Origin: Eunapius fragilis
Lineage: Eukaryota; Porifera; Demospongiae; Spongillida; Spongillidae
DNA: 64,000 nt
Reading direction: 5' to 3'
Assembly (NCBI GenBank): GCA_963681505.1
Contig: OY811983.1
Span: 209,501-273,500 of the forward strand
Position 1 is the stretch's first letter, and every line of letters begins with the position of its first letter. The position numbers were made by a program, and so were the translations under genes. Positions 1 to 64,000 of the stretch are shown here, in pieces. The notes beneath the pieces were generated by a model, which was not told where the DNA came from, made no database searches, and was given only the letters and a program-made list of their open reading frames with translations.

Positions 1-1176
1 ACCACTACCACTACCACTACCAATCCCACTACCAATCCCACAACTAATCCCACTACCAATCCCACTACCAATCCCACTACCAATCCCACTACCAATCCCA
101 CTACCACTACCAATCCCACTACCAATCCCACTACCAATCCCACTACCACTACCACTACTACTACCAATCCCACTACCAATCCCACTACCACTACCACTAC
201 CAATCCCACTACCAATCCCACTACCAATCCCACTACCAATCCCACTACCACTACCACTACCAATCCCTCTTCCAATCCCACTACCAATCCCACTCCCAAT
301 CCCACTACCAATCCCACTACCAATCCCACTACCAATCCCACTACCACTACCACTACCAATCCCACTACCAATCCCACTACCAATCCCACTACCAATCCCA
401 CTACCACTACCACTACCAATCCCTCTTCCAATCCCACTACCAATCCCACTCCCAATCCCACTACCAATCCCACTACCAATCCCACTACCAATCCCACTAC
501 CACTACTAATCCCACTACCAATCCCACTACCAATCCCACTATCACTACCACTACCACTAACAATCTCACTACCAATCCCACTACCACTACCACTTACAAT
601 CCCACTACCACTACCACTACAAATTCCCCTACCAATCCCACTACCACTAAAATTTCCACTACCAATCCCACTACCAATCCCACTACCAATCCCACTACCA
701 CTACCACTACCAATCCCACTACCAATCCCACTACCACTACCACTACCTCTACCAATCCCACTACCAATCCCACTACCAATCCCACTACCAATCCCACTAC
801 CACTACCACTACCACTACCAATCCCACTACCAATCCCACTACCAATCCCACTACCACTACCACTACCAATCCCACTACCAATCCCACTACCAATCCCACT
901 ACCAATCCCACTACCACTACCAATCCCACTACCAATCCCACTACCAATACCACTACCACTACCACTTCCACTACCAATCCCACTACCAATCCCACTACCA
1001 CTACCACTACCACTACCAATCCCACTACCAATCCCACTACCAAACCCACTACCAATCCCACTACCACTACCAATCCCACTACCAATCCCACTACCAATCT
1101 CACTACCACTACCACTACTACTACCAATCACACTACCAATCCCACTACCACTACCACTACCAATCCCACTACCACT
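1..1176 (+). repeat. 12-bp/6-bp C/A/T minisatellite, array A0
   Basis: The array is already running at the window edge. It is made of CACTACCAATCC words interspersed with CACTAC words, with essentially no G on this strand. Local variants include CCCTCTTCC at 265 and again at 421, which are 156 bp (13 words) apart. A landmark cassette at about 594-660 carries TTACAAT, AATTCCCCTACCAAT and AAAATTTCC. The 177-codon minus-strand Val/Gly/Leu frame here is a translation of the repeat, not a gene. Confidence 0.97.
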
Positions 1177-1660
1177 AAGCAATTGGTCACGGCACGCCGA
1201 ATTGCCCCAAATTGTTACAGATTGATCCTAGTGAAAGTGCAGGAATCCGTCGCAGCGTGCCGAATTGTGCTGAATTTTTGCAGATTGGACCAAAGACAGT
1301 GCAGCAATCGGTCGCAGCGCGCCGAATTGTGCCGAATAACACATTGCAGATTGATCCTGCGAAAGTGCTGCAATCCGTCTCAGCGCGCCGAATTGCGCCG
1401 ATATGTTGCAGATTGATCCCGCCATAGTGAAGCAATCGGTATCAGCGTGCCGATTTGCCACGAATTGTTGCAGTTTGATCCGGCGATAGTGCAGCATTCC
1501 GTTGTAGTGCGCCGAATTGTTACAGATTGGTTCCGCGAAAGTGCTGCAATCCCTCGCAGCGCGCCGAATTGTGCCAAATTGTTACAGATTGATCCCGCAA
1601 AAATGCACCAATCCGTCGCAGCGCGCCGAATTGCGCTGGATTGTTACAGATTGATCCCGC
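1177..1660 (+). repeat. 62-mer satellite block 1
   Basis: This CpG-rich block separates two minisatellite arrays. It is a tandem run of about eight divergent monomers of roughly 62 bp, each carrying GCGCGCCGAATTG, then (G)TTGCAGATTGATCC or TTACAGATTGATCC, then GAAAGTGCAGCAATCCGTC. It opens with AAGCAATTGGTCACGGC and closes with GATTGATCCCGC, the same edges as most other blocks. Its 484 bp compares with 483 bp for the standard full block. Short frames across it are shadows. Confidence 0.95.
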
Positions 1661-4600
1661 AATCCCACTTCAATTACCACTACCAATCCCACTACCAATC
1701 CCACTACCAAAACCACGACCACTACCACTACCACTACCAATCACAATCCCACTACCAATCCCACTACAAATCCCACTACCAATCCCACTACCAATCCCAC
1801 TACCAATCCCACTACCAATCCCACTACCACTACCAATCCCACTACCAGTCCCACTACCAATCCCACTACCACTACCACTACTACTACCAATCCCACTACC
1901 AATCCCACTACCACTACCACTACCAATCCCACTACCAATCCCACTACCAATCCCACTACCAATCCCACTACCACTACCACTACCAATCCCTCTTCCAATC
2001 CCACTACCAATCCCACTCCCAATCCCACTACCAATCCCACTACCAATTCCACTACCAATCCCACTACCACTACCAATCCCACTACCAATCCCACTACCAA
2101 TCCCACTACCAATCCCACTACCAATCCCACTTCCAATCCCACTACCACTACCAATCCCACTACCAATCCCACTACCAATACCACTACCACTACCACTACG
2201 ACTACCAATCCCACTACCAATCCAACTACCACTACCACTACCAATCCCACTACCACTACCACTACCTATTCCCCTAACAATCCCACTACCACTACCACTA
2301 CCACTACCAATCCCACTACCAATCCCACAACCAATCCCACTACCAATCCCACTACCAATCCCACTACCAATCCCACTACCACTACCAATCCCACTACCAA
2401 TCCCACTACCAATCCCACTACCACTACCACTACTACTACCAATCCCACTACCAATCCCACTACCACTACCAATCCCACTACCAATCCCACTACCAATCCC
2501 ACTACCAATCCCACTACCACTACCATTACCAATCCCACTACCAATCCCACTACCAAACCCACTTCCAATCCCACTACCACTACCAATCCCACTACCAATC
2601 CCACTACCAATACCACTACCACTACCACTACCACTACCAATCCCACTACCAATCCAACTACCACTACCACTACCAATCCCACTACCACTACCACTACCAA
2701 TTCCCCTAACAATCCCACTACCACTACCACTACCACTACCAATCCCACTACCAATCCCACAACCAATCCCACTACCAATCCCACTACCAATCCCACTACC
2801 AATCCCACTACCACTACCAATCCCACTACCAATCCCACTACCAATCCCACTACCACTACCACTACTACTACCAATCCCACTACCAATCCCACTACCACTA
2901 CCACTACCAATCCCACTACCAATCCCACTACCAATCCCACTACCAATCCCACTACCACTACAATTACCAATCCCACTACCAATCCCACTACCAATCCCAC
3001 CACCTATCCCACTACCAATCCCAATACCAATCCCACTACCAATCCCACTACCACTACCAATCCCACTACCAATCCGACTACCAATCCCACTACCACTACC
3101 AATCCCACTACCAATCCCACTACCAATACCACTACCACTACCACTACCACTACCAATCCCACTACCAATCCCACTACCACTACCACTACCAATCCCACTA
3201 CCACTACCACTACCAATTCCCCTAACAATCCCACTACCACTACCACTACCTCTACCAATCCCACTACCAATACCACAACCAATCCCACTACCAATCCCCC
3301 TACCAATCCCACTACAAATCCCAATACCAATCCCACCACCTATCCCACTACCAATCCCAATACCAATCCCACTACCAATCCCACTACCACTACCAATCCC
3401 ACTACCAATCCCACTACCAATCCCATTACCACTACCAATCCCACTACCAATCCCACTACCAATACCACTACCAAACCCACTACCACTACCACTACCAATT
3501 CGCCTAACAATCCCACTACCACTACCACTACCACTACCAATCCCACTACCAATACCACAACCAATCCCACTACCAATCCCACTACCAATCCCACTACCAA
3601 TCCCACTACCACTACCAATCCCACTACCAATCCCACTACCAATCCCACTACCACTACCACTACTACTACCAATCCCACTACCAATCCCACTACCACTACC
3701 ACTACCAATCCCACTACCAATCCCACTACCAATCCCACTACCAATCCCACTACCACTACCACTACCAATCCCACTACCAATCCCACTATCAATCCCACCA
3801 CCTATCCGACTACCAATCCCAATACCAATCCCACTACCAATCCCAATACCACTACCAATCCCACTACCAATCCCACTACCAATCCCACTACCACTACCAC
3901 TACCACTACCAATCCCACTACCAATCCCACTACCACTACCACTTACAATCCCACTACCACTACCACTACCAATTCCCCTACCAATCCCACTACCACTAAA
4001 ATTTCCACTACCAATCCCACTACCAATCCCACAACCAATCCCACTACCACTACCACTACCATTCCCACTACCAATCCCACTACCACTACCACTACCTCTA
4101 CCAATCCCACTACTAATCCCACTACCAATCCCACTACTAATCCCACTACCACTACCACTACCACTACCAATCCCACTACCAATCCCACTACCAATCCCAC
4201 TACCACTACCACTACCAATCCCACTACCAATCCCACTACCAATCCCACTACCAATCCCACTACCAATCCCACTACCAATCCCACTACCACTACCAATCCC
4301 ACTACCAATCCCACTACCAATACCACTACCACTACCACTACCACTTCCAATCCCACTACCAATCACACTACCACTACCACTACCAATCCCACTACCACTA
4401 CCACTTCCACTACCAATTCCCCTAACAATCCCACTACCACTACCACTACCACTACCAATCCCACTACCAATCCCACTACCACTACCAATCCCACTACCAA
4501 TCCCACTACCAATCCCACTACCACTACCACTACCACTACCAATCCCACTACCAATCCCACTACCACTACCACTTACAATCCCACTACCACTACCACTACC

Positions 4601-5221
4601 AATTCCCCTACCAATCCCACTACCACTAAAATTTCCACTACCAATCCCACTACCAATCCCACAACCAATCCCACTACCACTACCACTACCATTCCCACTA
4701 CCAATCCCACTACCACTACCACTACCTCTACCAATCCCACTACTAATCCCACTACCAATCCCACTACCAATCCCACTACCACTACCACTACCACTACCAA
4801 TCCCACTACCAATCCCACTACCAATCCCACTACCACTACCACTACCAATCCCACTACCAATCCCACTACCAATCCCACTACCAATCCCACTACCAATCCC
4901 ACTACCAATCCCACTACCACTACCAATCCCACTACCAATCCCACTACCAATACCACTACCACTACCACTACCACTTCCAATCCCACTACCAATCACACTA
5001 CCACTACCACTACCAATCCCACTACCACTACCACTACCACTACCAATTCCCCTAACAATCCCACTACCACTACCACTACCACTACCAATCCCACTACCAA
5101 TCCCACTACCACTACCAATCCCACTACCAATCCCACTACCAATCCCACTTCCACTACCACTACTACTACCAATCCCACTACCAATCCCACTACCAATACC
5201 ACTACCAATCGCATTGCCACT
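1661..5221 (+). repeat. 12-bp/6-bp minisatellite, array A1
   Basis: This is a 3,561-bp array. It begins AATCCCACTTCAATTACCAC, the usual transition sequence after a 62-mer block, and soon shows AAAACCACGACC, a variant shared with array A2. It contains a ~630-bp tandem duplication: the segment starting near 3,943 recurs near 4,573 with the same variant order. AATTCCCCTAACAATCCC recurs near 2,268, 2,700, 3,218, 4,418 and 5,047. A 1,209-codon Pro/Ile/Leu frame spans it and is attributed to the repeat. Confidence 0.97.
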
Positions 5222-5704
5222 AAGCAATTGGTCACGGCACGCCGAATTGCCCCAAATTGGTACAGATTGATCCTATGAAAGTGCAGGAATCCGTGGCAGC
5301 GTGCCGAATTGTGCTGAATTTTTGCAGATTGGACCAAAGACAGTGCAGCAATCGGTCGCAGCGCGCCGAATTGTGCCGACTGACATATTGCAGATTGATC
5401 CTGCGAAAGTGCAGCAATCTGTCTCAGCGCGCCGAATTGCGCCGAATTGTTGCAGATTGATCCCGCCATAGTGAAGCATTCGGTCTCAGCGCGCCGAATT
5501 GCCCCTTATTGTTGCAGATTGATCCGGCGATAGTGCAGCAATCCGTTGAAGCGCGCCGAATTGTTACAGATTGGTTCCGCGAAAGTGCTGCAATCCGTCG
5601 CAGCGCGCCAAATTGCGCCAAATTGTTACAGATTGATCCCGCAAATGTGCACCAATCCGTCGCAGCGCGCCGAATTGCGCTGGATTGTTACAGATTGATC
5701 CCGC
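5222..5704 (+). repeat. 62-mer satellite block 2
   Basis: This is a full-length 483-bp block. It opens with AAGCAATTGGTCACGGC and resembles block 1 monomer for monomer. It differs by point changes, for example GCCGACTGACATATT where block 1 has GCCGAATAACACATT. Confidence 0.95.
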
Positions 5705-6517
5705 AATCCCACTTCAATTACCACTACCAATCCCACTACTAATCCCACTACCAAAACCACGACCACTACCACTACCACTACCAATCACAATCCCACTACC
5801 AATCCCACTACAAATCCCACTACCAATCCCACTACCAATCCCACAACCACTACCAATCCCACTACCAATCCCACTACCACTAACAATCCCACTACCACTA
5901 CCACTACCAATTCCTCTACCAATCCCACTACCACTAAAATTTCCACTGCCAATCCCACTACCAATCCCACTACCAATCCCACTACCACTACCACTACCAA
6001 TCCCACTACCAATCCCACTACCAATCCCACTACCAATCCCACTACCAATCCCACTACCAATCCCACTACCACTACCAATCCCACTACCAATCCCACTACC
6101 ACTACCACTACCACTGCCAATCCCACTACCAATCCCACTACCACTACCACTACCAATCCCACTACCACTACCACTACCAATTCCCCTACCAATCCCACTA
6201 CCACTACAATTTCCACTACCAATGCCACTACCAATGCCACTACCAATCCCACTACCACTACCACTGCCAATTCCCCTACCAATCCCACTACCACTACAAT
6301 TTCTACTACCAATGCCACTACCAATCCCACTACCAATCCCACTACCACTACCACTACCACTACCACTACTACTACCAATCCCACTACCAATCCCACTACC
6401 ACTACCACTACCAATCCCACTACCAATCCCAATACCAATCCCACTACCACTACCACTACTACTACCAATCCCACTACCAATCCCACTACCACTACCACTA
6501 CCAATCCCACTACCACT
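5705..6517 (+). repeat. 12-bp/6-bp minisatellite, array A2
   Basis: This is an 813-bp array. It shares the AAAACCACGACC start variant with A1, and a related AAAACCACTACC variant follows the block at 63,340. It carries one AAAATTTCC landmark (near 5,936) and ACAATTTCC or ACAATTTCT landmarks near 6,205 and 6,295. Confidence 0.96.
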
Positions 6518-7000
6518 AAGCAATCGGTCTCGGCGCGCCGAATTGCCCCAAATTGTTACAGATTGATCCTGCGAAAGTGCAGGAATCCGTCGCAGCGTGC
6601 CGAATTGTGCTAAATTTTTGCAGATTGGACCAAAGAAAGTGCAGCAATAGGTCGCAGCGCGCCGAATTGTGCCGAATAACATATTGCAGATTGATCCTGC
6701 GAAAGTGCAGCAATCCGTCTCAGCGCGCCGTATTGCGCCGAATTGTTGCGGATTGATCACGCCATAGTGAAGCAATCGGTCTTAGTGCGCCGAATTGCCC
6801 CTAATTGTTGCAGATTGATCCGGCGATAGTGCAGCAATCCGTTGTAGCACGCCGAATTGTTACAGATTGGTTCCGCGAAAGTGCTGCAATCCGTCGCTTC
6901 GCGCCGAATTGCGCCAAATTGTTACAGATTGATCCCGCAAAAGTGCACCAATCCGTCGCAGCGCGCCGAATTGCACTGGATTGTTACAGATTGATCCCGC
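6518..7000 (+). repeat. 62-mer satellite block 3
   Basis: This 483-bp block is of a second subtype opening AAGCAATCGGTCTCGGCGCG. It appears base-identical to block 4, 2,460 bp downstream, as part of a recent tandem duplication. Diagnostic variants are GCAATAGGTCGC, GCGCGCCGTATTGCG and CGTCGCTTCGCG. Confidence 0.95.
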
Positions 7001-8977
7001 AATCCCACTTTAATTACCACTACCAATCCCACTACCAATCCCACTACCAATCCCACTACCACTACCACTACCACTACCAATCCCACTACCACTACCACTA
7101 CCAATCCCACTACCAATCCCACTACCAATCCCACTACCAATCCCTCTACCAATCCCACTACCAATCCCACTACCACTACCACTAACAATCCCACTACCAA
7201 TCCCACTACCAATCCCACCACCAATCCCACTACCAATCCCACTACCAATCCCACTACCAATCCCACTACCACTACCAATCCCAATACCAATCCCACTACC
7301 AATCCCACTACCACTACCACTACCACTACCAATCCCACTACCAATCCCACTACCACTACCACTACCAATCCCACTACCACTACCACTACCATTTCCCCTA
7401 CCAATCCCACTACCACTAAAATTTCCACTACCAATCCCACTACCATTCCCACTACCAATCCCACTACCACTACCACTACCAATCCCACTACCAATCCCAC
7501 TACCAATCCCACTACCAATCCCACTACCAATCCCACTACCAATCCCACTACCACTACCAATCCCACTACCAATCCCACTACCAATCCCACTACCACTACC
7601 ACTACCACTACCAATCCCACTACCAATCCCACTACCAATCCCACTACCACTACCACTACCAATCCCACTACCAATCCCACTACCAATCCCACTACCAATC
7701 CCACTACCACTACCAATCCCACTACCAATCCCACTACCAATACCACTACCACTACCACTACCACTACCAATCCCACTACCACTACCACTACCAATTCCCC
7801 TAACAATCCCACTACCACTACCACTACCACTACCAATCCCACTACCAATCCCACAACCAATCCCACTACCAATCCCACTACCAATCCCACTACCAATCCC
7901 GCTACCAATCCCACTACCACTACCAATCCCACTACCAATCCCACTACCAATCCCACTACCACTACCACTACTACTACCAATCCCACTACCAATCCCACTA
8001 CCACTACCACTACCAATCCCACTACCAATCCCACTACCAATCCCACTACCAATCCCACTACCACTACAATTACCAATCCCACTACCAATCCCACTACCAA
8101 TCCCACCACCTATCCCACTACCAATCCCACCACCAATCCCACTACCAATCCCACTACCAATCCCACTACCAATCCCACTACCACTACCAATCCCAATACC
8201 AATCCCACTACCAATCCCACTACAACTACCACTACCACTACCAATCCCACTACCAATCCCACTACCACTACCACTACCAATCCCACTACCACTACCACTA
8301 CCATTTCCCCTACCAATCCCACTACCACTAAAATTTCCACTACCAATCCCACTACCATTCCCACTACCAATCCCACTACCACTACCACTACCAATCCCAC
8401 TACCAATCCCACTACCAATCCCACTACCAATCCCACTACCAATCCCACTACCAATCCCACTACCACTACCAATCCCACTACCAATCCCACTACCAATCCC
8501 ACTACCACTACCACTACCACTACCAATCCCACTACCAATCCCACTACCAATCCCACTACCACTACCACTACCAATCCCACTACCAATCCCACCACCTATC
8601 CCACTACCACTACCACTACCAATTCCCCTACCAATCCCACTACCACTAAAATTTCCACTACCAATCCGACTACCAATCCCTCTACCACTACCACTACCAA
8701 TCCCACTACCAATCCCGCTACCACTACCACTACCTCTACCAATCCCACTACCAATCCCACTACCAATACCACTACCAATCCCACTACCACTACCACTACC
8801 ACTACCAATCCCACTACCAATCCCACTACCAATCCCACTACCACTACCACTACCAATCCCACTACCAATCCCACTACCAATCACACTACCAATCCCACTA
8901 CCACTACCAATCCCACTACCAATCCCACTACCAATACCACTACCACTACCACTACCACTACCAATCCCACTACCACT
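7001..8977 (+). repeat. 12-bp/6-bp minisatellite, array A3 (first copy of 2,460-bp unit)
   Basis: This 1,977-bp array is repeated in A4. The order of variants is the same (CCCTCTACC near 7,142, TTTAATTACC at its start, ATTTCCCCTACC near 7,391 and 8,304) up to about 8,848. After that the two copies diverge. Confidence 0.96.
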
Positions 8978-9460
8978 AAGCAATCGGTCTCGGCGCGCCG
9001 AATTGCCCCAAATTGTTACAGATTGATCCTGCGAAAGTGCAGGAATCCGTCGCAGCGTGCCGAATTGTGCTAAATTTTTGCAGATTGGACCAAAGAAAGT
9101 GCAGCAATAGGTCGCAGCGCGCCGAATTGTGCCGAATAACATATTGCAGATTGATCCTGCGAAAGTGCAGCAATCCGTCTCAGCGCGCCGTATTGCGCCG
9201 AATTGTTGCGGATTGATCACGCCATAGTGAAGCAATCGGTCTTAGTGCGCCGAATTGCCCCTAATTGTTGCAGATTGATCCGGCGATAGTGCAGCAATCC
9301 GTTGTAGCACGCCGAATTGTTACAGATTGGTTCCGCGAAAGTGCTGCAATCCGTCGCTTCGCGCCGAATTGCGCCAAATTGTTACAGATTGATCCCGCAA
9401 AAGTGCACCAATCCGTCGCAGCGCGCCGAATTGCACTGGATTGTTACAGATTGATCCCGC
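8978..9460 (+). repeat. 62-mer satellite block 4
   Basis: This is the second copy of block 3, displaced by exactly 2,460 bp, with no difference seen over 483 bp. The identity indicates recent duplication or gene conversion, or possibly an assembly duplication. Confidence 0.95.
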
Positions 9461-11527
9461 AATCCCACTTTAATTACCACTACCAATCCCACTACCAATC
9501 CCACTACCAATCCCACTACCACTACCACTACCACTACCAATCCCACTACCACTACCACTACCAATCCCACTACCAATCCCACTACCAATCCCACTACCAA
9601 TCCCTCTACCAATCCCACTACCAATCCCACTACCACTACCACTAACAATCCCACTACCAATCCCACTACCAATCCCACCACCAATCCCACTACCAATCCC
9701 ACTACCAATCCCACTACCAATCCCACTACCACTACCAATCCCAATACCAATCCCACTACCAATCCCACTACCACTACCACTACCACTACCAATCCCACTA
9801 CCAATCCCACTACCACTACCACTACCAATCCCACTACCACTACCACTACCATTTCCCCTACCAATCCCACTACCACTAAAATTTCCACTACCAATCCCAC
9901 TACCATTCCCACTACCAATCCCACTACCACTACCACTACCAATCCCACTACCAATCCCACTACCAATCCCACTACCAATCCCACTACCAATCCCACTACC
10001 AATCCCACTACCACTACCAATCCCACTACCAATCCCACTACCAATCCCACTACCACTACCACTACCACTACCAATCCCACTACCAATCCCACTACCAATC
10101 CCACTACCACTACCACTACCAATCCCACTACCAATCCCACTACCAATCCCACTACCAATCCCACTACCACTACCAATCCCACTACCAATCCCACTACCAA
10201 TACCACTACCACTACCACTACCACTACCAATCCCACTACCACTACCACTACCAATTCCCCTAACAATCCCACTACCACTACCACTACCACTACCAATCCC
10301 ACTACCAATCCCACAACCAATCCCACTACCAATCCCACTACCAATCCCACTACCAATCCCGCTACCAATCCCACTACCACTACCAATCCCACTACCAATC
10401 CCACTACCAATCCCACTACCACTACCACTACTACTACCAATCCCACTACCAATCCCACTACCACTACCACTACCAATCCCACTACCAATCCCACTACCAA
10501 TCCCACTACCAATCCCACTACCACTACAATTACCAATCCCACTACCAATCCCACTACCAATCCCACCACCTATCCCACTACCAATCCCACCACCAATCCC
10601 ACTACCAATCCCACTACCAATCCCACTACCAATCCCACTACCACTACCAATCCCAATACCAATCCCACTACCAATCCCACTACAACTACCACTACCACTA
10701 CCAATCCCACTACCAATCCCACTACCACTACCACTACCAATCCCACTACCACTACCACTACCATTTCCCCTACCAATCCCACTACCACTAAAATTTCCAC
10801 TACCAATCCCACTACCATTCCCACTACCAATCCCACTACCACTACCACTACCAATCCCACTACCAATCCCACTACCAATCCCACTACCAATCCCACTACC
10901 AATCCCACTACCAATCCCACTACCACTACCAATCCCACTACCAATCCCACTACCAATCCCACTACCACTACCACTACCACTACCAATCCCACTACCAATC
11001 CCACTACCAATCCCACTACCACTACCACTACCAATCCCACTACCAATCCCACCACCTATCCCACTACCACTACCACTACCAATTCCCCTACCAATCCCAC
11101 TACCACTAAAATTTCCACTACCAATCCGACTACCAATCCCTCTACCACTACCACTACCAATCCCACTACCAATCCCGCTACCACTACCACTACCTCTACC
11201 AATCCCACTACCAATCCCACTACCAATACCACTACCAATCCCACTACCACTACCACTACCACTACCAATCCCACTACCAATCCCACTACCAATCCCACTA
11301 CCACTACCACTACCACTACCACTACCAATCCCACTACCAATCCCACTACCACTACCACTACCACTACCAATCCCACTACCAATCCCACTAACAATCCCAC
11401 TACCAATCCCACTACCACTACCAATCCGACTACCAATCCCACTACCAATTTCACTACCACTACCACTACTACTACCAATCCCACTACCAATCCCACTACC
11501 ACTACCACTACCAATCCCACTACCACT
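9461..11527 (+). repeat. 12-bp/6-bp minisatellite, array A4 (second copy of 2,460-bp unit)
   Basis: This 2,067-bp array matches A3 to about 11,308, then diverges and ends 90 bp (fifteen 6-bp steps) longer. Its distal part, including AATTTCACTACC near 11,447, matches the end of array A13 ahead of block 14. That places the start of the ~20-kb higher-order unit inside this array. Confidence 0.95.
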
Positions 11528-12010
11528 AAGCAATTGGTCACGGCACGCCGAATTGCCCCAAATTGTTACAGATTGATCCTGTGAAAGTGCAGGAATCCGT
11601 CGCAGCGTGCCGAATTGTGCTGAATTTTGGCAGATTGGACCAAAGACAGTGCAGCAATCGGTCGCAGCGCGCCGAATTGTGCTGAATAACATATTGCAGA
11701 TTGATCCTGCGAAAGTGCAGTAATCCGTCTCAGCGCGCCGAATTGCGCCGAATTGTTGCAGATTGATCCCGCCATAGTGAAGCAATCGGTATCAGCGTGT
11801 TGATTTGCCACGAATTGTTGCAGATTGATCCGGCGATAGTGCAGCATTCCGTTGTAGTGCGCAGAATTGTTACAGATTGGTTCCGCGAAAGTGCTGCAAT
11901 CCGTCGCAGCGCGCCGAATTGTGCCAAATTGTTACAGATTGATCCCGCAAAAATGCACTAATCCGTCGCAGCGCGCCGAATTGCGCTGGATTGTTACAGA
12001 TTGATCCCGC
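11528..12010 (+). repeat. 62-mer satellite block 5
   Basis: This 483-bp block opens AAGCAATTGGTCACGGC. It carries rare variants (GAATTTTGGCAG, GCGTGTTGATTTGCC, AATGCACTAATCC) found identically in block 14, 20,847 bp downstream. It is the first block of the large higher-order unit. Confidence 0.95.
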
Positions 12011-12793
12011 AATCCCACTTCAATTACCACTACCAATCCCACTACCAATCCCACTCCCCATCCCACTCCCCATCCCACTACCACTACCACTACCACTACC
12101 AATCCCACTACCAATCCGACCACCAATCCCACTACCAATCCCACTACCACTCCCACTACCAATCCCACTACCACTACCACTACCACTACCAATCCCACTA
12201 CCAATCCCACTACCACTACCACTTACAATCCCACTTCCACTACCACTACCAATTCCTCTACCAATCCCACTACCACTAAAATTTCCACTACCAATCCCAC
12301 TACCAATCCCACTACCAATCCCACTACCACTACCAATCCCACTACCAATCCCACTACCAATCCCACTAACAATCCCACTAACAATCCCACTACCAATCCC
12401 ACTACCACTACCAATCCCACTACCAATCCCACTACCAATCCCACTACCAATCCCACTACCACTACCAATCCCACTACCATTCCCACTACCACTACCACTA
12501 CCACTACCAATCCCACTACCAATCCCAATACCACTACCACTACCAATCCCACTACAGCTACCACTACCAATTCCCCTACCAATCCCACTACCACTACAAT
12601 TTCCACTACCAATGCCACTACTAATCCCACTACCAATCCCACTACCAATCCCACTACCACTACCACTACCACTACCAATCCCACTACCAATCACACTACC
12701 AATCATACTACCAATCCCACTACCACTACCATTCCCACTACCAATCCCAATACCAATCCCACTACCACTACCACTACCAATCCCACTACCACT
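12011..12793 (+). repeat. 12-bp/6-bp minisatellite, array A5
   Basis: This 783-bp array has a distinctive start containing two CCCCATCCCACT variants. It pairs with A14 (771 bp). Near 12,554 it has an unusual CTACAGCTACC. The 3' part from about 12,590 onward is repeated ahead of block 7, so the 4,669-bp duplication extends back into this array. Confidence 0.95.
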
Positions 12794-13152
12794 AAGGAAT
12801 CGGTCTCGGCGCGCCCAATTGCCCCAAATTGTTACAGATTGATCCTTCGAAAGTGCAGGAATTAGTCGCAGCGTGCCGAATTGTGCTAAATTTTTGCAGA
12901 TTGGACCAAAGAAAGTGCAGCAATAGGTCGCAGCGCGCCGAATTGTGCCGAATAACATATTGCAGATTTATCCTGCGAAAGTGCAGCAATCCGTCTCAGC
13001 GCGCCGAATTGTTACAGATTGGTTCCGCGAAAGTGCTGCTATCCGTTGCTGTGCGCCGAATTGCGCCAATTTGTTACAGATTAATCCCGCAAAAGTGCAC
13101 CAATCCGTCGCAGCGCGCCGAACTGCGCTGGATTGTTACAGATTGATCCCGC
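12794..13152 (+). repeat. 62-mer satellite block 6 (shortened)
   Basis: At 359 bp this block is 124 bp, or two monomers, shorter than the standard 483 bp. It opens AAGGAATCGGTCTCGGC. It appears identical to block 7, 4,669 bp downstream. Confidence 0.94.
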
Positions 13153-16100
13153 AATCCCACTTCAATTAGCACTACCATTCCCACTACCAATCCCACTACC
13201 AATCCCACTACCACTACCACTACCACTACCAATCCCACTACCACTACCACTACCAATCCCACTACCAATCCCACTGCCAATCCCACTACCAATCCCACTA
13301 CCAATCCCACTACCTATCCCACTACCACTACCACTACCAATCCCACTACCAATCCCACTACCAATCCCACCACCAATCCCACTACCGATCCCACTACCAA
13401 TCCCACTACCACTACCAATCCCACTACCAATCCCACTACCAATCCCTCTACCACTACCACTACCACTACCAATCCCACTACCAATCCCACTACCAATCCC
13501 ACTACCACTACCACTACCAATCCCACTACCAATCCCACTACCAATCCCACTACCAATCCCACTACCAATCCCACTACCAATCCCACTACCAATCCCACTA
13601 CCACTACCACTACCACTAACAATCCCACTACCACTACCACTACCAATTCCCCTACCAATCCCACTACCACTAAAACTTCCACTACCAATCCCACTACCAA
13701 TCCCACTACCAATCCCACTACCACTACCACAACCAATCCCACTACCAATCCCACTACCAATCCCACTACCAATCCCACTACCAATCCCACTACCACTACC
13801 ACTACCACTACCAATCCCACTACCAATCCCACTACCACTACCACTACCAATCCCACTACCACTACCACTACCAATTCCCCTACCAATCCCACTACCACTA
13901 AAATTTCCACTACCAATGCCACTACCAATCCTACTACCAATCCCACTACCCTTCTCACAACCACTACCACTACCAATACCAATCCCACTACCATTCCCAC
14001 TACCAATCCCACTACCAATCCCACTACCACTACCAATCCCACTACCAATCCCACTACCAATCCCACTACCACTACCACTACTACTACCAATCCCACTACT
14101 ACTACCTCTACCAATCCCACAACCAATCCCACTACCACTACCACTACCACTACCAATCCCACTACCAATCCCACTTCCAATCCCACTACCAATCCCACTA
14201 CCAATCCCACTACCACTACCACTACCAATCCCACAACCAATCCCACTATCAATCCCACCACCAATCCCACTACCACTACCAATCCCACTACCAATCCCAC
14301 TACCACTACCACTACCACTACCACTACCACTACCAATCCCACTAACAATCCCACTACCACTACCACTACCAATCCCACTACCACTACCACTACCAATTCC
14401 CCTAACAATCCCACTACCACTACCACTACCACTACCAATCCCACTACCAATCCCACTACCAATCCCACTACCAATCCCACTACCACTACCACTACCAATC
14501 CCACTACCAATCCCACTACCAATCCCACTACCAATCCCACTACAAATCCCACTACCACTACCACTACCAATCCCACTACCAATCCCACCACCAATCCCCC
14601 TACCAATCCCACTACTAATCCCATTACCAATCCCACTACCACTACCAATCCCACTACCAATCCCACTACCAATCCCACTACCACTACCACTACCACTACC
14701 AATCCCACTACCAATCCCACTACCACTACCACTTACAATCCCACGACCACTACCACTACCAATTCCCCTACCAAACCCACTGCCACTAAAATTTCCTCTA
14801 CCAATCCCACTACCAATCCCACTACCAATCCCACTACCACTACCACTACCAATCCCACTACCAATCCCACTACCAATCCCACTACCAATCCCACTACCAA
14901 TCCCACTACTACTACCAATCCCACGACCAATCCCACTACCAATCCCACTACCACTACCACCACCACTACTAATCGCACTACCAATCCCACTACCAATCCC
15001 ACTACCACTACCACTACCAATCCCACTACCAATCCCACTACCATTACCACTACCAATCCCACTACCACTACCACTACCACTACCACTACCACAACAACCA
15101 CCAATCCCACTACCAATCCCACTACCATTACCACTACCAATCCCACTACCACTACCACTACCAATTCCCCTAACAATCCCACTACCCCTACCACTACCAC
15201 TACCAATCCCACTACCAATCCCACTACCAATACCTCTACCAATCCCACTACCAATCCCACTACCAATTCCCCTACCAATCCCACTACCACTACAATTTCC
15301 ACTACCAATGCCACTACCAATCCCACTACCAATGCCACTACCAATCCCACTACCACTACCACTCCCACTACCAATCCCACTACCAATCCCACTACCAATC
15401 CCACTACCAATCCCACTACCAATCCCACTACCAATCCCACTACCAATCCCACTACCACTACCAATCCCACTACCAATCCCACTACCAATCCCACTACCAC
15501 TACCACATCTACTACCAATTCCACTACCAATCCCACTACCACTACCACTACCTATCCCACTACCAATCCCACTACCACTACCAATCCCACTACCAATCCC
15601 ACTACCAATCCCACTACCACTACCAATCCCACTACCAATCCCTCTACCACTACCACTACCAATCCCACTACCACTACCACTACCAATTCCCCTACCAATC
15701 CCACTACCAATCCCACTACCAATCCCACTACCAATCCCACTACCAATCCCACTACCAATCCCACTACCACTACCACTACCAATCCCACTTCCAATCCCTC
15801 TATCAATCCCACCACCAATCCCACTACCACTACCAATCCCACTACCAATCCTACTACCAATACCACTACCACTACCACTACCACTACCAATCCCACTACC
15901 AATCCCACTACCAATCCCACTACCAATCCCACTACCAATCCCACTACCAATCCCACTACCTCTACCAATCCCACTACCAATCCCACTACCACTATCACTT
16001 CTACTACCAATACCACTACCAATCCCACTACCACTACCACTACCAATCCCACTACCAATCCCACTACCACTACCAATCCCACTACCAATCCCACTACCAA

Positions 16101-17462
16101 TCCCTCTACCACTACCACTACCACTGCCAATCCCACTACCAATCCCACTACCACTACCACTTACAATCCCACTACCACTACCACTTCCAATTCCCCTACC
16201 AATCCCACTACCACTAAAATTTCCACTACCAATCCCACTACCAATCCCACTACCAATCCCACTACCACTACCAATCCCACTACCAATCCCACTACCAATC
16301 CCACTACCACTACCACTACCACTACCAATCCCACTACCAATCCCACTACCACTACCACTATCAATCCCACTACCAGTACCACTACCAATTCCCCTACCAA
16401 TCCCACTACCGCTAAAATTTCCACTACCAATGCCACTACCAATCCTACTACCAATCCCACTACCCTTCCCACTACCACTACCACTACCACTACCAATCCC
16501 ACTACCATTCCCACTACCAATCCCACTACCAATCCCACAACCACTACCAATCCCACTACCAATCCCACTACCGATCCCACTTCCAATCCCACTACCACTA
16601 CCACTACTACTACCAATCCCACTACTACTACCACTACCAATCCCACAACCAATCCCACTACCACTATCACTACCTCTACCAATCCCACTACCAATCCCAC
16701 TACCAATCCCACTACCAATCCCACTACCAATCCCACTACCACTACCACAACCAATCCCACTACCAATCCCACTATCAATCCCACCACCAATCCCACTTCC
16801 ACTACCAATCCCACTACCAATCCCACTACCAATCCCACTACCAATCCCACTAACAATCCCACTACCACTACCACTACCAATCCCACTACCACTACCACTA
16901 CCAATTCCCCTAACAATCCCACTACCACTACCACTACCACTACCAATCCCACTACCAATCCCACTACCAATCCCACTACCAATCCCACTACCACTACCAC
17001 TACCAATCCCACTACCAATCCCACTACCAATCCCACTACAAATCCCACTACCAATCCCACTACCACTACCACTACCAATCCCACTACCAATCCCACTACC
17101 AATCCCACCACCATTCCCACTACCAATCCCACTACTAATCCCATTACCAATCCCTCTACCACTACCAATCCACTACCAATCCCACTACCAATCCCACTAC
17201 CACTACCACTCACAATCCCATGACCACTACCGCTACCAATTCCCCTACCAATCCCACTACCACTACAATTTCCACTACCAATGCCACTACTAATCCCACT
17301 ACCAATCCCACTACCAATCCCACTACCACTACCACTACCACTACCAATCCCACTACCAATCACACTACCAATCATACTACCAATCCCACTACCACTACCA
17401 TTCCCACTACCAATCCCAATACCAATCCCACTACCACTACCACTACCAATCCCACTACCACT
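13153..17462 (+). repeat. 12-bp/6-bp minisatellite, array A6 (first copy of 4,669-bp unit)
   Basis: This is a 4,310-bp array. Near 17,168 a single C is missing (CCAATCCACTACC), a one-base deletion also found in A7 and A15 that marks common descent. A 1,386-codon + strand Pro/Ile/Leu frame runs from 13,133 to 17,293 and changes frame after that deletion. It is regarded as a repeat translation. Confidence 0.96.
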
Positions 17463-17821
17463 AAGGAATCGGTCTCGGCGCGCCCAATTGCCCCAAATTG
17501 TTACAGATTGATCCTTCGAAAGTGCAGGAATTAGTCGCAGCGTGCCGAATTGTGCTAAATTTTTGCAGATTGGACCAAAGAAAGTGCAGCAATAGGTCGC
17601 AGCGCGCCGAATTGTGCCGAATAACATATTGCAGATTTATCCTGCGAAAGTGCAGCAATCCGTCTCAGCGCGCCGAATTGTTACAGATTGGTTCCGCGAA
17701 AGTGCTGCTATCCGTTGCTGTGCGCCGAATTGCGCCAATTTGTTACAGATTAATCCCGCAAAAGTGCACCAATCCGTCGCAGCGCGCCGAACTGCGCTGG
17801 ATTGTTACAGATTGATCCCGC
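17463..17821 (+). repeat. 62-mer satellite block 7 (shortened)
   Basis: This is a 359-bp copy of block 6 with the same opening AAGGAATCGGTC and the same missing monomers. It supports a tandem 4,669-bp duplication covering block plus array. Confidence 0.94.
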
Positions 17822-20800
17822 AATCCCACTTCAATTAGCACTACCATTCCCACTACCAATCCCACTACCAATCCCACTACCACTACCACTACCACTACCA
17901 ATCCCACTACCACTACCACTACCAATCCCACTACCAATCCCACTGCCAATCCCACTACCAATCCCACTACCAATCCCACTACCTATCCCACTACCACTAC
18001 CACTACCAATCCCACTACCAATCCCACTACCAATCCCACCACCAATCCCACTACCGATCCCACTACCAATCCCACTACCACTACCAATCCCACTACCAAT
18101 CCCACTACCAATCCCTCTACCACTACCACTACCACTACCAATCCCACTACCAATCCCACTACCAATCCCACTACCACTACCACTACCAATCCCACTACCA
18201 ATCCCACTACCAATCCCACTACCAATCCCACTACCAATCCCACTACCAATCCCACTACCAATCCCACTACCACTACCACTACCACTAACAATCCCACTAC
18301 CACTACCACTACCAATTCCCCTACCAATCCCACTACCACTAAAACTTCCACTACCAATCCCACTACCAATCCCACTACCAATCCCACTACCACTACCACA
18401 ACCAATCCCACTACCAATCCCACTACCAATCCCACTACCAATCCCACTACCAATCCCACTACCACTACCACTACCACTACCAATCCCACTACCAATCCCA
18501 CTACCACTACCACTACCAATCCCACTACCACTACCACTACCAATTCCCCTACCAATCCCACTACCACTAAAATTTCCACTACCAATGCCACTACCAATCC
18601 TACTACCAATCCCACTACCCTTCTCACAACCACTACCACTACCAATACCAATCCCACTACCATTCCCACTACCAATCCCACTACCAATCCCACTACCACT
18701 ACCAATCCCACTACCAATCCCACTACCAATCCCACTACCACTACCACTACTACTACCAATCCCACTACTACTACCTCTACCAATCCCACAACCAATCCCA
18801 CTACCACTACCACTACCACTACCAATCCCACTACCAATCCCACTTCCAATCCCACTACCAATCCCACTACCAATCCCACTACCACTACCACTACCAATCC
18901 CACAACCAATCCCACTATCAATCCCACCACCAATCCCACTACCACTACCAATCCCACTACCAATCCCACTACCACTACCACTACCACTACCACTACCACT
19001 ACCAATCCCACTAACAATCCCACTACCACTACCACTACCAATCCCACTACCACTACCACTACCAATTCCCCTAACAATCCCACTACCACTACCACTACCA
19101 CTACCAATCCCACTACCAATCCCACTACCAATCCCACTACCAATCCCACTACCACTACCACTACCAATCCCACTACCAATCCCACTACCAATCCCACTAC
19201 CAATCCCACTACAAATCCCACTACCACTACCACTACCAATCCCACTACCAATCCCACCACCAATCCCCCTACCAATCCCACTACTAATCCCATTACCAAT
19301 CCCACTACCACTACCAATCCCACTACCAATCCCACTACCAATCCCACTACCACTACCACTACCACTACCAATCCCACTACCAATCCCACTACCACTACCA
19401 CTTACAATCCCACGACCACTACCACTACCAATTCCCCTACCAAACCCACTGCCACTAAAATTTCCTCTACCAATCCCACTACCAATCCCACTACCAATCC
19501 CACTACCACTACCACTACCAATCCCACTACCAATCCCACTACCAATCCCACTACCAATCCCACTACCAATCCCACTACTACTACCAATCCCACGACCAAT
19601 CCCACTACCAATCCCACTACCACTACCACCACCACTACTAATCGCACTACCAATCCCACTACCAATCCCACTACCACTACCACTACCAATCCCACTACCA
19701 ATCCCACTACCATTACCACTACCAATCCCACTACCACTACCACTACCACTACCACTACCACAACAACCACCAATCCCACTACCAATCCCACTACCATTAC
19801 CACTACCAATCCCACTACCACTACCACTACCAATTCCCCTAACAATCCCACTACCCCTACCACTACCACTACCAATCCCACTACCAATCCCACTACCAAT
19901 ACCTCTACCAATCCCACTACCAATCCCACTACCAATTCCCCTACCAATCCCACTACCACTACAATTTCCACTACCAATGCCACTACCAATCCCACTACCA
20001 ATGCCACTACCAATCCCACTACCACTACCACTCCCACTACCAATCCCACTACCAATCCCACTACCAATCCCACTACCAATCCCACTACCAATCCCACTAC
20101 CAATCCCACTACCAATCCCACTACCACTACCAATCCCACTACCAATCCCACTACCAATCCCACTACCACTACCACATCTACTACCAATTCCACTACCAAT
20201 CCCACTACCACTACCACTACCTATCCCACTACCAATCCCACTACCACTACCAATCCCACTACCAATCCCACTACCAATCCCACTACCACTACCAATCCCA
20301 CTACCAATCCCTCTACCACTACCACTACCAATCCCACTACCACTACCACTACCAATTCCCCTACCAATCCCACTACCAATCCCACTACCAATCCCACTAC
20401 CAATCCCACTACCAATCCCACTACCAATCCCACTACCACTACCACTACCAATCCCACTTCCAATCCCTCTATCAATCCCACCACCAATCCCACTACCACT
20501 ACCAATCCCACTACCAATCCTACTACCAATACCACTACCACTACCACTACCACTACCAATCCCACTACCAATCCCACTACCAATCCCACTACCAATCCCA
20601 CTACCAATCCCACTACCAATCCCACTACCTCTACCAATCCCACTACCAATCCCACTACCACTATCACTTCTACTACCAATACCACTACCAATCCCACTAC
20701 CACTACCACTACCAATCCCACTACCAATCCCACTACCACTACCAATCCCACTACCAATCCCACTACCAATCCCTCTACCACTACCACTACCACTGCCAAT

Positions 20801-22467
20801 CCCACTACCAATCCCACTACCACTACCACTTACAATCCCACTACCACTACCACTTCCAATTCCCCTACCAATCCCACTACCACTAAAATTTCCACTACCA
20901 ATCCCACTACCAATCCCACTACCACTACCAATCCCACTACCAATCCCACTACCAATCCCACTACCACTACCACTACCACTACCAATCCCACTACCAATCC
21001 CACTACCACTACCACTATCAATCCCACTACCAGTACCACTACCAATTCCCCTACCAATCCCACTACCGCTAAAATTTCCACTACCAATGCCACTACCAAT
21101 CCTACTACCAATCCCACTACCCTTCCCACTACCACTACCACTACCACTACCAATCCCACTACCATTCCCACTACCAATCCCACTACCAATCCCACAACCA
21201 CTACCAATCCCACTACCAATCCCACTACCGATCCCACTTCCAATCCCACTACCACTACCACTACTACTACCAATCCCACTACTACTACCACTACCAATCC
21301 CACAACCAATCCCACTACCACTATCACTACCTCTACCAATCCCACTACCAATCCCACTACCAATCCCACTACCAATCCCACTACCAATCCCACTACCACT
21401 ACCACAACCAATCCCACTACCAATCCCACTATCAATCCCACCACCAATCCCACTTCCACTACCAATCCCACTACCAATCCCACTACCAATCCCACTACCA
21501 ATCCCACTAACAATCCCACTACCACTACCACTACCAATCCCACTACCACTACCACTACCAATTCCCCTAACAATCCCACTACCACTACCACTACCACTAC
21601 CAATCCCACTACCAATCCCACTACCAATCCCACTACCAATCCCACTACCACTACCACTACCAATCCCACTACCAATCCCACTACCAATCCCACTACAAAT
21701 CCCACTACCAATCCCACTACCACTACCACTACCAATCCCACTACCAATCCCACTACCAATCCCACCACCATTCCCACTACCAATCCCACTACTAATCCCA
21801 TTACCAATCCCTCTACCACTACCAATCCACTACCAATCCCACTACCAATCCCACTACCACTACCACTCACAATCCCATGACCACTACCGCTACCAATTCC
21901 CCTACCAATCCCACTACCACTAAAATTTCCACTACCAATCCCACTACCAATCCCACTACCAATCCCACTACCACTACCACTACCAATCCCACTACCAATC
22001 CCACTACCAATCCCACTACCAATCCCACTACCAATCCCACTACTACTACCAATCCCACTACCAATCCCACTACCAATCCCACTACCAATCCCACTACCAC
22101 TACCACTACCAATACCAATCGCACTACCAATCACACTACCAATCCCACTACCAATCCCACTACCAATCCCACTACCACTACTAATCCCACTACCAATGCC
22201 ACTACCAATGCCACTACCACTACCACTACCACTACAACTACCAATCCCACTACCAATCCCACTACCACTACCACTACCAATCCCACTACCACTACCACTA
22301 CAAATTCCCCTAACAATCCCACTACCCCTACCACTACCACTACCAATCCCTCTACAAATCCCACTACCAATCCCACTACCAATCCCACTACCAATCCCAC
22401 TACCACTACCACTACTACTACCAATCCCACTACCAATCCCACTACCACTACCAATCCCACTACCACT
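17822..22467 (+). repeat. 12-bp/6-bp minisatellite, array A7 (second copy of 4,669-bp unit)
   Basis: This 4,646-bp array repeats A6 to about 21,910 with small indels of whole words, including loss of one 12-bp word near 20,925. It then continues with different sequence (GGTAACGGC at its far edge). The same one-base deletion seen at 17,168 occurs near 21,827. Confidence 0.96.
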
Positions 22468-22888
22468 AAGCAATTGGTAACGGCACGCCGAATTGCCCCA
22501 AATTGTTACAGATAGATCCTGTGAAAGTGCTAGAATCCGTCGCAGAGTGCCGAATTGTGCTGAATTTTTGCAGATTGGACCAAAGACAGTGCAGCAATCG
22601 GTTGCAGCGCGCCGAATTGTGCCGAATAACATATTGCAGATTGATCCTGCGAAAGTGCAGCAATCCGTCTCAGCGCGCCGAATTGCGCCGAATTGTTGCA
22701 CATTGATCCCGCCATAGTGAAACAATCGGTCTCAGTGCGCCGATTTGCCACGAATTGTTGCAGATTGATCCGTCGATAGTGCAGCATTCCGTTGTAGTGC
22801 GCCGAAATGGTACTGATTGATCCCGCAAAAATGCACCAATTCGTCGCAGCGCGCCGAATTGCGCTGGATTGTTACAGATTGATCCCGC
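22468..22888 (+). repeat. 62-mer satellite block 8 (one monomer short)
   Basis: At 421 bp it is exactly 62 bp shorter than a full block. It carries CTAGAATCC and TGCACATTGATCC variants shared with block 16, 16,944 bp downstream. Confidence 0.94.
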
Positions 22889-23466
22889 AATCAAACTTCA
22901 ATTACCACTACCAATCCCACTACCAATCCCACTTCCCATCCCACTCCCCATCCCACTACCACTACCACTACCACTACCAATCCCACTACGAATCCCACCA
23001 CCAATCCCACTACCAATCCCACTACCAATCCCACTACCAATCCCACTACCACTACCACTACCACTACCAATCCCACTACCAATCCCACTACCACTACCAC
23101 TTCCAATCCCACTTCCACTACCACTACCAATTCCTCTACCAATCCCACTACCACTAAAATTTCCACTACCAATCCCACTACCAATCCCACTACCAATCCC
23201 ACTACCACTACCACTACCAATCCCACTACCAATCCCACTACCAATTCCCCTACCAATCCCACTACCACTACAATTTCACTACCAATGCCACTACCAATCC
23301 CACTACCAATCCCACTACCAATCCCATTACCACTACCACTACCACTACCAATCCCACTACCAATCCCACTACCAATCATACTATCAATCCCACTACCACT
23401 ACCATTCCCACTACCAATCCCAATACCAATCCCACTACCACTACCACTACCAATCCCACTACCACT
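22889..23466 (+). repeat. 12-bp/6-bp minisatellite, array A8
   Basis: This is a short 578-bp array paired with A16 (579 bp). The one-base difference is a missing C in ACAATTTCACTACC near 23,278, where A16 has ACAATTTCCACTACC. The array also starts AATCAAACTTC rather than AATCCCACTTC. Confidence 0.95.
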
Positions 23467-23835
23467 AAGCAATCGGTCTCGGCGCGCCGAATTGCCCCAA
23501 TTTGTTACAGATTGATCCTTCGAAAGTGCAGCAATTAGTCGTAGCGTGCCGAATTGTGCTAAATTTTTGCAGATTGGACCAAAGAAAGTGCAGCAATAGG
23601 TCGCAGCGCGCCGAATTGTGCCGAATAACACATTGCAGATTGATCCTGCGAAAGTGCAGCAATCCGTCTCAGCGCGCCGAATTGCGCCGTATTGTTGCAA
23701 ATTGATCACGCCATAGTGAAGCAATCGGTCTTAGTGCGCCGAATTGCCCCTAATTGTTGCAGATTGATCCAGCGAAAGTGCTCCAATCCGTCGCAGCGCG
23801 CCGAATTGCGCTGGATTGTTACAGATTGATCCCGC
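23467..23835 (+). repeat. 62-mer satellite block 9 (shortened)
   Basis: This 369-bp block is of the AAGCAATCGGTCTCGGCGCG subtype and lacks internal monomers present in block 15. It pairs with block 17 (369 bp, offset 16,945). Confidence 0.94.
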
Positions 23836-24720
23836 AATCCCACTTCAATTACCACTACCAATCCCACCACCAATCCCACTACCAATCCCACTACCACTAC
23901 AACTACCACTACCAATCCCACTACCACTACCACTACCAATCCCACTACCAATCCCACTACCAATCCCACTACCAATCCCACTACCAATCCCACTACCACT
24001 ACCACTACCAATCCCACTACCAATCCCACTACCAATCCCACCACCAATCCCACTACCGATCCCACTACCAATCCCACTACCACTACCAATCCCACTACCA
24101 ATCCTACTACCAATCCCACTACCACTACCACTACCAATACCAATCCCACTACCAATCCCACCACCAATCCCACTACCGATCCCACTACCAATCCCACTAC
24201 CACTACCAATCCCACAACCAATCCCACTACCAATCCCACTACCACTACCACTACCAATACCAATCCCACTACCAATCCCACTACCACTACCACTACCAAT
24301 CCCACTACCAATCCCACTACCAATCATACTACCAATCCCACTACCACTACCAATCCCACTACCAATCCCAATATCAATCCCACTACCACTACCACTTACA
24401 ATCCCACGACCACTACCACTACCAATTCCCCTACCAATCCCACTACCACTAAAATTTCCACTACCAATCCCACTACCAATCCCACTACCAATCCCACTAC
24501 CACTACCACTACCAATCCCACTACCACTACCACTACCAATTCCCCTAACAATCCCACTACCCCTACCACTATCACTACCAATCCCACTACCAATCCCACT
24601 ACCAATCCCACTACCACTACCAATCCCACTACCAATCCCACAACGTATCCCACTACCACTACCACTACTACTACCAATCCCACTACCAATCCCACTACCA
24701 CTACCAATCCCACTACCACT
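23836..24720 (+). repeat. 12-bp/6-bp minisatellite, array A9
   Basis: This 885-bp array is paired with A17 (873 bp). It contains an internal duplication around CACTACCGATCCC (near 24,055 and 24,175) and an ACAACGTATCCC variant near 24,640 that is also present in A17. Confidence 0.95.
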
Positions 24721-25203
24721 AAGCAATTGGTCACGGCACGCCGAATTGCCCCAAATTGTTACAGATTGATCCTGTGAAAGTGCAGGAATCCGTCGCAGCG
24801 TGCCGATTTGTTCTGAATTTTTGCAGATTGGACCAAAGACATAGCAGCAATCGGTCGCAGCGCGCCGAATTGTGCCGAATAACATATTGCAGATTGATCC
24901 TGCAAAAGTGCAGCAATCCGTCTCAGCGCGCCGAATTGCGCCGAATTGTTGCAGATTGATCCCGCCATAGTGAAGCAATCGGTCTCAGCGCGCCGATTTG
25001 CCACGAATTGTTGCAGATTGATCCGGCGAAAGTGCAGCATTCCGTTGTAGTGCGCCGAATTGTTACAGATTGGTTCCGCGAAAGTGCTGCAATCCGTCGC
25101 AGCGCGCCGAATTGTGCCAAATTGTTACAGATTGATCCCGCAAAAATGCACCAATCCGTCGCAGCGCGCCGAATTGCGCTGGATTGTTACAGATTGATCC
25201 CGC
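24721..25203 (+). repeat. 62-mer satellite block 10
   Basis: This is a full 483-bp block paired with block 18 (offset 16,933). It differs from it by scattered substitutions, for example GACATAGCAGC here and GACAGTGCAGC in block 18. Confidence 0.95.
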
Positions 25204-26826
25204 AATCCCACTACCAATCCCACTACCACTACCACTACCAATCCCTCTACCAATCCCACTACCACTACCCCTACCTCTACCAATCCCACTACCGATCCCA
25301 CTACCAATCCCACTACCAATCCCACTACCACTACCACTACCACTACCAATCCCACTACCAATCCCACTACCAATCCCACTACCAATACCACTACCAATAC
25401 CACTACCAATCCCACTACTAATCCCACTGCCAATCCCACTACCAATCCCACTACCACTACCAATCCATCTACCATTCCCACTACCAATCCCACTACCACT
25501 ACCACTACCATTACCAATCCCACTACCAATCCCACTACCACTACCACTACCATTACCAATCCCACTACCAATCCCACTACCACTACCACTACCACTACAA
25601 ATCCCACTACCGATCCCACTACCACTACCACTTACAATCCCACTACCACTACCACTACCAATTCCCCTACCAATCCCACTACCACTAAAATTTCCACTAC
25701 CATTCCCACTACCAATCCCACTACCAATCCCACTACCACTACCACTACCAATCCCACTACCAATCCCACTACCAATCCCACTACCAATCCCACTACCAAT
25801 CCCACTACCAATCCCACTACCACTACCAATCCCACTACCAATCCCACTACCAATCCCACTACCACTACCACTTCTACTACCAATCCCACTACCAATCCCA
25901 CTACCACTACCACTACCAATCCCACTACCAATCCCACTACCACTACCAATCCCACTACCAATCCCACTACCAATCCCACTACCACTACCAATCCCACTAC
26001 CAATCCCACTACCACTACCACTTCCAATCCCACTACCACTACCACTACCAATTCCCCTACCAATCCCACTACCACTACAATTTCCACTACCAATGCCACT
26101 ACCAATCCCACTACCAATCCCACTACCAATCCCACTACCACTACCACTACCACTACCAATCCCACTACCAATCCCACTACCAATCCCACTTCCAATCCCA
26201 CTACCAATCCCACTACCAATCCCACTACCACTACCAATCCCAATCCCACGATCACTACCACTACCAATTCCCCTACCAATCCCACTACCACTAAAATTTC
26301 CACTACCAATCCCACTACCAATCCCACTACCAATCCCACTACCACTACCACTACCAATCCCACTACCAATCCCACTACCAATCCCACTACCAATCCCACT
26401 ACCAATCCCACTTCCACTACCAATCCCACTACCAATCCCACTACCAATCCCACTACCACTACCACTACCACTACCAATCGCACTACCAATCCCACTACCA
26501 ATCCCACTACCACTACCACTACCACTACCACTACCAATCCCACTACCAATCCCACTACAAATCCCACTACCAATCCCACTACCACTAGCACTACCAATCC
26601 CACTACCACTACCACTACCAATTCCCCTAACAATCCCACTACCCCTACCACTACCACTACCAATCCCACTACCAATCCCACTACCAATCCCACTACCAAT
26701 CCCACTACCAATCCCACTACCACTACCAATCCCACTACCAATCCCACTACCAATCCCACTACCACTACCACTACTACTACCAATCCCACTACCAATCCCA
26801 CAACCACTACCAATCCCACTACCACT
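25204..26826 (+). repeat. 12-bp/6-bp minisatellite, array A10
   Basis: This 1,623-bp array is paired with A18 (1,563 bp, a difference of ten 6-bp steps). Unlike most arrays it skips the AATCCCACTTCAATT transition and starts directly with AATCCCACTACC. It contains a CCAATCCATCTACC variant near 25,462 that is shared with A18. Confidence 0.95.
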
Positions 26827-27247
26827 AAGCAATTGGTCACGGCACGCCGAATTGCCCCAAATTGTTACAGATTGATCCTGTGAAAGTGCAGGAATCCGGC
26901 GCAGCGTGCCGAATTGTGCTGAATTTTTGCAGATTGGACCAAAGACAGTGCAGCAATCGGTCGCAGCGCGCCGAATTGTGCCGAAAAACATATTGCAGAT
27001 TGATCCTGCGAAAGTGCAGCAATCCGTCTCAGCGCGCCGAATTGCGCCGAAATGTTGCAGATTGATCCCGCCATAGTGAAACAATCGGTCTCAGTGCGCC
27101 GATTTGCCACGAATTGTTGCAGATTGATCCTGCGACAGTGCAGCATTCCGTTGTAGTGCGCCAAATTGTTACAGATTGATCCCGCAAAAATGCACCAATC
27201 CGTCGCAGCGCGCCGAATTGCGCTGGATTGTTACAGATTGATCCCGC
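26827..27247 (+). repeat. 62-mer satellite block 11 (one monomer short)
   Basis: This 421-bp block lacks a 62-bp monomer that is retained in its partner, block 19 (483 bp). It has the GAATCCGGCGCAG and GCCGAAAAACAT variants in common with block 19. Confidence 0.94.
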
Positions 27248-28744
27248 AATCCCACTTCAATTACCACTACCAATCCCACTACCAATCCCACTCCCCATCC
27301 CACTCCCCATCCCACTACCACTACCACTACCACTACCAATCCCACTACCAATCCCACCACCAATCCCACTACCAATCCCACTACCAATCCCACTACCAAT
27401 CCCACTACCAATCCCACTACCACTACCACTACCACTACCAATCCCACTACCAATCCCACTACCACTACCACTTCCAATCCCACTTCCACTACCACTACCA
27501 ATTCCTCTACCAATCCCACTACCACTAAAATTTCCACTACCAATCCCACTACCAATCCCACAACCAATCCCACTACCACTACCACTACCACTACCAATCC
27601 CACTACCACTACCACTACCAATCCCACTACCAATCCCACTACCAATCCCACTACCAATCCCACTACCAATCCCACTACCACTAACACTACCAATCCCACC
27701 ACAAATCCCACTACCAATCCCACCACCAATCCCACTACCAATCCCACTACCAATCCCACTACCAATCCCACTTCCACTACCAATCCCACTACAAATCCCA
27801 CTACCAATCCCACTACCACTACCACTACCAATACCTATCCCACTACCAATCCCACTACCACTACCACTTACAATCCCACGACCACTACCACTACCAATTC
27901 CCCTACCAATCCCACTACCACTAAAATTTCCACTACCAATCCCACTACCAATCCCACTACCAATCCCACTACCACTACCACTACCAATCCCACTACCAAT
28001 CCCACTACCAATCCCTCTACCAATCCCACTACCAATCCCACTACCAATCCGACTACCACTACCAATCCCACTACCAATCCCACTACCAATCCCACTACCA
28101 CTACCACTACCACTACCAATCCCACTACCAATCCCACTACCAATCCCACTACCACTACCACTACCAATCCCACTACCAATCCCACTACCAATCCCACTAC
28201 CAATCCCACTACCACTACCAATCCCACTACCAATCCCACTACCAATACCACTACCACTACCACTACCACTACCAATCCCACTACCACTACCACTACCAAT
28301 TCCCCTAACAATCCCACTACCCCTACCACTACCACTACCACTACCACTACCAATCCCACTACCAATCCCACTACCAATCCCACTACCACTACCACTACCA
28401 ATCCCACTACCAATCCCACTACCAATCCCACTACCAATCCCACTACCACTACCAATCCCACTACCAATCCCACTACCAATACCACTACCACTACCACTAC
28501 CACTACCAATCCCACTACCACTACCACTACCAATTCCCCTAACAATCCCACTACCCCTACCACTACCACTACCAATCCCACTACCAATCCCACTACCAAT
28601 CCCACCACCAATCCCACTCCCAATCCCACTACCAATCCCACTACCAATCCCACTACCAATCCCACTACCAATCCCACTACCACTACCAATCCCACTACCA
28701 ATCCCACTACCACTACCAATCCCACTACCAATCGCACTACCACT
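27248..28744 (+). repeat. 12-bp/6-bp minisatellite, array A11
   Basis: This 1,497-bp array is paired with A19 (1,347 bp, a difference of twenty-five 6-bp steps). It begins with the CCCCATCCCACT variant pair and contains a CACTAACACTACC variant near 27,678 that is also found in A19. Confidence 0.95.
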
Positions 28745-29227
28745 AAGCAATTGGTCACGGCACGCCGAATTGCCCCAATTTGTTACAGATTGATCCTGTG
28801 AAAGTGCAGGAATCCATCGCAGCGTGCCGAATTGTGCTGAATTTTTGCAGATTGGACCAAAGACAGTGCAGCAATCGGTCGCAGCGCGCCGAATTGTGCC
28901 GAATAACATATTGCAGATTGATCCTGCGAAAGTGCAGCAATCCGTCTCAGCGCGCCGAATTGCGCCGAATTGTTGCAGATTGATCCCGCCATAGTGAAGC
29001 AATCGTTCTCAGCGCGCCGATTTGCCACGAATTGTTGCAGATTGATCCGGCGATAGTGCAGCATTCCGTTGTAGTGCGCCGAATTGTTACAGATTGGTTC
29101 CGAGAAAGTGCTGCAATCCGTCGCAGCGCGCCGAATTGTGTCAAGTTGTTACAGATTGATCCCGCAAAAATGCACCAATCCGTCGCAGCGCGCCGAATTG
29201 CGCTGGATTGTTACAGATTGATCCCGC
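28745..29227 (+). repeat. 62-mer satellite block 12
   Basis: This is a full 483-bp block paired with block 20 (offset 16,785). It shares GCAATCGTTCTC and GTGTCAAGTTGTTAC variants that other blocks lack. Confidence 0.95.
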
Positions 29228-30880
29228 AATCCCACTACCAATCCCACTACCACTACCACTACCAATCCCACTACCAATCCCACTACCACTACCACTACCT
29301 CTACCAATCCCACTACCAATCCCACTACCAATCCCACTACCAATCCCACTCCCCATCCCACTACCACTACCACTACCAATCCCACTACCAATCCCACCAC
29401 CAATCCCACTACCAATCCCACTACCAATCCCACTACCAATCCCACTACCACTACCACTACCACTACCAATCCCACTACCAATCCCACTACCACTACCACT
29501 TACAATCCCACTTCCACTACCACCACCAATTCCTCTACCAATCCCACTACCACTAAAATTTCCACTACCAATCCCACTACCAATCCCACTACCAATCCCA
29601 CTACCACTACCACTACCAATCCCACTACCAATCCCACTACCAATCCCACTACCAATCCCACTACCAATCCCACTACCACTACCAATCCCACTACCAATCC
29701 CACTACCATTACCACTACCACTACCAATCCCACTGCCAATCCCACAACCACTACCACTACCAATCCCACTACCACTACCACTACCACTACCAATTCCCCT
29801 ACCAATCCCACTACCACTACAATTTCCACTACCAATGCCACTACCAATCCCACTACCAATCCCACTACCAATCCCACTACCAATCCCACTACCAATCCCA
29901 CTACCACTACCAATCCCACTACCAATCCCACTACCACTACCACTACCACTACCAATCCCACTACCAATCCCACTACCAATTCCACCACCACTACCACTAC
30001 CAATCCCACTACCAATCCCACTACTAATCCCACCACCAATCCCACTACCAATCCCACTACCAATCCCACTACCAATCCCACTACCACTACCAATCCCACT
30101 ACCAATCCCACTACCAATCCCACTACCACTACCACTACCACTACCAATCCCACTACCAATCCCACTACCAATACCACTTACAATCCCACTACCACTACCA
30201 CTACCAATTCCCCTACCAATCCCACTACCACTAAAATTTCCACTACCAATCCCACTACCAATCCCACTACCAATCCCACAACCACTACCACTACCAATCC
30301 CACTACCAATCCCACTACCAATCCCACTACCAATCCCACTACCAATCCCACTACCACTACCAATCCCACTACCAATCCCACTACCAATCCCACTACCATT
30401 ACCACTACCACTACCAATCCCACTACCAATCCCACTACCTATCCCACTACCACTACCACTACCAATCCCACTACTAATCCCACTACCAATCCCACTACCA
30501 ATCCCACTACCAATCCCACTACCACTACCAATCCCACTACCAATCCCACTACCAATACCACTACCATTACCACTACCACTACCAATCCCACTACCAATCC
30601 CACTACCACTACCACTACCAATCCCACTACCACTACCACTACCAATTCCCCTAACAATCCCACTACCACTACCACTACCACTACCAATCCCACTACCAAT
30701 CCCACTACCAATCCCACTACCAATGCCACTACCAATCCCACTACCAATCCCACTACCAATCCCACTACCACTACCAATCCCACTACCAATCCCACTACCA
30801 ATCCCACTACCACTACCACTACAACTACCAATCCCACTACCAATCCCAATGCCACTACCACTACCAATCCCACTACGACT
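29228..30880 (+). repeat. 12-bp/6-bp minisatellite, array A12
   Basis: This 1,653-bp array is paired with A20 (1,659 bp). Both end with CACTACGACTAAAC rather than the usual CACTACCACTAAGC, and both contain CAATGCCACTACC shortly before that edge. Confidence 0.95.
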
Positions 30881-30997
30881 AAACAATTGGTCACGGCACG
30901 CCGAATTGCCTTAAATTGTTACAGATTGATCCTGTGAAAGTGCAGGAATCCGTCTCAGCGCGCCGAATTGCGCTGGATTGTTCCAGATTGATCCCGC
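30881..30997 (+). repeat. 62-mer satellite block 13 (two-monomer remnant)
   Basis: At only 117 bp, this block keeps the opening monomer and the closing monomer, joined at CCGTCTCAGCGCG. Its partner, block 21, is 245 bp. The internal loss looks like unequal exchange between monomers. Confidence 0.93.
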
Positions 30998-32374
30998 AAT
31001 CCCACTTCAATTACTACTACCAATCCCACTACCAATCCCACTACCAATCCCACTACCACTACCACTACCACTACCAATCCAACTACCACTACCACTACCA
31101 ATCCCACTACCAATCCCACTACCAATCCCACTACCAATCCCACTACCAATCCCACTACCAATCCCACTACCAATCCCACTACCAATCCCACTACCACTAC
31201 CAATCCCACTACCAATCCCACTACCAATCCCACCACCAATCCCACTACCAATCCCACTACCAATCCCACTACCAATCCCACTATCACTACCAATCCAACT
31301 ACCATTCCCACTACCAATCCCACTACCACTACCAATGCCACTACCAATCCCACTACCAATCCCACTACCAATCCCACTACCACTACCACTACCACTACCA
31401 ATCCCACTACCAATCCCACTACCAATCCCACTACCAATCCCACTAACAATCCCACTACCAATCCCACTACCACTACCAATCCCACTACCAATCCCACTAC
31501 CAATCCCACTACCACTACCACTACTACTACCAATCCCACTACCAATCCCACTACCACTACCACTACCAATCCCACTACCAATCCCACTACCAATCCCACT
31601 ACCAATCCCACTACCACTACCACTACCAATCCCTCTACCAATCCCACTACCAATCCCACTCCCAATCCCACTACCAATCCCACTACCAATCCCACTACCA
31701 ATCCCACTACCACTACCAATCCCACTACCAATCCCACTACCAATCCCACTACCACTACCACTACCACTACCAATCCCACTACCAATCCCACTACCACTAC
31801 CACTTACAATCCCACTACCACTACCACTACCAATTCCCCTACCAATCCCACTACCACTAAAATTTCCACTACCAATCCGACTACCAATCCCACTACCACT
31901 ACCACTACCAATCCCACTACCAATCCCACTACCACTACCACTACCTCTACCAATCCCACTACCAATCCCACTACCAATACCACTACCAATCCCACTACCA
32001 CTACCACTACCACTCCCAATCCCACTACCAATCCCACTACCAATCCCACTACCACTACCACTACCAATCCCACTACCAATCCCACTACCAATTCCACTAC
32101 CAATCCCACTACCACTACTAATCCCACTACCAATCCCACTACCAATACCACTACCACTACCACTACCACTACCAATCCCACTACCAATCCCACTACCACT
32201 ACCACTACCACTACCAATCCCACTACCAATCCCACTAACAATCCCACTACCAATCCCACTACCACTACCAATCCCACTACCAATCCCACTACCAATTTCA
32301 CTACCACTACCACTACTACTACCAATCCCACTACCAATCCCACTACCACTACCACTACCAATCCCACTACCACT
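30998..32374 (+). repeat. 12-bp/6-bp minisatellite, array A13
   Basis: This is a 1,377-bp array. Its first part matches A21, the last array of the second higher-order unit. Its last part (from about 31,800) matches the end of A4. The boundary between the two copies of the large unit therefore lies within it. Confidence 0.95.
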
Positions 32375-32857
32375 AAGCAATTGGTCACGGCACGCCGAAT
32401 TGCCCCAAATTGTTACAGATTGATCCTGTGAAAGTGCAGGAATCCGTCGCAGCGTGCCGAATTGTGCTGAATTTTGGCAGATTGGACCAAAGACAGTGCA
32501 GCAATCGGTCGCAGCGCGCCGAATTGTGCTGAATAACATATTGCAGATTGATCCTGCGAAAGTGCAGTAATCCGTCTCAGCGCGCCGAATTGCGCCGAAT
32601 TGTTGCAGATTGATCCCGCCATAGTGAAGCAATCGGTATCAGCGTGTTGATTTGCCACGAATTGTTGCAGATTGATCCGGCGATAGTGCAGCATTCCGTT
32701 GTAGTGCGCAGAATTGTTACAGATTGGTTCCGCGAAAGTGCTGCAATCCGTCGCAGCGCGCCGAATTGTGCCAAATTGTTACAGATTGATCCCGCAAAAA
32801 TGCACTAATCCGTCGCAGCGCGCCGAATTGCGCTGGATTGTTACAGATTGATCCCGC
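32375..32857 (+). repeat. 62-mer satellite block 14
   Basis: This 483-bp block is a near-perfect copy of block 5 at an offset of 20,847 bp, and includes GAATTTTGGCAG and GCGTGTTGATTTGCC. It is the first block of the second large unit. Confidence 0.95.
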
Positions 32858-33628
32858 AATCCCACTTCAATTACCACTACCAATCCCACTACCAATCCCA
32901 CTCCCCATCCCACTCCCCATCCCACTACCACTACCACTACCACTACCAATCCCACTACCAATCCGACCACCAATCCCACTACCAATCCCACTACCACTCC
33001 CACTACCAATCCCACTACCACTACCACTACCACTACCAATCCCACTACCAATCCCACTACCACTACCACTTACAATCCCACTTCCACTACCACTACCAAT
33101 TCCTCTACCAATCCCACTACCACTAAAATTTCCACTACCAATCCCACTACCAATCCCACTACCAATCCCACTACCACTACCAATCCCACTACCAATCCCA
33201 CTACCAATCCCACTAACAATCCCACTACCAATCTCACTACCACTACCAATCCCACTACCAATCCCACTACCAATCCCACTACCAATCCCACTACCACCAC
33301 CAATCCCACTACCAATCCCACTACCACTACCACTTCCACTACCAATCCCACTACCAATCCCAATACCACTATCACTACCAATCCCACTACAGCTACCACT
33401 ACCAATTCCCCTACCAATCCCACTACCACTACAATTTCCACTACCAATGCCACTACCAATCCCACTACCAATCCCACTACCAATCCCACTACCACTACCA
33501 CTACCACTACCAATCCCACTACCAATCCCACTACCAATCATACTACCAATCCCACTACCACTACCATTCCCACTACCAATCCCAATACCAATCCCACTAC
33601 CACTACCACTACCAATCCCACTACCACT
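32858..33628 (+). repeat. 12-bp/6-bp minisatellite, array A14
   Basis: This 771-bp array is paired with A5 (783 bp). It has the same CCCCATCCC start, AATCCGACCACC variant and CTACAGCTACC variant, and is two 6-bp steps shorter. Confidence 0.95.
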
Positions 33629-34111
33629 AAGCAATCGGTCTCGGCGCGCCGAATTGCCCCAAATTGTTACAGATTGATCCTTCGAAAGTGCAGGAATTAG
33701 TCGCAGCGTGCCGAATTGTGCTAAATTTTTGCAGATTGGACCAAAGAAAGTGCAGCAATAGGTCGCAGCGCGCCGAATTGTGCCGAATAACATATTGCAG
33801 ATTGATCCTGCGAAAGTGCAGCAATCCGTCTCAGCGCGCCGAATTGCGCCGTATTGTTGCAAATTGATCACGGCATAGTGAAGCAATCGGTCTTAGTGCG
33901 CCGAATTGCCCCTAATTGTTGCAGATTGATCCAGCGATAGTGCAGCAATCCGTTGTAGCGCGCCGAATTGTTACAGATTGGTTCCGCGAAAGTGCTGCTA
34001 TCCGTTGCTGTGCGCCGAATTGCGCCAATTTGTTACAGATTGATCCCGCAAAAGTGCACCAATCCGTCGCAGCGCGCCGAATTGCGCTGGATTGTTACAG
34101 ATTGATCCCGC
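33629..34111 (+). repeat. 62-mer satellite block 15
   Basis: This is a full 483-bp relative of blocks 6 and 7, which are 359 bp. It shows the probable ancestral state before two monomers were lost in the duplicated 4,669-bp units. Confidence 0.94.
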
Positions 34112-37100
34112 AATCCCACTACAATTAGCACTACCATTCCCACTACCAATCCCACTACCAATCCCACTACCACTACCACTACCACTACCAATCCCACTAC
34201 CACTACCACTACCAATCCCACTACCAATCCCACTGCCAATCCCACTACCAATCCCACTACCAATCCCACTACCTATCCCACTACCACTACCACTACCAAT
34301 CCCACTACCAATCCCACTACCAATCCCACCACCAATCCCACTACCGATCCCACTACCAATCCCACTACCACTACCAATCCCACTACCAATCCCACTACCA
34401 ATCCCTCTACCACTACCACTACCACTACCAATCCCACTACCAATCCCACTACCAATCCCACTACCACTACCACTACCAATCCCACTACCAATCCCACTAC
34501 CAATCCCTCTACCAATCCCACTACCAATCCCACTACCAATCCCACTACCAATCCCACTACCACTACCAATCCCACTACCAATCCCACTACCAATCCCACT
34601 ACCACTACCACTTCTACTACCAATCCCACTACCAATCCCACTACCACTACCACTACCAATCGCACTACCAATCCCACTACCACAACCAATCCCACTACCA
34701 ATCCCACTACCAATCCCACTACCACTACCAATCCCACTGCCAATCCCTCTGACACTACCACTACCAATCCCACTACCACTACCACTACCAATTCCCCTAC
34801 CAATCCCACTACCACTACAATTTCCACTACCAATGCCACTCCCAATCCCCTTACCAATCCCACTACCAATCCCACTACCACTACCACTACCACTACCAAT
34901 CCCACTACCAATCCCACTACCAATCCCAATACCAATCCCACTACCAATCCAACTACCAATCCCACTACCACTACCAATCCCACTACCAATCCCACTACCA
35001 ATCCCACTACCACTATCACTTCTACTACCAATACCACTACCAATCCCACTACCACTACCACTACCAATCCCACTACCAATCCCACTACCACTACCAATCC
35101 CACTACCAATCCCACTACCAATCCCACTACCACTACCACTACCACTACCAATCCCACTACCAATCCCACTACCAATCCCACTACCAATCCCACTACCAAT
35201 CCCACCACCAATCCCACTACCACTACCACTTACAATCCCACTACCACTACCACTACCACTACCAATCCCACTACCAATCCCACTACCACTACCACTACCA
35301 ATCCCACTACCACTTCCACTACCAATTCCCCTACCAATCCCACTACCACTAAAATTTCCACTACCAATGCCACTGCCAATCCTACTACCAATTCCACTAC
35401 CCTTCTCACAACCACTACCTCTACCAATACCAATCCCACTACCATTCCCACTACCAATCCCACTACCAATCCCACTACCACTACCAATCCCACTACCAAT
35501 CCCACTACCAATCCCACTACCACTACCACTACTACTACCAATCCCACTACTACTACCTCTACCAATCCCACAACCAATCCCACTACCACTACCACTACCA
35601 CTACCAATCCCACTACCAATCCCACTTCCAATCCCACTACCAATCCCACTACCAATCCCACTACCACTACCACTACCAATCCCACTACCAATCCCACTAT
35701 CAATCCCACCACCAATCCCACTACCACTACCAATCCCACTACCAATCCCACTACCACTACCACTACCACTACCACTACCACTACCAATCCCACTAACAAT
35801 CCCACTACCACTACCACTACCAATCCCACTACCACTACCACTACCAATTCCCCTAACAATCCCACTACCACTACCACTACCACTACCAATCCCACTACCA
35901 ATCCCACTACCAATCCCACTACCAATCACACTACCACTACCACTACCAATCCCACTACCAATCCCACTACCAATCCCACTACCAATCCCACTACAAATCC
36001 CACTACCACTACCACTACCAATCCCACTACCAATCCCACCACCAATCCCACTACCAATCCCACAACTAATCCCATTACCAATCCCACTACCACTACCAAT
36101 CCCACTACCAATCCCACTACCAATCCCACTACCACTACCACTACCACTACCAATCCCACTACAAATCCCACTACCACTACCACTTACAATCCCACGACCA
36201 CTACCACTACCAATTCCCCTACCAATCCCACTACCACTAAAATTTCCTCTACCAATCCCACTACCAATCCCACTACCAATCCCACTACCACTACCACTAC
36301 CAATCCCACTACCAATCCCACTACCAATCCCACTACCAATCCCACTACCAATCCCACTACTACTACCAATCCCACTACCAATCCCACTACCAATCCCACT
36401 ACCACTACCACTACCACTACTAATCGCACTACCAATCCCACTACCAATCCCACTACCACTACCACTACCAATCCCACTACCAATCCCACTACCAATTCCC
36501 CTAACAATCCCACTACCCCTACCACTACCAATCCCACTACCAATCCCACTACCATTACCACTACCAATCCCACTACCACTACCACTACCACTACCACTAC
36601 CACTACAACTACCAATCCCACTACCAATCCCACTACCATTACCACTACCAATCCCACTACCACTACCACTACCAATTCCCCTTACAATCCCACTACCCCT
36701 ACCACTACCACTACCAATCCCACTATCAATCCCACTACCAATCCCACTACCAATCCCACTACCAATCCCACTACCAATTCCCCTACCAATCCCACTACCA
36801 CTACAATTTCCACTACCAATGCCACTACCAATCCCACTACCAATGCCACTACCAATCCCACTACCACTACCACTACCACTACCAATCCCACTACCAATCC
36901 CACTACCAATCCCACTACCAATCCTACTACCAATCCCACTACCAATCCCACTACCAATCCCACTACCACTACCAATCCCACTACCAATCCCACTACCAAT
37001 CCCACTACCACTACCACATCTACTACCAATTCCACTACCAATCCCACTACCACTACCACTACCAATCCCACTACCAATCCCACTACCACTACCAATCCCA

Positions 37101-39411
37101 CTACCAATCCCACTACCAATCCCACTACCACTACCAATCCCACTACCAATCCCACTACCACTACCACTACCAATCCCACTACCACTACCACTACCAATTC
37201 CCTTACCAATCCCACTACCAATTCCACTACCAATCCCACTACCAATCCCACTACCAATCCCACTACCAATCCCACTACCACTACCACTACCAATCCCACT
37301 TCCAATCCCTCTATCAATCCCACCACCAATCCCACTACCACTACCAATCCCACTACCAATCCTACTACCAATACCACTACCACTACCAATCCCACTACCA
37401 ATCCCACTACCAATCCCACTACCAATCCCACTACCAATCCCACTACCAATCCCACTACCAATCCCACTACCTCTACCAATCCCACTACCAATCCCACTAC
37501 CAATCCCACTACCACTATCACTTCTACTACCAATACCACTACCAATCCCACTACCACTACCACTACCAATCCCACTACCAATCCCACTACCACTACCAAT
37601 CCCACTACCAATCCCACTACCAATCCCTCTACCACTACCACTACCACTGCCAATCCCACTACCAATCCCACTACCACTACCACATACAATCCCACTACCA
37701 CTACCACTACCAATTCCCCTACCAATCCCACTACCACTAAAATTTCCACTACCAATCCCACTACCAATCCCACTACCAATCCCACTACCACTACCAATCC
37801 CACTACCAATCCCACTACCAATCCCACTACCACTACCACTACCACTACCACTACCAATCCCACTACCAATCCCACTACCACTACCACTATCAATCCCACT
37901 ACCAGTACCACTACCAATTCCCCTACCAATCCCACTACCACTAAAATTTCCACTACCAATGCCACTACCAATCCTACTACCAATCCCACTACCCTTCCCA
38001 CTACCACTACCACTACCACTACCAATCCCACTACCATTCCCACTACCAATCCCACTACCAATCCCACAACCACTACCAATCCCACTACCAATCCCACTAC
38101 CGATCCCACTTCCAATCCCACTACCACTACCACTACTACTGCCAATCCCACTACTACTACCACTACCAATCCCACAACCAATCCCACTACCACTACCACT
38201 ACCTCTACCAATCCCACTACCAATCCCACTACCAATCCCACTACCAATCCCACTACCATTCCCACTACCACTACCACTACCAATCCCACTACCAATCCCA
38301 CTATCAATCCCACCACCAATCCCACTACCACTACCAATCCCACTACCAATACCACTACCAATCCCACTACCAATCCCACTAACAATCCCACTACCACTAC
38401 CACTACCAATCCCACTACCACTACCACTACCAATTCCCCTAACAATCCCACTACCACTACCACTACCACTACCAATCCCACTTCCAATCCCACTACCAAT
38501 CCCACTACCAATCCCACTACCACTACCACTACCAATCCCACTACCAATCCCACTACCAATCCCACTACAAATCCCACTACCAATCCCACTACCACTACCA
38601 CTACCAATCCCACTACCAATCCCACTACCAATCCCACCACCATTCCCACTACCAATCCCACTACTAATCCCATTACCAATCCCTCTACCACTACCAATCC
38701 ACTACCAATCCCACTACCAATCCCACTACCACTACCACTACCACTACCAATCCCACTACCAATCCCACTACCACTACCACTCACAATCCCATGACCACTA
38801 CCGCTACCAATTCCCCTACCAATCCCACTACCACTAAAATTTCCACTACCAATCCCACTACCAATCCCACTACCAATCCCACTACCACTACCACTACCAA
38901 TCCCACTACCAATCCCACTACCAATCCCACTACCAATCCCACTACCAATCCCACTACTACTACCAATCCCACTACCAATCCCACCACCAATCCCACTACC
39001 ACTACCACTACCAATACCAATCGCACTACCAATCACACTACCAATCCCACTACCAATCCCACTACCAATCCCACTACCACTACCAATCCCACTACCAATG
39101 CCACTACCAATGCCACTACCACTACCACTACCACTACAACTACCAATCCCACTACCAATCCCACTACCACTACCACTACCAATCCCACTACCACTACCAC
39201 TACAAATTCCCCTAACAATCCCACTACCCCTACCACTACCACTACCAATCCCTCTACAAATCCCACTACCAATCCCACTACCAATCCCACTACCAATCCC
39301 ACTACCAATCCCACTACCACTACCAATCCCACTACCAATCCCACTACCACTACCACTACTACTACCAATCCCACTACCAATCCCACTACCACTACCAATC
39401 CCACTACCACT
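34112..39411 (+). repeat. 12-bp/6-bp minisatellite, array A15 (longest)
   Basis: This 5,300-bp array corresponds to A6 and A7 but is rearranged and longer. The one-base deletion CCAATCCACTACC recurs near 38,697. It hosts the longest open frame in the window, 1,581 codons of Pro/Ile/Leu from 34,092 to 38,837, and a 995-codon minus-strand frame. Both result from the 6-base periodicity. Confidence 0.96.
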
Positions 39412-39832
39412 AAGCAATTGGTCACGGCACGCCGAATTGCCCCAAATTGTTACAGATTGATCCTGTGAAAGTGCTAGAATCCGTCGCAGAGTGCCGAATT
39501 GTGCTGAATTTTTGCAGATTGGACCAAAGACAGTGCAGCAATCGGTTGCAGCGCGCCGAATTGTGCCGAATAACATATTGCAGATTGATCCTGCGAAAGT
39601 GCAGCAATCCGTCTCAGCGCGCCGAATTGCGCCGAATTGTTGCACATTGATCCCGCCATAGTGAAACAATCGGTCTCAGTGCGCCGATTTGCCACGAATT
39701 GTTGCAGATTGATCCGTCGATAGTGCAGCATTCCGTTGTAGTGCGCCGAATTGTTACAGATTGATCCCGCAAAAATGCACCAATTCGTCGCAGCGCGCCG
39801 AATTGCGCTGGATTGTTACAGATTGATCCCGC
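39412..39832 (+). repeat. 62-mer satellite block 16 (one monomer short)
   Basis: This 421-bp block is the partner of block 8 and shares CTAGAATCC and GTTGCACATTGATCC. Confidence 0.94.
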
Positions 39833-40411
39833 AATCCCACTTCAATTACCACTACCAATCCCACTACCAATCCCACTTCCCATCCCACTCCCCATCCCAC
39901 TACCACTACCACTACCACTACCAATCCCACTACCAATCCCACCACCAATCCCACTACCAATCCCACTACCAATCCCACTACCAATCCCACTACCACTACC
40001 ACTACCACTACCAATCCCTCTACCAATCCCACTACCGCTACCACTTCCAATCCCACTTCCACTACCACTACCAATTCCTCTACCAATCCCACTACCACTA
40101 AAATTTCCACTACCAATCCCACTACCAATCCCACTACCAATCCCACTACCACTACCACTACCAATCCCACTACCAATCCCACTACCAATTCCCCTACCAA
40201 TCCCACTACCACTACAATTTCCACTACCAATGCCACTACCAATCCCACTACCAATCCCACTACCAATCCCACTACCACTACCACTACCACTACCAATCCC
40301 ACTACCAATCCCACTACCAATCATACTACCAATCCCACTACCACTACCATTCCCACTACCAATCCCAATACCAATCCCACTACCACTACCACTACCAATC
40401 CCACTACCACT
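39833..40411 (+). repeat. 12-bp/6-bp minisatellite, array A16
   Basis: This 579-bp array is the partner of A8 without its one-base deletion. Local differences include CTACCGCTACC near 40,030. Confidence 0.95.
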
Positions 40412-40780
40412 AAGCAATCGGTCTCGGCGCGCCGAATTGCCCCAATTTGTTACAGATTGATCCTTCGAAAGTGCAGCAATTAGTCGTAGCGTGCCGAATT
40501 GTGCTAAATTTTTGCAGATTGGACCAAAGAAAGTGCAGCAATAGGTCGCAGCGCGCCGAATTGTGCCGAATAACACATTGCAGATTGATCCTGCGAAAGT
40601 GCAGCAATCCGTCTCAGCGCGCCGAATTGCGCCGTATTGTTGCAAATTGATCACGCCATAGTGAAGCAATCGGTCTTAGTGCGCCGAATTGCCCCTAATT
40701 GTTGCAGATTGATCCAGCGAAAGTGCACCAATCCGTCGCAGCGCGCCGAATTGCGCTGGATTGTTACAGATTGATCCCGC
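40412..40780 (+). repeat. 62-mer satellite block 17 (shortened)
   Basis: This 369-bp partner of block 9 has AAAGTGCACCAATCC where block 9 has AAAGTGCTCCAATCC. Confidence 0.94.
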
Positions 40781-41653
40781 AATCCCACTTCAATTACCAC
40801 TACCAATCCCACCACCAATCCCACTACCAATCCCACTACCACTACAACTACCACTACCAATCCCACTACCACTACCACTACCAATCCCACTACCAATCCC
40901 ACTACCAATCCCACTACCAATCCCACTACCACTACCACTACCAATCCCACTACCAATCCCACTACCAATCCCACCACCAATCCCACTACCGATCCCACTA
41001 CCAATCCCACTACCACTACCAATCCCACTACCAATCCTACTACCAATCCCACTACCACTACCACTACCAATACCAATCCCACTACCAATCCCACCACCAA
41101 TCCCACTACCGATCCCACTACCAATCCCACTACCACTACCAATCCCACTACCAATCCCACTACCAATCCCACTACCACTACCACTACCAATACCAATCCC
41201 ACTACCAATCCCACTACCACTACCACTACCAATCCCACTACCAATCCCACTACCAATCATACTACCAATCCCACTACCACTACCAATCCCACTACCAATC
41301 CCAATACCAATCCCACTACCACTACCACTTACAATCCCACGACCACTACCACTACCAATTCCCCTACCAATCCCACTACCACTAAAATTTCCACTACCAA
41401 TCCCACTACCAATCCCACTACCAATCCCACTACCACTACCACTACCAATCCCACTACCACTACCACTACCAATTCCCCTAACAATCCCACTACCCCTACC
41501 ACTATCACTACCAATCCCACTACCAATCCCACTACCAATCCCACTACCACTACCAATCCCACTACCAATCCCACAACGTATCCCACTACCACTACCACTA
41601 CTACTACCAATCCCACTACCAATCCCACTACCACTACCAATCCCACTACCACT
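40781..41653 (+). repeat. 12-bp/6-bp minisatellite, array A17
   Basis: This 873-bp array is the partner of A9 and has the same CACTACCGATCCC pair and ACAACGTATCCC variant. It is 12 bp shorter. Confidence 0.95.
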
Positions 41654-42136
41654 AAGCAATTGGTCACGGCACGCCGAATTGCCCCAAATTGTTACAGATT
41701 GATCCTGTGAAAGTGCAGGAATCCGTCGCAGCGTGCCGAATTGTGCTGAATTTTTGCAGATTGGACCATAGACAGTGCAGCAATCGGTCGCAGCGCGCCG
41801 AATTGTGCCGAATAACGTATTGCAGATTGATCCTGCAAAAGTGCAGCAATCCGTCTCAGCGCGCCGAATTGCGCCGAATTGTTGCAGATTGATCCCGCCA
41901 TAGTGAAGCAATCGGTCTCAGCGCGCCGATTTGCCACGAATTGTTGCAGATTGATCCGGCGATAGTGCAGCATTCCGTTGTAGTGCGCCGAATTGTTACA
42001 GATTGGTTCCGCGAAAGTGCTGCAATCCGTCGCAGCGCGCCGAATTGTGCCAAATTGTTACAGATTGATCCCGCAAAAATGCACCAATCCGTCGCAGCGT
42101 GCCGAATTGCGCTGGATTGTTACAGATTGATCCCGC
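41654..42136 (+). repeat. 62-mer satellite block 18
   Basis: This is a full 483-bp partner of block 10, with private changes GACCATAGACAG and GCCGAATAACGTATT. Confidence 0.95.
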
Positions 42137-43699
42137 AATCCCACTACCAATCCCACTACCACTACCACTACCAATCCCACTACCAATCCCACTACCACTA
42201 CCACTACCTCTACCAATCCCACTACCGATCCCACTACCAATCCCACTACCAATCCCACTACCACTACCACTACCACTACCAATCCCACTACCAATCCCAC
42301 TACCAATCCCACTACCAATACCACTACCAATACCACTACCAATCCCACTACTAATCCCACTGCCAATCCCACTACCAATCCCACTACCACTACCAATCCA
42401 TCTACCATTCCCACTACCAATCCCACTACCACTACCACTACCACTACAAATCCCACTACCAATCCCACTACCACTACCACTTACAATCCCACTACCACTA
42501 CCACTACCAATTCCCCTACCAATCCCACTACCACTAAAATTTCCACTACCATTCCCACTACCAATCCCACTACCAATCCCACTACCACTACCACTACCAA
42601 TCCCACTACCAATCCCACTACCAATCCCACTACCAATCCCACTACCAATCCCACTACCAATCCCACTACCACTACCAATCCCACTACCAATCCCACTACC
42701 AATCCCACTACCACTACCACTTCTACTACCAATCCCACTACCAATCCCACTACCACTACCACTACCAATCCCACTACCAATCCCACTACCACTACCAATC
42801 CCACTACCAATCCCACTACCAATCCCACTACCACTACCAATCCCACTACCAATCCCACTACCACTACCACTTCCAATCCCACTACCACTACCACTACCAA
42901 TTCCCCTACCAATCCCACTACCACTACAATTTCCACTACCAATGCCACTACCAATCCCACTACCAATCCCACTACCAATCCCACTACCACTACCACTACC
43001 ACTACCAATCCCACTACCAATCCCACTACCAATCCCACTTCCAATCCCACTACCAATCCCACTACCAATCCCACTACCACTACCAATCCCAATCCCACGA
43101 CCACTACCACTACCAATTCCCCTACCAATCCCACTACCACTAAAATTTCCACTACCAATCCCACTACCAATCCCACTACCAATCCCACTACCACTACCAC
43201 TACCAATCCCACTACCAATCCCACTACCAATCCCACTACCAATCCCACTACCACTACCAATCCCACTACCAATCCCACTACCAATCCCACTACCACTACC
43301 ACTACCACTACCAATCGCACTACCAATCCCACTACCAATCCCACTACCACTACCACTACCACTACCACTACCAATCCCACTACCAATCCCACTACAAATC
43401 CCACTACTAATCCCACTACCACTACCACTACCAATCCCACTACCACTACCACTTCCAATTCCCCTAACAATCCCACTACCCCTACCACTACCACTACCAA
43501 TCCCACTACCAATCCCACTACCAATCCCACTACCAATCCCACTACCAATCCCACTACCAATCCCACTACCAATCCCACTACCAATCCCACTACCACTACC
43601 AATCCCACTACCAATCCCACTACCAATCCCACTACCACTACCACTACTACTACCAATCCCACTACCAATCCCACTACCACTACCAATCCCACTACCACT
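42137..43699 (+). repeat. 12-bp/6-bp minisatellite, array A18
   Basis: This 1,563-bp array is the partner of A10. It lacks the ~60-bp duplicated segment with ACCATTACC words present there. Its end retains CGAATGGCCCC in the following block. Confidence 0.95.
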
Positions 43700-44182
43700 A
43701 AGCAATTGGTCACGGCACGCCGAATGGCCCCAAATTGTTACAGATTGATCCTGTGAAAGTGCAGGAATCCGGCGCAGCGTGCCGAATTGTGCTGAATTTT
43801 TGCAGATTGGACCAAAGACAGTGCAGCAATCGGTCGCAGCGCGCCGAATTGTGCCGAAAAACATATTGCAGATTGATCCTGCGAAAGTGCAGCAATCCGT
43901 CTCAGCGCGCCGAATTGCACCGAAATGTTGCAGATTGATCCCGCCATAGTGAAACAATCGGTCTCAGTGCGCCGATTTTCCACGAATTGTTGCAGATTGA
44001 TCCTGCGACAGTGCAGCATTCCGTTGTAGTGCGCCAAATTGTTACAGATTGGTTCCGCGAAAGTGCTGCAATCCGTCGCAGCGCGCCGAATTGTGCCAAA
44101 TTGTTACAGATTGATCCCGCAAAAATGCACCAATCCGTCGCAGCGCGCCGAATTGCGCTGGATTGTTACAGATTGATCCCGC
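43700..44182 (+). repeat. 62-mer satellite block 19
   Basis: This is a full 483-bp partner of block 11. It retains the GGTTCCGCGAAAGTGCTGC monomer that block 11 has lost. Confidence 0.95.
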
Positions 44183-45529
44183 AATCCCACTTCAATTACC
44201 ACTACCAATCCCACTACCAATCCCACTCCCCATCCCACTCCCCATCCCACTACCACTACCACTACCACTACCAATCCCACTACCAATCCCACCACCAATC
44301 CCACTACCAATCCCACTACCAATCCCACTACCAATCCCACTACCACTACCACTACCACTACCAATCCCACTACCAATCCCACTACCACTACCACTTCCAA
44401 TCCCACTTCCACTACCACTACCAATTCCTCTACCAATCCCACTACCACTAAAATTTCCACTACCAATCCCACTACCAATCCCACAACCAATCCCACTACC
44501 ACTACCACTACCACTACCAATCCCACTACCACTACCACTACCAATCCCACTACCAATCCCACTACCAATCCCACTACCAATCCCACTACCAATCCCACTA
44601 CCACTAACACTACCAATCCCACTACAAATCCCACTACCAATCCCACCACCAATCCCACTACCAATCCCACTACCAATCCCACTACCAATCCCACTTCCAC
44701 TACCAAGCCCACTACAAATCCCACTACCAATCCCACTACCACTACCACTACCACTACCTATCCCACTTCCAATCCCACTACCACTACCACTTACAATCCC
44801 ACGACCACTACCACTACCAATTCCCCTACCAATCCCACTACCACTAAAATTTCCACTACCAATCCCACTACCAATCCCACTACCAATCCCACTACCACTA
44901 CCACTACCAATCCCACTACCAATCCCACTACCAATCCCTCTACCAATCCCACTACCAATCCCACTACCAATCCGACTACCACTACCAATCCCACTACCAA
45001 TCCCACTACCAATCCCACTACCACTACCACTACCACTACCAATCCCACTACCAATCCCACTACCAATCCCACTACCACTACCACTACCAATCCCACTACC
45101 AATCCCACTACCAATCCCACTACCAATCCCACTACCACTACCAATCCCACTACCAATCCCACTACCAATACCACTACCACTACCACTACCACTACCAATC
45201 CCACTACCAATTCCACTACCACTACCACTACCAATCCCACTACCACTACCACTACCAATTCCCCTAACAATCCCACTACCCCTACCACTACCACTACCAA
45301 TCCCACTACCAATCCCACTACCAATCCCACTACCAATCCCACTCCCAATCCCACTACCAATCCCACTACCAATCCCACTACCAATCCCACTACCAATCCC
45401 ACTACCACTACCAATCCCACTACCAATCCCACTACCACTACCAATCCCACTACCAATCCCACTACCATTACCTCTACTACTACCAATCCCACTACCAATC
45501 CCACTACCACTACCAATCCCACTACCACT
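44183..45529 (+). repeat. 12-bp/6-bp minisatellite, array A19
   Basis: This 1,347-bp array is the partner of A11. A segment present twice in A11 around AATTCCCCTAACAATCCC (near 28,305 and 28,540) is present once here (near 45,260), which explains most of the 150-bp difference. Confidence 0.94.
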
Positions 45530-46012
45530 AAGCAATTGGTCACGGCACGCCGAATTGCCCCAATTTGTTACAGATTGATCCTGTGAAAGTGCAGGAATCC
45601 GTCGCAGCGTGCCGAATTGTGCTGAATTTTTGCAGATTGGACCAAAGACAGAGCAGCAATCGGTCGCAGCGCGCCGAATTGTGCCGAATAACATATTGCA
45701 GATTGATCCTGCGAAAGTGCAGCAATCCGTCTCAGCGCGCCGAATTGCGCCGAATTGTTGCAGATTGAACCCGCCATAGTGAAGCAATCGTTCTCAGCGC
45801 GCCGATTTGCCACGAATTGTTGCAGATTGATCCGGCAATAGTGCAGCATTCCGTTGTAGTGCGCCGAATTGTTACAGATTGGTTCCGAGAAAGTGCTGCA
45901 ATCCGTCGCAGCGCGCCGAATTGTGTCAAGTTGTTACAGATTGATCCCGCAAAAATGCACCAATCCGTCGCAGCGCGCCGAATTGCGCTGGATTGTTACA
46001 GATTGATCCCGC
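45530..46012 (+). repeat. 62-mer satellite block 20
   Basis: This is a full 483-bp partner of block 12, sharing GCAATCGTTCTC and TGTGTCAAGTTG. It has private changes such as GACAGAGCAGC and TTGAACCCGCC. Confidence 0.95.
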
Positions 46013-47671
46013 AATCCCACTACCAATCCCACTACCACTACCACTACCAATCCCACTACCAATCCCACTACCACTACCACTACCTCTACCAATCCCACTA
46101 CCAATCCCACTACCAATCCCACTACCAATCCCACTCCCCATCCCACTACCACTACCACTACCAATCCCACTACCAATCCCACCACCAATCCCACTACCAA
46201 TCCCACTACCAATCCCACTACCAATCCCACTACCACTACCACTACCACTACCAATCCCACTACCAATCCCACTACCACTACCACTTAGAATCCCACTTCC
46301 ACTACCACCACCAATTCCTCTACCAATCCCACTACCACTAAAATTTCCACTACCAATCCCACTACCAATCCCACTACCAATCCCACTACCACTACCACTA
46401 CCAATCCCACTACCAATCCCACTACCAATCCCACTACCAATCCCACTACCACTACCAATCCCACTACCACTACCAATCCCACTACCAATCCCACTACCAT
46501 TACCACTACCACTACCAATCCCACTGCCAATCCCACAACCACTACCACTACCAATCCCACTACCACTACCACTACCACTACCAATTCCCCTACCAATCGC
46601 ACTACCACTACAATTTCCACTACCAATGCCACTACCAATCCCACTACCAATCCCACTACCAATCCCACTACCAATCCCACTACCAATCCCACTACCACTA
46701 CCAATCCCACTACCAATCCCACTACCACTACCACTACCACTACCAATCCCACTACCAATCCCACTACCAATCCCACCACCACTACCACTACCAATCCCAC
46801 TACCAATCCCACTACCAATCCCACCACCAATCCCACTACCAATCCCACTACCAATCCCACTACCAATCCCACTACCACTACCAATCCCACTACCAATCCC
46901 ACTACCAATCCCACTACCACTACCACTACCACTACCAATCCCACTACCAATCCCACTACCAATACCACTTACAATCCCACTACCACTACCACTACCAATT
47001 CCCCTACCAATCCCACTACCACTAAAATTTCCACTACCAATCCCACTACCAATCCCACTACCAATCCCACAACCACTACCACTACCAATCCCACTACCAA
47101 TCCCACTACCAATCCCACTACCAATCCCACTACCAATCCCACTACCACTACCAATCCCACTACCAATCCCACTACCAATCCCACTACCATTACCACTACC
47201 ACTACCAATCCCACTACCAATCCCACTACCTATCCCACTACCACTACCACTACCAATCCCACTACTAATCCCACTACCAATCCCACTACCAATCCCACTA
47301 CCAATCCCACTACCACTACCAATCCCACTACCAATCCCACTACCAATACCACTACCATTACCACTACCACTACCAATCCCACTACCAATCCCACTACCAC
47401 TACCACTACCAATCCCACTACCACTACCACTACCAATTCCCCTAACAATCCCACTACCACTACCACTACCACTACCAATCCCACTACCAATCCCACTACC
47501 AATCCCACTACCAATGCCACTACCAATCCCGCTACCAATCCCACTACCAATCCCACTACCACTACCAATCCCACTACCAATCCCACTACCAATCCCACTA
47601 CCACTACCACTACTACTACCAATACCACTACCAATCCCAATGCCACTACCACTACCAATCCCACTACGACT
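46013..47671 (+). repeat. 12-bp/6-bp minisatellite, array A20
   Basis: This 1,659-bp array is the partner of A12 and ends with the same CACTACGACTAAAC edge. It contains CTTAGAATCCC near 46,284, where A12 has CTTACAATCCC; this is one of the few G bases in the array. Confidence 0.95.
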
Positions 47672-47916
47672 AAACAATTGGTCACGGCACGCCGAATTGC
47701 CTTAAATTGTTACAGATTGATCCTGTGAAAGTGCAGGAATCCGTCGCAGCGTGCCGAATTGTGCTGAATTTTTGCAGATTGGACCAAAGACAGTGCAGCA
47801 ATCGGTCGCAGCGCGCCGAATTGTGCCGAATAACATATTGCAGTTTAATCCTGCGAAAGTGCAGCAATCCGTCTCAGCGCGCCGAATTGCGCTGGATTGT
47901 TACAGATTGATCCCGC
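47672..47916 (+). repeat. 62-mer satellite block 21 (shortened)
   Basis: This 245-bp block opens AAACAATTGG and is the partner of block 13, keeping about two more monomers. Confidence 0.94.
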
Positions 47917-48960
47917 AATCCCACTTCAATTACCACTACCAATCCCACTACCAATCCCACTACCAATCCCACTACCACTACCACTACCACTACCAATCCC
48001 ACTACCACTACCACTACCAATCCCACTACCAATCCCACTACCAATCCTACTACCAATCCCACTACCAATACCACTACCAATCCCACTACCAATCCCACTA
48101 CCAATCCCACTACCACTACCAATCCCACTACCAATCCCACTACCAATCCCACCACCAATCCCACTACCAATCCCACTACCAATCCCACTACCAATCCCAC
48201 TACCACTACCAATCCAACTACCATTCCCACTACCAATCCCACTACCACTACCAATGCCACTACCAATCCCACTACCAATCCCACTACCAATCCCACTACC
48301 ACTACCACTACCACTACCAATCCCACTACCAATCCCACTACCAATCCCACTACCAATCCCACTACCAATCCCACTACCAATCCCACTACCACTACCAATC
48401 CCACTACCAATCCCACTACCAATCCCACTACCACTACCACTTCTACTACCAATCCCACTACCAATCCCACTACCACTACCACTACCAATCCCACTACCAA
48501 CTCCAGTACCACTACCAATCCCACTACCAATCCCACTACCAATCCCACTACCACTACCAATCCCACTACCAATCCCACTACCACTACCACTACCAATCCC
48601 ACTACCACTACCACTACCAATTCCCCTACCAATCCCACTACCACTACAATTTCCACTACCAATGCCACTACCAATCCCACTACCAATCCCACTACCAATC
48701 CCACTACCACTACCACTACCACTACCAATCCCACTACCAATCCCACTACCTATCCCACTACCAATCCCACTACCAATCCCACTACCAATCCCACTACCAC
48801 TACCAATCCCACTACCAATCCCACTACCAATCCCACTACCACTACCACTTCTACTACCAATCCCACTACCAATCCCACTACCACTACCACTACCAATCCC
48901 ACTACCAATCCCACTACCACTACCACTACCAATCCCACTACCAATCCCACTACCAACTAC
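47917..48960 (+). repeat. 12-bp/6-bp minisatellite, array A21 (terminal)
   Basis: This 1,044-bp array is the last of the main satellite domain and matches the first part of A13. It includes an otherwise rare CCAACTCCAGTACC near 48,500. It stops abruptly at CCAACTACGATTTGCC, mid-monomer of the following 62-mer block, rather than at the usual AAGCAATTGG edge. Confidence 0.94.
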
Positions 48961-49639
48961 GATTTGCCACGAATTGTTGCAGATTGATTCGGCGATAGTG
49001 CAGCAATCCGTTGTAGCGCGCCGAGTTGTTACAGATTGGTACCGCGAAAGTGCACCAATCCGTCGCAGCGCGCCGAATTGCGCTGAATTGTTACAGATTG
49101 AACCCGTGAAAGTGCAGCAATCGGTCGCAGCGCGCCGAATAGTGCCGAATTGTTGCAGATTGATCCCGCGAAAATGCAACAATCCGTCGCAGCGCGCCGA
49201 AATGCACCGAATTGTTACAGATTGATCCCGTGAAAGTGCAGCAATCAGGTTGATCCCGTGAATGTGCAACAATCGGTCGCAGCACGCCGAATGGCGCCGA
49301 ATTGTTACAGATTGCATGGGCCAGCCGTCGGGCACCAATCCGTCCATGCGCGCCTAATTACGCCGAATTGTTGCAGATTGACCCCGCCATCAATATATAA
49401 CAATTCGGCGCGCTGCAAAGGATTGCTGCACTACCGCCGGATCAATCTGCAACAATTCGGCGCAATTCGGCGCGCTGCGACCGATTGCTGCACTTTCACG
49501 GGTTCAATCTGTAACATTTCAGCGCAATTTGGCGCACTGCGACGGATTGGTGCACTTTAGTGGGATCAATCTACAACAATTCGGCACAATTCGGCACGCT
49601 GCGACGGATTGCAGCACATTTGCGGAACCAATCTGTAAC
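48961..49639. repeat. 62-mer satellite block with internal inversion
   Basis: Direct-orientation monomers run from 48,961 to about 49,395, after which the monomers continue in reverse complement (CAATTCGGCGCGCTGC, then GGATCAATCTGCAAC) to 49,639. The flip lies in an AT-rich stretch, CATCAATATATAACAATTC. A partial non-repeat word (CATGGGCCAGCCGTCGGGC) occurs near 49,314. The block passes directly into the palindromic satellite. Confidence 0.92.
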
Positions 49640-52600
49640 TATGCATGACTCCTGCAGGAGTCATTCATAGTGATATCCTTAACTCCTGCAAGAGTCATGC
49701 ATGGAGATACTTGACTCTTGCAGGAGTCATACATATTGCAATATTTGACTCCTGCAGGAGTCATACATTGAGATACTTGACTCCTGCAAGAGTCATGCAA
49801 ACATATAGTTGACTCCTGCCGGAGTAATACATACTGACATACTTGACTTCTGCAGGAGTCATAAATATTGAAATACTTGACTCCTGCAGGAGTCATACAT
49901 TGAAATACTTGACTCCTGCAGGAGTCATAATTGAAATACTTGACTCCTGCAGGAGTCATACATTGAAATAATTCTTCAGTGACATACTTGACTCCTGCAG
50001 GAGTCATACATTGAAATAATTCTTAAGTGACATACTTGACTCCTGCAGGAGTCATACATACTGAGATACTTGACTGCTGCAGGAGTCATCCATGGAGATA
50101 CTTGACTCCTGCAGGAGACATACATTGAGATACTTGACTCCTACAGGAGTCTTGCATACTGACATACATGACTCCTGCAGGAGTCATGCAAATATATATT
50201 TGACTCCTGCAGGAGTCATACAAACTGACATACTTGACTCCTGCCGGCAGGATTTATGCATGGAGATACATGTCTCCTGGAGGAGTCATACATATTGACA
50301 TACTTTACTCCTATACAGGAGTCATTCATTGAAATACTTGACTCCTGCAGGAGTCATTCATTGTGAAATATTTGACTCCTGCAGCTGTCATCCAATCTGT
50401 CATACTTGACTCCTGCAGGAGTCATGCAAATCTATAGTTGATTCCTGCAGGAGTCATACATATTGACATACTTGACTCCTGCAGGACTCATACATTCTGA
50501 CATACATAACTCCTGCAGGAGTCATACATGGAGATTACTCACTCCTGCAGGAGTCATACAAATTGACTTATGACTCCTGCAGGAGTCATTGATACTGACA
50601 TATTTGACTCCTGCAGGAGTCAGGCATGGAGATATATGACTCTTGCAGTAGTCATACATTTTGACATACTTGACTCCTGCAGGAGTCATACATTGAAATA
50701 CTTGAGTCCTGCGGGAGTCATACATTGAGATACTTGACTCCTGCAGGAGTCAATGATACTGACATACTTGACTCCTGCAGGTGTCATGTATGGAGATCCT
50801 TGACTCCTGCAAGAGTCTTACATATTGATATTCTTGACTCCTGCAGGAGTCATTCATTGAAATACTTCACTCCTGCACGAGTCATATATTGAAATACGTG
50901 ACTCCTGCAGGAGTCATTCATAGTGACATATTTGACTCCTGCAGGAGTCATTCATGGAGATTGCTCACTCCTGCCGGAGTCATACATATTGACATATGAC
51001 TCCTGCAGTAGTCATTGATACTGACATACTTGACTCCTTCAGGTGTCATACATGGAGATACTTGACTCCTGCAGGAGTCATACATATACAAATACTTGAC
51101 TCCTGCAGGAGTCATACATTGAAATACTTGACTCCTGCAGGAGTCAGACATATTGACATACATGATTCCTGCAGGAGTCATAATTGAAAAAATTGACTCC
51201 TGCAGGAGTCATATACATTGAGTGACATACTTGACTCCTGCAGGAGTCATACATACTGACATACTTGACTCCTGCAGGAGTCATAAATATTGAAATACTT
51301 GACTCCTGCAGGAGTCATACATTGAAGTACTTGACTCCTGCTGGAGTCAGACATATTGACATACTTGACTCCTGCAGGAGACATAATTGAAATACTTGAC
51401 TCCTGCAGGAGTCATACATTGAAATTCTTGAGTGACATACTTGACTCCTGCAGGAGTCATACATTGAGATACTTGACTCCTGCAGGAGTCTTGCATACTG
51501 ACATACTTGACTCCTGCAGGAGTCATGCAAATATATGTATGACTCCTGCAGGAGTCATACATACTGACATACTTGACTCCTGCAGGAGTCATACATACTG
51601 ACATACTTGACTCCTGCAGGAGTCATGCATGTAGATACTTGACTCCTGCAGGAGTTATACATTGAGATACTTGACTCCTGCAAGAGTCTTGCATACTGAC
51701 ATACTTGACTCCTGCAGGAGTCATGCAAATATATAGTTGACTCATGCAGGAGTCTTACATACTGGCATAATTGAAATACTTCACTCCTGCACGAGTCATG
51801 TATTGAAATACGTGACTCCTGCAGGAGTCATTCATAGTGACATATTTGACTCCTGCAGGAGTCATTCATGGAGATTGCTCACTCCTGCCGGAGTCATACA
51901 TATTGACATATGACTCCTGTAGTAGTCATTGATACTGACATACTTGACTCCTTCAGGTGTGATACTTGACTCCTGCAGGAGTCATACATATTGAAATACT
52001 TGACTCCTGCAGGAGTTATACATTGAAATACTTGAGTGACATACTTGACTCCTGCAGGAGTCATGCATACTGACATACTTGACTCATGCAGGAGTCATGC
52101 AAAAGTACAGTTGACTCCTGCAGGAGTTCTACATATTGACATACTTGACTCCGTCAGGAGTCATGCATAGTGACATACTTGACTCCTGCAGGAGTCATAC
52201 ATTGAGATACTTGACTCCTGCAGGAGTCATGCATACTGACATATCTGACTCCTGCAGGAGTCATGCAAATATATAGTTGACTCCTGCAGGAGTCATACAT
52301 ATTGACATACTTGACTCCTGCAGGACTCATACTTTCTGACATACTTGACTCCTGCAGGAGTCATACATGGAGATTGCTCACTCCTGCAGGAGTCATACAA
52401 ATTGACATATGACTCCTGCAGGAGGCATTCTTACTGAGATACTTGACTCCTGCAGGAGTCATGATTGGAGATACTTGACTCCTGCAGGAGTCATACATAT
52501 TGACATATTTGACTCCCGCAGGAGTCATACATTGAAATACTTGACTCCTGCGGGAGTCATACATCGAAATACTTGACTCCTGCAGGAGTCATTGATACTC

Positions 52601-53775
52601 TCATTCTTTACTCCTGCAGGTGTCATGCATGGAGATACTTGACTCCTGCAAGAGTCATACATATTGACATTCTTGACTCCTGCAGGAGTCATTCATTGAA
52701 ATACTTCACTCCTGCAGGAGTCATACATATTGAAATATGACTCCTGTAGGAGTCAATGATACTGAAATACTTGAATCCTTCAGGTGTCATGCATGGAGAT
52801 ACTTGACTCCTGCAGGAGTCATACATATCGAAATACTTGACTCCTGCAGGTTTCATACATTGAAATACTTGACTCCTGCAGGAGTCAGACATATTGACAT
52901 ACTTGACTCCTGCAGGAGTCATACATTGATATAATTGACTCCTGCAGGAGTCAGACATATTGACATACTTGACTCCTGCAGGAGTCATAATTGAAATAAT
53001 TGACTCCTGCAGGAGTCATTCATTGAAATACTTCACTCCTGCACGAGTCATATATTGAAATACGTGACTCCTGCAGGAGTCATTCATAGTGACATATTTG
53101 ACTCCTGCAGGAGTCATTCATGGAGATTGCTCACTCCTGCCGGAGTCATACATATTGACATATGACTCCTGCAGTAGTCATTGATACTGACATACTTGAC
53201 TCCTTCAGGTGTCATACATGGAGATACTTGACTCCTGCAGGAGTCATACATATAGAAATACTTGACTCCTGCAGGAGTCATACATTGAAATACCTGACTC
53301 CTGCAGGAGTCAGACATATTGATATACTTGATTCCTGCAGGAGTCATAATTGAAATAATTGACTCCTGCAGGAGTCATATACATTGAAATACTTGAGTGA
53401 CATACTTGACTCCTGCAGGAGTCATACATACTGACATACTTGACTCCTGCAGGAGTCATGCTTGGAGATACTTGACTCCTGCAGGAGTCATACATTGAGA
53501 TACTTGACTCCTGCAGGAGTCTTGCATACTGACATACTTGACTCCTGCAGGAGTCATGCAAATATATAGTTGACTCATGCAGGAGTCATATATACTGGCA
53601 TACTTGAAATACTTCACTCCTGCACGAGTCATATATTGAAATACGTGACTCCTGCAGGAGTCATTCATAGTGACATATTTGACTCCTGCAGGAGTCATAC
53701 ATGGAGATTGCTCACTCCTGCCGGAGTTATACATATTGACATATGACTCCTGTAGTAGTCCTTGATACTGACACA
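49640..53775. repeat. 31-33 bp palindromic (PstI) satellite, left part
   Basis: The unit centres on TGACTCCTGCAGGAGTCA, an 18-bp perfect palindrome containing CTGCAG. It is joined by AT-rich spacers such as TACATTGAAATACT, TACATATTGACATACT or TGCATACTGACATACT. Spacing between centres is 31-33 bp. Spacers vary in a limited set, and longer segments of several units are repeated, so there is higher-order structure. Short Met-Thr-Pro-Ala-Gly-Val frames come from the palindrome and are not genes. Confidence 0.97.
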
Positions 53776-54059
53776 CAAGTAAATAAAAACATTCTCTACG
53801 AGAAAGATGGTGGGATATAGGATTTGATTATGACATTGGTGGTGCATAAAGCAAGGAAACAAGGTCTTATCAGAAGGGAAAATGTCATAGTCCTATATTT
53901 AGCACATTTCTAGGACATGTGTTGTTTGTGTGCTGAATATAGGACTATGACATTTCCCCTTCTGATAAGACCTTGTTACCTTGCTTTTTACACCACCAAT
54001 GTCACAATCAAATCCTATATCCCACCAACTTTCTCGTAGAGAATGTTTTTATTTACTTG
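53776..54059. mobile_element. 284-bp foldback element
   Basis: Two arms of 131 bp, 53,776-53,906 and 53,929-54,059, are reverse complements with only a handful of mismatches. The outermost 31 bp (starting CAAGTAAATAAAAACATTCT) are perfect. The 22-base loop contains CTAGGACATGTG. It has no coding capacity, as in a non-autonomous foldback or MITE-type DNA element. No clear target-site duplication is visible at these ends, so it may be part of the larger insert to 54,627. Confidence 0.8.
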
Positions 54060-54093
54060 CTTTCTTTATTTTTTTTCATACCCATTTTATTAT

Positions 54094-54244
54094 ACAAGAC
54101 ATTAGTCTCGTACCCAGACCGTCTATGACGTAAGCGATTATCGCTGTAAACAGTATAATCACTACGTCCATACGTATGGACGTAGTGTTTACAGCGATAA
54201 TCGCTTATGTCATAGACGGTCTGGGTACGAGACTAACAAGACAT
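54094..54244. mobile_element. 133-bp MITE-like palindrome with 9-bp target-site duplication
   Basis: The element at 54,103-54,235 starts TAGTCTCGTACCCAGACCG and ends with its reverse complement. The arms match along their length except for one G/A difference and a 9-base insertion (AGTATAATC) in the left arm. It is flanked on both sides by ACAAGACAT (54,094-54,102 and 54,236-54,244), a perfect 9-bp direct repeat. Nine-bp duplications are typical of Mutator-like elements, though that assignment is inference. It has no coding capacity. Confidence 0.88.
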
Positions 54245-54627
54245 AGGAGGCTGATAGTCGATTGTTTATCAATGTATTATATTATATAAAAGCGAGTCCT
54301 CCAGCCGATTCTGAAGCTATTGGTGTAATTTTCATCGCTTAGAAATGTTCCTGTCCTGAGTTATGCGTGGGCAAGAAGGAGAAGACGACCCGCCCCTTGT
54401 TCCGAGACTGGGTACGAGGACGGGCAGTACACTCTTGTTCTCAACAACCACGCGGTTCAGCGACATAAAACAAAAACGAAACTACTCATTTTTGACTTCT
54501 AGATCGATTGCTAAAAGAAGCTACACGACCCGATCGTCGGGAGTGTTGTTACAGACGGGTCGCGTTTTTTTAATGACATTCATAGTCGGGGTCAAATCCT
54601 ATATGGAAGTTTCTAACGAAACTCCCG
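54245..54627 (+). other. inserted non-satellite segment with TATA box and small open frame
   Basis: This is unique sequence between the MITE and the point where the palindromic satellite resumes (ATACTTGACTCCTTCAGG). A TATA-like box is followed by a 4-codon upstream frame (ATGTTCCTGTCCTGA, 54,343). A 90-codon frame then opens at 54,363 and runs past the junction into the satellite. The frame product is basic and Ser/Thr-rich with no family I recognise. The segment also contains GAGACTGGGTACGAGGACGG, resembling the MITE terminus in inverse. It could be an LTR-like or MITE-derived promoter region. Coding status is doubtful. Confidence 0.35.
54283..54292 (+). promoter_or_regulatory. TATA-box-like sequence
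   Basis: TATATAAAAG lies within the insert, about 80 bases before the 90-codon frame, with GC-richer sequence downstream as in a core promoter. The start site would be expected near 54,315. There is no direct evidence of transcription. Confidence 0.3.
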
Positions 54628-55858
54628 ATACTTGACTCCTTCAGGTGTCATACATGGAGATACTTGACTCTTGCAGGAGTCATACATATTGAAATACTTA
54701 ACTCCTGCAGGAGTTATACATTGAAATACTTGACTCCTGCAAGAGTCAGACATATTGATTTACTTGACTCCTGCAGGAGTCATAATTGAAATAATTGACT
54801 CCTGCAGGAGTCATACATTGAGATACTTGACTCCTGCAGGAGTCTTGCATACTGACATACTTGACTCCTGCAGGAGTCATGCAAATATATGTATGACTCC
54901 TGCAGGAGTCATACATACTGACATACTTGACTCCTGCAGGAGTCATACATACTGACATACTTGACTCCTGCAGGAGTCATGCATGTAGATACTTGACTCC
55001 TGCAGGAGTTACACATTGAGATACTTGACTCCTGCAAGAGTCTTGCATACTGACATACTTGACTCCTGCAGGAGTCATGCAAATATATAGTTGACTCATG
55101 CAGGAGTCATACATACTGGCATACTTGAAATACTTCACTCCTGCACGAGTCATATATTGAAATACGTGACTCCTGCAGGAGTCATTCATAGTGACATATT
55201 TGACTCCTGCAGGAGTCATTCATGGAGATTGCTCACTCCTGCCGGAGTCATACATATTGACATATGACTCCTGTAGTAGTCATTGATACTGACATACTTG
55301 ACTCCTTCAGGTATCATACATTGAGATACTTGACTCCTGCAGGAGTCATTCATAGTGACATATTTGACTCCTGCAGGAGTCATACATTGAAATACTTGAC
55401 TCCTGCAGGAGTCATACATATTGACTAACTTGACTCCTGCAGGACTCATACTTTCTGACATACTTGACTCCTGCAGGAGTCATAGATGGAGATTGCTCAC
55501 TCCTGCAGGAGTCATACAAATTGACATATGACTCCTGCAGGAGGCATTCTTACTGACATACTTGACTCCTGCAGGAGTCAGGATTGGAGGTACTTGACTC
55601 CTGCAGGAGTCATGCATACTGACATACTTGACTCCTGCAGGAGTCATGCAAAAGTACAGTTGACTCCTGCAGGAGTTATACATATTGACATACTTGACTC
55701 CGTCAGGAGTCATGCATAATGACATACTTGACTCCTGCAGGAGTCATACATTGAGATACTTGACTCCTGCAGGGGTCATGCATACTGACATACTTGACTC
55801 CTGCAGGAGTCATAATTGAAATACTTGACACCTGCAGGAGTCATTGATACAGACATAC
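54628..55858. repeat. 31-33 bp palindromic (PstI) satellite, right part
   Basis: The array resumes exactly where it broke off at 53,775: the unit interrupted there continues as ATACTTGACTCCTTCAGGTGTCATACATGG. It then shows the same spacer repertoire as the left part, and ends in GATACAGACATACTTGACATACACACAC, where it grades into CA repeats. Confidence 0.95.
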
Positions 55859-55918
55859 TTGACATACACACACATGTACACACACAGATACACACATACA
55901 TACACACATACACACATG
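55859..55918. repeat. CA-rich simple repeat junction
   Basis: Interrupted CACA, CATA and CAGATA sequence links the palindromic satellite to inverted 62-mer DNA. It starts from the CATACACACACATG edge of the last satellite spacer. Confidence 0.85.
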
Positions 55919-55984
55919 GTGCACTTTTGCGGGATCAATCTGTAACAATTTGGGGCAATTCGGCGGGCCGAGACCAATTGCTTA
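55919..55984 (-). repeat. 62-mer satellite fragment, inverted
   Basis: This is about one monomer in reverse orientation (TGCACTTTTGCGGGATCAATC) ending CCAATTGCTTA. That end is the reverse complement of the opening edge of a standard block. Confidence 0.9.
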
Positions 55985-56368
55985 GTGGTAGTGGGATTGG
56001 TAGTGGTAGTGGTAGTGGGATTGGTAGTGGGATTGGTAGTAGTAGTGGTAGTGGTAGTGGGATTGGTAGTGGGATTGGTAGTGGGATTGGTAGTGGGATT
56101 GGTAGTGGGATTGGTAGTGGGATTGGTAGTGGGATTGGTAGTGGGATTGGTAGTGGGATTGGTAGTGGGATTGGTAGTGGGATTGGTAGTGGGATTGGTA
56201 GGTAGTGGTAGTGGTAGTGGGATTGGTAGTGGGATTAGTAGTGGGATTGGTAGTGGTAGTGGGATTGGTATTGGGATTGGTAGTGGGATTGGTAGTGGTA
56301 GTGGTAGTGGTAGTGGGATTGGTAGTGGGATTGGTAGTGGGATTGGTAGTGGTAATTGAAGTGGGATT
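55985..56368 (-). repeat. 12-bp minisatellite, inverted array
   Basis: GGTAGTGGGATT words, the reverse complement of the main array, place the G-rich strand on +. A run of about a dozen uninterrupted 12-bp words occurs at 56,070-56,200. One irregular step, GGTAGGTAGTGG near 56,199, breaks the 6-base register. The array ends GGTAATTGAAGTGGGATT, the mirror of the usual block-to-array transition. Confidence 0.95.
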
Positions 56369-56564
56369 GCGGGATCAATCTGTAACAATTCAGCGCAATT
56401 CGGCGCGCTGCGACGGATTGGTGCACTTTTGCGGGATCAATCTGTAACAAATTGGCGCAATTCGGCGTGCTGCGACGGATTGCAGCACTTTCGCGGAACC
56501 AATCTGTAACAATTCGGCGTGCTACAACGGATTGCTGCACTATCGCCGGATCAATCTGCAACAA
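56369..56564 (-). repeat. 62-mer satellite block, inverted
   Basis: About three monomers in reverse orientation, from GCGGGATCAATCTGTAAC to ATCAATCTGCAACAA. It is the first copy of a 285-bp tandem duplication with the next array and block. Confidence 0.93.
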
Positions 56565-56653
56565 GTAGTGGGATTGGTAGTGGTAGTGGTAGTGGTAGTG
56601 GGATTGGTAGTGGGATTGGTAGTGGGATTGGTAGTGGTAATTGAAGTGGGATT
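56565..56653 (-). repeat. 12-bp minisatellite, short inverted array
   Basis: This 89-bp GGTAGT and GGTAGTGGGATT stretch is a truncated copy of the end of the previous inverted array. It joins the preceding 62-mer mid-monomer at CAACAAGTAGTGGG, which marks the duplication breakpoint. Confidence 0.92.
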
Positions 56654-57070
56654 GCGGGATCAATCTGTAACAATTCAGCGCAATTCGGCGCGCTGCGACG
56701 GATTGGTGCACTTTTGCGGGATCAATCTGTAACAAATTGGCGCAATTCGGCGTGCTGCGACGGATTGCAGCACTTTCGCGGAACCAATCTGTAACAATTC
56801 GGCGTGCTACAACGGATTGCTGCACTATCGCCGGATCAATCTGCAACAATTAGGGGCAATTCGGCGCACTAAGACCGATTGCTTCACTATGGCGTGATCA
56901 ATCTGCAACAATTCGGCGCAATACGGCGCGCTGAGACGGATTGCTGCACTTTCGCAAGATCAATCTGCAATATGTTATTCGGCACAATTTGGCGCGCTGC
57001 GACCGATTGCTGCACTTTCTTTCGTTCAATCTGCAAAATTCAGCACAAATCGGCGCGCTGCGACGGATTC
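56654..57070 (-). repeat. 62-mer satellite block, inverted (right edge of repeat domain)
   Basis: About seven reverse-orientation monomers. The first three repeat 56,369-56,564. Later ones resemble blocks 3 and 4 in reverse (GCACTATGGCGTGATCAATC, CGCAATACGGCGCGC). The block is lost at GCGACGGATTCTGACCCCC. Confidence 0.93.
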
Positions 57071-58139
57071 TGACCCCCGCACTTGATGCGTATGGCCCAG
57101 ATGCAATACATTGCGTATTGCGGTTGGTCCCTCATCATCGAGGGACCAACATTATTCATACGCATCTGTGCCTTGCATCGGCGCTAATGGTCCCTCGAAT
57201 CCCGTTTATCGCTCCGTACACGCGAGGGACCACTTGCTCGTGCCCATCTCTCAAGAAGTGAAACAGTTGTAAAGAGCGAGGGCAAGCGTCTACAGACTCC
57301 CCATGCATCGACAGGGCTAGACCGAACTTTGTACTCGTCTATTGAACGCTCGTCTTCACTTCCGTTGAAGGTGCGTCCCTATTATCACTATTTTGTACAA
57401 CGTGTCTGCCGTGCCCAGTTCAAGCGTCTAACACATCTGCCGTACCATGTACCAAGTTAGTACACGTCTGCCGTGCTATGTGCTATCTTCAAACGCGTTT
57501 GCCGCGTCGGTTCTACACATATGGCCGATATGGCCTTGTCACCCCGTCTTATATGTCTATACACCAAGCCTCCCGCACGACTGGCGATAGATCTGCAAGC
57601 TTAGTTCACATCTACAGTGTCATTTTCAATCTTCGTTAGCATCTGCCGCGCGAGTCAAACACACTTCCGTAACCCCCCCCCCCCCCACCCACGCTCACGT
57701 AGGTTTGGTTTTGATACAAGCTTTGTTCTATTAACCAAGCCTCACACACGACTGGCATGCCATGTAAAAGCTTACTCCATATCTGCCGTGCCATGTGCAA
57801 TACTCACACACGTATGCAGCGCGAGTCAAATGCACTACACACACACACACACACACACATGGCCTTGCCACATAGCTTCGTTGATACACCAACATGCCTG
57901 AGGCAGACTAACTTTCTTTACTCCTACTAAAAAATAAATATAGGCCTAAATTATTTTGTCAAGGCCAATAGGGCCTTCCTTAAAAATCACACACAGTTGC
58001 CATGGCAGTTTTAAAAAAAAAGTTACACATATATAAAATAAAAAACGAAGGTGCACATGTGGGGATCCCAAACATTTCAGGTTGTGCCACTTTCTACCGC
58101 CTGCTATTTACAAACTTAGTTCACATCTGCCGTGCTCCA
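57071..58139. other. Low-copy sequence with dispersed repeats, no gene seen
   Basis: It begins with a nested hairpin. Diverged copies of a family with AAGCTT, ACGACTGGC and ATCTGCCGTGCCATGT motifs then follow (near 57,436, 57,465, 57,640, 57,720-57,800 and 58,126). It includes a 14-base C run (57,673-57,686) and a CA microsatellite (57,837-57,859). The short frames here show no recognisable protein. Confidence 0.6.
57085..57166. repeat. Nested hairpin-forming inverted repeat
   Basis: GATGCGTATG (57,085-57,094) pairs with CATACGCATC (57,157-57,166). Inside it, GTTGGTCCCTC (57,123-57,133) pairs perfectly with GAGGGACCAAC (57,140-57,150) across a 6-base loop. GGTCCCTCG and CGAGGGACC recur nearby at about 57,189 and 57,221. 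Confidence 0.75.
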
Positions 58140-58330
58140 TGTTTCCTAGTATACTTACATTCGTTCACATAGCCACGGGTACGCATACATAGCCATGGGG
58201 CAAGCTTACGTTGTCACGGGTATACTTGCATTCGCTTACATAGCCACGGGTACGCATACATAGCCATGGGGCAAGCTTACGTGGTCACGGGTATACTTGC
58301 ATTCGCTTACATAACCACGGGTACGTAGCC
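58140..58330 (+). repeat. 71-bp tandem repeat, about 2.5 copies
   Basis: The landmark AGCCACGGGTACG occurs at 58,171 and 58,242, with AACCACGGGTACG at 58,313, a spacing of 71 bp both times. The unit includes CATAGCCATGGGGCAAGCTTA and CACGGGTATACTTGCATTCG. The copies are nearly identical apart from TTGTCACG versus TGGTCACG. Confidence 0.88.
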
Positions 58331-59241
58331 TTTACAACAGACATGGGTACCCTCGTTCAAATCCATACATACTACGCCTCAGCGTTCTAGGTCACGGGCA
58401 CACATCAACAAGCTATCATTCATACGAGAAAAGCTTAGAGTCACGACACCACTTATGCCTTCCGTTCGTTTGGCTGCCAATTGAAAATCAATTGATTTAA
58501 TTGACATACATGTATGGTCCGGGCACGACTACACAACCAAAAGTTATCGCGTCGGTACAGGCCCGTATATTTCTACATGACGGCACATTATCGTATCACA
58601 GCCTGGTACGCCATCGATGGGAATTACATATAGGAACGATGCAGTTTCTACTGTCAGGTACAGGATGTTAATACAGTCTGCTATTGGCTGTTTACATCCT
58701 GTACCACTACTCAATGACGTACTGTTCCCATCTGTTGACAGCCCTGGAGCGAACGTTTGGCACGTGATACAAAGGAAAGTAATAGCGTCTCTGAGCTGAA
58801 GATGCTGAGTTGTACACAAGTACATATAAAGTAAACTCCTATATAAATATATAGCACGGTGTATGAACCATGGTAATAGTGTGATGTTAAAAGGGGTGGG
58901 AGTTAGGAGGTTTTAGAGATACGTAACGTGTATATTACTATATAGTGTCTGGTGGTTGCTGTTAATCTAGGCGTCTGTACGAGTGTGCATTGCTGCTGTA
59001 ACCCCCCCCCCCCCTCCCCTCCACCGTTACTTTTCTATTCATTGGTGCAGTGGATTAGCACTCAAATTTGTCTGAAGGCATCGATCCAGGTGCCAGGGGG
59101 GCGTAACAGTTCAGTCCCAGAACAAAGCTGGAAAAGATGTTCCTTAACCAGATAGCCATGCAGATCAAGAATTCTTGTCACTGGAGGAGGGTGGCGGCAG
59201 AACACTGTATTGTTTGTTTGACCTGTTTTCCCCCCTCCAAG
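58331..59241. other. Low-copy sequence, no gene supported
   Basis: This stretch contains an inverted repeat, GGTACAGGATGT (58,657-58,668) with ACATCCTGTACC (58,694-58,705), and a 13-base C run (59,002-59,014). A 93-codon minus-strand frame (58,544-58,825) has several cysteines but no family I recognise. I looked here for upstream exons of the GH3 gene and found none that I could identify. Confidence 0.5.
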
Positions 59242-59349
59242 GCCCTGCGCATCGATCCCTATCAGTGGGGTACTGAGTGTCTTAGCGGTGACGTTGGTGC
59301 CGGTCCAGCTACCTCCTTCCCCCAGGCACTAAGACTTGTAAGAGACCGC

Positions 59350-59371
59350 TTTTTTTTTTTTTTTTTTTTTT
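59350..59371 (+). repeat. 22-base T run
   Basis: A homopolymer in the intron between exons a and b of the GH3 fragment. It is a probable source of length error in reads, but is non-coding here. Confidence 0.95.
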
Positions 59372-59845
59372 GTTTGCTTGTTTGTACTTTCACCACACCT
59401 GGTTTTCCCTGCACACAGACGGCCACCTTCGACTATGACCTCCTCTACAGCGTTGCTAACGCTACCGCTACGGAGGTCAGAGCCTAGGTCAGTTGTGCGC
59501 TGCACGTGTGAATGAGTGCAGTCATGCCTTATACGGAAACTGTTGTAGAACAACAACGCCATGGCGCATGGCTCCACACTGGTCTGAGCTGCTGGAGCCC
59601 AGTCATCAACATCCTTAGAGACCCTCGCTGGGGAAGAAACCAGGCAAGTAACCCTTTTTTCTGTGGTATTGAAGGAGCATTTGACTGGCTGTTTGTAATG
59701 TGCATGTGTCATCATGTCAATGTTTTGGATTTGTGCATTCCTGTAAATACCTTGTATGGGATTACCCCAGGAGACCTATGGTGAAGACCTTGGCTTTCTG
59801 GATACATGGCAAGAGCATTTGTGACTGGACTTCAAGGAGGTAGAT

Positions 59846-59882
59846 TGTGTTTGTGTGTGTGTGCGTGTGTGTGTGTGTGTGT
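59846..59882 (+). repeat. GT microsatellite
   Basis: An interrupted TG/GT run in the GH3 intron between exons d and e. Confidence 0.9.
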
Positions 59883-60467
59883 TTAAAAGGTTTATGCTGT
59901 CACATACTCCATTAGATAACCCAACATATGTCAAGGCCAATGCTGGGTGCAAGCACTTTGATGTCCACGGAGGTCCTGAGAGTATTCCTGTGTCTAGATA
60001 CTCTTTCAATGCTGTGGTGAGAAGACCACGCCCTCATTACATCACACATTCCCATCAGCACCACCCACCGTACAGGTAACCGTGAGCGACTGGAGGATGA
60101 CCTTCCTCCCCCAGTTCAAGGCCTGTGTGGAAGCAGGTGCCTGGAGCCTAATGTGCAGCTATAACAGGTCTGTCGTCATGTGATATCATATGATGTCACA
60201 CTCCATTAAATATTCCTAACAGCGTCAACGGAATCCCGGCTTGTGCTAACAACCAGCTGTTGACTGAAATACTGTGAGATGAATGGAATTTTCCTGGTAA
60301 GTTATCTTAATGTGTATTATTAAAGCCCTCTCAAAAATAAAGTGTGCAGGAGTTCAGAGCAGTGTACATACTGAGGATTATGTTAAATTACATCCTTCGT
60401 TCTGTGAGGTAAATTGCATAGTTGAGAGTAATGTTTTTTGTCATGATGAACCCTCATCTCATTCCAG

Positions 60468-60806
60468 TTCACATATGGGCAGCTACTGGCAATGGTAAAA
60501 CTGAAGTCAGGACGTACCCTTTGCCTACTACATGGTTTCTTGCCAATGCAAGAAGCTAGCGGACGAAAACTTATGACTGACCATGAATGCCCGCTGTTCA
60601 CCCTGTCAAGGACACTGTTTTCTGTAGACAGCACAAGAATTCAGAAGGCTGTGTCAATGGTCCATGAGTGTGGAAACAACTGCACATTTCAGCCTACACA
60701 AGCTGTCAACACTGTGGAACGAGAACACATTGAACTTGTGTTTTCACATGGCTGGACACGACCTCTGTATTGCCATAATGTGTATTGTTGCGTTAAGAAC
60801 ATTTGA
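60468..60806 (+). CDS. Probable terminal exon of an unidentified invertebrate gene
   Basis: A 112-codon open segment follows a good acceptor (pyrimidine-rich CTCATCTCATTCCAG). It reads FTYGQLLAMVKLKSGRTLC at its start and ends ...HNVYC, three more codons and a stop. Features include a region of paired cysteines (HECGNNCTF), a VEREHIE segment and a final YCHNVYC. I recall a similar C-terminal pattern (S-V-V-H-x-C, V-E-R-E, H-x-W/Y-S-x, N-V-Y-C) in uncharacterised, possibly transposon-associated proteins of marine invertebrates, but cannot name the family. It lies 171 bases after GH3 exon g on the same strand but is not a GH3 sequence. No upstream exons were recognised. It may be an orphan exon or a gene relic. 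Confidence 0.4.
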   Translation, partial: FTYGQLLAMVKLKSGRTLCLLHGFLPMQEASGRKLMTDHECPLFTLSRTLFSVDSTRIQKAVSMVHECGNNCTFQPTQAVNTVEREHIELVFSHGWTRPLYCHNVYCCVKNI

Positions 60807-61695
60807 AATGAATGTATTAACAGTTAATTGGATTAACGGTAGCTATGTCCGTAAAAGGATACCATCTGTTCGTCTACAGGTAGTATACGGTCCCGTTACA
60901 GGACGTTAACTGGCTCGATACTAACTGTAATATACAGTACTACATCAAAATGTTTCCCGTCGGGCGTATACCGAGTTGTTTTACACGTCTCGAATTAAGC
61001 CAGTAAACACCCCGTTGCAAATTGTACACACCCCTGTACCGAGATAAAACTTTTCGTTGTGTAAAATTATTTGTTTATCATCTTCGAGTGACTCGCGTTT
61101 TGGGCCCAGTGTTGCACTGTGCAACGAATCCTTGTGTTAGCGCCAGGTATACGATGATTATATTTGTATGGTTGCTCTGAACAGAGCAGTAATTGTTCAG
61201 CACGAATGTCATTTACGGGTGTCTATTTTACTAACATCAAGGCTTGACGTAGTGTACAATAGGTTCAAAGCGCCACTGCATTAGGACGTGTTGTTGGAAG
61301 ATTGCGTTGTGCTCTGGCGTATCGTAAGCACCATATAGGACCAATTGCTGCATCAAGCAGACCTCTAGTTACGAGGCACAGCGCGTACACACTGCACACG
61401 CACTCCACACAGATATAAGCTTTGCCCCTCACCTTTTAAAAACCCTCACGTCACTACAATAAGCAGCCTGTACGATCGCTACCTACCAATCTAATCCTTA
61501 AAATTTGAATTGGAAATAGTTACTTATTAATAATTCCTTTTAATGCACTTTGTAGCGATTGGCCTTGGTAGCAGAGCTGAGCTGTTTAAACAGGTACGAA
61601 GGGTGGGATATACGTGCCGCACATTTCTGAAGGTGAACAGGGGTACGCGGGAGAGTGTACAACCTATTCCGGAATACAACGCGCGAGTCCCTTTA
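60807..61695. other. Low-copy sequence, no gene supported
   Basis: No repeat array and no recognisable protein. It includes AT-rich stretches (61,500-61,540). A 106-codon + frame beginning at 61,543 runs into the inverted-repeat arm and shows no family signature. Confidence 0.5.
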
Positions 61696-61955
61696 TGTAC
61701 AACCACTGGATACTTTGAAATTTGCCATAGACTTGCCTTACACCTTTCATCCTTTAGAAATGTGTGGCACAGGAGCGAGGACAGACTGCCCACGCAAGAC
61801 CGAACTTTGTTCTCGTCTATTGAACTTCCATCGAGGTACGTTCCTAATTACTTTTTTGTATAACGTCCGCACATATGGCCGTTGATACAAGTTTTTTCTA
61901 TTACCTAAGCTTCCCACACGACTGGCGTGCCACATACGAGCTTAATTCACATCTG
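61696..61955 (+). repeat. Left arm of a 260-bp inverted repeat
   Basis: It begins TGTACAACCACTGGATAC and ends TTAATTCACATCTG, and is the reverse complement of 63,080-63,338 at about 98% identity by eye. Differences include one extra T near 61,749, G/A in GTCCGCACAT and A/C in GATACAAG. It contains the AAGCTTCCCACACGACTGGC motif of the dispersed family at 57,720. Confidence 0.93.
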
Positions 61956-63079
61956 TCTGGGTCTGGGTCTGGGTCAAAGGCTACGTGACATATATGAGCG
62001 TGTGCGTGCGTGTGTGTGTGTGTGGTGGTGGGGGTAGTGCATTTCAATCACGTGGCAGACGTGTACGAAGATTGGGTACGGCTGATATTGCTTTTACATA
62101 GCAAGCCAGTAATTTGTTAAGCTATTGGAGGGGTAGTGCGTTAGAATCGGCATGATTAAAGATGTCATTAAGCTTACGTGCCACGCCTGTCGTGTGTAAA
62201 GCTTGGACAATAGACAAAGGCAGTATGTGTGTATGTGGGGTGGGGGGGGTTGTGCATTAGAATCGGCACTGCAAACACAGTTAAGGATTGCACGTGGCAC
62301 GGCAGATGTGTACAAAGCTTGTACATGGCACGGCAGGCAGACGTACAAAAGTAGTGATGCGGGTGCACATACCTTCACCTAGCGTTTGTAAGGTAACTGT
62401 AAAACACACTGGAGATAAAATAAATATATTGTTGCGATACACAAAAATAAAAATGCTTAAGAAAACCCCTGCTATGGGAGGAACATAGCGGACCCAAAGC
62501 CATAATGCTATGAACCTTGGCGGTACTTTGTTCCCGGGCCTCGCTGGTATAAATACCTTACGAAGCAGTTGTGGGTTCATCAGTATGAATGTAATTAAGT
62601 CAACAAATCTGTTTAAGTCGTTTGCTAATTGCAAGTTGTTTTAATTCGCAGTGCGATGTTTCTTCACATACTAAGGACATGTAATACAGTGTACACTTAA
62701 CATGATGTAGTTCCAGTATGTGCACTTCAATAGAATTTATGCAAGGAAAATTTGTAAGTCTGTTGGGTGGGTTGGCGGGTGGTTGGTCCTTCCCTTAGTG
62801 CATCAAGACGTTCTAACAAGCCCATCGTGGCAGCACACGTAACCTTAGCTAAGTGACAAGGCCATATGCAGGTACTGTAGTGCTTTTTACTAGCGCTGCA
62901 TACGTGTGTTCAAATTATACATGGCACTGCAGGTATGAAGCTAGCTGGTTAAAGACACGCCACACGCGTGAGTGAAGCCTGGTTAATTAATGGACAACGA
63001 CTTAATTTAGGTGACAAGGTAGGTACGGTAGTGCGTTTGAATCGCACGGCTTAGGGATATAATATTGAACGTGACCCAG
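61956..63079. other. Spacer between inverted-repeat arms, no gene seen
   Basis: It contains a GT microsatellite (about 61,996-62,024) and G-rich stretches (62,236-62,250; 62,763-62,786). Reverse-orientation copies of the ATCTGCCGTGCCATGT family occur near 62,163-62,216 and 62,288-62,335. A 117-codon minus frame (62,281-62,634) has hydrophobic segments but no recognised family. Confidence 0.55.
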
Positions 63080-63338
63080 CAGATGTGAATTAAGCTCGTA
63101 TGTGGCACGCCAGTCGTGTGGGAAGCTTAGGTAATAGAAAAAACTGGTATCAACGGCCATATGTGTGGACGTTATACAAAAAAGTAATTAGGAACGTACC
63201 TCGATGGAAGTTCAATAGACGAGAACAAAGTTCGGTCTTGCGTGGGCAGTCTGTCCTCGCTCCTGTGCCACACATTTCTAAAGGTGAAAGGTGTAAGGCA
63301 AGTCTATGGCAAATTTCAAAGTATTCAGTGGTTGTACA
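63080..63338 (-). repeat. Right arm of a 260-bp inverted repeat
   Basis: This is the reverse-complement partner of 61,696-61,955. Its outer end (GTGGTTGTACA) lies within one or two bases of the point where 62-mer satellite DNA resumes (GTGATTGATCCTGCG), so the arm end and the satellite junction coincide. Confidence 0.93.
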
Positions 63339-63339
63339 G

Positions 63340-63652
63340 TGATTGATCCTGCGAAAGTGCAGCAATCCGTCTCAGCGCGCCGAATTGCGCCGAATTGTTG
63401 CAGATTCATCCCGCCATAGTGAAGCAATCGGTCTCAGCGCGCCGAATGGCCCCTAATTGTTGCAGATTGATCCGGCGATAGTGCAGCAATCCGTTGTAGC
63501 GCGCCGAATTGTTACAGATTGGTTCCGCGAAAGTGCTGCAATCCGTCGCAGCGCGCCAAATTGCACCAAATTGTTACAGATTGATCCCGCAAATGTGCAC
63601 CAATCCGTCGCAGCGCGCCGCATTGCGCTGGATTGTTACAGATTGATCCCGC
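63340..63652 (+). repeat. 62-mer satellite block, direct orientation, left-truncated
   Basis: About five monomers starting mid-unit at TGATTGATCCTGCG and ending GATTGATCCCGC. It shares AAATGTGCACC with block 2, making it a relative of the left-hand part of the main domain. Confidence 0.94.
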
Positions 63653-64000
63653 AATCCCACTTCAATTACCACTACCAATCCCACTACCAATCCCACTACC
63701 AAAACCACTACCACTACCACTACCACTACCAATCACAATCCCACTACCAATCCCACTACAAATCCCACTACCAATCCCACTACCAATCCCACAACCACTA
63801 CCACTACCAATCCCACTACCAATCCCACTACCAATCCCACCACCAATCCCACTACCAATCCCACAACCAATCCCACTACCAATCCCACTACCACTACCAC
63901 TACCACTACCAATCCCACTACCAATCCCACTACCACTACCACTTACAATCCCACTACCACTACCACTACCAATTCCTCTACCAATCCCACTACCACTATA
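63653..64000 (+). repeat. 12-bp/6-bp minisatellite, partial array at window end
   Basis: It starts AATCCCACTTCAATTACCAC and carries AAAACCACTACC and AATCACAATCCC, variants characteristic of the starts of A1 and A2. It runs out of the window. Confidence 0.96.

What the first reader, a model, noticed from the sequence alone, without database searches (positions are those of the whole stretch)
11300..48960. Two ordered copies of a 17-20 kb higher-order repeat made from two unrelated satellites
Blocks 5, (6,7), 8, 9, 10, 11, 12, 13 correspond one-to-one with blocks 14, 15, 16, 17, 18, 19, 20, 21 by private variants. Offsets are 20,847 for 5/14, then 16,944, 16,945, 16,933, 16,873, 16,785 and 16,791 for 8/16 through 13/21. 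The arrays between them pair as well. A unit this long, combining a CpG-rich 62-mer and a G-free 12-mer, resembles centromere-type higher-order repeat organisation, although its location is unknown.
Basis: seen in the sequence. Interest (0 to 1): 0.8.

Follow-up and report, generated by a model that had tools for sequence, protein, structure and literature searches.

The report
Tandem duplication in sponge subterminal satellite
Near one end of a freshwater sponge chromosome, a long stretch of repetitive DNA built from two kinds of short repeat has been copied once in tandem; the copying looks real, but it sits near a chromosome end rather than at a demonstrated centromere and is an ordinary way for such DNA to grow.

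Summary
Six control alignments (other array stretches, chunk-shuffled B) reach 94.4-95.3% in 76-112 blocks. A is longer mainly through a later 4,669-bp duplication inside it.

The centromere-type reading is not supported. The window is C13:209,501-273,500 of a genome whose sizes match Eunapius fragilis odEunFrag1.1; C13 begins with a telomere. The satellites recur on many chromosomes, mostly near ends, and at both ends of three. Only two unequal copies were seen, among duplications of about 2.5, 4.7, 35 and 80 kb. C19 and C22 have repeats of other sizes, about 15.9 and 8 kb.

Best reading: a subterminal composite satellite growing by stochastic tandem segmental duplication. It works like a higher-order repeat but lacks a regular multi-copy period. 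Boldest open reading: convergence on the cap-with-spacer architecture of ape subterminal heterochromatin.

The parts
11299..31589 (+). Copy A of the tandem segmental duplication (about 20.3 kb): nine 62-mer cassettes in hexamer arrays
32146..48508 (+). Copy B (about 16.4 kb), 99.1% identical to A over 15.8 kb aligned
31590..32145 (+). Junction stretch between A and B, hexamer array only, not cleanly assignable to either copy
12501..17169 (+).
   Evidence: 1,675, 1,151 and 470-bp segments 100% identical at offset 4,669; a 535-bp segment 100% identical at 4,657
17170..21928 (+).
6483..8942 (+). First member of a 2,460-bp tandem duplication just left of copy A
   Evidence: 700 and 482-bp segments 100% identical
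8943..11421 (+). Second member of the 2,460-bp duplication; its end overlaps the start of copy A
1..48956 (+). Hexamer satellite domain (CCACTA/CCAATC, C-rich strand on +) punctuated by 62-mer cassettes
   Evidence: (TRF)
11518..12018 (+).
   Evidence: reciprocal best hit, identity 1.0
32365..32865 (+).
22458..22896 (+).
   Evidence: reciprocal best hit, 0.984
23455..23843 (+).
   Evidence: reciprocal best hit, 0.997
24711..25211 (+).
   Evidence: reciprocal best hit, 0.984
26817..27255 (+).
   Evidence: identity 0.993, not reciprocal best by score
28731..29235 (+).
   Evidence: reciprocal best hit, 0.992
30880..31010 (+).
   Evidence: below the size threshold

Best explanation
This is a subterminal composite satellite domain of a freshwater sponge chromosome. 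Nearly G-free hexamer arrays are punctuated by cassettes, mostly 0.4-0.5 kb, of a CpG-rich 62-mer, and the domain grows and turns over by out-of-register exchange. A stretch of roughly 16-17 kb was duplicated once in tandem to give A and B. The copies then diverged by about 0.9% and by whole-repeat-unit gains and losses. Copy A later gained an internal 4.7-kb tandem duplication. Shown: the two copies, their order, identity, left edge and unit-sized indels, the nested 4.7-kb duplication, the subterminal place, and duplications of other sizes on two other chromosomes. Inferred: that unequal sister-chromatid or homologous exchange (or break-induced replication) made them, and that the domain's role, if any, is that of subterminal heterochromatin, with no separate role for the A/B unit.
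For: Collinear A/B alignment at 99.1% against a 94-95% background. 21 of 26 indels are multiples of 6 bp; of the other five, three (62, 124, 128 bp) lie in cassettes and are near one or two 62-mers, one is 1 bp, and one (2,071 bp) is part of the extra 4.7-kb copy. The 4,669-bp and 2,460-bp duplications have segments that are 100% identical, so they are younger than A/B or recently homogenised. Cassettes share flanking hexamer context in a few subtypes, as expected if they spread by segmental duplication (read by eye). Of 100 listed of 116 hits of a 62-mer variant, 58 lie within 0.35 Mb and 88 within 1 Mb of a contig end (7.4% and 21% of the genome), on 14 ends of 12 chromosomes; hits are clustered, not independent. 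C13 starts with CCCTAA and ends with TTAGGG repeats. C22 has a 7,990-bp repeat at 97.5% identity over 4,013 bp and C19 a 15.87-kb repeat at 100% in the listed segments. C13 (190.0-313.5 kb) and C19 (50 kb) share no near-exact segment of 250 bp or more; with looser seeds the longest matches to eight other loci are cassette-sized, up to 408 bp at 94-99%.
Against: The copies cannot be tied to a crossover: the right edge and the 31.6-32.1 kb junction are hexamer sequence in which no breakpoint can be read. Some arrays lie well inside chromosomes (C2 at 16.0 Mb is 1.6 Mb from the end; C9 at 1.92 Mb; hexamers at C1 6.3 Mb and C2 6.3 Mb). The satellites are not terminal on C13: eight 10-kb pieces sampled between the telomere and 110 kb hold no more than single chance marker hits, and two C13 pieces contain withheld N. 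Strand orientation is not uniform: C9 and C22 disagree wholly, C4 mostly, and C2, C7 (left), C10, C13 and C16 in part. Cassette-sized matches of up to 98.8% to C22 and a module copy on C22 reported at 100% show that privacy between chromosomes is not complete.
Confidence: 0.8

Rival explanations
1. The two copies are an assembly artefact: the two alleles of one locus, about 1% apart, laid end to end.
For: 99.1% identity could be allelic divergence (my judgement; heterozygosity was not measured). Manual curation, which removed 8 haplotypic duplications among other changes, shortened the draft by 47.5%; mean HiFi read length (184.53 Gb / 18.74 million, about 9.8 kb) is shorter than the unit. On C19 one of three copies is separated from the next by 200 N, which I take to be a scaffold gap.
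Against: No N in the window or in C13:190,001-313,500, so A and B lie in one gapless stretch. The left edge falls inside a hexamer array, and copy A alone carries the 4.7-kb duplication. Assembly QV is 60.4, and a difference about every 110 bases should let HiFi reads tell A from B. False duplications of this kind usually sit at contig joins (recalled, not tested).
Confidence: 0.1
2. Subterminal centromere: the domain is the centromere of an acrocentric or telocentric chromosome and A/B is the start of a true centromeric higher-order repeat.
For: Long satellite domain with block-wise homogenisation; largely chromosome-private arrays; the genome note does not mention centromeres (no occurrence of 'centromer').
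Against: The same satellites lie at both ends of C3, C7 and C15. Eight of the 23 chromosomes (C5, C8, C11, C12, C17, C18, C20, C23) show no satellite hit in the pattern listings, though three of those listings are truncated and all are exact-match. Only two unequal copies were seen. The strand of 89 of 100 listed 62-mer hits follows the nearer chromosome end.
Confidence: 0.08
3. The arrays encode a giant repetitive (mucin-like) protein and the cassettes are linker exons.
For: Open frames of up to 1,597 aa in the arrays.
Against: No frame on either strand is open through any of 20 cassettes tested; long open frames overlap on both strands, as expected for a hexamer that yields no stop codon; cassettes differ by 62 bp, which is not a multiple of three.
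Confidence: 0.01

Closest known systems
Alpha-satellite higher-order repeats of primate centromeres
   Same: A block of several diverged units amplified together, with copies much more alike than neighbouring units, and mostly chromosome-specific (PMC8122249, passages seen).
   Different: Two unequal copies instead of a regular multi-copy array; two unrelated satellites in one unit; subterminal; units of 16-20 kb; no CENP-A or CENP-B evidence.
Subterminal heterochromatic caps of African great apes (pCht/StSat arrays with segmental-duplication spacers)
   Same: Short-unit satellite arrays near chromosome ends, irregularly interrupted by another sequence class, with a higher-order organisation (PMC12758386, abstract with start of introduction and one Results section read); a subterminal module with a copy reported at 100% on another chromosome.
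   Different: Spacers here are blocks of a 62-mer, mostly 0.4-0.5 kb, not 32-34 kb segments of euchromatic origin; methylation unknown; the C13 domain spans roughly 0.2 Mb and lies inside non-satellite distal sequence.
Satellite turnover by unequal crossing over (Smith model)
   Same: Nested tandem duplications of arbitrary length with unit-sized indels (model as described in PMC8122249, passages seen).
   Different: Nothing found that would set it apart; the exchange itself was not observed.

Membership tests
Higher-order repeat (HOR) | Block of several units amplified together, between-copy identity well above within-array identity | tested here: met
   99.1% between A and B; 94.4-95.3% in six control alignments; cassette-to-cassette median 93.8%
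Higher-order repeat (HOR) | Regular tandem array with many copies of one period | tested here: not met
   Two copies of about 20.3 and 16.4 kb amid duplications of other sizes; no third copy in the 90 longest of 244 segments printed for C13:190.0-313.5 kb. C19 has three copies spaced 14,962 and 15,870 bp, with 200 N between the first and second
Centromeric satellite | One primary locus per chromosome, not near both ends | tested here: not met
   Present at both ends of C3, C7 and C15; the right end of C15 by a single listed hit
Centromeric satellite | CENP-A chromatin | not testable with these tools
   No chromatin data
Subterminal or subtelomeric satellite | Concentrated near chromosome ends on several chromosomes | tested here: met
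   58 of 100 listed (of 116) 62-mer hits within 0.35 Mb of an end, 14 ends on 12 contigs; hits are clustered, not independent
Subterminal or subtelomeric satellite | Assembled telomere on the same chromosome end | tested here: met
   C13 starts with (CCCTAA)n. Of the 23 chromosome starts seen, only C8 and C13 begin in telomere repeats, so for most other ends this is untested
Subterminal or subtelomeric satellite | Uniform orientation relative to the telomere | tested here: inconclusive
   62-mer 89 of 100 listed, hexamer variant 42 of 52 consistent; C9 and C22 disagree wholly, C4 mostly, C2, C7 (left), C10, C13 and C16 in part
Ape-type subterminal cap with spacers | Satellite arrays irregularly interrupted by spacers | tested here: met
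   20 distances of 558-5,281 bp between the 21 detected blocks (one of these distances contains the undetected short block 13)
Ape-type subterminal cap with spacers | Spacers are long segmental duplications of euchromatic origin | tested here: not met
   Cassettes are blocks of tandem 62-mers, 20 of 21 detected being 0.27-0.51 kb; the last, 0.75 kb, is the head-to-head junction at 49 kb
Ape-type subterminal cap with spacers | Spacers hypomethylated | not testable with these tools
   Only an indirect hint: CpG observed/expected 1.25-1.37 in eight cassettes of copy A, 0.72 at 57.1-61.0 kb, 0.11 in the palindromic satellite

The most novel reading that the evidence does not exclude
A sponge has independently evolved subterminal caps with the same architecture as those of great apes. 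A short-unit satellite is punctuated by CpG-rich cassettes that keep their CpGs because they are unmethylated, and these cassettes seed ectopic and out-of-register exchange. That exchange produces the nested higher-order duplications seen here and the near-identical module on a non-homologous chromosome.
Probability: 0.25. Interest if true: 0.55.

Novelty: new member of a known kind. Interest (0 to 1): 0.33.

Why it matters
Four term searches of an open-access library listed no paper on satellite or subtelomere structure in sponges; the hits were seen as listings only, apart from the genome note. The window therefore gives a base-level look at a subterminal satellite domain in an early-branching animal: composite arrays, relatively ordered nested duplications and largely chromosome-private structure. 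It offers a testable comparison with ape caps and with models of satellite turnover. It does not identify a sponge centromere.

Tried and rejected
Centromere-type HOR: rejected as the leading reading because of place and distribution. Coding arrays: rejected. Cassettes as independently inserted mobile elements: not favoured, since cassettes share hexamer flanks that fall into subtypes as duplicated segments would (by eye); no target-site test was made. Rfam at gathering thresholds: no match in the window. Plasmid collection search of 57.1-63.3 kb: no match, as expected for an animal. Orientation of the 61.1-63.3 kb module: 42 of 86, uninformative because the module contains its own inverted repeat. 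A search for a hexamer 34-mer present in all four sampled arrays at set low counts found none; a looser filter was used instead. G-quadruplex-type runs are frequent on the G-rich strand (18 overlapping three-G matches, 1,443 non-overlapping two-G matches), but no shuffle control was run, so nothing is built on it. One 30-aa piece at 60,079-60,168 that looked to me like a glycoside hydrolase had no Pfam match. No alternate haplotype, reads, methylation data or other sponge genome was examined.
Full report
WHERE IT IS. The window is C13:209,501-273,500 of a genome of 218,937,333 bases in 24 contigs. The identification rests on these sizes. C13 begins with (CCCTAA)n and ends with (TTAGGG)n, so the window lies 210-273 kb from an assembled telomere.

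WHAT IS THERE. Positions 1-48,956 are a satellite domain made of a hexamer family (CCACTA, CCAATC and variants; nearly G-free on the + strand). It is interrupted by cassettes, mostly 0.38-0.5 kb, of a CpG-rich 62-mer; 21 blocks pass my size filter, the last being the head-to-head junction at 49 kb. Sampled pieces place satellites on C13 from 120-130 kb (palindromic family) and 160-170 kb (hexamer) to about 345 kb; the 300-base samples at 360 and 400 kb hold no hexamer marker.

THE DUPLICATION. With trimmed ends the count is 144 mismatches in 15,817 columns, at the same rate in cassettes (30 of 3,287) and arrays (114 of 12,530). 21 of 26 indels are multiples of 6 bp; three of the other five are 62, 124 and 128 bp, within cassettes. 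Six control alignments that should not be homologous give 94.4-95.3% in 76-112 blocks; reversed B gives 9 aligned columns. The left edge is sharp at 11,299/32,146; the right edge fades near 31,589/48,508. Five of eight cassette correspondences are reciprocal best hits; two others are not, by score, because partners differ in length, and one block was below my filter.

ORDER OF EVENTS. Copy A contains a 4,669-bp tandem duplication whose printed segments are 100% identical, and both members are equally distant from B where compared (for example 98.49% each over 464 bp). It is therefore younger than A/B, or was recently homogenised, and explains most of A's extra length. A 2,460-bp duplication left of A also has 100% identical segments (700 and 482 bp). 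On a larger scale, C13:190.0-193.0 kb pairs with 270.3-273.3 kb at 99.4-99.8%, and 48.9-55.3 kb of the window pairs with about 85-90 kb (window scale, beyond its end), mostly at 98.7-99.7%, with weaker segments at 92.4% and 97.7%. In the 123.5 kb examined, 43% of positions fall in direct repeats of at least 400 bp and 97% identity.

ELSEWHERE IN THE GENOME. The 62-mer pattern has 385 exact hits, of which 100 were listed, and a rarer variant has 116, of which 100 were listed; the second listing stops within C21, so later contigs are under-represented. Of those 100, 58 lie within 0.35 Mb of a contig end and 88 within 1 Mb; 89 have the strand expected if the window's orientation, with its C-rich strand running like CCCTAA, is kept relative to the nearer end. 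A hexamer variant gives 42 of 52. C9 and C22 disagree wholly, C4 mostly, C2, C7 (left), C10, C13 and C16 in part, and C2 has hexamer arrays in both orientations. C3, C7 and C15 carry the satellites at both ends. C22 has a 7,990-bp tandem repeat at 97.5% over 4,013 bp. C19 has three copies at spacings 14,962 and 15,870 that are 100% identical in the segments printed at those spacings; 200 N lie between the first and second, so its copy number is uncertain. C13 and C19 share no near-exact segment of 250 bp or more. With looser seeds, seven of eight loci from C22, C19 and C2 match C13 only over cassette-sized pieces (up to 408 bp, 94-99%), and the C2 locus not at all. Higher-order structure is thus largely private to each array. 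A 2.2-kb module next to the array (61.1-63.34 kb) has 86 matches on 14 contigs, a lower bound that includes the window's own copy and inverted-arm matches; 66 lie within 0.35 Mb of an end, and a copy on C22 is reported at 100%.

INTERPRETATION. The sequence shows a block of several satellite units copied in tandem and then drifting by point changes and unit-sized gains and losses, with further duplications of unrelated size on top. That is what repeated out-of-register exchange produces in unconstrained arrays; the model as summarised in PMC8122249 was seen in passages. It works like the birth of a higher-order repeat, but with two unequal copies it does not meet the regular multi-copy criterion. 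Place and distribution argue for a subterminal rather than a centromeric satellite; chromatin data would be needed to close the question. An allelic assembly artefact is the main technical rival: it is disfavoured by the gapless stretch and the copy-specific later duplication, but reads were not available.

COMPARISON. The nearest architecture I know of is the ape subterminal cap: 32-bp satellite arrays irregularly interrupted by spacers that are pockets of lower methylation, with virtually identical caps on non-homologous chromosomes (PMC12758386, abstract with start of introduction and one Results section read). The sponge domain shares the array-plus-spacer layout and a module found on several chromosomes. 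Its spacers are short 62-mer cassettes, and methylation is unknown. CpG observed/expected is 1.25-1.37 in eight cassettes, 0.72 at 57.1-61.0 kb and 0.11 in the neighbouring palindromic satellite, which makes the methylation prediction worth testing. Literature searches for sponge satellites or subtelomeres listed no paper on the subject; the library holds open-access papers only.

Noticed in passing
49,646-55,863: A third satellite with a 32-34-bp unit built on the palindrome TGACTCCTGCAGGAGTCA; CpG observed/expected only 0.11 at 49.7-53.7 kb; much of it repeated about 35 kb further along C13.
   Followed up: partly
61,100-63,340: Subtelomeric module with internal inverted arms; 86 matches on 14 contigs, 66 within 0.35 Mb of an end; C22 copy reported at 100% identity.
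   Followed up: partly
48,953-49,640: Head-to-head 62-mer blocks (forward then reverse) where the hexamer domain stops.
   Followed up: no
56,280-56,853: 285-bp tandem pair, 99% alike, in reverse-oriented hexamer and 62-mer.
   Followed up: no
L053-L057 (C19:5,226,001-5,276,000): 15.87-kb tandem unit, copies 100% identical in the segments printed; 200 N at 5,239,300 suggest the assembly may miscount copies.
   Followed up: partly
C13:303,777-309,802 (L027, L028): 5,068-bp tandem repeat of mostly reverse-oriented hexamer, with a 2,721-bp segment 100% identical.
   Followed up: no
L048, L009, L035, L050: By eye, the C21 start matches sequence about 10 kb into C13, and the C7 and C23 starts share sequence: further subtelomeric duplications.
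   Followed up: no
C3:10,802,244-10,802,357: Interstitial perfect CCCTAA run of over 100 bp inside the chromosome; possible old fusion or scaffold error.
   Followed up: no
59,400-60,780: Gene-like fragments; to my eye (recalled, no database support) resembling a glycoside hydrolase family 3 protein, but a 30-aa piece had no Pfam match.
   Followed up: partly
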